Of a DNA stretch of 64,000 nt, positions 1 to 64,000 are shown one piece after another (position 1 is the first letter of the stretch; each line of letters starts with the position of its first letter). The notes beneath the pieces were generated by a model. It had not been told where the DNA came from. It did no database searches and saw only the letters and a program-made list of their open reading frames with translations. The stretch comes from Diadema setosum. Its lineage: Eukaryota > Echinodermata > Echinoidea > Diadematoida > Diadematidae. The DNA lies in contig CM067075.1 of assembly GCA_033980235.1 (NCBI GenBank), forward strand, positions 19,976,844 to 20,040,843, read 5' to 3'. The translations under genes and the position numbers were made by a program.

Positions 1-1249
1 TCGATGCAAACATTTTTTGTCCCTCCCACGCAATCTTGTCTGTTTTGATCAGCGACTCAATCCAACGTATGTTTCGCATATTTTGAGAAGACATTGAGTA
101 AAAAGTATAAAAATCCCACTCATATGATTGATATACTCCATACGTTTTGCATTGATTCTGTAATTTGAATAACGTCGAAGATTACAATCAATATATTGAT
201 ATTTTCCTCCGAAGTAGTTACATTTCCAATGGTTTATTTACACAAAGTTTGGAAACATACTCAAGTCATTTCAAGAGCAATGTTGTTGATGACGTTCATC
301 AAATGCCAAATATGGAAATTGGCAACCTTACATTGAATTCAAAGAGGACGTTTTAAAAGAAAGTAAAACACAATAAGGAACACATAAAGAACTGCTGGCG
401 GTTGTGTAAGATATGCACATATTTTTGTATTGACTGTTCAGGGGCTGGGTTTATTTTCGTGTTTGCGATTTAAGACCATGCATGCATTGTTTTCGTCCGC
501 AAGGAGCCACCCCTGCCAGCAGGTATAATACATGAGTCTGGGGCGCGGCCAACCAGTTGTAATTCACGTTTGATTGGATTTCTCTGTAAGTGACGTATCC
601 ATGTCAAGGTTCAATTTCAGAACCAAGTTCAGTTTTAGCCAGAGGAAACCAACGAGTGTGTTGAATAGATTACTCTCGAGTCCAAGCTTGACGTTGAGTA
701 CATTGTCATTGTCAGTAAAATTGCGCAATCGACCTCATACACCGTGTAATGATGTTGCGATCCACGAAGAAGAATAGACAAATAGAGTGTCGAACAGAAA
801 GTGAAAGCAATTTCCTCAAAAAAAAAAGGGAAGTTTATCTGTTTTGCAAACAGACTCAGAGCTTGGCGTGGTTTGTCAGGAAAGTGCACTTAATATCAGT
901 TATGGGAGCAAGTTGAACTGTCGAAGAGTGGAGAATATCTTTTACTTTCTTATTCGTTTCTTTTCTTTTGTCAAAGCATAAAATGTTTCCCAAGTGCCTC
1001 TAGACATATGGCATTTAAAACTTAAGTGATTACAGAGACTACATTTCCTGGACACATAACTATTTATCTTCCTGTTGTCTTAAACCCAAGAAAGCACATT
1101 CAAGGAATGTATAAAATCGTTTTCAACGCGATGTGTGTTCGTTCTCATACTAACATTATTAAGAAAGAGGCATCGTGAATGTAAGTTTCACATGATTCCT
1201 GGCATGGGGAGACTGCTGTAAAGCAATACTTAATTCTCTACTAACAATT
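1..1249. other. Intergenic stretch, nothing recognised
   Basis: I see no domain-like reading frame, tandem array or clear inverted repeat here. The sequence is AT-rich, and its short open frames show no protein motif. Confidence 0.5.
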
Positions 1250-2045
1250 GACTGTTGATACAGAAAAGAGCCATACGGATAATTAACTTGGAAACATTCC
1301 GGAACACACTAATGCTTTTTTCCCCAGTGGAACACTCAAGATCAAGGATTTGTATTATTCCAACATTGGATCATTTATGTATCGGTTAAGTAGGCCAACA
1401 GGTGGTCTCGGCCCCAATTTGTTTTTCTTCGATGTTTGTTAAAAGTCCATTCTTACCCCACGAGACAAAACGATTCTTTTCATCTTTCTCCTCTACTTAA
1501 TTATTAAAAACAACAATTACCACAGGACCTTAATTCTGGAATGACCTGGATAAAGAAATAATACAATCTCGATCTCTTATTTCATTTAAGCATAAACTTA
1601 AACTATTTTTTTTTTCTGATTTCATACTTACTGCGCTATTTCTTCTATCCTCCTGTACTTTCTTTGTGCATATTATGTATTTCTTTCATTTTATCTGACT
1701 TGTGCCTTGCTGGGATGATCACGCCACTCTCTTGAAGCTTTTTTTTTTTGTTGTTGTTGTTGCGGACATTCTTTTCTTTTTCCTTTTGTTGTGTATTTTT
1801 CGACGTCTATATATTTCACTACTTCATAAATTGCCATTCCTATCAATTGTAAATATCAAGTAATGATTAATCTCATATCACTATGCATCTGGGAATCTAC
1901 ACCATTCAAGCAGTGCTCCTATGTACATTCCTAACATTTCACATGTCCAATTGTCTTTAACTGTTGTATTTAACAATTGTTGTTATGTTTATGGTTTATT
2001 TGTTGAAACGTGGAATACGGAACAATAAAACAAACAAACAGAACA
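1250..2045 (+). mobile_element. Degraded LINE 3' fragment (RT C-terminus plus tail)
   Basis: Across frameshifts and stops the plus strand reads QKRAIRIIN, then LKIKDLYYSNIGSFMYRLS, then FWNDLDKEII and SFKHKLKL. These are typical of the C-terminal end of non-LTR retrotransposon reverse transcriptase. A 3' UTR-like stretch follows and ends in AATAAA with an A/C-rich tail near 2023-2045. The same LKIKDLY motif occurs in the minus-strand LINE at 22488-22802, so the two belong to related families. The catalytic part is absent, so this is a dead, 5'-truncated copy. Confidence 0.7.
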
Positions 2046-2360
2046 AACAATCACTGTCCCGAAGTAGAGCGAAGATGGAATTTACGATAAAGAAAATTTT
2101 CAAATTCGGTTCTGATCACTGCTGAGCGTTTACCTCTGGCTTTCGTGAGAAAATTTTAAGCCATATCGTATGACCAGCGGCGGAGTTGTTCAGCCTCCGG
2201 CAGTATCATAGCACGAAGGCGACACGAAGATGAGAATCCTTATCAAGAAGTTTACCTGAGAGAAACACAAAGAAAACAAAGAATGCACGAAGATTTTGCC
2301 ACTGCTCACGAAGTTGCTGCTGGTGCCTGAGAAACTCCTCCAGTGGTCATACGATGGCTG

Positions 2361-2774
2361 AAAGGAATGGTATATAGTTTTGGTCGAGATTGGGCTTTAG
2401 GTTTCCAACTTTTTTTTTTGAGATAATGGGAAACCTCTAATGAAATATAAAAGAGCATACAATTCTAAGAGCAATCCTAACTTTATTTGATGAAGATTGG
2501 TTTTGAAATGGCTGAGATATCCAAAAACAAAGATATCAAAAAGAACAGAAAAGATGAAACCCACCTTTTATTAGGACCATAGTTTGTTTTGGGGTATCTC
2601 AGCCCCTTCAAAACCGATTTTCACCAAAAAAACAAAACAAAAACAAAAACAAATTTTCATTCCTCTTAGAATTGTATATGCTCTTTAATACTTCATGTAA
2701 AATGGTTTCTAATCATCTGGCGAAAAGTCGAAACCTGAATCACCATCTCAAACAAAATGATACCATATCCCTTT
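2361..2774. mobile_element. MITE-like inverted-repeat element
   Basis: The left end, starting AAAGGAATGGTATA, is mirrored by the right end, finishing TACCATATCCCTTT. Complementarity continues imperfectly inwards on both sides: GGAAACCTCTAATGAAAT is answered by its reverse complement near 2700, and AGCATACAATTCTAAGAG by a matching stretch near 2670. No coding capacity. Superfamily not assigned. Confidence 0.6.
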
Positions 2775-3449
2775 AAAATGCCGTCGCAAATAACCCGATG
2801 TTTATACGATCAAAGCCGAATTTCAACATTTTCTTTATCATGTGTCCATCTTTGCTCAATTTCCGGACAGTGGGATGCCTGCATTATAGCCAGTCCATGC
2901 CAAATAGAAGTGGTGTAAGTGAATTGCGGGAATAACAACTTGCATGAGTCAAATACGATTGTATCTCTGCCAAAAAAGAAAAAAAAAAAGGAAAGTAAGC
3001 CAGCGAATTCATGGAGGTGGAAAGTTCCACCCACTTCCATAAACACACTTCCTTGGGAATTCCCAAACGATTGCGACACTGGGATGATAACGGGGAATTC
3101 GAAATACCAATCAAGACAAACTAAGATCTAGGGCTTAGACAGACGCCCCCCCCCCCCCCAAAAAAAAAAGAAGAAAAAAAAAAAGAAGCAGTACCATTAT
3201 TATCATGATTTATTGTAAGAATAACGTAGGGTAGCTGCTCAATGAACAAAATTTAATGGAGTAACTGATCAAAGTTAAAAACAAAACAAACTGGGTTGTC
3301 ATAGCAAAAGACACTTTGCTCCGCCCACAGTGGCACATGACAGAAGGTGATGGCGGAGCTAGTAGGGTCAAGGAGGTACTATAGGCGTACCTCCTTGGTA
3401 GGGTTAAACAGACAGTGAGGGGTGCGTATTACATCGTTTTCAGTGATCT
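2775..3449. other. Intergenic stretch with poly-C/poly-A tract
   Basis: No gene seen. A C homopolymer runs straight into an A-rich run at about 3147-3186. Short open frames on both strands lack motifs. Confidence 0.5.
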
Positions 3450-3587
3450 GGGGGCATTTTATGAAGCATTTTGTCCGACATCTTTGTCGGACAAATTTGC
3501 TCTCAGCCAAACAGATGCAAGGATTTCAGTAGCTTTTAACAGTTTGTCGGACAAAATATCTGACAAAAAGCTTCATTAAATGCCCCC
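3450..3587. mobile_element. Foldback MITE, GGGGGCATTT / TGTCGGACAA family
   Basis: The 138-bp hairpin element begins GGGGGCATTTTATGAAGC and ends with its near reverse complement, GCTTCATTAAATGCCCCC. Inside, TTGTCGGACAA-type palindromes recur. A second member with the same ends lies at 45859-46010. Confidence 0.75.
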
Positions 3588-4394
3588 TGAACTCCGTGTC
3601 TGAACTGCGTTGACTTTGACACCAGAGGTCAATAGGTCGAAGATCAAAGATTGCGAAATCGAGTGCGCCAAGATCTGTCGATTGCGAGTAGATGCGAAAA
3701 GAAATCATTTAAAATAGCCAACATGGAGGCCCATTTTTATACGCATATATATGAAGGACAATTAAATTTATTGTCTGTACTCGAAGCAAGAAAATGCACT
3801 ACCGTGTTTGTTTTAGTTTTTCAGGAAAGAACACACTTAAGTTTTCAAATAATAGCAGGTTTAGCCATCCTCTCAGCCGCAGCCACTGTCCTTCTTTTCC
3901 CCCTGGAGAAAAAAAAATGTGTCCGCGAGAGAGAGGGAGAGAGGGGAGAGAAAGGAATATACGAGTCTAGGAGGAGAAATTGGTATTGCTTACAGAGAGG
4001 AGAGAGAGAGGAATCTAGAGAGGGTATATAGCTGGTGATCGTAGACCGCATGTGAACAATGCATCTATAGGACAGGTGTATTGAGCAAGTATACTGTGAT
4101 ACGGTGTATTCACACAGAAAAGATCCTTTAATACACTCGCACCGGGACTGGCTGAGGAGCATTTCTGAAAGCAAAAACGGCTGAAAAAAGCAAAAACGGC
4201 TGAAAAACCCCCCCACAAAGCAACGATCACCGCGCCCTTCCATCACGCTTCGTTGAACGCACCGAGCTCGAAAAAGCGGCAATTCACGTGATCCCGGAAA
4301 GTCGAGAGTTTCCCTGACTGGTTAATATCACCTTATGAACAGACTCACATATTTTACATAGATGTTACAATAATGACAGTATCAACCAAGACAA
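3588..4394. other. Intergenic stretch with GA-rich tract
   Basis: Nothing gene-like. There is a purine-rich (GAGA)n tract at about 3926-4025 and an 18-bp unit, AGCAAAAACGGCTGAAAA, repeated twice near 4170-4207. Confidence 0.5.
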
Positions 4395-4683
4395 CAAAAT
4401 AGAATTATAATTATAATCATAATTACAATTAAAGTTATAATTATAATTATAATTATATATAGATTATAATTCTAATTATAATTATCATGATAATGATAAT
4501 GATAATGATAATTTTAATTGTAATTGTAATTATGATTATAATTATATTATAATTATAATGCCAATACAGAAAGTAATGACGAACACAGCGTTGATAATGA
4601 TGATATCATTAAAGTCATGAAATAAATGGTTATCATGGTTACGACACAAAAGGTAATGTTATTGACATTGATAACGTCAAATA

Positions 4684-4731
<48 letters not shown>
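4395..4731. repeat. AT-rich simple repeats with (TA)n
   Basis: A degenerate ATAATT array spans about 4395-4560, with a (TGATAA)n run near 4485-4510, followed by a pure (TA)n microsatellite at about 4681-4731. Confidence 0.85.
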
Positions 4732-4734
<3 letters not shown>

Positions 4735-4971
4735 GACTGCAAATCAAATGTTACAGAAATAATACTATTGTCTAGTCTACTTTAATAGGGAAGTCTCTTT
4801 AGTGTGGCTACTGTTTTATTAGAGACATCTGCCTGTTACTAATTTCTAGCTTTACCGTTGAACAAGTTTTGTCGCAAATTGTAATTGTTGGTAAAATGAT
4901 ATAGAGTTTTGTTTATAGCAAGATGATATAGAGAGAGCGTAAACTGAAGTGATTTTAAAAGATCCATCTTA

Positions 4972-5003
<32 letters not shown>
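4972..5003. repeat. (TA)n microsatellite
   Basis: About 32 bp of alternating TA. Confidence 0.85.
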
Positions 5004-5010
<7 letters not shown>

Positions 5011-5269
5011 CAAAGTTATTGTTCAAAGATGAGAGGCGCTTCTATTAAAAGCACGAGATAAGAATAACCAAAGTTGAGGATGAATAATAACTATCCTAGC
5101 TCTCTGCATTTAAGTGCACGAATAAGATTTCTACTAATGAGTGTTCAATTAAAGTTCAACATCAGGAAATGAATAAGAGTTCTCCACTGAGAGCCCACAA
5201 CATGTGGCAATAATTAAACTGAAAAGAATCCCAATTTCAACTGTGTGTGAATGACGTATGTTACGGCAC

Positions 5270-5380
5270 ATTTTTGTAAATTGCACATTTTGGTAAATTA
5301 AATGTGCAGTTACCAAAATGGTAACTGCACATTTTGGTAAATTTACCAAAATGTGCAGGACATTGACGGCACACTTTGGT
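5270..5380. repeat. TTACCAAAATGTGCA cluster, left
   Basis: The 15-mer TTACCAAAATGTGCA occurs several times in both orientations, forming stacked small hairpins. A matching cluster at 7008-7190 lies on the other side of the 5465-6950 elements. The two may be halves of one interrupted repeat. Confidence 0.7.
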
Positions 5381-5464
5381 AACTTTCTGCTCCTCCACAA
5401 TCATCACAAAAACAAATTGTAAGTGCAGTTGGTTTTTGTCCCAACCGAATGAGTTCGGCAGCCT

Positions 5465-6950
5465 AAAGGCCGTGTCTCACCTTTCCGGGCAAGCTACGCG
5501 GGCTTGTTGCGAGTAAGGTTTTCCCAGCACGCAAGAAAATTATCTCGCCCGTAGTTGCCCGGAGCTGCGCATGCAAGTCCGATTTACCCGCAGCCAAATT
5601 TTGAGCAGCACCTCGCAGGCAACTCCCATGCAGGTACTTCGCAGTCCCCGTATGCGCTCAGCGCGGCCAAGACAATGACATTCTGTCATTTCTGTTGGAA
5701 TTCTGCCATTCCTTCAGATGAATTTCTGAGTTGTCAGCCCCCACGTGCCTGGCACGCAGGTCACACAGAATACCCGCAAGAAGAACATAAGAAGCACGCA
5801 TCCAGCAAGTAAGACACATATGCACAACTCGCGCAAATCCTTGTCCGCCCTCAAAAATTGTCCGGTATGCTGGAAAATCCTCACACGCAACAAGCCCGAG
5901 TAGCTTGCCCGGAAAGGTGTGACAAGGCCTTAACATGGTTATGGGTAAAAAGGATTTGCGTGCGCACCTCCGGGCGACTACGGGTGAGATACGTGCTAGG
6001 TACTATTACGTGCAGGTCATCTGCGGGGACCTCTGGGTAGTAAAAATAATTGTTCTTCGCAAGCCGCACGCAAGGCTTGCCCGGAAAGATAAGGCCGTGT
6101 CACACCTTTTCGGGCAAGCTACGCGGGCTTGTTGCGAGTAGGGTTTTTTTTTTCAGCACGCAGGAAAATTTTCTGTAGGCGGACAAGAATGTTTACGTGT
6201 TTCGCACTTGTGTCTTATTTGCTAGACGCGTGCTACTCACCTTCTACTTGCGTGTATTCCGTTTGACCTTCGTGAGAACTTTGAAACCGATCCGTTTTCT
6301 GTTACGAGCGACTTACGGGTACTGCGAAGTACCTGCGTTGGAGTTGTCTGCAAGGTGTTGCCGGTAAGGGTCTCCTACTGGTGTTCTGCGTGTACCCCCT
6401 CAACTCACTCGGAACATAATTGAACATGCTCAAGGCCTTGTCATACCGTATCTGGGGAAGTTTGACTTGCGGGGAAGCAAATTTGCTACCCGGAGCTCTC
6501 CGCAGTTGGTCCGCACCTGACAGTACCTAGCGCGTATCTCGCCTGTATTTGCCCGGAGGTGCGCACGCAAGTCCGATTTACCCGCAGCTAAGTTTACAGC
6601 ATGACCAAAACTTTTTTCCGGGTGAGCCGTGGGAATTGCCCGCAGAGGTACACGCAGAACGCCAGTAGGAGGCCCTTAGCGACAGCACCTCGCAGGCAAC
6701 TCCCACGCATGTATTTCGCAGGCCCCGTATGCGGCCAAATTAATGGCATTCTGTGGTACACTTGTATATGTACATCTGCCATTCCTTCAGAGGAATTCCT
6801 TCACTGAGTTGTCAGCCCCACCGTCCGCATCTGGCACGCAGGTCACACAGCATACCCGCACGAAAAGCAATCGCAATAGCTTACTCGAGCCTTCAGTCCG
6901 GGTGAGCTAAATAAGTGTCTTGCCTGTCTTTACTGCTGCAGCAGGACCAT
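5465..6950. mobile_element. Nested foldback elements, GGCCGTGTCACACC family
   Basis: AAGGCCGTGTCTCACC followed by TTTCCGGGCAAGC at about 5465 is mirrored at about 5900-5934, closing one inverted-repeat element of about 470 bp. The same start recurs at 6091, and GCTTGCCCGGAAAG precedes it at 6065-6085. Further internal GC-rich blocks, such as CCGGAGGTGCGCACGCAAGTCC, repeat near 5560, 5955 and 6550. I read this as two or more copies inserted in or next to one another. No coding sequence. Confidence 0.6.
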
Positions 6951-7007
6951 ATCACCTTAACTCCTTGACCGTATTATAAATCTCAAGCCCATCCATGGGT
7001 TTTTAGT

Positions 7008-7190
7008 TCAGTTACCAAAATGTGCAGATTGTCCAAAATGTGCAGGCAAATTCACTTTTAACTGCACATTTTGGTAACATTTGATCCCGTCAGGTATAGG
7101 TGCACTATCGGCACATTTTGGTAAATTACTAAAATGTGCATTTACCAAAATGTGCTGTCACATAGTGTCGGCACATTTTGGTAACTTGCG
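7008..7190. repeat. TTACCAAAATGTGCA cluster, right
   Basis: At least six copies of the 15-mer in both orientations, like the cluster at 5270-5380. Confidence 0.7.
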
Positions 7191-8085
7191 TGTAATACTT
7201 AATTTTATAGACTTAAAGGATCCTCCTTGTTTGCATACTAATACTAGATGAATTCTGACTGCCAACACACTCCCAAAACGTTTTGTTTTAACCCTCAAAT
7301 CGAAAATGACTTTGTTTCCATAAAAATCATTGCCATCAACACTGCTTCAATATGTATAGCCGCAATAACCTCTAAATGTGGCTTCATATGGTAACGTTGA
7401 TATTGAGGGAAGCTGATTTATATATAATGCATAATGTATGCGATGATATATAATGTCGTATAGAAACTAAAGCTTGAGAGTGAGATGATTTGTAGAAGGG
7501 TACAGACAGATTACAAATATAATGGGACAATAAGCATTGGAGAAGTATAAATTCGAAACGAAAAGTAGAGAAAATGTTTTTATGCGAGAACAAGAATAGA
7601 ATTTTGCCTTAGAAAAGCTATATTCCTCCATGGAGATGACATATTTTGACATTGGCCAAATCATAAGTTACCTCGTTGAAATATTTTTATTTTGTTTGAT
7701 ATTCGATAATCGACTGCACAAAACGATCTAATAATACAATCGTAAGCGAATAACGTGCACCATACACACACAGAACAGTAGTCTGGCTTCTAGAACCGCT
7801 GCTCGTATTACTATACAGGATTTTGACACCCTCAACGTCGAAAACTGGAGTATAGGTTTAGGTGGATTTGTCGGCACAGAGTCCAGTTTGCAAAGGGTCT
7901 GGAAACCAGACTAAGAGAACGGTGTGCTTCCCCACGACCGAGCACCTCACAGTAAATCAGACAAAAACCATATACACGTACATAAAGACCAGTATGCCTT
8001 GTGGATGTCGACAGACAACGTGTGAGAAGGAGCAGAATAACATCGTTTTCGCCGTTGCGGCCTGCTGTTTTTCGAAGAGCTGATA
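7191..8085 (+). other. Upstream flank of the CCP/HYR gene
   Basis: No coding feature recognised. It should hold the promoter and 5' UTR of the gene starting at 8086. I see no convincing TATA box or initiator. An in-frame TAA at 8038-8040, with no in-frame ATG between it and 8086, supports ATG 8086 as the first usable start in that frame. Confidence 0.4.
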
Positions 8086-8140
8086 ATGTATTGTTCTGCC
8101 CTGGCTGTGCTCTATGTCGGAATTGTTCTCATTGTTCCTG
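8086..8140 (+). CDS. Exon 1: signal peptide
   Basis: It encodes 18 residues starting MYCSALAVLYV with a continuous hydrophobic core, followed by a strong donor, G|GTAAGT, in phase 1. That phase matches the next HYR exon, whose first codon is completed to Asp. The 11.4-kb gap to exon 2 means the link rests only on phase and on the need for a secretion signal. Confidence 0.55.
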
Positions 8141-11100
8141 GTAAGTCAACTCTCTCTGTGCCATGTTTGTACACTCAGCAAAAAAAAAGAAAGAAAGTAA
8201 ACACTTTTTCAAATTCATATTTCTCATAGAATATTTCGTTAAAAGTTAATGTATCATATACCATATTGGAGGTTATTTAATTGGCTATCAGCCTAGTAGG
8301 TCAATAAAATGGACAATTTTACGCATGAGTGAACACCTTTGTTTTTCTCTTCCAAGGCACAAAAACAAAAATTGCAAAATTGAAAAAGTTGTCATTCATA
8401 CGCAAGTGCTCCTCAATATAACAAAAAGAACAATGACAAATTTAACACAATTAGATACGTGGATTGAGTTGCAAAAATGAACCTTAGATCTCTCTGATAT
8501 CTTTGAAGCCCAAAATATCAATAAATGCCAAAAATAAGGGAGAAACATGAAGAATCTTGAGTCAAGCCCAAATTCAAATGAAATAAGAGACAAAGCAATA
8601 CTAAAAAAAAATGGTAGAAATTTCAATTTGTTTTCAAATTAGGAGAGTTGTAAATACTATTTGGTTCTTAAATTTATCTTATGAATCCTTGACTTACTAA
8701 ATTTAAAAAGAGTAAAATAAAGAAATTCTGTTTGTTTAATCATCTTTATGCCATTACTCCCTATGTCGTTTGAAGTTTAAGCTGACAGAAAATTCTTATT
8801 TCCCCCCTTTAGTTTTTCATTTTGTTTTTGTTTGAGGTTATAAAGAGATAAAGAGAACAGAAAACTTGTTCATGCTATTTCATTAATATCTCTTATTGTG
8901 TTAAAGTGGCTTTTTGTTGTCATTGTTATCTTGCCAAATGAAAGACAACTTGTCAAATTTTGCAAGTTTTACTTTTGTACTTTTTGGCGGGCAAAAATGA
9001 ATGTGTTCATTCATGCGTATAATTTCCTTTTGTATTAACCTACTAACTTGATAGGCAATTAAATCACTTTTAATATGGTATATAATACATTGATTTTCAA
9101 CATAATCTTCTATGAAAAATACGATCTCGAAAAAGTGTTTACTTTCTTTTTTGCTGAGTGTATATCCTTTGTATCCCTTCATACGATTTCTAGTTGGTTA
9201 TTTGTGTGTGTGTGTGTGTGTGCGTGTGTGTGTGTGTGTGTAAATAGGTGGGATCTTATACAATGCACATAGTTTTATAACATTACATTCTATACATAAG
9301 TATTTCTACCGGCTTATTAGGGCGCATGTTACGAGTTCGACGACCAAGAACCAAACAGCCCAAGAGTCATATAGCCCACGAGTAATGCAGCCCACGAGTT
9401 ATACAGTCCATGAGTCATACAGCCCTTGATTTCGACACAAAGTAAACGAGGCGCTCGAGATCGACACGTTAAGCCCCGTACGTGTTGTTATAATGTCGAA
9501 CTCGTGGGCTGATTTTACCTTGTGTAGAACTCATGGGCTGTATGACTTTTGGGTTGTATGACTCATGGACTTTTTTTTTCAATGTTGAAATTGTGGGTGT
9601 CGGTGATGACCCCGGTTATTACACATTATAAGACGGCCTATGTAACCAAGATTTTTTTTTTCGTTCTCTTTGTTTTGTTCTTATATTGCGGATTCGCTGT
9701 CACAATGATTGAGCGTAATCAGTGGTAATCTGTGGTACGAGTCTTTGATAGGTCTACATAAAGAGTTGTTTAAGTGCACAAAGCCAGTTGTAACGTTGAA
9801 CTACTTTGTCTAGTATCAAAGTGGGCCTCAGTATCACTTAGACAGACGCTCGTAGCAGACCACAATATTGGGGAAAATTTCAATAAAAAAGTAAGAACAG
9901 ATATTCAGGGGCAATGTGAATGGATAAATAATGATATCTGCCACCTCTTGATCCGCGTGTGTGTCGTCACTATGTACTAAATTCATGGAGGTTGTCCGAA
10001 GGGGGAGGGGGCACTGGCGTAGCCGGGGGGGGGGGGGGGGGGCAATGGGGGCAACGGTCGCCCTCCCCCCCCCCCCCCCCCCCCCTAAGATTTGGACCGG
10101 GGATTTATGGACATAAAGCGGGTCTCCTTTGCAACCTTTCATCCAATAAGATCATATTTTTTGAATATATCACTCAAAGTGTGCACCAGATCGTTGAATT
10201 TCAATTCGAAATATGCACAATCTCTCGTGCTTGGGAAGGGGTATCCCCCTCCCAAACCCTCCCCCTCTGCGCCTCTTTCCCTAGCTTAGTACACTTTTTA
10301 GATTTACAAAAAAATATGAATAATTCTGAGTAATTCTTATATTCCGAAAACTCAAAGTTCCCTCATGTATAAGGGGAATTTCCCCTTTTAATCGACCCTT
10401 TCCTCCCTCACTCCCCCCCCATCAGTTTTTTGTTTGTTTGTTTGTGATTTCCCAAATATTCCATCAAATATGCGTAATTTCAACCTTAAAAAGGCAAAAG
10501 CTCCATCGTAAGGGAAGAGTGGAGATAACACTCGCCCACGCTTTCTCCCTGCTCGCCCGCCCCTCCCCCCCCCCCCCCCGCCATGCATAAAAGTAGACTG
10601 TGGCTACACTTTGAACATAAACAGTTTTCCAAATATGACACAAAATGTGTGCATCAAAACGTTTAACTGCCATCAGAAAATCATACAAAATCTCCTTCCA
10701 CAGACTTGCTACACTTCTCTTCTGATTGACAAATTTCCAGATATTTCCACAAAAGTGTGCGTCAGATTGTTGAATTTCAGTTCTACAAGCTTACAGCTGA
10801 AAAAAAGTGGCTCCCTTGAATATGGGAGAGGTATCTTGCCACCCATTTATTGCTTGTTACCCACTATAGACTTAGTACATTTTTGGGAATGACAATTTCC
10901 GAATTTACCACAAAAAGTGTGCCCCAGATCGCTTTATTTCAATTCTAAAAACGCAAAAGCTCCGCGAGCGGGAGGGGGAACCCCCCTTCCCCTAATAAAG
11001 CTCTACCTCACTAGACTTTGTACACACACAGATGATGCACATTCGGAATAAGAGCTAAATTCCGTGATTTTAACACTTCGATGACAAAGTATTGCACCAA

Positions 11101-14100
11101 AAATTTGCACCAGATCGCTGAATTTCAGGTCTGAAAACGCAAAATCACCTTCGTGTGGGAAGGGATATGCCCCTATCTACACCCTCGTGTGCATGATTTT
11201 TCTGTTTGATTGCTGAACAGAAAGCGTTTATGATATTCAGTGTAAGAATTAATACAAGAAGATTATTTAATGATACCATTTTATAGGCAAATTGTTCAAT
11301 AATAATCTACATCAAAATATACTGCAACCTTAAGTAAGTGGGACTGTTTCAACTCGTTAAAACACGCCAAAAACATGCATCAATTGCACCATTTGCAACA
11401 TCAAAATGCAAAAAGTTCTCACCGTGGGAGGGGGTACACCCCCTCCCACACCCTCCCCTCCCCCCTCGCTCGCTCCGCTCTCTCGGATTCAGATTATACC
11501 ATTTTATAGGCAAATTATTCAATAATAATCTACATCAAAATATACTGCTACCTTAAACAAGTGGGACTGTTTCAAGTCGATAAAACGCGCAAAAACATGC
11601 ATTAAATTACACCATTTGCAACGTCAAAATGCAAAAAGTTCTCACCGTGGGAGGGAGGGGGGGGGGGACACCCCCCTCCCACACCCTCCCCCCCCCCCCT
11701 CGCTCGCTCCGCTCGCTCGGGTTCAGTCGCGTTCATGATATTCAGTGAAAAGAATTGATACATGAAGTGTATTTGAATTATACCATTTTATAGGCAAATT
11801 GTTCAATAATAATCCACATCAAAATATACTGCTACCTTAAACAAGTGGGACTGTTTCACGTCGATAAAACGCGCAAAAACATGCATCAAATTGCACCATT
11901 TACAACATCAAAATGCACAAAGTTCTTACGGTGCGAGGGGGGACACCCCCCTCCCACACCCTCCCCCCCCCCCCTCGCTCGCTCCGCTCGCTCGAGCTCG
12001 GTCGCTTCCCTCCCTCGCAGACTAACCGCCCCCCCCCCTCCCAAGATGAAATCCTGGCTACGCCGTGGGGGGGGGGGGGGGGGGAACATTATCCCCTCCC
12101 ACACGAAGGAGCTTTTGCATTTTTAGCCATGTGTACAATACGTGAAAACTTTGTGAATGGATATTAGTGGTATATGTCACCTCTAATTTTGTCTGTACGC
12201 ACGCAATACAACAAATTATCATTCAGTTATTAATGAACACTGTCCGCACCAAAACATTCTTAACTTATTCGAAGTTTATATTTTCTTTTCTGAACAAGTA
12301 CTGTTCATAATGTGCTTTATATCTTTAGCATCATATATGTGACCCTGCACCTCAAAACAAACAAAAAGTCACCAGACATGAATTTTTAGTTAAGACCATA
12401 TTCTGAAAGAGCAGACTTTAAGCTTTAAAATGATGTATAACTCAAATCAAATGGACTCTGCTAACCTATCTAAATATTGGAAAGAAAGCACAAACTCAGG
12501 AAAAGTGTGAACTGAGAAAAGAGGCTCTGAAGTACAGTGCCTATTCAAGCGCTTTTAATCTTTACCAAACCGTGCTGGCTGTGCGATGAATGGGACAAAA
12601 AACAGGAAGTAAACCACCAGAGCAACAACAATGAAGAGATTATCAGATTAAACTGAAATTAAGCATGCCTCATTAACACGTTCTGTTCATAATTGATGCC
12701 AACTTTCAAAGCAGTAGCTCTATCCTTTCAAAAGTTATTAGAGTTAAAAGTAAAGAGCGTGGACAAGGTTTTTCAGAAATGAAAAAGGGATTCTAAAGAC
12801 ACATCTAATCACACTATTCTACCAAAAATGTTCGAGATAAACTGCTAAAATAACACACTTTCCTGCTCGTTTTATGATACCAAAGTTTAGCATAATGTAA
12901 AAGAAGACCCGCTCTTTCAGAAAATATGAAAAAGTCAAGTTCGGCTAGGTTGACCCATTTCACTTATTTTCAGTCCTCACGCAAAATCAGTGTGTGCGAC
13001 TTTATGTTCGTTTTGAGGTGCACGGTCACATATATCTATTTGAAATGCTTTGACGGAACATATTCAGATTAATTTTGAATATACTATGTTAACTGTATAT
13101 TTTTTCGAGTGATCTATGTTTTACAACCTTTGTTTCTTAGTAGATAACACTTTTCCGTCGCTTCATTTATTTTTAGTTTCTATTGAAAAGTGTGCATTGT
13201 TTTCCCGATTTACATTATCCGTATATATATTTTGCACTATATTTCATGATTTATAAACATATATATTTATTGATCAATAACATAGATTGACAAATGCATA
13301 CTTGTACCATCTATCACTTTTTGTTGGTGAAAATAAATTGAATTGAATTGGAAAAAAAAAAATGAATTGAATATGCTATATTTGTAACCTGCTTAGGGAA
13401 ATTTGTGTTTAAACCGTTTTAGGATAACACACAAGTGTCAACATCGATAGGCTTTGTGTATATTAGTTTCATCTAGTAAGTCATCCGCGAAAAAAAAAAA
13501 CAAACCAAAAACCCTGCCTTCTCTCTAAACATTCTGATCACCTCTTTTGAGTATGGATTAAATCGTCTTGACCATCAGAGTCTATAAACAGCATGCATTC
13601 CCGTATCTTAAGAATCAATAGAATAGAATTATGTTCTTATGTTGGTCAGGAAAAGTCTCACCTTACGTCGCTTCTGTATCTGATAATACATATATCAGTT
13701 GCTTGTCTTCTGTGTTTTTACTTAGTTATGTTAATTAATGTTTGGCGTGGTGGAATGTGCTCTGTTACAACTACAAAGATTCCAAATTTATCAATCTATA
13801 AAGTGCTGACTGGAAATCAAAGATTAAAAAAAATAATCCTCCATCAAAAATGTTTTTTTTTTTCTTTTTGCTGAGAGATCATAATATTCTCACGTCGGTT
13901 GAGTTCACGCTACATAGACTTTCTTTGTTTCATGCACATGTACAGCTTCATGCACATGAGGGCTTGTAGGAAATGTCAAAAAAGTTGATGTATCAAACAA
14001 ACTCTACATTTTATTTATTTTATTTATTTATTCAGTCTTTTTTCAACAGGGTAGCCCCATCAGTAGGCAAGTACTGTTCTTACTGGGGGCCCTGCACAAA

Positions 14101-17100
14101 CATAAACATTACAGTTGACATGACAGAGACATATACATCAAATACAACACACTGTATGTGGACAGGTACAATTCTTCCACTGAGTCCCCTACATACAGTC
14201 ACACAATAACTATACACTGACAATTACACGCTTACTAGTCAAATAAGCAATAATAACATGGTGATGGGCCTACGTAACTATCATAACCAAACAATTAACC
14301 ATAAATTTCATTAAGAATTAAGACTTTCACTGAGAGTGATAAATACCCCACCCAAAGCGGGAAGAAATGAACCCAACCAGCAACCATCTTATTATATTCT
14401 TACTAATAACAAACTTATGAACATAATAATATGTTACTCAACATGGAATAAGAATACGAATACAATGCCGACTGGCATTCACATATACAGCTGTATATCA
14501 TATCTCTTGTCTAATGCCCAAAAATTGAGAAAAATAAATATATCGGTAATTTCTGTGTTTGTCAGTGAAAGCGCTGTTGCCATGGTAACACAATGTATAA
14601 CATAAAACAAAAATCTACACAACTATGATATCATAGATCATATCATATCCCAAATTTTAAATCAAATACTCAAAAACTAAAAAAAAAGAGGCAGTATTAT
14701 TCTATAATTTTCATTCAAGTGATGTTGTTAACATGGCAACGCACTTTTCAACTACTTAACATAACAAAAATTTAAACATCTAAATCATATAATGATTACA
14801 TATGCCAAATTTCAAACAAAATACTCCAAATCCATATTTTTTAACATGATTTTTCATTCAAAATGTACTTTTACCATGGCAACACATTGTGCAACAGTTA
14901 ACCAGAAAACCTATCTCATCCACTGGCAATTTGAATGACCTTCAAAACAGAGAAAGGAAAAAAAGAGAGAAAAGAAGAGAAAAGAAAAGAAAAGAAAAGA
15001 AAAGAAAGAAAAACAAAACCTGTCACCACAGCACATACTCTCCGACAACTACCAAAGGTGGGTCTGCATTCCTACAAACTTGTACATACCATAGAAAACA
15101 CATGTGTGTATATAACTTCAAGTCATTACCAAAACAATATTGCTTGTTGAAAAAAAAAGAAGACAAAAAAAAAACAAAAAACATATACCAAATTATCAAG
15201 TGTAATCATGTACATATATATGATAATCACCAATACAGCATCTTAATATTGCCGACTTTTCAGAAACTGAGTACAAAATGTTTGCTTTGTTTGAGCATTT
15301 CTCACTTCACTTGGAAAACTATTCCAAAGTATTGCACCTTCAAAAGAAAATGCCTTTCTGCCACTTTCAGTTTTTACTTTGGGTACAACTAAACCTCTAC
15401 TTTGAGCGTTTCTCGTACTGTATCGATGTACACTCATGGCAGCTGAAAACATACTCTGCAGATATACAGGGGCAGAATCATTCAGAATGTCAAACATAAG
15501 TTTTCCTTTCTGAAATTTCCATCTCTTCTCCATATCTATCCATTTTAGACGTGTGAACATTTCATTCGTTGAGGTTCGAGTGTTTGTCTGCAAAACTATT
15601 CTTGCTGTTTGTTTGTGTTGCTTGATAAGAATATCCTTTATTCTTTGACTTGAGTTTGTCCACACACTTGAGCAGTAATCGTAGTAAGGTAATATCAGAG
15701 CATTTGCTAATAGCTTAGCGCTCTCTACAGTCAAATATTTTCTTACTCTACGGAGCAAAGCTAGCCTGGAAGCAATTTTGGCAGATACCTGGGCAACATG
15801 TTCATTCCAGGTCAAGTGTTGATCCAACCAAACACCAAGATATTTGACCGTCTTCACATGTTCTATCGACACACTTTCAATCTGAATATCAATTTTTTCC
15901 TTGATACCATTTACTCTCTGTGGGGTGCCGACTAGCAAAAACTTTGTTTTTTCAGTGTTGAGTGTTAAACGATTCGAGTTCAACCACGACTCTACTCGCC
16001 TTAGATCGTCATTCAATACAGTCTCTAATTCTTTGGGACTCGAAGCGCTATACATAATAGCAGTGTCATCTGCATACAGAACAATTTTGCTGTGTTTGAC
16101 AACAGAGGGTAGGTCGTTAACAAAAAGCGTGAAGAGCAGGGGTCCTAAAATAGAACCCTGCGGTACTCCTGATTTGAGTGCCAGTGTATCAGATGTTTTC
16201 CCTTGGATCATTGTGCTTTGTTTCCGACCTATCAAATATGATTTGAACCATGATATTGCGTTATCACCTATACCATATGTACGTAGTTTATGTAACAACA
16301 GGCCATGATCCACGGAGTCGAAAGCTTTCCTTATGTCTAGGAATACCAAACCTGTCAGTTTCCCGCTGTCCATATTCCTGAATACATAATCACTAACATA
16401 AATTAAAACTGTATTTGTTGAGTACCCTTTCCTAAAGCCTGATTGCTGTGGTGTTAACAGGTCGAGGTCAGCCAGATAATCATGCAACTGAGTGTGAACA
16501 GCTTTCTCCAGCACCTTCATTATTGTTGGAATAATTGAAATAGGACGATAGTTATTTACACTGTCCTTATCCCCTCCTTTGTGAATGGGGGTGACGGTGG
16601 CTAGTTTCCATTCTTGGGGAATTACCCCAGATCCAAGGGAACGATTAAAAAGGTCAGTAAGCGGTTTGCTAACAAGAGGTGCAGCCAGTTTGAGAAGGCG
16701 GGCACTGATACCGTCCAATCCGGTTGACTTGTCAGTCCGAATTGATTGCAACTCCTTCATAACAAAACTCTCATCTACATTCACAAAAGCGAAGTTACCT
16801 GGAATGACTGAGTGATGATTATCCCCATGCACAACTCTGGTTTCTGCAGAAGAGAATTTAGCTACCAGTTCACTACCGATTGACACAAAATACCGATTAA
16901 ATGCATCAGCCACTTTCAATAGATCTGTCTCGCAGCAACCATTTCGACTTATACTGGACGGTACACTGTACGTTGAAGTAGGAGAAAGACTCTTTAACAC
17001 TTTCCATAGTTGGGTAGGATTATTTTTGTTTGACACAATTTGATATTGGCAATACTCCTTTTTTAGTGTGGTCCTCAGATTATTCACATGATTTCGACAA

Positions 17101-20100
17101 CTTCTGAAATGTCTCCATGCTAAAGAGTCATTTGTTCGCTCAGCCCTCGCACGAAGATAATCTCTTTCACGTGACAAATCAATGAACTCCGGGGTAACCC
17201 ATGGTGTCTTTAACCCTCTTACTCTTAACGAAATAAAAGGAGCATGGGTATCACAGATCTCAGTAAAAGTGTTTCTCAATACTTTCCATCCTTCTTCCAA
17301 ATCCCCCTGTTTAACAACCGTATCCATACGGGCATCTAAGAGTGCCTTGCAAAAAGCATCTACATTCAAACGCTTGAAAGCCCGTGTATGCACAATCCTG
17401 GGAGGTAATTTTGGTCTATAATGCTTACATACTACATATATGAGCTTGTGGTCACTCAACCCGTGCGTTACAACATTTTTTTCACACACATTTGCAGGTC
17501 GGTTAGTTAAAACAAGATCAATAAGTGTAGAAGAGTTCTCAGTTACTCTTGTCGCTTGCTCAATCACCTGATGCAAATTATATTGATTACATAACTGTTT
17601 AACTATCCGAGATTCTCTCTTCGTGAACATATCATAATTGAAATCACCAAGTATATAACACTCGAGACCGGTATGCGTGGCCTGGGCTATGCTATCAACT
17701 ATACATTCATGATATCGTGTGTCTGATTTAGGAGGACGATAATATGTACCAATCAGTATGGGTTTCATATTGGTGATTTTCAGTTCTATCCACAAACATT
17801 CAATATCAGGGTGCTCAAAATCACATTTCCGTTTGTATGCAATCGCATTGGAAACGTAGACTGCCACACCGCCTCCGCGACGGTTCCGGTCCCTTCTTTC
17901 TACTGAAAATCCTTCAAATTGTATTTCTGCATCAATGATAGTGTTATCCAAATGGGTTTCAGAGAAGGACAAAACATCAAAGGGATTATTCACAAATTTT
18001 TCCCTGATGTGGTCACATTTTGGAAACAAACTGCAAATGTTTACATGTGCTAATTTCAATCCCCTACAGTGTATGTTAACAGAGAAACTAGCATCAGTCA
18101 AATGTTCAGTGAGTTCATTGTCGTCATCGCCTTGAAGGTGATTACAAACAGTTGTCTCTTCATTCTGGTCTGAAGAGCGGTGACCCCTGATGGTAGATGA
18201 CCTGAATGATTTGTTTGTTTCTCCCCGTTCAGGTGATGCCTGCAATCGTGGACAAAAAGGCAAGTTGTTGTTGTGATATTCAAATGTTCCATACTCTTTC
18301 CCCCTCCCGATAGGTATGTAAAAAGAAGAATTCGAGAAAATTATTACAGATTAACAGGCAACCCTGAAATCCATAAAAGGTTTATACTTGTAGTCTAAAG
18401 GGCAAGAATCTAAAGGTGCACATCTAAATGCTCAGTATGTGTGAGACGAATACCAGATCCTCGTCTCAAAATGGCTAACCCAAAGACGAATTATTGCTGT
18501 AAAATATAGATATGATTAGTTACCTCTGGAACCCCTCTGGTTAAAATCAAGGATAGATAAAGTGATTAAAATTTAAACTTCAATGCCTCTTTATTCGTTT
18601 TCATGATAATTACGATATAATATATCATAGACATAATTTCCTGTCTTACATGTCTGTCATGCAATGTCCGCATTGTTTTGAATTACTTTGAATTCAAATT
18701 GAACAATTAAGAAAGGCTACTTTTTCGCATTTATTACTTCAGAAGTCCACAAAATACAATCGCAACTTTTTCGTAGTGTCTTTTATGCTTCAAAACATTA
18801 AGAAGTACTCCACGTATACGGGCGGAGGCGTCTTTACTATAACCGCCTGATAATGTAACAAATAACAAGTGAAATAGAGTAATTATAGTCCCACTAGGAA
18901 ACGGTCAGATCTCCACCATCATCTTTCAAGCAATCAAGGACAAAAACAATTTATTCCTTGAAAACGGTGGAAACTTTATAATTCTAATCATATGTAATGG
19001 CGTAAAACAACAGTGAAAGTAATGCATTAAAGGGGATGGCTAGTAACTGATCAGTGGGAATCAGTGGGAATTATGGTGGGGGATGATTGTTCCAATCCTT
19101 GTGGGATTCATTAAAGAGTACATTATGTATCTATTGTTGTGTGAAAATTATTTGCTTCAGAATGGTCTCATATTCAAGTAATGTGCAGTTTAATGTTTCC
19201 AGGTTAGCATGCCTGTACAGAGACTGGGTGATTAAACTGTACATGACCTGAATATGAGACCATTCTGAAGCAAATGATTTTCACACAACAATAGATACAT
19301 AATGTACTCTTAAATGAATCCCACAAGGATTGGAACAATCATCCCCCAGCATTCCCACTGATTCCCACTGATCAGTTACTAGCCATCCCCTTTAATAAGT
19401 TTGGATCGGCATACATAACAAGTTGGTTTGGGTCTAATTATTATCAATTATTATGTATGCATGTCTCTTTATATTCATAGGTTTACGTTATGCATGTAAT
19501 ATGTAAATAATCTTTTAAAAATACATAGACAGAAATCCACCGACATTCTCGCCGCCCTGTCCCAGAAGTCTGGGAACAAAGTATGCATCGTCTGCTCCAC
19601 TGGTCGTAAGATGGACGGACCCTAGGGCTGAGGACGACAGGGGGACACCTACTGTGAGGCAAGTTTATGTTTACAGTTTGTTATTCCGAACGTTCATTGT
19701 TTTCTTAATTCCGAACGTTAGCTACGACACACCTTTATTTGTTTTGTTTTTTTTCGCTGAAGGCCCCCCCCTTTTTTTTTTGCTTGTTAGCTCATGAAAC
19801 CCGGAAGTGCCCCCCCCCCCACTTTTGAAAACATGGCGCCGGCGGTGCCGGTGTTAACATTTGATATAAGTTCGGACGGATATATATATTTATATATATA
19901 TACATAGGCCTTTCATTTTTTTACAGATTCAATTCAAATCAAATTTGCCATAGTGGAACAACACTCATGGAAAATAAGTGGTTTCCATTTTTTTTTTTTT
20001 TTTTTTCAGGCGAACATCTGGAAAAGCTTCTGGATCGTCGTTTCAAGTCGGTAACCACGTGATCACCTACCGGGCTTCAGACCCAGCGGGAAACACTGCA

Positions 20101-20303
20101 GATTGTCAGGTCACCTTCCGTGTTGCACGTAAGACTATAATGAAATGCCACATAAGATTCATTGTTTTTCTTGTATTCCGATAAGCTGTAGTACTATATA
20201 TATAACCGCGAATACTTCCTTGAGCCAGTACTATGTCTACACTATTATTACATTATTATTGTTATTATTATTATTATTACTATTGTTTTTATTATTATTA
20301 CTA

Positions 20304-20353
<50 letters not shown>

Positions 20354-23300
20354 ATCATTATTATTATTACTATAACTTTGATCATCATTATCTAGTCGTT
20401 TCAGACAACGGCACTAAGCAGAGAGTCGCAAAACAACTTCGAATCAGCATTATACACTAAGAAACGAAATAGAATATAAAACCGATAAGAGAGCAGATAT
20501 GGAAAAGCAGATTGTGACACAGTTAACAGGGCTGACAATTCTGTGCAATAAATCCGTTTCGGTGCCAGTGAGTCAAAATAAAACGTGCACAAATTTCACA
20601 CACAAACCTATGGACAGGTTATTAAAGTGGTACACTGAGTATTGAATAGCAAATGACGGTCACAACACTATATATTAAACTTGAACTTTTACACTCCAAT
20701 TAACGCATATGTAGCTTTCATGAAAGTCTGTTTTGAAACAACGTTTGGGCTAATGATACATTTTGCATGCATAGGGTCCATGGATAGCGTACCAGGGCAC
20801 TACCCCCGAGGGCAATCCCCACCTGCTAAATACTGGTTAGTAATAAGGTTAGGGTAAAGATTAGGGTTAGAGTTAGGTTTAGGGTTCGGTGTTTGGGTTA
20901 ACGTTATGATTAGGTTCAGGATTAGGGTTAGGGTCAGGGGAAGGGTCCGGGGTAATTGCCCAGGGGGTAAGTGCCCTAGACCCGTTTGATACAAATATAC
21001 AACGATTATCATGAAGATATGACGAGTCTTCATACATAGTGTCAGGTGTCATTTCATCATCAAATTGAGATACAAGACGAAAAGAGGCACAGACATTACA
21101 ATGCGCCATGAAAACCGGAGTACTGTATAAAAACATGTTTCTTATTATATGCAGCGTATCAGCATTTATGCTTGATTCGAAAGTACAATCTATATTCGTT
21201 TGTGTTTGCGTGTATGTATGTGTGTATGTTCGTTTGTGGGTGTGTGTCAATAATTTCTGTTCCTGTGGAAATCAGTGGTGTGTATATGGAGATATACATA
21301 ATGATGGACGAAACAAAACAATTCCCAAAAAATGGCGAGACCTCTTGATACGGTTTATATGCGGAAGAAAGGTTACAAAATAGTGCATCTGATTCAGATT
21401 ATGGTCGCCTAGAGCACTGGTGTTTACAAAAGATGAAATATTTATACTCGGAACCTACAGTTGCTTGAGCTATCTCTTGAGATGTGATGAAAACGTTTTG
21501 TTTGACCTCGTGGCAATACTTCAATAAAAAGATTCCAATCATTCAGGAAGAGTTTATGTGATTTTTTTTTTTCAAGTCAAACTTTATTTCATTTTTCGAA
21601 AAGAACATAAACATTTCACTTTCTTTGGTAACAGAGAATAAGGTTACATATAATCAAAACAAAGTAAATTGAGAAAACATAATAGTGGAACCTTGGGTAA
21701 CAAATGATGTTGTAATGAAAATTGACTGAAGTGATATAGACGATATAACATTACACAAAATATCGAAAAATGGAGGGACCCACTAAAAAGGCAATGCTTG
21801 TAGAATGTTGGCCCCTCAGGTTCAGAATGTCACTAGAAAATGAACTGATGCAAAAAGGGAAAAAATGGGAATAAAGTCAGATAAAAAAAGGTCTGGAAGC
21901 CCAATAAGAAGACAGAGTAACAGACAGACACACATACACATGCGAATGAACATTAAACGAGACTGGGACGACAAAACTTATAAAGGGGGACTTAAATACA
22001 AGACAGAACGAGACAAGACTGTCATAATAGGAAGACAATACAACGGACAGAAAGGCAAAACAGATCCAGCGATCCTCGACAGAACTATATCGAAAAATAA
22101 TGGGATGCGTGGAAAGGATACGGAATTATGGAAAAATAGAGAGAAATAGATGCGGAAGTAATACAAGTAGAATCGAATCTACTCAGTAAGTGTCTCAGGA
22201 CAAAAGGGACGAGAAAATATGTGACAGTATATCATTGGTAATCAAAATTCTTCGAAAAGAAATTAAAATGAGCCAACAGGCTGATTCAATTCTGTATGAA
22301 CATAACATTGCAATAAGAAAGACTTTAATCTCCTCTTAAATGAAAATATAGAGGGTGCAATTTTTGTGTCATTATTCAGAAAATTCCAATAAGTTGGGCC
22401 AGTATAGATAAGTGTGTTCTTAGCAAGAATTGTTCGTAAAAGAGGTAAGTGAAATTCATTGGAACGTCGAGTGGGATAGTCATGGAATTATTGATTTCTT
22501 TGAAACATAGAATCGAAAATGGAGGGGAGTGAGTTGTTGCTGTACGTATACATAAATTGCCCCAAATTAAATAAATACAAATCTTTAATTTTTAGCAGCT
22601 TATTAGCGGCAAATAACATATTTGAGTGGGAGGGTATGAAAGGATAACTGATGACACGGAGAGCTTTCTTTTGAAGAAGGAACACTCTATCCAGTAGGTT
22701 CTGGTGAGTGATGCCCCAAACTAAAACACCATAATTAAGATAAGGCAATATCAATGACGAATATAACATAAGTAATGATTTTTGTGGAATATACAATTTC
22801 ATTCTATTTATAACACCTATATTACGTGAGATTGTGTTGGATATATAATCAATATGTAACTTCCAGGAAAGTTTGTCGTCAACAATAATTCCAAGGAATT
22901 AGAAATGTGAAACTCGTTCTAAATGAAAATCATTCAAAACTATAGCTGTACTCAAAGTGTCAACAGTATTACTAAAAATCATATATTTCGTTTTTTGGGG
23001 CATTCAACGATAATTTATTGGCTCTTACCCAATTATTCGCTTTTTGTAATTCAGTATTGACTTTTTGAACAAGAAAATTAACATCATTGTGGGCAAAAAA
23101 TACACTGGTATCGTCAGCAAAATGGATAAAGGACAGTACATCGGATGCCTGACAAAAATCATTTATATAAGCAATAAATAATAGTGGCCCTAATCTGCTA
23201 ATAAGCTTCCTTGTGGAACGCCAAAATTCACTTCTCTTATTACTGAATAATTGTCTTTAATTGTAACAAATTGTCTTCTATTTCCTAAATAACTCTTTAA

Positions 23301-26300
23301 CCACTCCAAGGCCTTCCCACGTATTCCGTAATGTGATAACTTGTAGAGTAGAATATCATGATCAACTGTGTCGAAGGCCTTGGAGAAGTCCAAGAAAGTG
23401 GTAATTAAATGAGAGTGATTATCAATTGCGTGAGCTACTTTATCAACAAAATATTAAAGAGCATGAGTTGTATTAAGCTTCTCTCGAAAACCAAATTGAG
23501 AATTAGTCAAAATATTATGCAACTTCAAAAAATTAATAGTTCTCTTATAAATGAGTTTCTCTAAGACTTTGGACAACGATGATAATAATGAAATTGGACG
23601 ATAATTACTGACTTCAGATTTGTCACCCTTCTTAAATAATGGAATTACTTTGGCCAGTTTCATCTTATCAGGAAACACACCATTAGAAATTGATAAATTG
23701 AAAATATGAACAAGTGGATCAGCAACTGAAGATATAACACCTTTAAGAATACAATTATTCAAATCATCATAACCAGAACTCCTCTTGTTCTTAAAGGAAG
23801 ATACAATATCCATAACCTCATGGCTATTCGTTGGAGTAAAATAAACAGAATTGGGATTACACTAACCTAAATATTCAGTGAAATGATGCTCTGAGACAGG
23901 GATATTTTGAGCGTAATTTTCACCTATCTTTGAAAAATAAGAATTGAAAACATTTGCAATGTGAACAGGGTCACTGATGATTTCATCATTCAAAATGATA
24001 TTATCAACAGCTGAATGTTTACTCGAAATATTCATAGCTTGCTTTAAATCATTCCAAGTGTTTTTCATATCAAATTTATATCTTTGCAATTGCTTAAAAT
24101 AATATTTTTTCTTTTCGGAACGTAAAATCATAGAGTATTTTTATATGAAGTGTATTTATGTTTTGATCGCTCATTTTTTTTTCAATTTGTATCTATAATA
24201 TAATCGATTTTTCCTGTTAATCGACCGAAGAATTGATTTTGAAATCCACGGTAACCTAGGTGTTTTTTTATAGTCTGGTTTCTTTTTCTTTTTTTTTTTT
24301 GCTTTGGAATTTATTTTATCCAAATGAAAATTAAATGTTTCTATGAAATAATCAAATGACAAATTGATGTCATCACTTTCAAATACTCTTGACCAGTCAG
24401 CATTTTCGAGAATCGCATCAAGACTAGCTAACTTTTCAGACGAAACTCTACGACTTGATAAAGGAGATTTTAAAAATTAACATTATTAACAGAGGTTTTA
24501 AGAGCAAAATGAGTCATAATTGGATAATGATCAGTCATATCTGAAAGAATTATATAAGTATCAGTAAGGGGTAGGGTGTTACAAAACTAAGCACCTGAAT
24601 AATAATTACTAAGTACCTAAATAATATCATATGACTTCAGTGCTTATTATTTTGATGCCTCCCACTCATCGTCTGGCCTCATTTTGTGTCAATTGTGAAC
24701 ATTTGTGGGATATCTGTTCCTTTCGGTTTCTGTGCACAGACAAATAACGCTATTGTGTTAATCATAACAGGATTTGAAGTATCGTGATTCGTATCGTATA
24801 ACACTAAGGTTTTTAAAGCCAGTGTTGATCAAAATAGAAATGCATGAAGCTATTGAATATAAACTCACTTCCTTTGTTGGAAGAGCTTTGTGTTTTATGT
24901 CAAGGTCTTTTGCTTTGCCTTGTTTTGTTTTGCTTTGTTTTAGTTTTTTTTTTCTCTTTTAATGGGTAATTTCATTAACTCGAGATTAGAAAAAAAAGTA
25001 AAAGAATAATGACATGTGGTTACTGTACCTAGCAGACTTTTTTTTTTTTTTTTTGGCGCTTTTACACAATTTGGATCATTGTTCGATACATTCGCTCGAC
25101 CTGATTTCAGGTGCATGCCGCTGGCTGCCAGGGGAGGAAAAGGCAAACAATAATCACCGAGGCTCGAGGCCTTCCTCCCCGACCAGTGCATGCACCCAGA
25201 ATCAGCTTTATTAATGTAAAACAGTTACAAACATTTTCAAATAATACAGTTGCACAAAAATGCACTGAAATTCAAACACAAGTATAACTAAGAATATTTC
25301 TAACACAAGTATTCAAACACAAGTATAACTAAAAACTATTACTAAATATGGCCGATGCCCCACCCTGACCTGATGATGAGATCATGAGATTTTTTTACTC
25401 TACTTTTGAAGAGGTCTAGATTTTGATTCAAAACTCTGTTTATACAAATAGAGCAAGCCATAACACGTTGTAAATGAAACGCGATGCCTGTTACCGGCAT
25501 TACTGCGGAAGAAAACTTCTCTAGTTATAGACTATTAATGCTCTTCAAACCTTTTATATTTTATTAGTGGACACAGAAATTAATTTGAATGCCTTTAACC
25601 TCTGTTCAACATTTACGAGTTTCCATGTGATAATCTAGCTCTCTAAGCTCTATTTCTGATAATAGTACGTGTCTTCAGCATTTTCATTATAATAGCGATG
25701 TTGTTTCTTTTCTATTTTTGTATTCTGCTATTCATAATCAGCATGTGCTTATCGTCTTTATTTTTTTATCAATCATTAAAAATATGTGTGTGATGTAACT
25801 TTCTTCAGTTGCAATGTGTCCACGGCTGTCCTCTCCCAACAATGGTGTTGTGTCCTGTACAAACGGGCGATATATCGGTTCGCGGTGTACCTACCAATGT
25901 TCCAGAGGCTACACTTTTGCCGGGGGATCGGCAAATCGGCAGTGCAAGAGACGAAGAAACGACGGGTATTGGGGAGGGACATCACCATCCTGTGCCAGTA
26001 CGTTCCCTCTGCACCTCTCCAAAACTTTTTCCTCTTCTCACTGTGTATGAATAACTTGAAATAAGTGTAATAATCTCCATTATTGATGAAAAATAAAGTC
26101 ATCAGTGTTAGTTGACGAGTCATAATTATGACAACAACCAGAAAGTAGCTGATATCAATAAAGACAAGAAACATCAAGTATAGTGTCAATGTAGGTTCGA
26201 GTACAAAAGAAGAACTGTATGATATTTTGTTGTTGTTGTTCATTTCCTTGTAAAGTTGGTCTAGGTCCATTTTGAAATCAAGCTTTCCATTTGCTTTAAA

Positions 26301-29055
26301 GTTATAAAATGGCATCGGCCCAAAACGGGTTGTTAGCAGCTGCTAACAACTTTTCCAATCAAGTCCTATCACATCTTGATTAACCTATTCAATTTACAAA
26401 GTGATCATTAATCAGTACAAGAAAAAGCATTTCTGGTGGGCATATTTATGCCGATCAATTTCATTATGGGAAAAAGTGTGCGTATATGACTGGTTTCTTT
26501 TTTATATTTCCCTCAGTATATGTGAATACTACACAAGTCTTTAACATTGTTCAAGTTCAGATGGAGAATAGGAAAGAAATAAAAGCCTTGTAACAATGTT
26601 CCTGTCTGTTTGTAATTCGCTATACTTTAATTAGTGGTATTTCATTAGATGGAACATCCGATTCGGTCATCATATTTTTGTAGTCAGACAAGCCGAAGTT
26701 AGTGATCAATGACAATAATATTGAAAATACCAGTTTAGTACATGTAGTGATATCATATCCTCAATATGTTTGGTACCATCCCGGAGGGTATACCATAATT
26801 ACATTCCACTTCAATAATGGCAATAGTTTCATTACATGTCACAGGGAATTATTATCTTGAGGTACTCCTACGTATATTCTACACCCATCTTAAGGGCTCC
26901 GGTGCAGCTCGCTGTCAGCACCGACCCACGGCTCCATGACTTGTACGGACGGGGCTTTCTTCGACAGCACGTGCACATTTTCCTGCAAGGCTGGCTACAC
27001 GTTACGAGCCGACAGCTCGACTTCGACGTGCCTACACACGGGTTCGTGGTCAAACTCCGGTACCGCCGTCTCCTGCGAGGGTGAGTCTGGTCACGAATTC
27101 GCTGAAAGGGGTCAGGTTAGATATCCAGTAGAAAGGGAGTCGTCAATTCGGATAGGCTATAGCACTTTAGAGTGAGAGTACAACTGTGGTATAGTGGATA
27201 TTAAAGGTCCAGTTTAGCTTTGGGAGCAGTGATTTCAAAAATGTTCAAGATATCACATTTGATGCATATGTGTAGGTCTGCTGTATCATAAAACATCCTA
27301 CCATATGAAATATTTGCAATGAAACCTAAAATATAAGGAGATATCAGGGTTTTTCTTCATAAACCGTAACTGTATACGGTTTAGTCTGGAAACACCTTTA
27401 TTATAACTATTGTTCACATTTTGTGTATTAAACAACACTTAACATTGATTATATGGATTCAAATTTTGACAGTGGTCGTTTCTATCCCTAACTCACATTT
27501 TAGAACTATTTTAAAGCACTAATGCTGGGTTTTTGTTTCATCTGCAAATGGTAAATTATGCCTTTAAGACTCTTGACTTTATAACGGAAGTTCTGAGTTC
27601 GAGTGCTACCTAGTGCTCAAATCTTTGTACTCGATGTTTTCACCCACGGTGTCCCTTTCGACCCGTAGGTGTAAAAAATGATACGTGGCAGTGAGGAACA
27701 ATAATTGCAGGGCCCATTGGAAGAACAGTGTTCATACTTACCTGGCTACTCTGGATGAAAAAAAAAACACACCACATTAATCATAATAAGAATGATAATC
27801 ATCATGATGATAATAATCATAATGACATTAGGTCATCATTAGTATTGTTGCTAAGGCGAATTATTGCTGCAAAATACAAATGTGATTAGTAAGCTCTGGA
27901 ATCCATCTGATTAAAATCAAGGATAGATAAAAATAAAATGATTCAAATTGAAACTATAATGTCTCTTTATTCGATGTCGGATATACAATATCACAGACAT
28001 ATTTTTCTGTCCTACATGTCTGTCATGTAATGTCCGCATTGTTTTGAATTACTTTGAATTTAAATTGAACAATTAAGAAAGTCTACTTTTTCGCATTCAT
28101 TACTTGAGATGTCCACATTTATACAAACACAGCTTTTTCGTAGTGTCTTTAATGCTTCAAAACTTTAAGACGTACCTATACGTATACAGGCAAGGCGTCT
28201 TTATTGTAACCGCTTGATAATTTAAAAAATAACAAGTGAATTAGAATAATAAAGTCCCTTTAGCAAAGGGTCAGATCGCAACCAACATTTTTAAGCAATC
28301 AAGGACGAAAAACATTTATTCCTTGTAAACGGTGGAAACTTTATAATTCTAATCATATGTAATGACGCAAAAGTAATGTTTTAGTAAGTTTGAATCGGCA
28401 TACATAACAAGTTGGATATTTGTCTGATTACTATCATTTATTATGTACGAATATCTCTTTATATTCATAGATTTACGTTATGCATATCATAATATATTGA
28501 TAATCTTAAAAAAAATATACAGACGTAAATCCACCGACATTCTCGCCGCCCTGTCCCAGAAGTCTGGGAACAAAGTATGCATCGTCTGCTCCACTGGTCG
28601 TAAGATGGACGGACCCTAGGGCTGAGGACAACACAGGGACACCTACTGTGAGGCAAGTATAATGATATGATCGTTATTCCGAAGGTTCATTGTTTCAAAG
28701 ATTCGCTAATCCAAAAATCATATACATTTCTAGGCCCTACATATTTTTACATATTCAATTCAATTCACATTTGCCATAGTGGAACAACACTCGTGGTTTT
28801 CATTCTTTTTTTCAGACGAACATCTGGAAAAGCTTCTGGATCGTCGTTTCAAGTCGGTAACCACGTGATCACCTACCAGGCTTCAGACCCAGCGGGAAAC
28901 ACTGCAGATTGTCAGGTCACCTTCCGTGTTGCACGTAAGACTATAATGAAATGCCACATAAGATTCATTGTTTTTCTTGTACTCCCATAAGCTGTAGTAT
29001 TATATATAACCGCAAATACTTCCTGGAGCCAGTATTACGTCTTCACTTCATATCA

Positions 29056-29106
<51 letters not shown>

Positions 29107-29125
29107 TACTACTATTATTACCATC

Positions 29126-29156
<31 letters not shown>

Positions 29157-32100
29157 CTACTACTACTACTATTATTACCATCATCATTATCATTACTATT
29201 ATTATTATGACTATCATTGTTATTACTGTTACTTTTATCATCATTACCATCATTATCTATTCGTTTCAGACAACGGTTCTACACAGAGAGTCGCAAAACA
29301 GTTTCGAATCACCATGACACTAAGAAACGAAATAAAATATAAAACCGATAAGAGAGCAGATATGGAAAAGTAGATTGTGACACAGTTAACAGGGCTGCCA
29401 TAGGCACAGACAACAAAAAGGTACTGTGACACGCAAGTCTTCTATCCCATGCACACCCCATCAGCTATGCAAAAATCTGTGTAATAAATCCCTTTCGGTG
29501 CCAGTGAGTCAAAATAAAACGTGCTCAAATTTCACACACAACCCTATGGACAGGTAATAAAAATTGCACACGGAGGATTGAATGGTAAATGACGGTCACA
29601 GCATGTAAAATTATATAGTGCATTTAGCCATCATTAAGTGTCTGTTATAAATGTTTGATTCAAAGATACAAAGATTATCATAAAAATATGACGAGTCATC
29701 ATACAGAGTGTCACGTGTCATTTCATCATCAAATTGAGATAATAAAGATGCAATATACGTGTACGAAAAGAGGCAAACGCATTACAATGTACCATGGAAA
29801 CCTGAGTACTGTATAAAAACATATTTCTTTTTATATGCAACATAGAGCAAAATGCTTTGTTCGGAAGTACAATCTATTTTCGTTTGCGTTTGTGTGTATG
29901 TATGTATGTGTGTGTGTTCGTTTGTGGATGTACTGTGTGTCAATGAACTCTATTCCTATAGAAATCAGTGGTGTGTGTATGGAGATTATATAATGATGGG
30001 CGAAATAAAACAATTCCAAAGAAATGGCGAGACCTCTTAATACCGTTTAGAAATACGGAAGAAAGGTTACAAAATAGTGCATCTGATTCAGATTATGGTC
30101 GCCGAGAGCACTGGTGTTTACAAAAGATAAAATATTTATACTTGGAACCTACAGTTTCTTCAGCTATCACCTGAGTTTTGATGAAAACGTTTTGTCTGAC
30201 CTCATGGCAATACTTTAATAGATAGATTCAAATCATTCAGGAAGAGTTTATTAGGGTATACTAAGTACCTGAAGAATATCATCTGACTCCATTGATTATC
30301 ATTTTGATGCCTCCAACTCATAGTCTGGTCTCATTTTGTGTCAATTGTGAGCATTTGTGGGATATCTGTTCCTTTCGGTTTCTGTGCATAGACAAATTAC
30401 GCTGTTGTGTTAATCATAACAGGCTTTGAAGTATCGTGATTCGTATCGTATAACACCAAGGTTTTCAAAGCCAGTTTTGATCAAAATAGAAATGTATGAG
30501 GCTATTGAATATTAAAACACTTCCTTTGTTGGAAGAGCTTTGTTGTATGTGTCGACAGGTCAAGGTCTCTTGATTTAGTTGTTATGTTTTTTTTTTACTA
30601 CTCTCTTTTAAAGGGTAATTTAATGAATTCCAGACTTATATATCAAAACAATAATAAAAATACTGATGATAATTACATGCTAGCATCCCGAGCAATTTTT
30701 TCTAGTGCTTTCATGCAATCTGGATCATTATTCAACATAGGCTATACATTTATGTTGTCCTATATTTCTTGATCCCCCCCCCCACAAAAACAACAACATA
30801 CCATCACATACACGCATACACAAACAAAAGATAACAAAAAAAGGGGGGGGGGGGACAAGTCACGCCGCCCATCAGTTGCCCTTGTTATGTAACGCGCTAG
30901 ACTTTTGATTGCTCAGGGAAAATTCACACACACTCTACAAAGGAAGCTAAATAGACAGGTGAAGTGGGCATATCCCACACATAGTATCATGAAATTGTAG
31001 ACTATATTATTTTAGAAGATATTAAATTTTGATTCAGAACTCTGTTTATACATAGAGAAACTCATAACATGTTGTAAATGAAACGCGATGCTTGTTACGT
31101 ACCGGCGCGCCGCGGCGTTATTGCTGAAAACTTCTAGGGTGTATAGATTATTGCAATCTTTAATGCTCTTCAAACCTAGTACATTTTATTAGTGGACACA
31201 AAAATCAATTTGAAAGACTTACACATCTGTTCAATATTTATGAGTTTCCATGTGATAATATTTCTGATAATATTATCAAGTGGAAAAATGAGCAAAGAAA
31301 ATGGGATTCCATCGGGATTCGAACCCGAGACCTCCGGTTTGCTAGCCCGGTGCTCTACCGACTGAGCTATAGAAAGCCCTAGTTCAGTGTTCGTCCCAGA
31401 AACCCTAAATTCTTAAGTGTTAACAGCATTTTAAATTCAGTTGCGGTCATTTTACATTTTCATTATAAAAGCGACGGTTTTTTTTTTGTATTTTTGTATT
31501 CTGCTATTCGTAATCAGCATGACATGACTTTCATTTTTTTTTCATCGTGATTACACCACCTCTGTGTCGTCTTTATGTGTGTGCATGTAACTTTCTTCAG
31601 TTGCAATATGTCCACGACTGTCCTCTCCCAACAATGGTGCTGTGTCCTGTACAAACGGGCGATATATCGGTTCGCGGTGTACCTACCAATGTTCCAGAGG
31701 CTTCACCTTCGCCGGGGGATCGATAAATCGGCAGTGCAAGAGACGATCTGGAAGAAGCGACGGGTATTGGGGCGGGACGTCACCGTCCTGTGTCGGTACG
31801 TTCCCTCCGCACCTCTCTAAAGCTTTTTTTCTCTTCAAACTGTGTATGATTTGAATAACTTAATCTAAAATAAGTGTAATAATTTCCATTATGGATGAAA
31901 ATTAAAGTTATTAGTGTCAGCTGACGAGTCAAAAAATAACCAAAATGTAGAATAATGTCACTATAAACAGGAAATGTCATTAAATATAATGTCGATGTAG
32001 GTTCGAGTACAAAAGAAGAACTGTATAATTTCTTTTTGCTCATTTCCTTCAAAAGTTGGTCTAGCTCCATTTTGTAATCAAACTTCGCACAAACTGATAA

Positions 32101-35100
32101 AAGCTATAAAATAGCATTGGCCCGAAATGGGTTGTGGGGCGCCATGAAATAGCTGATCGGTTGATCACTTCTTTACGTCCCTCCGAACTGAAAGCTGAAA
32201 GCTGAAAGCTTATACTTTGAGTCTTAAACATTTTGTTTGAGTGTTGGAGGAGAATAGCAAAGAAATGAATACCTTAGAGTAATATTCTTCTCTACTTGTA
32301 ATTACTTTCATTGATATGTCATGGGACAGAACAACCGTAATGATGATTTTATGGTCAGACAAGGGAAAGTCGGTAATTAAGGATTATAGACATTTATTGA
32401 AAGTATCCGTTTAGTATTGGTGCCATGTCCTCCGACGGCATGCAAAGGTAAAATTTAATAAAATGATTGCACAGATTTTCAGCTTTTCCCGTCTTCCATA
32501 TTAATCCAGTTTTGAACGGATCATAGTCATGGCTATGGCTTAAGATTTCAAGGGAAAGTCGTTTTCGTTTTTACTAGAGGTATCGTCATTTAAATTTTGT
32601 CAGAAATCTTTTCCTCGTGCTAATTGTCGATTTTTTTTTTGTTGCATGTTCATCGTGATAACGTTCTCAAATCCTTTAGACCAATATTTAATGAATTACA
32701 GCTGTAGATATAAACTTGTGATTGCATAAAGTTGCAAGGTCCCTTTTGAGAACTTAAATGATATCTTTTTTCACATAACATTGCAGAAGGAAAAGCTGCA
32801 TAGACTAGATATATGTAGTCCACTGAAATCAATACAATGTCTCCTTTTTCCCCGAAATCATAAATTCTTATTAATTTTTTGATATATATATTTCCATTCA
32901 GGTGATCCCATCACTACAAGCCCTTGGGGCTTTTACGGGACACCTTTTTCTTTCACTTTACTTCACTTCTCCCCTCTTGTTCTTGTTCTTCTTTTTTTTT
33001 TAAGTCTGACCTTTTCAAAAGTCTGACTTGGTACTATAGTTTATTGTATGATGACCTATGTTATACCTTTGTGAATTGTATTGTGAACTATGTTATATTT
33101 CGTCTTTCTTTAACTGTATATACTGTAAATGTGGAAAGAAATAAAGGAGAGTCCTATGCTCTCGGTCAATCAATCAATCAGTCAGTCATTGAACGTAATC
33201 AAAATAAACATGGAACATTTTAATGCTATTGAATTCGGGGTACCAATCACGTTTTGTATTTTTTCCTTCCAATTTTCATTCCCTCATTAGCTCTACAATG
33301 TCCCAGCGTTAGTCTACAAGATGCTCTGGTTGTCATGGCACCGTGCTCGAGGTCATACGGGTCTGTGTGTCGTCTGGGTTGTGAGCTGGGTTATGAACTC
33401 ATTGGGAACAGCGAGCTGACGTGCACTGCGGAGCCTGGAGAAACAACAGCAACGTGGGCCCAAGACATTCCCTCATGCGCACGTACGACCATTCTATTTT
33501 CACGTCATAGTCGGTTTTCATTATTAAAAGAGCAGAAGAAAAGGCACAAGCGGAGATCATGATACTATCTTTACTAGGTTCGTTTATTTAAAGTGCAAGT
33601 TAACTGAACGTAGTCGGATGCAAATGATATGAGTCAGCGATAGGTCAGACTGTTACTTCATGATACGTTCCCAATCAATCTTTCTTTCTTTTTTAATTCT
33701 CACGTTTACAATTCATCCTCGCGAGTAACTCTTTCCAGTCTTATAAACACAGTTATAAACAATCACCACGAGTTCATATCAGATTCCCTTTTATAGGGGC
33801 CGCGGAACTTTTTTTTTCTTCTTTCATCCCTTTTGTTTGTGTGACTGTGTACGTGTGTTGAGGGGGTTGAGGGCACTCGCGGACGATGGAAACCCTCTGG
33901 AAGTTATATTGCTCCTTTTTTTCGATATTAAAGGACAAGTTCACCTTCATTAACATAAGGATTGAGAGAATGCAGCAATATTAGTAGAACACATCAGTGA
34001 AAGTTTGAGGAAAATTGGACAATCGATGCAAAAGTTATGAATTTTTTGAACTTTTGTGTTGGAACCGCTGAATGAGGAGACTACTAAGGCTCGTGATGTC
34101 ATATGAGTACAACAGTATAAAGAAAATATAAAGAAAATTCAACATATTTTCACTTCTTTTTTTTTGCATAATAAAAGAGCATTTGACTTGCCTCTTTCTA
34201 CAGGCAATGAGAATAATATTACCCATAACATATATCAGCAACGAGTCAAGGGAATGTGTACTTTTTTCAAAAGATGAAATTTTGTGAGATTCTCTTTATA
34301 TTATCCTTATATTGTTGTACGAATGTGACATCATACACTGCAGTAGTTTTCTCATCCAGCGGTGACTGCACAAAAACTTTAAAAATTCATAACTTTTGAA
34401 CGGATTGTCCGATTTTCCTCAAACTTTCAATGATGTGTTCTACTAATATTGCTACATTCTCTCAATCCTTATGGTAATGAAGGTGAACTTGTCCTTTAAA
34501 GATAAAGAAAAAAAATGGGGGGGGGGCAGGACATCACCGCTCTTCCTCCCATCCCCGGTTTTGTGGACCCTGCTTTAATTGAATTAAAAGATGTGATGCA
34601 GTTCACCTCCGACACTAGGAACATTTGTTTTTTTCCGAACAGGAATACAATGCACGAAGCTCTCTGAATCGACCGGTCTGCAGACCATCGTATCCCCAGA
34701 ATGTCCCGAGGGAAGCCTGGTACCTGCTGGTAACCAATGCCAATATACCTGCTCGCCTGGATACTACCTTCAGGGAAACAACGCCCTCACGTGTCAAAAC
34801 GACCGTACTTGGGCTGGGGAAGTCCCGACGTGCCACGGTGGGTGCTCGTAAATCGCTCTAATCTTGTTTCTTTCATGGATGAGTATATCGAAATGCTTAA
34901 TAGTCTTGTCCTTTATATGCCATGGAAGGCCTCCAGGAAATAATCCATTAAAGTTTCCTGCCTTCCTCTACTCATACAATACGAAATAGAAATGAAAAAA
35001 AAAAAATCAAAACGATAAAGGGTGTCGAGGCCATTCGTCTACAATCACAACCCGATTTACACTAAATGCAGAGATAATCATTTTTCGCAAATACAAATAG

Positions 35101-38100
35101 AATAGGCAGAAATTAAAACGAAAAACTGCATAAAATACAGAAGATAAACAAGTTTAATGACAACATAAAATGTCACCTTGCACTATACTGTGCCATCTCT
35201 TCATTCAGTGTTTCGTCGTAAATGTTGTTTCCCCATCCCTTCCTGTGCTCTAACTTCTGGGCTTCTGTGCGGTGCACAATAGCACGCTGCCCTGTATCTT
35301 GTCGGTTTTCTTTCTGATACTTTTTCTATGGAAAGCTGCAGTGTGTGTTCTAGGTATTCTAGTCTTATTCATATCACAAAATTGATATTCGTTCATGCTT
35401 TTATTACCCGTTTCTGTGATTCAAACTTTCCCAGTAATCTAAACATTCTGGAATATCAGTTTCTTCAGAGTGAAGGGTTGCTATTAAATATCAGTACTCT
35501 CTTGAGACACTAATCTTGTATGTGAGATCAGAAATATATCTATATGATAAGCCCTATATACAGAAATACTAAGCTTATGGGTAAAATTAATTCTGAGAAC
35601 CACTGCTTTGTTACAGCGTCAACGTATAAACCCAAACAGTGCTTGGCTACAGCCTGCCAGGTGGATATGAGAACAATTAAACTTGAGCATAAGGTTTATA
35701 ACAATGCCATATTTCGGTTTAGGGCATTTGGACAGGCTTAACTGGGCAAAAAGAAAATGAATCAGTATGGTTATGGAGATTTCACCTAATATTGGCCAGA
35801 TTTTGCATCTTGCACTATTGTGAATGATTATGTATAGCGGGAAGGGTCACGTACGCGTCCCGCCTGTGAATAAGGAGCTTTAGATTTTAGACGCGCGGAC
35901 GTTCAAAGAGAAAAAAACATGATCTGAGCGTGCGCAGTAACTTGATCCGCGCTACTGCGCACGCTCAGATCGTGTTTTTTTCTCTTTGAACGTCCGCGCG
36001 TCTAAAATCTAAAGCTCCCTAATGGCGCCGCGCGCCATTAGATGCAGGGGGGCTTATTGGGATCCCTTGGACCTTAGCTTGGGGGGTGTCGTTGGCGGCT
36101 CGCCTGTTCTATGCAGTGAGGTCTTCATATACACCCCTAGCAGGCAAGGGGGGATTCGGAGGGTGCTTGTCTGTAGGTGGCCCTTATGCAGAAAGCATCG
36201 GTGAGTTAGCATGGATGGCCATGCATGCTTAGTGCGGATGGATGCATGTATATGATGAGAAAGAAAGAAAGTTAAAGAAAAATCCCGGGTCCTTCCAGGA
36301 GTGAGGCTAAGGCAGTGCGTGTACAGTACCGTTATGACATGAGTTGTAATCGAAACACGTATTTTATTGTGAAATAATTTTACCAATGACAACAGTATGG
36401 CCATGGTTTATGTTTCTGATGTGTTTATTGATATGTCTATTATTATGGTATTATGCAACCTGATAAGGTGTTGTGTTATGTCTATGACGATGGCATATGT
36501 AACCCTATCATAGGGGGTACTGATTTGTTTATTGCCATGGTATATGTTACCTGATAATTTGTTGCAAAAACTGATATGGCTACTGATATGGAAACGGATG
36601 ATGTGTTGTACTGAAATGTCGAAAATGGCATGTACAAATGGTCTCTATTAAAACCTTGTCTTGCAAGCTACAATCCAAATTTAAAGTCTGGAGGTGTCGT
36701 TAGTGGTGTCTATAATAATGCCATATTTCGGTTTAGGGCATTTGGACAGGCTTAACTGGGCAAAAAGAAATGATGAGATGATTATGTGATATGAATCAGT
36801 ATGGTTATGGAGATTTCACCTAATCAATTATGCAAATCGTCTAGTTACCCTGCCCTCAATACTATGTGCTTGATTACTGGTGAAGGCCACTGCGTAAACC
36901 AATTAATTCTGAATTACGCAGTTTGCCACGTATCTAAGATATACCCTTGTTTCTCGACCAAACACGACCGGCGTTATCATGGTAATGTACCCCGGAGTTT
37001 ATTCCCTTTTTTCTAGTTATTTCCTGCGAGGTGAGTGAGCTTCCAGTTCCCGAGCACGCAGAGTTACGAGGATGCACCAATGAAAGAGAGATGTACGGTA
37101 CTGCCTGCACCATGGCATGTCGCCATGGTTACGAGCCCGACACGCCCATTCAGATGCGCTGCTCTGATGATGGAGACAACGATGAGACAGGAGTTTGGAG
37201 TGGCGCCCTCCTTACTTGCACTGGTTAGGCTATGATTATATCCATCATGTCAAATGGAATCCTATATCCCACAAAACTGCAAATCCTGTCATCACAGCCG
37301 CATATTTCAAAGATTAGCATAAACACACGTCCATTACAATTTATAGTGAAAAAAAAAGATGAGGACAAAGCGATAAACCACTGGAAGAGTTTGAAGACGA
37401 ATAGATGTTATTTAATTTCCCCTCGCTTATCTTTGTTTACCAATACCCAACTCACTTCCGACATGGTGCATGTGGTATTCAGATCTAACGTAGATCCTTG
37501 AACTTTGGGGTAACGTATCATTTTGAAAACAGTAAAAAGTGCTGATGGTCCTCGACTTGAGCAAAAGTGAAAACAAATTTTGTACTTTGTTAGAAGGCAA
37601 AACTTCGTTACAAATACTATGAAATTAATCACGAAACACTCAAAGTAGGAATAAAAGTCATTTGCTATTAAAAGGAGATATACATCTAATTCTCGGTCTT
37701 TTGCGTTTATGAAGTAATGTCAAACCTGATGTATACCGCGTTTAATTTGTATTATCCCGTTTTCCTATTCATGACGACAGTCGTTGATTGCCCAGCCCCG
37801 CTGTCACCGGCCAATGGAATCGTTGAAGGTTGCTGGTTAAATGGAGTGTCCCAAAACACGGCCTCTAGAATGGATTTCGGTGTCGTGTGTTCATTTGGCT
37901 GCTTCGATGGATACACGATGTCCGGAGCGGCAAACAGATCGTGTGCGACATCAAGCGAGTGGGATGGAGAACCAGTGATGTGTACAGGTACCTCCTCCTC
38001 TCATACAGACAGTCAAAATAAATAGTGTTTGCCGGGGTTGAGTTGTTGTTGTGTCTTTACTGCTCAGCAACGGCTGCCCGCCACTGTAAAGGTTGCCAAA

Positions 38101-41100
38101 GTTGACAAATTGGGATGTTATTCTGTTAATATCAAAGTGCATCATTTTGCGTGATAGGAAATTAATTATTCTTGAGCTGTCATCTCTTTAGAACGCTGAT
38201 ATATCGCTTTCAGTAGTTTTTGAAGAAGAAAGACGAACGGATAGATTGAGAAACAGAAAGATAGATACAGACACTACATACTTCGATACATACATTGGAA
38301 AGTTTATTGAAAATCGACATGTCGGATGTGAATGGACGAATGTTAGAGCTGTCTGTGATAACGATATATATTAATAGCAATGATTGTGAAAAAATTGCCA
38401 CTGTCATGTAAACAACAGCTGTTATACTACTTGCTCATTCTCAATTAAGATAAAATTAACAGTATCCACTTGAAAAATATGATTCCCATGAGGTGGGGGG
38501 GGGGGGGTACAATTAGAACGCCAACTCAGATGCAAAACAAACAAACAAACAAACAAACAAACAAACAAACAAACAAATAAACTTGCAATCGGCAAAAGCT
38601 TAACCACGTACCACATTCTATTTTTTTTTTCTTCTGGTGCCACTTCCGGGGTAAAAAAAAAAAGAAAAAAGTGGGGGCCCAAAGTTACTACACCATAATT
38701 ACATGTATTCCTATCATATGAATCGTGCAAAAAAGAGGGGGGCCGAGCCCTCCCTCCCCTCCACCCCCCCCCCCCCCCCCCCCCCGCCAGTTCCGACGGT
38801 CCTGAAAGTTGTACGATGCAGTTTGTGGTGGCTCTAGTAACTCATCATTACTACTCTCTTGTTCTTCGTGGTTACGTCAGACGTGACGCCACCCTTGCTC
38901 GAGTGTCCGCGGGACCGGAAGTACTGGACAGGCTCGATGGAAACAGCAGCCCTCATTCCTTGGGATGAGTGGGAGCCCCTCATGGTAACTTGTTGTTAGG
39001 TTTATCCTCATCTCACACCTACAATCTTCTCTCCAAGAGATGCGGGTTGAAACATCTCAAACTTTGTTTAGAAGAATGCGATAGTTTAGATGTGTGAATG
39101 AACTCCATTGGTAAATACGAAAACCAATTCCACTTGTTTCACTTCAACCCTGAAAATCCCAAGATTTGCTTTGTTGTTTTTTTTTCTACTTAGACTGTGA
39201 TCAAGGGATCTCACAGCTTGAACCTGTATTATTTTCCATAAAACTGTTTGTGAACCTGCTCAGATATTAATCATTTTGCCACTGTAAATCGCCATGTCAA
39301 ACCTCCAAGTGGAGGAGCTTGATTTCATGCAGCAATATTTACGTCTACAGCAATCATAGCTTATTATCCATGCAGTATTTCAGCTAGTCCAGTATCTTTT
39401 ATACCGGAAAAAGATATATTACATTGAACGCATTTTTTTTTTTTTTTTTTTTTTTGGGGGGGGGGGGGGGTTAGTATAGGTGTTAGACCCCGAAACTTAG
39501 GCTTTTACTGAATACCGATAATATATCAGTAAATTTAAGGCGTGATAGACGCTTATTAGCTTTCTGTTTGTGTGCATGTAGCACTTTTCATTTATATGAT
39601 TTACATACAATACAAAATTCAATAGTCATAAAATGATGCACTACAAGTAGACAAAGCGAAGCAGCCAATACATCTGGTTTTTTTTTAATAAGGATAGAAA
39701 TAAGGGATGTTGAAACGAGTATCATCTCGAAAGGTAATGGAAAGCTGCTCATTATCCCTACCTGGATAATTTCTTTTCATAATAATATTATGATTATTTC
39801 CCCTCTCTGCCATAACAGAAACTACGTAAATTGAAATATTCAGCTTTCATATTGTCATTGCAAACTGATATAAAATAAAGGTTGTAGGTGTGACTATTTG
39901 TAGCATGCTATAATGTAAACACTAAATATTCAAAATTGAAAAGATGGCGTTCAACTTGTCGACTATCATCCCGACAGGCAACCGATCTTGGTGCACCTCT
40001 GGTGGCAAGTCTTCACAGTATCGACTCTATGGAACTGTCTGGCATTCCTCCACAAACCCTCGAAGAGGGCGCTCATACGGTTGTCTACCGAGCAATTGAC
40101 GGGTCCGGCAATGTGGCTACCTGTTCATTTACTATACGAATCGGAGGTCAGCAATCCTTTGTAATCCCAATTGTCAGTTCTTTACTGTACCTGTTGATAT
40201 AACGACGTTTTGTAACCTGCACGCATTCTTTGTTTAGCCAAGGCTGTAGTTGCAACATGTGGCCTTTCTGTATTTTATTTAGTAACACTTATTAATTTGA
40301 TCTGATTTTCGTTCGTTTTAATCGTTTCCCCCAGTTATAGTATGGTCCCCTAATACTTCCCCTAATCTGATTTTATCACGGGACCTGCGGCTCTATATAA
40401 GCTTGCTTTTACGCAGGCCCCATCATTTTTTTCGCATTATGACCTTAGTTTAACTCGCATGTATACAGACCTTGTGTTTATACCAAGACAAACTTTTGAA
40501 CATTCCGGTGAAGTTCCATTTTAAATTATGTTCTGTATAATTTTTGTATTTATAAGATACTTTACTGTGATATATGTGAGAAATATGAAAATAAATTGAA
40601 ATGAAATGAAATGAAAAAGAAAATAGTGGTCTATGGAACGAAAAGCAACTTTCGGATAGATGCAAAGAAGATGCAAATGATGATGAAAAAATGACGAATT
40701 TCATTATGTGCACTGTAGCTCAAGATATTTCCATACCTTCCACTACAGTTGTGAATGCTTTGACCAATACATCCGCATAACACTAAAACTTATAGTACAA
40801 TGTATGTTAGTATAATATTAACTGTGAATGGTTCCTTTATCTCCTTTACCTCCAGTAACTCGCTGCCCACCTTGGCAAGCTCCGTCTAATGTGAATGTCT
40901 TTGGTAGCTGCCTCTTGGGGGGTTTGTTCGGTACACGTTGCCTAGCAACCTGCTCACCTGGCTACACCCCGATGGGCGAATTAGAGATATCGATCAAATC
41001 ATGCAATCGGTCATCGGCTGGCAGAAAGCGAGGCTTCTGGTACGGCCCAGATATCGCCTGCACAAGTAAATACTCGCTCGGCTTCTTATTATCTGTTTTC

Positions 41101-44100
41101 GACATCATCAGGCTTCAAATCGCAAAGATTTTTTTTTCTTTATTTGTTTGTTTGTTCATTTCAATAAAGAAACTTCAGCAGTATTCTTGTTGATGAACAT
41201 GAGGCCCCCATCCATTTCAAGCTTAATCGTTTACGATGGTGGTCTCCTGCATTCAATTATCTCTGTCATTTACTGAAAATACTGTATATTTTATTCTATG
41301 TTTTTGTGTATATATAATGCTCAACACAATCACTTATGTGTACTATTTGTGTACTGTTATCGATTTATTTCACTGCACTTGCTATTCTTTGTCTTTGTAC
41401 TTTTGAAATTTGTATTTAATATGTATCTGACTGAATGCAGAAATAAATCAAATCAAATCAAATCAAAATAAAAAAACATCCTTGATAAAGTGAAGGGGTG
41501 TCCTCTGGCTAACTCACTAACTTAACGTTTTCGTAATAACAAAGACTAGATGTTAAAAATGATACACTTATGATATTTAATAGCTCAATGAGTATGCATC
41601 CGATGATACTGAAACTTACATGGTTCAAAGCTAAATTTTGTCAAAGACGATTTGGACATGATATTGGGTTTTAGTTTTATGAAATTCACGTTTAGTTTTT
41701 AAGTTAGTTTTCCAATAAGTGCACACAGCCATTTACTCGCACACACAAAATTTCGTAACTACAGCGAGTTTGAAAATGAACAAAATCTGGAACCTAACTT
41801 CAATGAATAAACATGAATTTCAAGTAATTAATTCATCTATATTATATCCAAACCACCTCCATCAAAAGTGTACACTGTTCAGTTATACCCTATATCCATT
41901 TTAGTATCATCTGATCAATAATTTTTGAGTTGTTATAGATCAAAGTTGTGCCGTGTTCTTTTTTTTTTACAAGTTCAATTTACCAGGGCATCCATTTGTG
42001 CAGCTTCAAATGATTACATTTTAATTCTGTTTAATCACAATATCATTGTCATAGTTATTACGGTATTTAGGTATTTCTAATGGATCAGTATTATGGGGAG
42101 TTGAATGTAATTATAGTACATGATGTGTCTTTTATAATCATTGTTCAATCTTTTGTTTATTTGTCATCCTTTTTTTTTTTTTTTTGAGGGATAACACACA
42201 TGATTTCAAATAAGCACTAATTTTAGTACAATTTTGTGTTCTACAGTCGTACGCTGCCCTCTACCGTCGGCAATCAACGGGTTCAGCTCTGACTGCTCGA
42301 CGAACGTCACCTCCGGAACGACCTGCAAATTTCAATGCAACCCAGGTTATAGGACACCCTCTGGTGACGAAGTTTCAATCAGGTCTTGCCAGTCCGACTT
42401 CACTTTCAGCGGACAAGATTTTCAATGTACAGGTATTCCATTGCTGTACACTATCATATCTCTTCTCATGTCAGCGCCATTGAACTTGCTCGTTCCACTC
42501 ACAAGAATCAGAAAGAAACATGAATGCATTTCCATTGTCAGATTTATAATATCAAATCTACAACCATAACAATAATTGATATAACATTTGCAAAATCCTC
42601 CTAAAGGAACTTAATCCATTGCTCCAATTGCTTACAAGAATCCGTTGCTTCCTTAGCGGTCAGGTAAAACAAATCATAATTCAAATACATATTTCATAAC
42701 TCTGCAGGCTAGCAGGCTTTTACATCAGTCAGATTTGCAGTGTTGAGGCTTAATTTCCTCTCGTCTATCACAAACTTTGGTTTGATTTGATTTGATTTGA
42801 TTTATTCTTACAAAGTAATGTCACTTCATTGCAGATACTCTCATCTGATTAACACTAGATGCAACTCGACTCTTTCTTCGTTAGTGTCGAACCCGATGTA
42901 ATGCAAACGTATGCAAAATCGTTAACTCCAAGAAAAGAATTTGAATCACCATTCGCGTGTTCAATGCAAAATACTCCAACAAAACCCATTCTGCATGTTG
43001 GATCTGAAAACATTCTCTTCTCAGCAGAAGTCTGAATCTTCTCATGCTCATAATGCCACGACCACTGCAACTCCAAATTGTTTCTTTGTTTTCAAACATC
43101 AGAAATATATTTTCGAAATATGAACAAAAGCTGGTAAAGCACAAGGCTGCATGTCACTTCTTCTTCTTCTTTTTTTTTTTTTTGTCTAATCTTTTCTCAT
43201 ATGCGTTGTACGTTGTACTTCCTGCAAACTATTTTGGCTTCTAGAAGTGGACTCCAGTCAAAGATTTGATTTGTCTCTAAGTAAACACAGGGAGGTAGAG
43301 ACATAAAAAGATCCGGGAAAAAGATAAACATAGACGTACGTACATGTGTCAAATTAGACGAATATCTACGGCCTATATCCATACTGCGAAGCAATCGATA
43401 ATATTACCAGTCTATAACGATGACTGACAGCCTAACCTTCCCCTGTTTCTCCCCAGAAATCAAAACCTGCCAGGCCGGTTTCGACATTGACCACGGCAGT
43501 ACTACACCGACAGAGTGTATGACACCGTCATCGCTTCCCTTTGGAACCAACTGTTCGTTCTCCTGTAACCATGGTTTCCAGCTCCACGGCCCCCAGTCTC
43601 TCCTGTGCACTACAGATGGAGTCTGGAATGAGCTAGTCACGCCCTACTGCCAAGGTAATCACCTATACTAATCCAGGTAGCCCCCAGCTGTTTGTTAGAT
43701 TGATGAATTGATTTAAAGACTAATTGCAAGACTTTTTTTCCGCACTTTCAGTAACAAAGATTTCTCAGCATTTTACAGCAAGACAATTACATGATTAAAG
43801 AGGATACGTTCAAAATAAAATGGTCCAGACTCTTGGGAATATATTGAGAGTAAGAAAATAAAACTGGTGTATTCGTTTCACTCTTACTGTCACCTAACTC
43901 ATGATCTATGAAAAAGTTTATTTGGTATGTGGAAATGTCAATGGTCCTGGCGTAATACTTGTGCATTGCTGTACCCTGCATTTGTGCCATACTTGTAAGA
44001 GCATGTCTCACTTTAATGACAAAACCTAGCTTCTGCAACACTTGTCATTTTCCATGAAATTTTGCCTGTATAGCAGACCATTGATGTCTGCATAGCAAGA

Positions 44101-47100
44101 GTAAACTTTAACATCACACTGCCTTCCTCCGCACACCAATGGAAGCTGCATTCTCTGTTGTAGTTCTTATCGGCCTGAAACAAACCAACAAACAACAACA
44201 ATAACGATATGTGATGTCAGTCATACGTAATTATTACAGCTGATTTGCTGAACACTGAATCCATCAAGCCGTCAATGACTGATCTAAAGCTTGTATAAAT
44301 TTGAAAAAGATTAACATAATAGGAATAACTAATCTCTTTCAATCTCCACCAGCAATGGTAGGTTTTTTAACTGAGAACAGTTTAGGGTTTTGGGTTTCTA
44401 GTTACGGTGTTCGTCCACGATTATTTGATGCGGTGAGGAACACGTTTAATCCTAAAGATCCTAAAGAGATTAATTTGATGATCCTGCATGCTACTCGCTC
44501 TGCAATCTTCCAACAGATATCCAGGCACCATCCTTCGACATGGAATGCCCTCACGTCATCAATGTGAACGCCACCAGGGGTTTCACCTCTGCTATGATGG
44601 GGTACACGGAACCCGTTGCCAGGGACAACTCGGGCCTAAACATCACAACTCGGTAATCTGGATGCGAAAGCAATGGGAAAGTCAAGTACTCTAAATGTAT
44701 CTAGATCTCTTCTAAGAAATATTACCGAGTACTCGTTAAGTTATTCTTGGGAATAAGAGAGTTAATTAGGTGAGAGTAATGAGAGGAAAGTGTAGATGAG
44801 GAAAATAAGACAGGACAAGATTGCGCAATGATGCAAATTTACGCCAAATCACCCTAAATCATCTATGACGATTAAAATCCGCCGAAATGCCGGATGTGAG
44901 GCTATGACCATTACGAAAAAAAAAAGAATCAATCGTTTGTCCTAATTTTGCCTACAATCCCCTACATAACTAGAATCCCCCATTTTTCTTGAAATATTTA
45001 CTTACAATTTGATGTCTGTATCTGTTATTGGTAGAGGGTCTCATGGAGCATAGTAGTTGTTTTTCGGTCAGTACTCCTTTGGGCAAAGCAAGCTGAAAAT
45101 CAAATGGTATTACTAGTATTTGAAATTATGTCTTTCTCATATTTTTTTTTTTTTTTTAAGAAAAAGGGGGCCAGAGAGCAGCAGCGTATTCTGAAATGGG
45201 TTTGACATTATGGTTTCGCTCGTAAAAGAAAAAAAAAAGACCCAAGTCATCTTTACCACTCTGTACTCTCAATTACAGGATCACGTCAGGTTCCGTCCCC
45301 CTTGATGATATTTATCCAGAGGGAGTGACAACAATAACCTACGAAGCCACAGACCCCAGTGGACTATCCTCAAGATGCGACGTCAGAATCAATGTCCACG
45401 GTTCGTTGTAGTGTTTTTGTCAATGATTTCATATCATTTTCACTTTATTTCAATATCACTTTGGTCAATTTAGATTCACTCCATTTTATGGCATTTCATT
45501 TCATTTCGTATCATTTCGTTTCGATCAGTTTCGTTCCGTTTCGTTTCATTTCATTTCACTTCGTAAGTTTCCAGTTTCCACATAGGTAATTCGAGATGAT
45601 TATTCAATTTGATAGTATGCGTGGCCGGTAAATAGTAAGTATGAAAGCTATAACCAAGTGACAATATCAAATGAAACTGGTATTTCCGTAGTCGTATAAA
45701 GCAACTTCCAAAATATAGATAAAAATGAGGATCGACTTGTTTGAAAAATCTGTAAACATGAGAGAAGCATAAATCACTGCACACACATATACACACACAC
45801 ACACACGCGCGCGCGCGCGCGCCCTCGTACAGATATTTTGACGACAGGAACTGGATACAGGGGGGCATTTCATGAAGGAACTTGTCGGATAAAATATCCG
45901 ACAAGTTTTGAGAAATGCTTTAGTCTGATTGGCTGATTTCTCTGAACTTGTCGGATATAATGACTTGTCGGACATTTTATCCGACAAGTTCCTTCATGAA
46001 ATGCCCCCCTGATGACATTATGACCACGATGGCTATTTCGAGGAACTCTCATAAGGGCATGCTGAGTAATTTTGTCAGATTAATTCAAAATCTAAACCAC
46101 TCCCTTCCTAAAAGAAAAGAAAACAAACAAAAAACAAACAAACAAAAAAACAAGTTTCCTTCTGCTACCCATTGTTGTATGTAAGAGCAAATCTTGGAAA
46201 TAACTCTTATTCATCAACTGATGAGAAAAATCAGTGACAGATTCCCGGATGATCCTTCATCCAGTCTTTAGGTGTCCCAGCCTGCACTCCCCGATACATG
46301 GCTCGATGGACGGGTGCGAAGATCCGATCTACGGCAGTCAATGTAAGTTTAGCTGTGACCTGGGCTACGAGCTGATTGGACGTCAATATGTCTCATGTGA
46401 CCTATCATCTGACTTCACACCTATTTGGGACAGCGCTCTGCCAATGTGCCGTAGTAAGTTGAACTATAAAGCTGTTCTTTATAACGTTATACGTGTATTA
46501 TTTCTTCATTTTCCGCATTAAATCAACAGTTGTCAAATCTCGCCCCTGCTTAGTTTGTCTCAAGTTAAAACAATTTAACGAACAGCGTCAGCCTTTGAGA
46601 CCTCCACTGCTTTTTTCTTACACAGTTTCCTTACAGCAATGTATATATACGACGGAAATGGCTTTGAATGTGATAAAGACTACCGATTTACGAATTTGGC
46701 CTGTGCACATTAGTTATCGTCACATGATGGGATTGAGTAAACAAGCTAAGAGTAAACGAAGCTACCCAACCCGGTAGAAACGATGCTCTCTCATTACCAA
46801 ACTGTATAGTTGTAAGTATTTTGTACCTGTAATGTATAGTTGAGAACCACGGAAACAAGAAACTTGACAGCTCTTTTTGTATCCCATCATTCCATCCCGT
46901 TTCTTTCCCCCTCCCAGTAAGAATGTGCCCACAGCTCGTTGTACATGCACCCGCCTCTCTCTCGGGATGTAACCACCTCTCCCCGCTCCCGTACGGGACT
47001 ACGTGTGCCTTCAGCTGTCCCACTGGCTTTGAGGCAATAGGTGAGAAGCAGGTGCTATGTCAGGCAGATGGTACGTGGACATCTGAGGACATCAAGTGTG

Positions 47101-50100
47101 AACGTAAGTCTAAGTAGTTGACAGTAACTAAGAGTTATTATGCCTGAATATGCGAATTTTAAACATTAAAGCTAGGTGTATTAATTAACTATTTCCTACA
47201 ATTCTATTATACCACTTCCTATATATTTGACAGTATGTTTTATCGAAATTTCGCAGGAGTTCGATAATTCAACGTGTCAGTCAATTTTTACTATTTCGTA
47301 CTTTTTGTTAGACGTTGTTGCCTTTTCCCCGGCCCATGTTTGCTTGTTTGTCTCTTCCGCTGTTTAATAATTCCATCTTTGGTTTTTGTCAAAATGTGAA
47401 GTCATTCCGCCTCTGACATGTCTGAAGGTGTACAAACTGCATGTTGAGAACCGGTTGCGATTTATCCACTGAAATTTAATCAATTATTACTATTTGATTT
47501 ATAGAATTATAGAATTATAGATGGATTTAACACATCTACAATTCTTTAAGCTATTTTTAACATCTATTTCATGCAATGATGTAACTTGAACAATTTTCTG
47601 TTGTTTACGTTCGCTACTTTTACAGCATTGGAAAGTAGGCTTTATAAGGGTTAATCCTTATCAATGCGGCTAAAATCAACACCACAAAGAAATAAAAATT
47701 CTACAGAATAGGTAATGAAAACAATGAAGCACCGGGATTTGCAATGTGTCAAACAAGTTTCATTCTATTCTTTTGTATGTTTCTGTTTGTCTAGGAGAGG
47801 CTTGCCCACCACTCATTGAAACTTATGACGTCATTATTGCTCCCTCAACGTGTTTGTCCGACCCTCGTTACCAAGACACGTGTCACCTTAATTGTTCACT
47901 GGCGGGCTTTGACATCCATCCGACCGAGCTCCTCGAAGTCACGTGCTCGCCGAATCACACGTGGTCACGTGATGTCGCTGAGGCCACTTGCATTGGTTAG
48001 TACACATTTACTCTCATTGGTATCACTTGCATATATAGTTACTTTTATGGGTGCTTCTAAATATCAATGAGATAGCATCCCTTTTGACATAGCTTTCCAG
48101 CGTATGATGAGTATTCAATAAACAACATACATTATGCGCATGGTTTGCCGGTTTTCATCGTGGTGTTATATTGAATTTGTTCGGTTATAACGAGAGAAAA
48201 CTGCCAGTCCCGAGGATTTCGTTATAAAGGGGGTGCACTGTACGTACATACGTACGTTGTTATAACTAGCTAAATCGAATGGTCAGATAATCAGCAAGGT
48301 GAAAGTTGTGTTTTCGTCTTTATTCAGGGTAAACCTCTGTTTTTTATAGTCCACTCACAGCCCGCTATGTTATTGTCATCATCCTGTTTAAAAAACAAAC
48401 AAACAAACAAACACTATCCTGTTTAAGGTCCCTATAGTCTTTTCCGCTAATCATGCTTATAATACCGCAGAAATTTAACGTGGGGGAAAAAAGTCTACAC
48501 CACTGAGAAGGTAGTAGAAAATACCATTATGTATTATATTGTTTACATCTATCTCAGGGTGGTCCGAAAAAGAAATATAGTGGCCCGAAGTAAGTAAGAG
48601 GGGATAGCCCCAGTGATACTGTAATGCCCTTAAGATCCTTTAGTATTATCATGTTTTTGCACGATGCATAGCCACCTCCCCATAGGCTATTCATTATTGT
48701 TTTTCACAATCGTTTCTCAAAGCATTTTCACATAATAGTACACGTAGATTGATCATGTACGTCTTCCTGCTTACGCTGTGAATATCTTCGAATAATTCCA
48801 TCTGTGGTCAAACATATCATTCATCCGAGCTAAAAATCCAATGTCTTCTTTAGAATAAAGAAAAAAGTATACATCTAGTAGGCCTACTCTGCTTACAATA
48901 CTGTAATTTTCCTTAGGGTTAGTACGTGGCACACCCTATTCACGTTACCAACATTACCCAATGAGTTAAGAAGCAGTAACTTTAACGTTTAATTGTTTGT
49001 TTGTTTGTTTGTTTGTTTGTCGCTGCTGTTTTTCGGCACATAGATATTGCTCCCCCAACCTTCACAAACTGCCCAGAGCGTGTTGTGATGTACGCAGACC
49101 GCAGTTCCGACCAGGCAGCAGTTTCCTGGACAGTAGCTGCTGAGGACAACAGCGAGACCCAGCCGACTGTGACATGCTCTCACGAACCAGGTTGGATGAC
49201 GGCCGGTCAACACCACGTTTCCTGTACGGCTATTGACGAGAGACACAATGACAACCAATGCTTGTTCGAAGTTGATGTCAGAAGTAAGCACAATCTCACT
49301 CGAAGTAATTTCGTTAGGAAAATTAAAAGTTGCTACAATAATATACAGACACTGGACAGATATTGCATCGAAAGAGGTTTGGAGCTCTATCTTTTAACCA
49401 CAGTGCTTAGAGATAACTGCTCACTGACGTCGCTTACTTCATAAACCAAGGAGGTGTGTGATGAACCAATAGCCACGGGAAGAACTTATAATAAACTCAA
49501 CCTAATGAAACAGAATACACGACTTGCTTAGACTCACCTAGGAAACTTAGGTTAGAGAGAAACGTTCCCTCTATCTGTCTATCTTATGATTGGTCATTGC
49601 ACAGATGAAATTCTCTATGGAATATACAAGAACGTTATATGCAACAGGGTTTAGTGATTGTTGATTGTTCACTTCACCTTTCATTCTTTCCCACGCCATT
49701 TTGCCATGTCTCAGTCCGCCGGTGTTTAGCATTGATTCCTCCCCAGTACGGCTTTATCGACGGATCATGTGACACATCCTTTGGATCGGTGTGTCACGTG
49801 AGCTGCTTGCAGGATTTTGTATGGGCTGGTTCCTCGGAAGTGAGCTGTGAATACAATGGAACAGACATGTATTGGAAATATGTCGACAAACCAGTTTGTG
49901 AAGGTACGACAAAGCAGTTCCCCACTACACTTATACGGATACGTTCAATTTCCATAACTTGATCAGAACGAAACTTTTCAACGCACAAAAATAATAAGGC
50001 CTAAAGTCATATAGAGACCTATATTTACACATGTCAGGAAGGAGTAGTCCATATCAACATGCTTAACGTGCCGTTATTACTATTACCGGGTATTTTTATT

Positions 50101-53100
50101 AATTTATAGGTTTTGGATATTAATTGAGGTCTAAAATGACTGGCATTGAACATCTCTGCCCTACTTTGGCAAAAGGAAGCAAGTGACAAAAGTGACATTT
50201 TTCGTAAAAGAGCAAAATGTGTCTGTCATTTACACTGACGTCAATGGACTATCATGATGTCTTATCTAATATATCTCTTAATAGGATGAGTGTTTCTGCA
50301 TGAAATTTGGCCTGGAAGAAGAGCTCATTATGTGAATTTTGAAAACACCAATAACTCAGATTTGGATGGTATGTCACTTGCTTCCTTTTGCCAAAGTAGG
50401 GCAGATCTGTAGTCACATGCTTACTTCATGAATCATTTACGCATGAATGACAGGTATTGTTCCTTTGGAATAATATCCTCTACCCTCTTCTGCTTTTCAT
50501 CTTGAAGACAGTGCATGCTTTCATCCATTCTCACATTCACTTAGTATAAATATTATTCTTCCATTATGACAGACTGTCACGGGCAAATTGTAGATAGGAC
50601 ATTGACTGTGAATTTGATTGATTCTTTTAATGAGTAATTTGATTTACAGAAAAGAAAACAATTTCAAAATATTTGGAATTTGGCTTTTAAATGAATTAGA
50701 GCTCGGTTGCAGCGCCCTCTCACGACCGTTCGCTGAACTTCAATCGAATCCTGAGTATTGCTTTGGGTCTGGTAAAGTGCCCACCGGAACCACTTGTACC
50801 TTTAGCTGCAAACCTGACCTGACCTTCCTAGGTGATCATCAACCTTTGACCTGCTTATCTTCTGGTGACTGGAGTGACGAATTTAACCTCCTTTCTCTGG
50901 AATGCAAAGGTAATGTTTATTTGTTTCTTTTTATTAATACCAGACAGTTTTGCTCCAGCTTTAGTTCATAATAGATATTTTTTATGTGTTACAGAGTTTC
51001 CATAATCAGTATGGTATTCTATGCAGTATGCAACACTATTGACTGTACTGTTTCTGCCCAAGTTTGACCAAACATTTGAGCCACGGTTCCTTTTAGTTCT
51101 CAAGTAATGCATGTACTCTTCGGCCTACTTACAGAACTTCTTACAGCAATATCCGACTCAGCAATAGCAACTATGTTTGCAAGATTTAAAAATATTAATA
51201 TTTGATAATTACATTTTATGACAAATGGGGAAATATTGTCGAAAAATAATGTGTTTTCTAGCGAATTCCTGGTGTAAAGCTAGTGTTTCTCTTACCCCGA
51301 TTTGATCCAGGTTTTTCTTTTGCGACATAATGCTCGAAGTATGGTTGGGTGTTCATAATATCGGACACCTAACGTTTTTTTATCAATAGAAACGTGAAAA
51401 ATCTCACAATTTGCCTGAAATTTTACTCACGTGTGGAGAAAATACTCCGGATTCACAAGCGCGCACTGAAAATGCGATCTGAGGTACGCGCTCTAGATGG
51501 CGGCTTCGAACGCGTGGGGTGTCATTTTTTCCGCACTCAGTTGCCGGGCTCATATCGACCGACCACCCCGCCCTCTATTGACAATACGTATAAAGCGTAC
51601 TTAAACGCGTTTTTTCGACAAGCTGCTGTTTTTTTCTAGTCGTAATTTTTTTCCCCAATAATATTTGAATATATTTTGAATCCTTCGATATTACTTTTGA
51701 AGGACTGTTTGATGAATTTGACTTGATTTTCATTAGGAAACTTTTCATCGTAATTGAAATAAATTAGATGAGTCGGTTTGTTTTTTCACATTCATTTCTC
51801 GTTTCTGCATCAACTCGTACGGTCGTAGCGGGCGACAAAATGTTTATGTCATGTGTATGTGTAACGTGTGTGCACGATCGTACAAGCGGCGGTGACAATT
51901 TTGCGGTCAAAATCGTCAAATTTATTACGGAAGGATACTCTACATCTAACAACGAGTTAGCAAAAGTAGGCCTAGTTATATGTAACGTTAGTTACACGAT
52001 AAACCTTATTCGATTTTGCTAAATTTCGGTAATTTAGAGGGAATACTTAGTTGTTTTCGCCACATTTTACTCGGTAGCGTAGCCCAGTGAAGAATCGAAC
52101 ACCGTTGCGCGTAGTCCCATGCGTACATTTTCTTTCTGTACGCGCAATGCCATTATAATGCGCGGTCGGTCGTTATGGACCCGGTCGGTGGGTTGGACCC
52201 CTACCATACTTTGTTTTTTCTGTCTGCTGTTACTTCTTCCATTTTACTATTTCCTTTTCTGTCTATTTTGTCCTCTTCTTCTTCTCTTTCTCTTCCCCAC
52301 TTTTTGTAGTGTGTGTATGTTCTTTTTTCCTGTGGATTATGACATAAAAACATACCGTTATTTTCGTTTTTTGTGTATCATTAAAGATGCATGTCAAATC
52401 TCAATAATTATATCGTATATTTTATTGACAAATCGTTTTACTCGAATTGAATTTTGTCAAAACGCAGACACCGAGGCTCCGTACATCACCTCTTGCCCTA
52501 CTGAGCCAATCACCGCCATTCGAACAGAGATTTGGGGAGTTCAGGTGACCTTTGACCCACCCACTGCTGAAGATAAGGTCACTACGGAGCTAAGGGTCAC
52601 TACCTACCCACCTGACCTAGGTTCACCCTATAACTTTACCTCCGACACGACTTGCCGCTACACATTCAGCGATTCAGCCAACAACAGCGCATCCTGTGAT
52701 TTTGACGTGTCGGTCACAAGTAAGACTGGCTCTCATATATGTCTCCTCTTTATACAGCTGATCATCTTCATTCATTGGCACATCGAGAAATGTGAATCTT
52801 TTTACACTTCTGTATAATTACAGTTAGCGAAGTCCTTGGGACGGGCAGTTTTCTTTCGTTACATCGAAATTTCGTTATTACCGTGTTCGTTATAACAGGA
52901 GTGCGCTGTATAATTCTGATCACGTCCGCTATGACCGCAGGGCAGCGTGATTTCATAGCTGATTGTAACGTATTACGATGTATATCGATTATGGCGTTAT
53001 CCATCAGAAAGTGTAATATTCATTTCACAGCAAGACATTCTCAGATCTTTATCTAAACTAGGCGCCTAATTTTTTTCTAAGTGCTTGTCATCAGGTTTAT

Positions 53101-56100
53101 CTTTCCCATGTCTGACCAAAAATGAGATTAACCATGTCAGACACAACATGTAACGAGTACGAGTACGTTACAAATTACCTCTTGCCCTTTTATTATTGAT
53201 GTAAACGCTTTTGAAAGGGAAAGTGCAGCGAAAGAAGAAAGCCATAAGTTTACGTATACTAAGATTTCGTGAATTGAGGTAGATTTTGTAGCTAAGTTGC
53301 TGTTAATACTGCGGTTGATGTTTGTTATTCCTTTAGGTCTGTTAATCCGAAAATGAGAAAAAAAGGTTCATTAATCCCAACATTTCTAGCGTAATTCTGA
53401 AGGTTCGTTATTCCGAAGATTCGTTGATCCAAACATGATATCAGGTTCGTTATTCCGAAGATTTGTTAATCAAAAAGGAAGGTGCCTACTAAAGAACATT
53501 ATAGAATTACAAAGCTTATTTCGTTTTCGGGTTAGGTTAAAAGAGCCTTCGGAATAACGAAATTTGTTTCATCTTGAATAATTCAGACTAACGAACTTGC
53601 GGAATATCGGATCTTCGAAAGAACGGACTGTGACCTCTTTTACTGATCTTTTCCTATTTTTTTTATTTTCCTGTCAGATGAGGTGACGCCTGAGATCACG
53701 TATTGTCCTCCCGGGCGAAACATCACAACAGATTTGTTTGTTTCTGAAGTTTTCTGGGAGAAACCGACATACCTTGATGTACCTGACATTGAGCTTCAGG
53801 TTTTCTGTAACGTAGCAGACAATCCCATACAACTACCCCTGGGTGATCATCAAATCGTCTGCTATGTAGTCAATCCAGAGAGCCAGCTGCAGGTGGAGTG
53901 TACAACAGATATCAGCCTTCGACGTGAGTTCGAATTCCAGTGTGTCTGAACTTAACAAAATGTGATCAGAAATTAGAAATGTAGGTTAAATTGTCGTATT
54001 TTTTTTGTTTTTGTTTTTTTGCTGTATCCATAGATCAGTCAAGATTTCCTGCACAAATAAACAACAGTAAATACGAAACATCTGTTTTCTTTAAAAAAAA
54101 AATAACCAAAAACCAACGTGATCAGAAACAACAGCAATGCCGAAAAAAGAAAATGGGATACTACGGGAGGTGACTGTCTTGACTCAGCTAGTTAGAGAGT
54201 TACATTATCGTTTTTAAATATAGAGTTGCATTTTTGTTCTAAGAATAATGAGTTTACTAGCCCTGTCTGTGCTGGAAGTAGATGGATTCTCCTTGTTCCA
54301 CACTGTCTGCATTTAAGAAAACGATCTTGACAAGCGTATCACAATCGATGTATGAGTGCCAAACGAATGGGATGCGAGTCACACCTGCTCGAGACTTTTA
54401 ACAACAACTGAAAAAAAAAAACATTCACGAGGGAATAATAGCAAAGGCATATTATAGAAGAGAGAAAAGGTGGATGGCTGATATCACACCATCACTTTCG
54501 TCTCCATCTCAACCCGAAGATCATTCCCAGTCCTTGTCAGATAGCCGTGTATGCACTGAAATCACATCCGGTATGAATGCCGACATAATAGCCAGACAAT
54601 TATTTTTGTCTGATTTCCTTCATTCAGCGGTGGAGTGTATTCCTCTACAGCCACCGAGAAACGGCTTTCTGGCCTGCGACGAGTTTGCATCCGGGCGATT
54701 TTGCAGCGTCTTGTGCAACGACCAACACGATATACCGCCCCCTTTGTCAAGGAGCATTCCCGCCCTCTACGTCTGCGGGATGTCTGGCAGCTGGTTACCA
54801 AGCAACAAGGTTCCTGACTGCACAAGTTAGTGTAGAATATACAAACACAGGCGACTCCCGTTAGGCTGCTTTCACATAGAAGTATTCGGTATTCGCTATT
54901 CGCTATTCGCTATTCGAGCACCGAATACACCACCACCCGCACCGTCAACTCACCATCCCATGTAGTGAGGATTTCTTCCTCCTACATCGCAGCAAATCTT
55001 ATTAACAATTTCTAAACTGCATCAGAATGTCGGTCTACATGCTTATATTTGCTAACGGGCAAATCCAGACCAAAAGTGTCATTATTTCATAAACGAGAGA
55101 CGGTATACGCTGCAAGAAAATCGAACAAGCTCGATTCCCACTTTGCTATACTTTTCGCAGGTATTCGTTACTTTCGAATAGTGCCCTCTTATGTGAACCG
55201 GTGTGAGGAAATCCTATCGTTCGATTCAAGCTATTCGCGTGCCCTCGAAAAACGAGCCCGAATACCCGAATAGTATACTTCTATGTGAAAGCAGCCTTAT
55301 GGCGTATTCCTCGGAACGCGCTTTTTATCTTCTTCTTCTTTCATAGGCAAGCGAGAGGTTATCTCATGAATATACATTACACAGACAGTGGAAAGTCCCG
55401 AATCTCTCATAAATTAGCATAACTCAGCGCGACTGCAACTACCAAGTACTATATACATTATTGTGTACCAAAGGAGGTACCACCTTGCGTGTAAACACAT
55501 ACATTGTAGACGTGTGTGTGTGTACACGAGCACAAGATATTCATCTGTGTATTGTATCTGTCTGCATCCACTGCACCCACAGTGAGAAAATGAATTACTG
55601 TGTGAAATACAAAAATCATTACAAGTACGTACATGTACATGGAAGTAAGTTCATTGAACAATAAATGACGAATAAGGAATTACATAATAGATAATATAGA
55701 TCTACTGAAAAGCAGTTTTAAATAAATGAGTCTTGAGGGCAGGTTTAAAACAGTCAGCATTCGAAATAATGGATAACTTGAGGTAACTAGTTCCAAGGTA
55801 AGGTCCAGCACGTGCGAACTTTGGGTTTAGTGTTCCCTTTAAATCATAATTAGCATGCGGATTCTGGCATGGCGTCGAGATTGGTCTTGTCAACAACATA
55901 TTGACGAGGGCCTTCGGTGCGGTAAGTTGGTTGCCGATTCGCTCGGTACAGCAGAGCTCACTATCCAGCTGTTGGATGTTCCAGAGAAATGTGAACATTT
56001 TTGAACGTTTGAACTGAGACGTTTGACGTTCGACTCACCTCCCTGAATGTTCCTACTGATCTTATCATTCGGACAAGTTTCTTGTATACTACCATCAGTC

Positions 56101-57387
56101 TGTTCTACGAAGGACATAGTTCCATGGTTCTACCAAGGAGGTTGTTATGGGATGTGGGGTGTACGTGGGTTGCTGGGTGCTGGGTGTTTCTTTCATTAAC
56201 AGTTGCCACGGAACTTTTTAATTCTACTTCTTCAAGTTCAGATCGCATTTGGTGCACGCAACCACCAGCTTGCAGACAGTTATCAGTTCACCGACGATTT
56301 GTGCACGCGTACACCAACGCACACAGACACACACATACACACAACACACATCTCTGTTTGAACACACGCAGAACTATGAAAACTTCAATAAAATCGAGGT
56401 TTCGCTGCCCTGCCTAATGAATATTCATGATGTAATCTCTCGTTTTGCTATATACGAAAAAAAAAAAAAAAAGGCCAGGGAGTTTTCTTTCGTTACAGCC
56501 GCACAAATAAGTATATGAAATATAATTACAGATAATAATTTTTGGACCTAACTATGAACTTGGTTGTAACGAAAATTCATCGTTATATCCGTGTCAGATG
56601 AAACTGGTATGCACTGTATGCAAATTTTGAATGTGGTATCTCTCTGTACCGCGAACCTCTACCGAGTGTATACTGTTAAAGAACGGTTGTATTTCAAATT
56701 GTCATTGCACGACCAAAAAAAAAAAACAACATAAAAATGTATTATATTAAAATTTCCACATGAGGCAAGGGCGGATCCAGAAATTTCGTAAAGGGAAGGC
56801 GCCTTTACAAAATATACCAGTTCGTAATTCCACTTTGCGTATGAGCAGAAAAAGGTCATTTGTACCAACAGGCATTTTGGTTTGTAAATTCACTGAGATA
56901 AGCATCTGTGATGCGATGATTATTCACGTGATCCTTATCTAAATGGTGCTTGCTAATGCCAGCACATCCACCTGACAGCGAGAATGGTATTTCACAATAT
57001 GAAAGGAAATAGACTGTTATTGCATTCTTTATTGCATTCAATACAAAACAATGAAATGGATGCCTGCTAAATTGTCAACTGATGGAGTATTCTGAGCTCA
57101 CGACATTCTTTGAACATGAATTCAATAAATTGTTACGTCGGGCAAGCTTATGTATTATGCCGCTTTGAGAACGAGTGAAGTGCCTAACCAACTGAGAAAA
57201 AAGAAAGGTCATTTGTTCCAATGTGTACATAGCTAATTACGAACTGGCTTATCAAAGGGGAGCGCACGCGCCCCATTTTTCTTTTTTATTTCTTTTGTTT
57301 TAACAAAAAAGTAAAGAGGGGGCGCGCGCCCGGTGCGCCCCCTCTGGATCCGCCACTGTGACTCGGCCAACTTTACAGCAGTGAAGA

Positions 57388-57429
<42 letters not shown>

Positions 57430-57493
57430 GTCTGTAAGCATGTGTGATTATTTGCTGTTACTACGATGTCCTTGCTGCGAAAAGAAGAGACTG

Positions 57494-57540
<47 letters not shown>

Positions 57541-60302
57541 GTTTTGTTTTTTCCGGAGGATAGGATTGTAGTTAACCAAGATTTATTCATGATGGTTGCG
57601 TGTGATTTGCAATTGTTGTACCCTATTAAAGTTTCTCTGAAATATAATTGCACGAAAATGTTACTAAGAACAAAATCTTAGACACATTAGTTCACAAAAT
57701 AGGCCATTAATAATGGGCGTACTTTCACCAGTAAGCTTCAATACCCCGATGCAGGCAAGCGCGTGGCTTCCCGCCTGAACCTCCCGTTGGATGTCATGTA
57801 CTTCGACGGTGACTGCTCGAACAAAGACGGGCTGAGAGAAGCATTCATTGCGATATTCCGCGAGAGCAGCTTCGCCGGCCTGTGTGCAGTGGGCTATGAT
57901 TGCACGGTAGATCAGGTTTCGATATCCTGTGGGCCTATCGATAGTAGGAGAAAGAGATCGATCCTGGCAGAAAAAGGACTGGACAGCCACGATAGTGACG
58001 TCATCAACACAGCTACCGTGTCGATTGTGAGTTTCTAGGGCTGGAGATAATCTCTGAAAGTGAGATACAAGGCCTATGATTCCCCCCGTTTATTTGGTAA
58101 TCAGAATTAACGGCAGTTACAGTAACTCCAAGAACATTATAAAGCCGCAAAGGATAACAAAGAAATAAAGAATTTGATTGTAAAAGGGGTTAAACGCCAA
58201 TATAAACATTTCAAAGTACATTCATCATTATATAGAGCAAAATAAAACATTCCCAGTGATACCTCACTTGTATCATAAAAAAGAGATATCATTGAAGTTA
58301 TGATTTAAGATATTCAATATTTGTGTTTTTTTCATATTTCTCGGTTTTAAGGAGCTTTAACCTCAAATATCTCAAGTTGTCAACAGCAATGGAATTAACT
58401 CATTCTGCTATCAAGCTCTTCATTTACTAGGAATTGTCTCACTGAGAAGAGACGGATGGCATCTCATTTCAGAGTACCATGTCATCTATGAAATCAAATA
58501 TGTGTAATCATGATAATAAAAAAAAAACCCACTGACAACAGTTGGCAGGCCGTACACTTGCATTCTTTTCCCACTGAGATAGCAGTGTTCCACCTGTCCT
58601 CATTTTCATCAAAATGTGTCTGCTGCAGGTGGTTGGAGTGAACCCAAACAACTCTCTACCTGGCAACCCGTCGAGCCTGCGGGCTTCAACGATGGTCAAA
58701 GACATTACGGCACACGTACAGCAGCGTACTGAAGAACTCTTCAGTCAGACTGGCGAGGCACAAGGGACTGGGCGATATCGAACATCCCTCCGTTTTGGGC
58801 CACCTAGCATTGAGTGCGATTATGGCTATGTAGCAGACAACGACAAGCATATTTGCAGTAAATATGGATTTTCATTCTTGGTTTTTATCAGAATTGATTC
58901 TGGTTTGTATTCGTGAAACCATAATGATTTTTGATAATTATGTTAATAGAGTCATTGTTATGGGGGTTAAGACTTCAGCAAATATACAAATACATATGCA
59001 TCAGTTGGTTTTCAAAACAGATTGAAACTGGCGTAATGTTAATTTTTCATCCGTTTAGAATGAAAATGGCCACAGTTTATTGCATGTATGCCGAAATGAA
59101 AAACTTTAGTCAATACACTGAATGAACACAGCGATTTATATGAAAATATCAACATTTTACAGAAATTAACCAAGAATGAAGAATGGAAATTAACCGTTTG
59201 CAGTAGACTTACAGAAGTTGAGTACAATGGACTCGAAAAAGATTTGGAATCAAAACAAATTCAAGTAAATTCAAGGCATTTTGTGGGTTCTTTCAGTTGC
59301 ATGCCCCTCAGGTTACTTTGCTCAGCTAAAGACTAACGAGTGCGCCCTATGTGGGAGAGGTTTCTACCAAGACGAAGAGGGTCAGACTGAGTGCAAAAGT
59401 TGTCCAGTAGGAACGACGACAGCTAAACAGGGAGCTAGTGACATCAGCCAGTGTGAAGGTGAGAAAAAATCGAAGAACACTGAACGGGGCACGATAGGAC
59501 ACTATCATGAGCAGACATTCCGTGATGCGACACAAAATGAGGACACTAAACGCTTAAACCCTTGTGTGTGTAAAATGTTTAAGACTAGAGAATACGCCAG
59601 TTCGGGACTCCACTTTCGGCAAGAGCACAAAAAGATTTTTGTACCAACAGGGCATTTTGGTTTTTTAAATTCACCGAGATAAGCTTATGTGATTTTATGA
59701 TTATTCAAGTAATCCTTACAAATGGTGCTTGCCAGCACATCCACCTGACAGCAAAATAGGTAATTTGGCAATGAAAAATACTGTATTAAAACAATGTAAA
59801 ACATTCAACGCATTTAATGGAAACTTTCCCGCGTGTTCATTGATTGATTTTTCTGGTCACATGTTTTGTCTACGTTTGTTCATTTTTTGTTTGTTTGAAC
59901 ATGACTGATGAATTCTATAAATTGTTAAGTAGACCAAGTTCATGCATTCTGTCACTCTGAAAACGAGTGAAGTGCCTAACCAACTGAGAAAAAAGAAAGG
60001 TCATTTGTACGCATGTGCACATGAGCTAACTCTGAACTGGCTTATTTCAATTATGTGTTATTTTTGAACTTTTAATGATTCCATGGTCTTGTTTGATATG
60101 GCCTTGTCATTGTGTGAGAAAAAAAAGACTTATCAAGAGGTAAGTGCAAGTGATCATTCCTTGAGATGAATCTGTTTCACGATAATTGCTGTATTATATG
60201 TAAATGACAGTTTTAATATTTCACATTCATCTCATCGATTTACATGTATTTATTTACCGTCACTTCAGCGATCGCGTCATAGTGAGTGGACAGCTTGTTT
60301 GA

Positions 60303-60339
<37 letters not shown>

Positions 60340-61649
60340 CTCTCTCTCTCTCTTCTACTTTCTCTCCCCCTCCAGTTCCATGTCAAGCTGGTACCTACTC
60401 AGTGACGGGTTTTGCACCCTGCTTCATGTGCAAGAAGGGCTGGTATCAGCCAATCACAGGCCAGTCTGAATGCAGGGCGTGTCCTGATGGCATGACGACA
60501 CCTCACCTGGGCGCCGTGTCGCCTGACACCTGTAGAGGTAAGTACTAAAAGCCTTGATGTGTTGGGAAGAACAAAGAAAACACCACCACCACCATCATCA
60601 TCGTCGACAACAACAACAGCAACGAACGCAAACGAATAGACAAACAAGCAAAACAAATGAAATAATCCAAAGCGTTTACAATTATGCCATGAGAAACATT
60701 ACATTGGTTATGAAGACGTTAAAATGGCAGACAATGAACATGTAAAATAATAGTTGAAACATTATGAATGAACCAAGGTGCTATGGCTACAGTACGCTAT
60801 GTTCGTCTTGGATCAGTACGTGGATGGTCTCTTTTTTATGGCTAGAGTTGGATATCGATTCAGTATGTATAGTATGTTAATTATGTTTTACATGTTTATG
60901 GCCAACATATGCAATCATGTTACCTGGTATTCTATTTGAATCTTACAGATTGAGATCAAAAGCTCTTATTTATATTTTTTTTTGCCGAATTGTTTATCTT
61001 GGAATGACTGTTTACTTCCGTGAAGATCAGTTCAGCAATGAATGGTCATACGTAATAGTTCGCTCATACTTTCGCAATTTAGAATGGCAAGTGTAATTTC
61101 CATTATGCACGGTCATGGATGACTTTGTATGTTTTATTAAACTCGTGAACTATGTAACTTATAACAGTAAGTAGTTCATCTCTTTTTCATTGTGGAGAAC
61201 AGTTTCCTTCGTAACCTTTACTTGGGCAAGGTTTTTGTTTTCATCAGGTACTCCAAAGGCCCGAGAACAACTGAAGCAAAGTATTTGTTCTACGTTGTAT
61301 AAACGCGCTCCGTACAAAAGACTTTTGTCATACCCCCTTCCCCGTGTTGAGGTCTTGTTCTGAGCATAAATAGCAACGCAAAGCTCGTTTTGATCTACGG
61401 TTACTTGATCTTAGTGTTATATTCGCGATTTTTCTTTCTTCCTTCCCATTAATTGATCTTGAGGTTTGTTTTTTTCTCTCTCATTGTGGTGTCACCTTCT
61501 GAGCTAACCTATACGATCTCCGTGCTCAGCACACCATCAATGTGGTATAATATGCAGATTAACCTAACTAAGTAAATTAGCTCAACCGATGGTCTATTTT
61601 AATACTTACAATACTAATACATAACCTGTCCTGTATCCCAGAACCTTGA
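8086..61649 (+). CDS. Secreted CCP/HYR/GCC2-GCC3 mosaic protein, 33 exons (gene-level entry)
   Basis: This is the whole-gene span; exons are listed separately. The joined exons give 1,930 codons: signal peptide (1-18), seven HYR domains, sixteen CCP domains, a two-exon module with RRKR at residues 1718-1721 (residues 1654-1821), two GCC2/GCC3 repeats (1821-1929), then TGA. Almost every domain boundary is a phase-1 intron, the pattern expected of shuffled extracellular modules. CCP and HYR modules bind proteins or carbohydrates in complement, adhesion and matrix proteins, and their combination with GCC2/GCC3 repeats recalls SVEP1/polydom. A role in adhesion or humoral recognition is inference. 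No transmembrane segment is seen after the signal peptide, so secretion is likely. Introns hold most of the mobile elements listed here. Weakest points: the link of exon 1 to exon 2 across 11.4 kb, the HYR3 joint, and the 3' end. It could also be two genes read as one. Confidence 0.7.
8172..9160. mobile_element. 989-bp TA-flanked inverted-repeat transposon (Tc1/mariner-like MITE)
   Basis: The ends CACTCAGCAAAAAA and TTTTTTGCTGAGTG are reverse complements and are flanked by TA on both sides, the target duplication of the Tc1/mariner group. Complementarity extends inwards (AAGTAAACACTTTTTC against its mirror near 9130, and further in). There is no transposase frame, so it is non-autonomous. It sits 31 bp after the exon 1 donor. 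Confidence 0.8.
9202..9242. repeat. (TG)n microsatellite
   Basis: About 40 bp of GT repeats with one CG interruption. Confidence 0.9.
9331..9570. repeat. Inverted array of ~20-bp 'gagtcatacagccca' units
   Basis: Units close to GAGTCATACAGCCCA repeat in the left half; the right half carries their reverse complements (TGGGCTGTATGACT). The outer parts also match (ACGAGTTCGAC against GTCGAACTCGT). The region would fold into a long imperfect hairpin. Confidence 0.65.
9985..12130. repeat. GC-homopolymer composite tandem repeat
   Basis: Diverged units of roughly 110-300 bp recur. Each has a core near TGCACCAGATCGCTGAATTT, a stretch like AACGCAAAAGCTCC, then a pyrimidine block such as CCCCCTCCCACACCCTCCCC. 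Three longer, closer units start near 11336, 11562 and 11841 (GTGGGACTGTTTCA...). GGCGTAGCC near the left edge and GGCTACGCC near the right edge, each beside a long G run, are mirror images. No credible coding frame despite many open frames through the poly-C runs. Confidence 0.7.
12338..13030. mobile_element. 693-bp MITE, TGTGACC termini, complete copy
   Basis: It starts TGTGACCCTGCACCTCAAAA and ends with the near reverse complement, TTTTGAGGTGCACGGTCACA, flanked by TATA on both sides. There is no open frame of note. A second, highly similar copy starts at 63316 and runs off the window end. Confidence 0.85.
13050..13352 (+). mobile_element. Probable LINE 3' UTR remnant with (AATTG)n tail
   Basis: An AT-rich stretch ends in AATAAA followed by ATTGAATTGAATTGG, the microsatellite-type tail seen in CR1/L2-like elements. 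No coding part remains. The left limit is a guess. Confidence 0.4.
13353..14007. other. Intron 1 stretch, nothing recognised
   Basis: AT-rich DNA between the LINE tail remnant and the 3' end of the minus-strand LINE. I see no exon-like motif on either strand. Confidence 0.45.
14008..18480 (-). mobile_element. Near-complete CR1/L2/Jockey-group LINE in intron 1
   Basis: On the minus strand a 1,006-codon EN-RT frame (separate entry) is followed by a 3' UTR of about 1.2 kb. The element ends in GGGGCTACCCTGTTGAAAA, then AATAAATAAATAAA, the short-microsatellite tail usual for CR1/L2-type elements instead of poly-A. Its 5' limit is unclear but cannot pass about 18484, where the intragenic duplication begins. 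I did not identify an ORF1; a short frame at 18098-18292 upstream of the EN-RT start could be its end or part of the same protein. It lies antisense to the host gene. Confidence 0.85.
15243..18263 (-). CDS. LINE endonuclease-reverse transcriptase (1,006 aa)
   Basis: The frame is uninterrupted. Residues about 70-285 form an APE-type endonuclease: SETHL at 101-105 with the catalytic Glu, RRGGGVAVYV near 128-137, GDFNYD at 206-211 and LSDHK at 269-273. Residues about 500-860 form the reverse transcriptase: NNYRPIS at 570-576, QQSGFRKGYST near 606-616, FLDIRKAFDSVDH at 641-653, SGVPQGSILGP at 698-708 and the catalytic YADD at 730-733, followed by KYLGVWLD. Together they nick target DNA and copy the element RNA. 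The intact catalytic set suggests recent activity. The start codon chosen is the first Met of this frame; the true start may lie upstream if the frame is linked to the short ORF ending near 18098. Confidence 0.93.
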   Translation of the reverse strand: MPFCPRLQASPERGETNKSFRSSTIRGHRSSDQNEETTVCNHLQGDDDNELTEHLTDASFSVNIHCRGLKLAHVNICSLFPKCDHIREKFVNNPFDVLSFSETHLDNTIIDAEIQFEGFSVERRDRNRRGGGVAVYVSNAIAYKRKCDFEHPDIECLWIELKITNMKPILIGTYYRPPKSDTRYHECIVDSIAQATHTGLECYILGDFNYDMFTKRESRIVKQLCNQYNLHQVIEQATRVTENSSTLIDLVLTNRPANVCEKNVVTHGLSDHKLIYVVCKHYRPKLPPRIVHTRAFKRLNVDAFCKALLDARMDTVVKQGDLEEGWKVLRNTFTEICDTHAPFISLRVRGLKTPWVTPEFIDLSRERDYLRARAERTNDSLAWRHFRSCRNHVNNLRTTLKKEYCQYQIVSNKNNPTQLWKVLKSLSPTSTYSVPSSISRNGCCETDLLKVADAFNRYFVSIGSELVAKFSSAETRVVHGDNHHSVIPGNFAFVNVDESFVMKELQSIRTDKSTGLDGISARLLKLAAPLVSKPLTDLFNRSLGSGVIPQEWKLATVTPIHKGGDKDSVNNYRPISIIPTIMKVLEKAVHTQLHDYLADLDLLTPQQSGFRKGYSTNTVLIYVSDYVFRNMDSGKLTGLVFLDIRKAFDSVDHGLLLHKLRTYGIGDNAISWFKSYLIGRKQSTMIQGKTSDTLALKSGVPQGSILGPLLFTLFVNDLPSVVKHSKIVLYADDTAIMYSASSPKELETVLNDDLRRVESWLNSNRLTLNTEKTKFLLVGTPQRVNGIKEKIDIQIESVSIEHVKTVKYLGVWLDQHLTWNEHVAQVSAKIASRLALLRRVRKYLTVESAKLLANALILPYYDYCSSVWTNSSQRIKDILIKQHKQTARIVLQTNTRTSTNEMFTRLKWIDMEKRWKFQKGKLMFDILNDSAPVYLQSMFSAAMSVHRYSTRNAQSRGLVVPKVKTESGRKAFSFEGAILWNSFPSEVRNAQTKQTFCTQFLKSRQY
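19027..19395. mobile_element. Foldback MITE with TTAA ends
   Basis: The 369-bp element begins TTAAAGGGGATGGCTAG and ends CTAGCCATCCCCTTTAA. Arms of about 150 bp are almost fully complementary (for example GAATGGTCTCATATTCA against TGAATATGAGACCATTC). The TTAA ends suggest a piggyBac-like TTAA target. The paralogous site near 28380-28390 in copy 2 is empty. Confidence 0.88.
19529..19658 (+). CDS. Exon 2: HYR1, N-terminal half
   Basis: Residues 19-62. It opens DRNPPTF with a CP pair and continues to VVRWTDPRAEDDRGTPTV, the classic first half of a HYR domain. It enters in phase 1 and leaves in phase 2. The donor is AG|GCAAGT, a GC donor; no GT alternative keeps the frame. Confidence 0.85.
20010..20128 (+). 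CDS. Exon 3: HYR1, C-terminal half
   Basis: Residues 62-102: SSFQVGNHVITYRASDPAGN, then ADCQVTFRVA, the canonical HYR ending (VTYxAxDxxGN...C.F.V). A strong poly-T acceptor precedes it and GTAAGA follows. It differs from exon 7 at only two of 119 bases. Confidence 0.9.
20233..20390. repeat. (ATT)n microsatellite, copy 1
   Basis: An ATT-rich trinucleotide tract in the intron after exon 3. The matching tract in copy 2 is at 29050-29262. Confidence 0.9.
20785..20985. mobile_element. Foldback insert with TTAGGG-like core
   Basis: The arms AGGGCACTACCCCCGAGGGC and GTAATTGCCCAGGGGGTAAG are complementary around a core of degenerate TTAGGG/TTAGGTT units (about 20829-20940). Copy 2 lacks the whole block at the equivalent site near 29660, so it is an insertion. 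Confidence 0.75.
21560..24575 (-). mobile_element. 5'-truncated LINE inserted in copy 1
   Basis: On the minus strand the element ends in AATAAAG...TTGACTTG followed by a poly-A tail (poly-T at about 21561-21573 on the plus strand). Its 5' end falls inside the endonuclease domain, just before a TDHYPI motif at about 24530. The paralogous copy 2 runs straight through (near 30250), showing the pre-insertion state. Confidence 0.88.
22488..24560 (-). pseudogene. Broken LINE reverse transcriptase
   Basis: Reading on the minus strand through several frame breaks, I see: TDHYPIMTHF (end of endonuclease), an EN-RT linker, KVIPLFKKGDKSEVSNYRPI and NSQFGFREKLNTTHAL (23454-23813), DFSKAFDTVDHDILLYKL and GVPQGS (23190-23393), an out-of-frame FADDTSVFF (about 23080-23110), and the C-terminal LQKKALRVISY...LLKIKDLYLF (22488-22802). 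Stops and shifts between blocks make it non-functional. Confidence 0.85.
25809..25997 (+). CDS. Exon 4: CCP1 (sushi)
   Basis: Residues 102-165, phase 1 to 1. CPRLSSPNNGVVSC, then CTYQC, RQC and YWGGTSPSC give six cysteines and the conserved Trp. It is paralogous to exon 8 in copy 2, lacking the two extra codons that exon 8 carries before GYWGG. Confidence 0.9.
26895..27080 (+). CDS. Exon 5: CCP2 (sushi)
   Basis: Residues 165-227. It reads RCSSLSAPTHGSMTC, CTFSC, STC and SWSNSGTAVSC, with donor G|GTGAGT. The acceptor ATCTTAAG is weak, but it is the only one that preserves both phase and the first Cys. The exon lies in the unique spacer between the two duplication copies. Confidence 0.82.
27081..27854. 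other. Intron, no exon-like motif
   Basis: AT-rich intronic DNA between CCP2 and duplication copy 2, with a short ATAATCATCATGATGATAAT-type simple tract near 27778-27825. No domain motif seen. Confidence 0.5.
28523..28652 (+). CDS. Exon 6: HYR2, N-terminal half
   Basis: Residues 227-270. It starts DVNPPTF and ends AEDNTGTPTV, closer to the HYR consensus than exon 2. It has the same 130-nt length and the same non-canonical donor AG|GCAAGT as exon 2. Confidence 0.86.
28816..28934 (+). CDS. Exon 7: HYR2, C-terminal half
   Basis: Residues 270-310. Differences from exon 3 are one silent change at the splice-junction Arg codon and one Arg-to-Gln change (YRAS to YQAS). Acceptor TTTTTCAG, donor C|GTAAGA. 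Confidence 0.9.
29050..29262. repeat. (ATT)n/(ATC)n microsatellite, copy 2
   Basis: A trinucleotide tract mixing ATT, ACT and ATC units, at the position corresponding to the tract at 20233-20390. Confidence 0.9.
30770..30860. repeat. Poly-C ... poly-G low-complexity block
   Basis: A run of C followed about 70 bp later by a run of G, with A/C-rich sequence between. The two runs could pair. Confidence 0.6.
31304..31376 (-). tRNA. tRNA-Ala(AGC)-like sequence, probably a pseudogene
   Basis: On the minus strand: A-box TAGCTCAGTCGGTAGAGC with a perfect four-pair D stem; anticodon loop CTAGCAA (anticodon AGC) on a stem with four of five pairs; a five-base variable loop; B-box GGTTCGAATCC with a perfect five-pair T stem. 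The acceptor stem pairs at only five of seven positions, the two outermost being mismatched. A TTTT run follows a few bases downstream, as for Pol III termination. It lies in a block absent from duplication copy 1, so it arrived after the duplication or was lost from copy 1. It may be a tRNA-derived SINE head. Confidence 0.6.
31601..31795 (+). CDS. Exon 8: CCP3 (sushi)
   Basis: Residues 310-375. It reads CPRLSSPNNGAVSC, CTYQC and YWGGTSPSC. Relative to exon 4 there is a two-codon insertion (Ser-Gly) before GRSDGYW, and replacements Met/Ile, Val/Ala, Tyr/Phe, Ala/Ile, Asn/Ser and Ala/Val, alongside about six silent changes. Confidence 0.9.
32436..33190 (+). mobile_element. Intron with probable LINE 3' tail ending in (CAAT)n
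   Basis: The last 290 bp or so (about 32900-33190) read like a retroelement 3' UTR: AT-rich, AAATAAAGGAGAGTCCTATG, then CAATCAATCAATCAGTCAGT. The 5' part of the interval shows nothing recognisable. Confidence 0.35.
33291..33482 (+). CDS. Exon 9: CCP4 (sushi)
   Basis: Residues 375-439. It reads QCPSVS, CRLGC, YELIGNSELTC and TWAQDIPSC; donor C|GTACGA. It is not closely similar to CCP2, so it is not the missing partner of exon 5 in duplication copy 2. Confidence 0.88.
33928..34499. mobile_element. 572-bp MITE with TTAAAGGACAAG ends
   Basis: It begins TTAAAGGACAAGTTCACC and ends with the exact reverse complement. Complementary arms extend for more than 100 bp (CCTTATGGTAATGAAGG, TCTACTAATATTGC, TTTCCTCAAACTTTCA against their mirrors). 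TTAA edges as at 19027-19395, but the internal sequence differs. Confidence 0.85.
34643..34837 (+). CDS. Exon 10: CCP5 (sushi)
   Basis: Residues 439-504. It reads QCTKLSESTGL, a second Cys in SPECPEG, CQYTC, LTC and TWAGEVPTC; donor G|GTGGGT. Confidence 0.88.
34838..35696. other. Intron, nothing recognised
   Basis: AT-rich intronic DNA. Its open frames carry no extracellular-domain motif. Confidence 0.5.
35697..35790 (+). repeat. Direct repeat, left copy
   Basis: From TATAACAATGCCATATTTCG to TTCACCTAAT. It is near-identical to 36711-36824, which carries about 20 additional bases near its middle. Confidence 0.85.
35871..36021. repeat. Near-perfect 151-bp palindrome
   Basis: Arms of about 68 bp with only two mismatches flank a 13-bp loop (ACTTGATCCGCGC). 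Core arm motifs are TAGACGCGCGGACGTTC and TGAGCGTGCGCAGTA with their mirrors. It lies between two direct repeats. It looks like a young foldback element or hairpin-forming insertion. Confidence 0.9.
36711..36824 (+). repeat. Direct repeat, right copy
   Basis: From TATAATAATGCCATATTTCG to TTCACCTAAT; partner of 35697-35790. The roughly 920 bp between them holds the palindrome and a GC-rich block near 36020-36120. Confidence 0.85.
37017..37223 (+). CDS. Exon 11: CCP6 (sushi)
   Basis: Residues 504-573. It reads SCEVSELPVPEHAELRGC, CTMAC, MRC and VWSGALLTC. One of the longer CCP exons (207 nt), with an acidic DDGDNDETG insert before the conserved Trp. Acceptor TTTTCTAG. Confidence 0.88.
37224..37780. 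other. Intron, nothing recognised
   Basis: No repeat structure or exon motif seen. Confidence 0.5.
37781..37987 (+). CDS. Exon 12: CCP7 (sushi)
   Basis: Residues 573-642. It reads DCPAPLSPANGIVEGC, CSFGC, RSC and EWDGEPVMC; donor G|GTACCT. Confidence 0.9.
38534..38580. repeat. (CAAA)n microsatellite
   Basis: About 47 bp of CAAA repeats in the intron between CCP7 and HYR3. Poly-G (38495-38508) and poly-C (38765-38785) runs flank it at a distance. Confidence 0.9.
38881..38984 (+). CDS. Exon 13: HYR3, N-terminal part
   Basis: Residues 642-676. It reads DVTPPLLECPRDRKYW, then IPWDEWEPLM, followed by ATG|GTAACT. It leaves in phase 0, unlike the phase-2 splits of HYR1, HYR2 and HYR4, and about ten residues earlier in the domain. 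Confidence 0.72.
38985..39977. other. Intron with poly-T/poly-G block
   Basis: A T run turning directly into a G run lies at about 39431-39470. Otherwise no recognisable element or exon. Confidence 0.5.
39978..40146 (+). CDS. Exon 14: HYR3, C-terminal part
   Basis: Residues 677-733. It begins ATDLGAPLV, completing the P..ATD motif begun in exon 13, and continues EEGAHTVVYRAIDGSGNVAT, then CSFTIRIG. Acceptor CCCGACAG in phase 0, donor G|GTCAGC in phase 1. Confidence 0.78.
40330..40618 (+). mobile_element. Probable LINE/SINE 3' tail ending in (AAATG)n
   Basis: It contains GGGACCTGCGGCTCTATATA, an AT-rich 3' UTR-like stretch, AATAAA and the pentamer tail AAATGAAATGAAATGAAA. No coding part. The left limit is approximate. 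Confidence 0.45.
40856..41065 (+). CDS. Exon 15: CCP8 (sushi)
   Basis: Residues 733-803. It reads RCPPWQAPSNVNVFGSC, CLATC, KSC and FWYGPDIAC; donor A|GTAAAT. Confidence 0.88.
41275..41470 (+). mobile_element. Probable LINE 3' tail ending in (AATCA)n
   Basis: An AT-rich tract followed by AATAAATCAAATCAAATCAA. Similar tails in reverse complement occur at 42781-42806 and 61980-62012. Confidence 0.45.
42247..42432 (+). CDS. Exon 16: CCP9 (sushi)
   Basis: Residues 803-865. It reads RCPLPSAINGFSSDC, CKFQC, RSC and FSGQDFQC. The conserved Trp before the last Cys is replaced by Phe (FTFSG). Acceptor TTCTACAG. Confidence 0.87.
42433..43456. other. Intron, only a short (TTTGA)n tract
   Basis: TTTGATTTGATTTGATTTGA at about 42781-42806 is probably the reversed tail of a retroelement. 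No exon-like motif. Confidence 0.5.
43457..43654 (+). CDS. Exon 17: CCP10 (sushi)
   Basis: Residues 865-931. It reads TCQAGFDIDHGSTTPTEC, CSFSC, LLC and VWNELVTPYC; acceptor CTCCCCAG, donor G|GTAATC. Confidence 0.9.
43655..44516. other. Intron, nothing recognised
   Basis: An open frame runs from 44301 across the next acceptor, but in a different frame from HYR4 and without domain motifs. Confidence 0.45.
44517..44652 (+). CDS. Exon 18: HYR4, N-terminal half
   Basis: Residues 931-976. It reads DIQAPSFDMECPHVINV, then GYTEPVARDNSGLNITTR. Phase 1 to 2, split at the same point as HYR1 and HYR2 but with an ordinary GT donor (CG|GTAATC). Confidence 0.86.
45279..45400 (+). CDS. Exon 19: HYR4, C-terminal half
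   Basis: Residues 976-1017. It reads EGVTTITYEATDPSGLSS, then RCDVRINV, ending G|GTTCGT. The GN of the usual D..GN motif is GL here. Confidence 0.86.
45779..45824. repeat. (CA)n-(CG)n alternating purine-pyrimidine tract
   Basis: ACACAC turning into GCGCGC, a sequence able to adopt Z-DNA. Confidence 0.85.
45859..46010. mobile_element. Foldback MITE, GGGGGCATTT / TGTCGGACAA family, second copy
   Basis: Begins AGGGGGGCATTTCATGAAGG and ends with the exact reverse complement. It contains AACTTGTCGGATAAAATATC-type palindromes, as at 3450-3587. Confidence 0.85.
46265..46453 (+). CDS. Exon 20: CCP11 (sushi)
   Basis: Residues 1017-1080. It reads RCPSLHSPIHGSMDGC, CKFSC, VSC and IWDSALPMC. The acceptor is CCAG at 46264; the TTTAG a few bases later would break phase and lose residues. 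Confidence 0.88.
46918..47103 (+). CDS. Exon 21: CCP12 (sushi)
   Basis: Residues 1080-1142. It reads MCPQLVVHAPASLSGC, CAFSC, VLC and TWTSEDIKC; a strong pyrimidine acceptor and C|GTAAGT donor. Confidence 0.9.
47104..47794. other. Intron, nothing recognised
   Basis: AT-rich, with a short duplicated TAGAATTATAGAATTATAGA near 47500-47520. Confidence 0.45.
47795..47995 (+). CDS. Exon 22: CCP13 (sushi)
   Basis: Residues 1142-1209. It reads ACPPLIETYDV, PSTC, CHLNC, VTC and TWSRDVAEATC; donor G|GTTAGT. Confidence 0.88.
48165..48246. repeat. 'CGTTATAACG' dispersed repeat, copy A
   Basis: Contains TTCGGTTATAACGAGAGAAA, ACTGCCAGTCCCGAGG, CGTTATAAAG and GTGCACTGTA. Related blocks are at 52826-52916 and 56478-56622. 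Confidence 0.6.
48247..49043. other. Intron, nothing recognised but (TTTG)n
   Basis: A (GTTT)n run at about 48993-49020 lies just before the HYR5 acceptor. No other structure seen. Confidence 0.45.
49044..49283 (+). CDS. Exon 23: HYR5, unsplit
   Basis: Residues 1209-1289. It reads DIAPPTFTNCPERVVMY, then VSWTVAAEDNSETQPTVTC, GQHHVSCTAIDERHNDN and QCLFEVDV. A whole HYR domain in one phase-1 exon, with two additional cysteines (VTC, VSC) beyond the usual pair. Confidence 0.88.
49715..49903 (+). CDS. Exon 24: CCP14 (sushi)
   Basis: Residues 1289-1352. It reads RCLALIPPQYGFIDGSC, CHVSC, VSC and YWKYVDKPVC. Confidence 0.88.
50156..50404. mobile_element. 249-bp hairpin MITE
   Basis: Perfect terminal inverted repeats of about 33 bp: starts CTGCCCTACTTTGGCAAAAG and ends with its exact reverse complement. 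No coding capacity. Confidence 0.85.
50700..50909 (+). CDS. Exon 25: CCP15 (sushi)
   Basis: Residues 1352-1422. It reads GCSALSRPFAELQ, EYC, CTFSC, LTC and DWSDEFNLLSLEC. The acceptor, GAATTAG, has a poor pyrimidine tract, but no other AG fits the phase. Confidence 0.84.
51400..52210. other. CpG-rich intronic block
   Basis: Unlike the AT-rich introns around it, this interval has many CG dinucleotides (near 51455-51620 and 52060-52200). Nearby TACGCGCAATGC and GTTGCGCGTAGT are partly complementary. No exon motif within it. It could be a repeat remnant or a regulatory island. Confidence 0.4.
52468..52719 (+). CDS. Exon 26: HYR6, unsplit
   Basis: Residues 1422-1506. It reads DTEAPYITSCPTEPITA, then VQVTFDPPTAEDKVTTELRV, TCRYTFSDSANNSA and SCDFDVSV. 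One extra Cys (TTC) but no visible partner for it in this domain. Its frame is open upstream to an ATG at 52119. Confidence 0.88.
52826..52916. repeat. 'CGTTATAACG' dispersed repeat, copy B
   Basis: Contains GACGGGCAGTTTTCTTTCGT, AATTTCGTTATTACC, TCGTTATAACAGGAG and GTGCGCTGTA, collinear with copy A. Confidence 0.6.
53325..53640. repeat. Degenerate 'TTCGTTATTCCGAAG' array
   Basis: Units such as GGTTCGTTATTCCGAAGATT recur in direct orientation and then inverted (CTTCGGAATAACGAA). Single units also occur in the introns after exons 2 and 6 (19680-19730 and 28670-28730). Confidence 0.65.
53678..53923 (+). CDS. Exon 27: HYR7, unsplit
   Basis: Residues 1506-1588. It reads DEVTPEITYCPPGRNITT, then VFWEKPTYLDVPDIELQV, FC, LGDHQIVCYVVNPESQL and ECTTDISL. 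Two added cysteines (VFC, IVC) at positions like those of HYR5. The D..GN motif has decayed. It follows HYR6 directly, the only adjacent HYR pair. Confidence 0.86.
53924..54627. other. Intron, nothing recognised
   Basis: A/T-rich with short A and T runs; no motif. Confidence 0.45.
54628..54825 (+). CDS. Exon 28: CCP16 (sushi)
   Basis: Residues 1588-1654. It reads ECIPLQPPRNGFLAC, CSVLC, YVC and SWLPSNKVPDC. The last CCP; a proline/serine-rich PPPLSRSIP loop sits where other CCPs have GY. Confidence 0.87.
54863..55297. mobile_element. ~435-bp inverted-repeat element (hAT-like ends?)
   Basis: The ends AGGCTGCTTTCACATAGAAG and its reverse complement enclose TATTCGCTATTCG repeats on the left and CGAATACCCGAATAG on the right. 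The superfamily guess rests on the end sequence only; I see no clear target duplication. Confidence 0.75.
55700..56000 (-). mobile_element. Possible LINE C-terminal fragment
   Basis: The minus strand reads ARAGPYLGTSYLKLSII and ends FKPALKTHLFKTAF, resembling the last residues of many LINE reverse transcriptases. No catalytic motif nearby. Confidence 0.4.
56478..56622. repeat. 'CGTTATAACG' dispersed repeat, copy C (interrupted)
   Basis: GGGAGTTTTCTTTCGTTACA matches copies A and B, then about 65 unrelated bases, then GGTTGTAACGAAAATTCATC and a GCACTGTA end. Confidence 0.5.
56770..57354. mobile_element. ~585-bp MITE with GGCGGATCCAG ends
   Basis: It starts GGCGGATCCAG and ends CTGGATCCGCC, with GTAAAG and GC-rich blocks mirrored inside. 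Internal stretches (GTACCAACAGGCATTTTGG; CTAACCAACTGAGAAAAAAG) recur at 59571-60050. Confidence 0.8.
57390..57432. repeat. (TG)n microsatellite
   Basis: About 43 bp of GT repeats; a second run lies 60 bp downstream. Confidence 0.9.
57494..57538. repeat. (TG)n microsatellite
   Basis: About 45 bp of pure GT repeats. Confidence 0.9.
57755..58026 (+). CDS. Exon 29: module with furin-type site, part 1
   Basis: Residues 1654-1744. It has no CCP or HYR pattern. It reads GKRVASRLNLPLDVMYF, DGDCSNKDGLREAF, FAGLC, YDCTVDQVSISCGP, then SRRKRS (RRKR encoded at 57946-57957). It enters in phase 1 and leaves in phase 0 (ATT|GTGAGT), unlike neighbouring exons. I do not recognise a named domain. RRKR-Ser fits a proprotein-convertase cleavage site. 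Confidence 0.8.
58027..58628. other. Intron, nothing recognised
   Basis: AT-rich intronic DNA without repeat structure. Confidence 0.45.
58629..58857 (+). CDS. Exon 30: module with furin-type site, part 2
   Basis: Residues 1745-1821. VVGVNPNN follows the VINTATVSI end of exon 29, then a polar, probably helical stretch (KDITAHVQQRTEELFSQTG) and IECDYGYVADNDKHIC. Phase 0 in, phase 1 out. The cysteines at the end probably lead into the GCC2/GCC3 repeats. Confidence 0.8.
59297..59458 (+). CDS. Exon 31: GCC2/GCC3 (ephrin-receptor-like) repeat 1
   Basis: Residues 1821-1875. It reads ACPSGYFAQLKTNECALC, GRGFYQDEEGQTECKSC, PVGTTTAKQGASDISQC: six cysteines and the GxYQdexGqxxCxxCPxGTtT signature. 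The first of two intact, equal-length exons (162 nt). Confidence 0.92.
59571..60050. mobile_element. Fragment related to the 56770-57354 MITE
   Basis: Shares GTACCAACAGGGCATTTTGG, TTCACCGAGATAAGC, GTGCTTGCCAGCACATCC, AAGTGCCTAACCAACTGAG and GAACTGGCTTAT in the same order. The GGCGGATCCAG ends are missing. Confidence 0.65.
60303..60354. repeat. (CA)n-(CT)n microsatellite
   Basis: CA repeats turning into CT repeats. The pyrimidine part serves as the tract before the exon 32 acceptor. Confidence 0.9.
60376..60537 (+). CDS. Exon 32: GCC2/GCC3 repeat 2
   Basis: Residues 1875-1929. It reads PCQAGTYSVTGFAPCFMC, KKGWYQPITGQSECRAC, PDGMTTPHLGAVSPDTC. Six cysteines; acceptor CCTCCAG, donor G|GTAAGT. 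Confidence 0.92.
61642..61649 (+). CDS. Exon 33: terminal exon, stop at the first Cys position
   Basis: After acceptor TATCCCAG the frame reads Glu-Pro-TGA (stop at 61647-61649). In the two preceding repeats this third codon is the first conserved Cys (ACP, PCQ). So the protein appears to end here at residue 1930, unless this exon is skipped or read through. Confidence 0.6.
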
Positions 61650-61817
61650 GCAGCTGGTCACATATCACCCTCTGGCCTACAACCTTGCCAGCCGTGTCCG
61701 CGAGGTTTCTTCCAACCCAAGGCTAGGAAATGTAGCAGCTACACTACAACGCAGGCTGTAGGAGCGACCTCTTGCATAGAGTGTTACCCAGTTACTTCAC
61801 ACCTCAGTCTTGCTTAG
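61642..61817 (+). pseudogene. Degenerate third GCC2/GCC3 repeat
   Basis: Beyond the TGA the same frame continues AAGHISPSGLQPCQPC, PRGFFQPKARKCSSYTTTQA, VGATSCIEC and stops at TAG 61815-61817. The repeat signature is clear, but Cys1 is a stop, Cys5 is Tyr, and no donor follows the Cys6 region. It would serve as the terminal exon or 3' UTR. Confidence 0.75.
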
Positions 61818-62302
61818 TGCAAAATACTTACTATTGTAGTTTATGCTATTATGTTATAAGTTTTGTACTTATGAATATGAGTATGAATATTATTATGATG
61901 ATGATTATGATCATTATTGGTGTTAACATGATCATTACTACATTGTAACTGTTGTCATCCTTCCCGTTATAAATAGGGATTTGATTTTGAATTGATTTGA
62001 TTTGATTTGATTTATTCTCTGTATGGCATTTCTTTACGAATACATCAACTCTCTGTAATTTCATGAGCGTTGTACAAAAATGGCACTGCACAGTAACAAT
62101 GACTGTTTTCATATATCTGTAATATAATCACATGCGTTACATCTTGATTTCCGTACTTTAATAGGGGGGGGGGGGGCACCAACTTACCAGCAATCTTGAT
62201 TTGTATTGTGTCATTTCATTTCATTTCCAAAAGAAGTATTGAGCGCAGTATGATATTTGCTCATACATACGAAATCAATGCAGCTTTTTTTTTTCTTTTT
62301 AC
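61818..62302 (+). other. Probable 3' UTR / 3' flank
   Basis: AT-rich. It holds a (TTTGA)n run at about 61980-62012 and a poly-G run at about 62165-62176. Confidence 0.45.
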
Positions 62303-62578
62303 AATAAAAAGAACATGGTTTTAAGGGAATGCAATCATGAAAGGCAAACTATAACTGAATTATATCAAGAAAAAGTTGTCAGGAATGGAGGGAATTGCTG
62401 AAAAGCCTGGCTTGTACAATGCCGTCCCCTCTATTGTCATAGAAGACACAGCATTTTTTTTTTTTGCATTTCACAGTATTTTCCTCAATTACATTCAATT
62501 ACAATGTTGTATCGACTTTGTGTAATTATGTTTATTTAAATGTCTTACTGCAATTAAATTTTTGTTGTTGGAAATAAA
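62303..62578 (+). promoter_or_regulatory. Candidate polyadenylation signals
   Basis: AATAAA at 62303-62308 and again at 62573-62578 are the first canonical hexamers downstream of the terminal exon. Either could end the transcript. Confidence 0.4.
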
Positions 62579-63315
62579 ATAAATGAAAAGAAATGACACT
62601 AGTATAGAAGGAGTAGCAATATCGTAATTCTGAATTCTAATGTGCAGTTGCCTCGGCAAGAACAAGAAAGTTTCTGAGAATACGGAAGCAGTTCATTGAC
62701 ATTTTTTTACATTGTTTGGTTGTGCAAGAAAGTAGACAGTAGGGAAAAGTGGGGAAATATACCCTTTGCCTCTATACTCGCCTGCACTATACCTAAAATT
62801 GCACCATTGCCCAATTCCTTTTTTCAATGAAAGCGTTTTTCAAGTGAAAACACGAAGTGAAAGGTGAACCTGATGTTGTAGTAGGGTTTCTATATCTGTC
62901 TCTGAATAATTTACCTTTTCTACTTTTGCAATTTTGAGTGTCAAGCAGGAAGTGATGTACGTATGAATTCGTATGTATTTAAGCACGGCCCCGCTATTTC
63001 GCAAAGGTCGTTGTGGGGTAACACCGGTTCTTCTTCTTGGGCCAAAACGAAGCCACTGGTGTGTTTTGCCCTGACGTATATTACACGTATCACTATAACA
63101 ATAGCAATGCTCTTTAATACGAGGACTACCTTTTTATATGTATTTGTATAAAAGGTACCATGATTTCAGGCAAAAAAAATGGGAAAAAATCCTAGCGTGA
63201 ATATCACGCAGTGTGTCTTTGAATCAATATAGAGAGGATAAAGACTGGTAAGATCGTCAATGGTTTGTTTTTGTTCCAAGCTAATTTTCAAATTGGTCAT
63301 AGTTCCTTGACCAAA
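62579..63315. other. Intergenic stretch, nothing recognised
   Basis: No motif-bearing frame or repeat structure seen on either strand. Confidence 0.45.
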
Positions 63316-64000
63316 TGTGACCCTGCACCTCAAAACAAACAAAAAGTCGCCAGACATGAATTTTTAGTTAAGACCAGATTCTGAAAGAGCAGACTTTACG
63401 CTTTAAAATGATGTATAACTCAAATCAAATGGACTCTCCTAACCTATCTAAATATTGGAAAGAAAGCACAAACTCAGGGAAAGTGTGAACTGAGAAAAGA
63501 GGCTCTGAAGTACAGTGTCTATTCAAGCGCTTAATCTTTACCAAACCGTGCTGGCTGTGCGATGAATGGGACAAAAAAACAGGAAGTAAACCACCAGAGT
63601 AACAACAATGAAGGGATTATCAGATTAAAGTGAAATTAAGCATGCCTCATTAACACAATCTGTCCATAATTAATGTCAACTTTCAAAGCAGTAGCATCAT
63701 CCTTTCAAAAGTTATTAGAGTTGAAAGTGAAGAGTGTGGACAAGGTTTTTTCAGAAATGAAAAAGGGATTCTAAAGATACACCTAATCACACTATTCTAC
63801 CAAAAATGTTCGAGATAAACTGCTAAAAAAACACACTTTCCTGCCCGTTTTATGATACCAAATTTGAGCATAATGTAAAAGAAGACCCGCTCTTTCAGAA
63901 AATATGAAAAAGTCAAGTTCGGCTTGGTTGACCCATTTCACTTATTTTCAGTCCTCACGCAAAATCAGTGTGTGCGACTTTATGTTCGTTTTGAGGTGCA
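63316..64000. mobile_element. TGTGACC MITE, second copy, cut by window end
   Basis: It starts TGTGACCCTGCACCTCAAAA and is collinear with 12338-13030 to the last base, with only scattered substitutions and one-base gaps. The right terminus continues beyond the window. Confidence 0.88.

What the first reader, a model, noticed from the sequence alone, without database searches (positions are those of the whole stretch)
8086..61649. Large CCP/HYR/GCC2-GCC3 mosaic gene with 33 phase-consistent exons
Sixteen CCP and seven HYR domains, a cleavable two-exon module and terminal GCC2/GCC3 repeats assemble into one 1,930-codon frame. The exon sum is divisible by three, and phases match at every joint although each exon was called on its own motifs. 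The architecture resembles SVEP1/polydom without the VWA, EGF or pentraxin parts. It may be a lineage-specific recognition or adhesion protein.
Basis: partly seen in the sequence, partly recalled or inferred. Interest (0 to 1): 0.75.

Follow-up and report, generated by a model that had tools for sequence, protein, structure and literature searches.

The report
Shortened polydom-like gene, sea urchin
The window holds one large, apparently intact sea-urchin gene for a secreted chain of recognition domains, a relative of polydom/SVEP1 that lacks the receptor-binding tail of the vertebrate protein, and about 18 related loci lie in that genome.

Summary
The 33 exons at 8086-61649 join to 5,793 nt: 1,930 codons plus TGA, no internal stop, 30 GT-AG and 2 GC-AG introns. 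The protein is collinear with a Diadema antillarum protein of the same domain order (45.7% of 1,912 residues identical). A second D. antillarum protein, the apparent ortholog (92%, exons 25-33 only), matches 8 of 8 joints, including the two-residue last exon 'EP-stop'. Assembly size points to Diadema setosum. No VWA, EGF or pentraxin part was found.

It belongs to the known Polydom-like/-related kind. Starfish and acorn-worm proteins share the domain order but continue into EGFs. The gene lies between two longer, mutually inverted paralogs with EGF and TSP1 parts. Its TGA stands at a conserved Cys of a third GCC repeat, whose remnant follows. In this genome 18 loci show a HYR6-like hit followed by GCC hits.

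Best reading: a secreted, furin-cut recognition or matrix protein without polydom's receptor-binding half. Function is inferred; no transcript was mapped.

The parts
8086..8140 (+). exon 1: signal peptide (MYCSALAVLYVGIVLIV), ends phase 1
   Evidence: only exon in 1-19528 that met the test (ATG, hydrophobic core, phase-1 donor score 6 or more)
19529..19658 (+). exon 2: HYR1 first half; GC donor
20010..20128 (+). exon 3: HYR1 second half
25809..25997 (+). exon 4: CCP1
26895..27080 (+). exon 5: CCP2
28523..28652 (+). exon 6: HYR2 first half; GC donor; near-copy of exon 2
28816..28934 (+). exon 7: HYR2 second half; near-copy of exon 3
31601..31795 (+). exon 8: CCP3; near-copy of exon 4
33291..33482 (+). 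exon 9: CCP4
34643..34837 (+). exon 10: CCP5
37017..37223 (+). exon 11: CCP6
37781..37987 (+). exon 12: CCP7
38881..38984 (+). exon 13: HYR3 first half
39978..40146 (+). exon 14: HYR3 second half
40856..41065 (+). exon 15: CCP8
42247..42432 (+). exon 16: CCP9
43457..43654 (+). exon 17: CCP10
44517..44652 (+). exon 18: HYR4 first half
45279..45400 (+). exon 19: HYR4 second half
46265..46453 (+). exon 20: CCP11
46918..47103 (+). exon 21: CCP12
47795..47995 (+). exon 22: CCP13
49044..49283 (+). exon 23: HYR5
49715..49903 (+). exon 24: CCP14
50700..50909 (+). exon 25: CCP15
   Evidence: the annotated D. antillarum P0196 starts here
52468..52719 (+). exon 26: HYR6
   Evidence: joints match P0196
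53678..53923 (+). exon 27: HYR7
   Evidence: joints match P0196
54628..54825 (+). exon 28: CCP16
   Evidence: joints match P0196
57755..58026 (+). exon 29: first half of the cleavable module, with RRKR (protein residues 1718-1721)
58629..58857 (+). exon 30: second half of the cleavable module
59297..59458 (+). exon 31: first GCC2/GCC3 (PF07699) repeat
60376..60537 (+). exon 32: second GCC2/GCC3 repeat
61642..61649 (+). exon 33: E-P-stop (TGA 61647-61649)
   Evidence: D. antillarum P0196 ends CREP, P0001 and P0195 end CREPV
61650..61784 (+). remnant of a third GCC repeat behind the stop; TGA stands where relatives have the first Cys, and a few residues are missing
   Evidence: PF07699 29.7 bits, 31 bits in the whole-genome scan; by eye against R and P0108
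18483..26333 (+). copy A of an internal segmental duplication (HYR1-CCP1 with introns)
27853..32135 (+). copy B of that duplication (HYR2-CCP3 with introns)

Best explanation
The gene encodes one secreted protein of about 200 kDa: a signal peptide, a rod of 7 HYR and 16 CCP domains, a module with a furin-type RRKR site, two GCC repeats, stop. Shown from sequence: the gene structure, the collinear relatives, the missing tail and the place in a gene family. Inferred: it is a shortened member of a long polydom-like family that keeps the half corresponding to 'Pol-N' of vertebrate polydom/SVEP1 and has lost the half corresponding to 'Pol-C', which carries the tested Tie1 binding. A proprotein convertase cuts the module during secretion into a 184-kDa rod and a 22-kDa stub. 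The halves may stay together, because two low-confidence models put the site between the two half-sandwiches of one fold. The product would act outside cells as a multivalent binding or matrix protein without a receptor-engaging tail: a structural part, a soluble recognition molecule, or a competitor of its full-length neighbours. The number of loci and the duplication inside the gene fit a protein whose binding array is being diversified.
For: Joined frame and splice sites. Collinear D. antillarum P0001 with the same domain order and 92% apparent ortholog P0196 with 8 of 8 joints. No VWA, EGF or pentraxin in the model. Flanking paralogs L (-) and R (+) hit the same core, three GCC repeats and EGF and TSP1 parts of relatives by tblastn; in R Pfam confirms EGF, TSP_1 and two PF07699 blocks; L and R align to each other in inverted orientation. 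TGA at the conserved Cys of the third GCC repeat. 18 loci with a HYR6-like hit followed by GCC hits. The module occurs in 46 stretches of 42 homologs; 31 of 46 contain R-X-K/R-R and all 46 a K/R-R pair somewhere in the stretch (the profile's seeds are among them). In 11 of 11 SVEP1-type proteins of 3.1-3.6 thousand residues the site reads RTKR, RAKR or RSKR, at residues 798-961. The N part of one of them, P0131, up to that site is 96.7 kDa without glycans, near the 115-kD Pol-N that secreted polydom yields; Tie1 bound Pol-C, not Pol-N (PMC10281526, passages read).
Against: No transcript was mapped. NCBI's D. antillarum ortholog P0196 is annotated only from exon 25 on (592 aa); its first residues come from what is intron here, so no ortholog model of exons 1-24 was among the hits. 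That ortholog has WRKR instead of RRKR, a poorer furin site, and 15 of 46 modules lack R-X-K/R-R. Exon 1 is 11.4 kb from exon 2 and aligns poorly with P0001's longer N-terminus. The module's fold is low confidence (pLDDT 64.8 and 69.9), and in the second model the site lies in a short helix, not a loop. No data bear on binding partners.
Confidence: 0.58

Rival explanations
1. The 5' exons (1-24) and the 3' exons (25-33) are two transcription units; the 3' unit is a small CCP-HYR-HYR-CCP-module-GCC protein.
For: The annotated D. antillarum ortholog P0196 begins at exon 25 with a start read from what is intron here. All units are phase 1, so phase gives no proof of joining.
Against: P0001, P0195, the starfish P0112 and the acorn-worm P0109 join the same kinds of unit in one protein; a signal-peptide exon fits at the 5' end (only 1-19528 was scanned for such exons, so a second one before exon 25 is not excluded).
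Confidence: 0.12
2. The gene is the 5' part of a full-length SVEP1-like gene whose EGF exons lie beyond the window; the TGA exon is skipped or the base is wrong.
For: A recognisable third GCC remnant follows the stop; L and R do continue into EGFs.
Against: The D. antillarum ortholog ends at the same two residues. P0020, P0042 and P0009, whose EGFs hit both neighbours, gave no hit of any kind between 61 kb and 106 kb at E 0.001. The remnant also lacks residues and a Cys compared with P0108 (by eye).
Confidence: 0.06
3. The gene is on its way to being a pseudogene; the stop and the decayed exon mark loss of constraint.
For: Premature stop relative to relatives with a third GCC repeat; two GC donors.
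Against: 1,930 codons without a stop and 32 usable introns; the 585-residue overlap with the ortholog is 92% identical with one 6-residue insertion and the same stop.
Confidence: 0.08
4. A complement-regulator-like protein: the CCP rod binds C3b-like fragments in coelomic fluid.
For: 16 CCP domains; sources name the D. antillarum paralogs 'complement receptor type 1-like' (P0195) and 'CUB and sushi domain-containing protein 3-like' (P0108).
Against: CCP, HYR and GCC are mixed as in polydom, not as in CCP-only regulators (recalled); those names look automatic.
Confidence: 0.12

Closest known systems
Diadema antillarum proteins: P0001 (1,965 aa, uncharacterized), its 96% copy P0195 (1,808 aa), and the apparent ortholog fragment P0196 (592 aa)
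   Same: P0001: same order of 16 CCP, 7 HYR, module and two GCC repeats, ending CREPV. P0196: 92% identity over 585 residues, same last residues CREP.
   Different: P0001 is only 45.7% identical, too low (my inference) for an ortholog in a congener; P0196 is annotated only from exon 25.
Nematostella 'Polydom-like' and 'Polydom-related' proteins (PMC12549020, passages read)
   Same: Core of Sushi, HYR and ephrin-receptor-like (TKE/GCC) domains without vWFA, pentraxin or Sushi tail; the shortest also lacks EGF; an expanded family.
   Different: Cnidarian. I saw no sequences and built no tree with them, so common descent of the short forms is untested.
SVEP1/Polydom of vertebrates
   Same: The stretch HYR-HYR-CCP-module-GCC repeats in this order, with a furin-type site in the module.
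   Different: Has an N-terminal VWA, EGFs, pentraxin and a long CCP tail (PMC12549020 and PMC10281526, passages), none of which is here; only 3 CCP and 2 HYR before the last CCP of the core.
Long polydom-like proteins of starfish (P0112, 3,495 aa) and acorn worm (P0109, 3,398 aa), and the flanking paralogs L and R
   Same: Nearly the same CCP/HYR series, module and GCC repeats.
   Different: P0112 and P0109 continue into a third GCC repeat and 23 and 21 EGF-like matches of a simple pattern. R has a third GCC repeat, EGFs, TSP_1 and a second GCC block by Pfam; L by tblastn and alignment to R. The window gene stops after two GCC repeats.
Thyroglobulin type-2 repeats and the domain before them

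Membership tests
SVEP1/Polydom, canonical | HYR-HYR-CCP, interposed module, GCC repeats in this order | tested here: met
SVEP1/Polydom, canonical | N-terminal von Willebrand A domain | tested here: not met
   No VWA by Pfam in the model, in the + frames of intron 1 or in 1-8085; the VWA part of tick SVEP1 P0020 has no hit at E 0.001 in 334 kb
SVEP1/Polydom, canonical | EGF array, pentraxin and CCP tail after the GCC repeats | tested here: not met
   Stop after the second GCC repeat, shared with the ortholog; the only domain in the + frames of 61650-64000 is the GCC remnant; no EGF hit up to 106 kb
SVEP1/Polydom, canonical | proteolytic cut on secretion | not testable with these tools
   RRKR present at residues 1718-1721; the cut itself needs protein
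Polydom-related (core Sushi-HYR-TKE only, as described for Nematostella) | only Sushi, HYR and TKE/GCC domains | tested here: met
   the type is described in PMC12549020 (passages)
Polydom-related (core Sushi-HYR-TKE only, as described for Nematostella) | common descent with the cnidarian short forms | not tested
   no Nematostella sequence used
SEA domain (module) | Pfam-detectable SEA sequence | tested here: not met
   no SEA hit in the model at E 0.01
SEA domain (module) | beta-alpha-beta-beta-alpha-beta sandwich with the cut between strands 2 and 3 (feature recalled) | tested here: inconclusive
Regulators of complement activation | CCP-only extracellular region (recalled) | tested here: not met
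   7 HYR and 2 GCC units interleaved or appended
Hyalin | long uninterrupted HYR array (recalled) | tested here: not met
   HYR units are separated by CCP units except HYR6-HYR7

The most novel reading that the evidence does not exclude
Diadematoid urchins have turned polydom, a receptor-binding matrix protein, into a repertoire of short secreted binding rods by dropping the receptor-binding half and multiplying and reshuffling the HYR/CCP array, with a further exon dying in the window gene. The short forms would serve as soluble recognition molecules or natural antagonists of their full-length neighbours.
Probability: 0.25. Interest if true: 0.65.

Novelty: new member of a known kind. Interest (0 to 1): 0.42.

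Why it matters
The short polydom-like proteins described in a sea anemone (PMC12549020, passages) are matched here by a short form in a sea urchin with visible surroundings: full-length copies on both sides, a stop at a conserved Cys, and the remnant of the lost repeat behind it. Because a receptor-binding part of polydom is known in vertebrates (PMC10281526), the pair of short and long genes would allow a direct test of what the N-terminal half does on its own. The conserved module, for which Pfam gave no family, is also a candidate site for the known cut of polydom.

Tried and rejected

Caveats on my own tools: the CCP profile was trained on the exons it then scored. The third row of the GCC profile seed began with two letters that are not the window's translation, so its hit at 61653-61784 is not independent; the Pfam hits are. 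The local profile printed three G for the window model, but Pfam gives two stretches. L and R rows in the tree are pieces anchored to P0112, not full gene models, and P0195 and P0196 were not in the tree. EGF counts of P0109 and P0112 come from a simple pattern.

Full report
OBSERVATION. I rebuilt the gene from the DNA. Thirty-three exons between 8086 and 61649 join to 5,793 nt: 1,930 aa and a TGA, no internal stop, 30 GT-AG and 2 GC-AG introns. The two other frames of the 32-exon join have 54 and 102 stops. My profiles find 16 CCP and 7 HYR units on the + strand and nothing comparable on the - strand (best E 0.45-0.63). Pfam on the joined protein gives HYR (6 stretches), Sushi (10) and PF07699 (2, the GCC2/GCC3 family), three bacterial Ig-like families without a stretch that passes on its own (one, Big_13, one bit above its cut-off), and no VWA, EGF or pentraxin.

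IS IT ONE GENE? Phase agreement is expected here, because every CCP, whole HYR and GCC unit is flanked by phase-1 introns. Better evidence comes from relatives. P0001, an uncharacterized protein of Diadema antillarum (1,965 aa), aligns from the first HYR to the last GCC with 874 of 1,912 aligned residues identical (45.7%) and the same unit order. P0196, also D. antillarum (592 aa), is identical at 539 of 585 aligned residues (92%) over exons 25-33, aligns without a gap at 8 of 8 joints and ends with the same CREP. Against this, P0196 starts at exon 25 with residues that are intron here, and no ortholog of exons 1-24 was among the hits of the protein searches, so a break before exon 25 is not excluded.

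SPECIES. The window lies at G000:C17:19976844-20040843 in an assembly of 885,718,524 bases and 96 contigs; C17 is 36,396,193 long. The published D. setosum assembly has 885,842,048 bases in 101 scaffolds and a scaffold_17 of 36,404,119 (PMC11066563, passages). I take the species to be D. setosum; this is an inference from sizes and from the 92% match in a congener.

SURROUNDINGS. In 334 kb around and including the window the gene lies between two paralogs: L on the - strand (about -21 to -84 kb) and R on the + strand (about 106 to 162 kb, window coordinates). Their collinear matched stretches (150 nt or more) are about 69-94% identical in DNA. Both hit the HYR/CCP series, the first half of the module, three GCC repeats, EGFs, TSP1 and a second GCC block of relatives by tblastn. 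In R, Pfam finds EGFs, three PF07699 repeats, TSP_1 and a second PF07699 block. The window gene has none of these beyond two GCC repeats. The TGA at 61647-61649 stands where R has the Cys of VCEAG and Diadema P0108 that of EPCPAG, the first Cys of the third GCC repeat. Behind it a remnant of that repeat still scores 29.7 bits with PF07699 but lacks several residues present in P0108. P0001 and P0195 end CREPV, close to the same spot; P0108 keeps the third repeat and ends after it.

FAMILY IN THE GENOME. A search of the own genome with HYR6 to GCC2 and with PF07699, paired by strand and distance, gives 18 loci with a HYR6-like hit and at least two GCC hits within 25 kb downstream: five at 19.5-20.1 Mb of C17 (the window gene, L, R and two more), eleven at 33.1-34.4 Mb of C17, one on C16 and one on C5. 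Three of the 21 HYR6-like hits, all on C8, had no GCC hit. By my reading, nine of the 18, the window gene among them, show no second GCC block of their own within 70 kb; for two of these nine I ascribe the distant GCC hits to the next gene. Undetected exons cannot be excluded.

TREE. In a tree of 14 rows the window gene, P0001 and P0108 form one clade (100/100) and L and R another (100/100); the window gene next to P0108 has 89/87. Several outgroup branches are very long. So the shortened gene does not look like a recent copy of its neighbours.

N-TERMINAL DUPLICATION. 18483-26333 and 27853-32135 are copies; their matched blocks, introns included, are 76-89% alike, while the HYR exons differ at 6 of 243 nt and the CCP exons at 13 of 186 aligned nt. 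P0001 has the same HYR-CCP-CCP-HYR order, so the order itself is older; the near-identity here reflects a recent duplication or conversion.

COMPARISON. Canonical SVEP1/Polydom membership fails on the VWA, EGF and pentraxin features. [quoted passage not shown] The order of the N-terminal units is shared with starfish P0112 and nearly so with acorn-worm P0109, which continue into EGFs. I therefore call it a new member of a known kind, with an unusual shortened end and a large local family.

LIMITS. No RNA or protein data were used. Function beyond 'secreted, multi-domain, probably cut' is inference.

Noticed in passing
window 18483-26333 and 27853-32135: Segmental duplication inside the gene: HYR exons differ at 6 of 243 nt, matched blocks with introns are 76-89% alike; both copies carry the same GC donor in the HYR exon.
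   Followed up: partly
window 13500-17999, - strand (intron 1): LINE-like element: reverse transcriptase (RVT_1, 140 bits) and endonuclease domains in one frame read with stops as X.
   Followed up: no
window 12337-13022 and 63315-64000: Dispersed repeat, two copies 92-97% identical 51 kb apart, a partial third in the left flank.
   Followed up: no
window 8167-9165 and about -81.7 to -80.7 kb: A 1-kb element close behind exon 1 with an 86% copy in the left flank; the copy also matches it in reverse (68%), so it looks palindromic.
   Followed up: no
window 33959-34501: Inverted-repeat element with copies inside both flanking paralogs.
   Followed up: no
G000:C17:33.1-34.4 Mb: Cluster of 11 loci with a HYR6-like hit followed by GCC hits.
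   Followed up: partly
G000:C10:18.6-19.0 Mb and 34.7-35.3 Mb: Two dense groups of PF07699 (GCC) hits without HYR6-like hits among those scored: perhaps another multiplied gene family.
   Followed up: no
G000:C9:9.39-9.44 Mb, C3:30.73-30.76 Mb, C14:27.97-28.00 Mb: Tandem groups of Sushi (CCP) hits; on C9 some lie in open frames over 1,000 aa.
   Followed up: no
D. antillarum P0196 versus window exon 29: The furin-type site RRKR of the window gene reads WRKR in the ortholog, so cleavage may differ between congeners.
   Followed up: no
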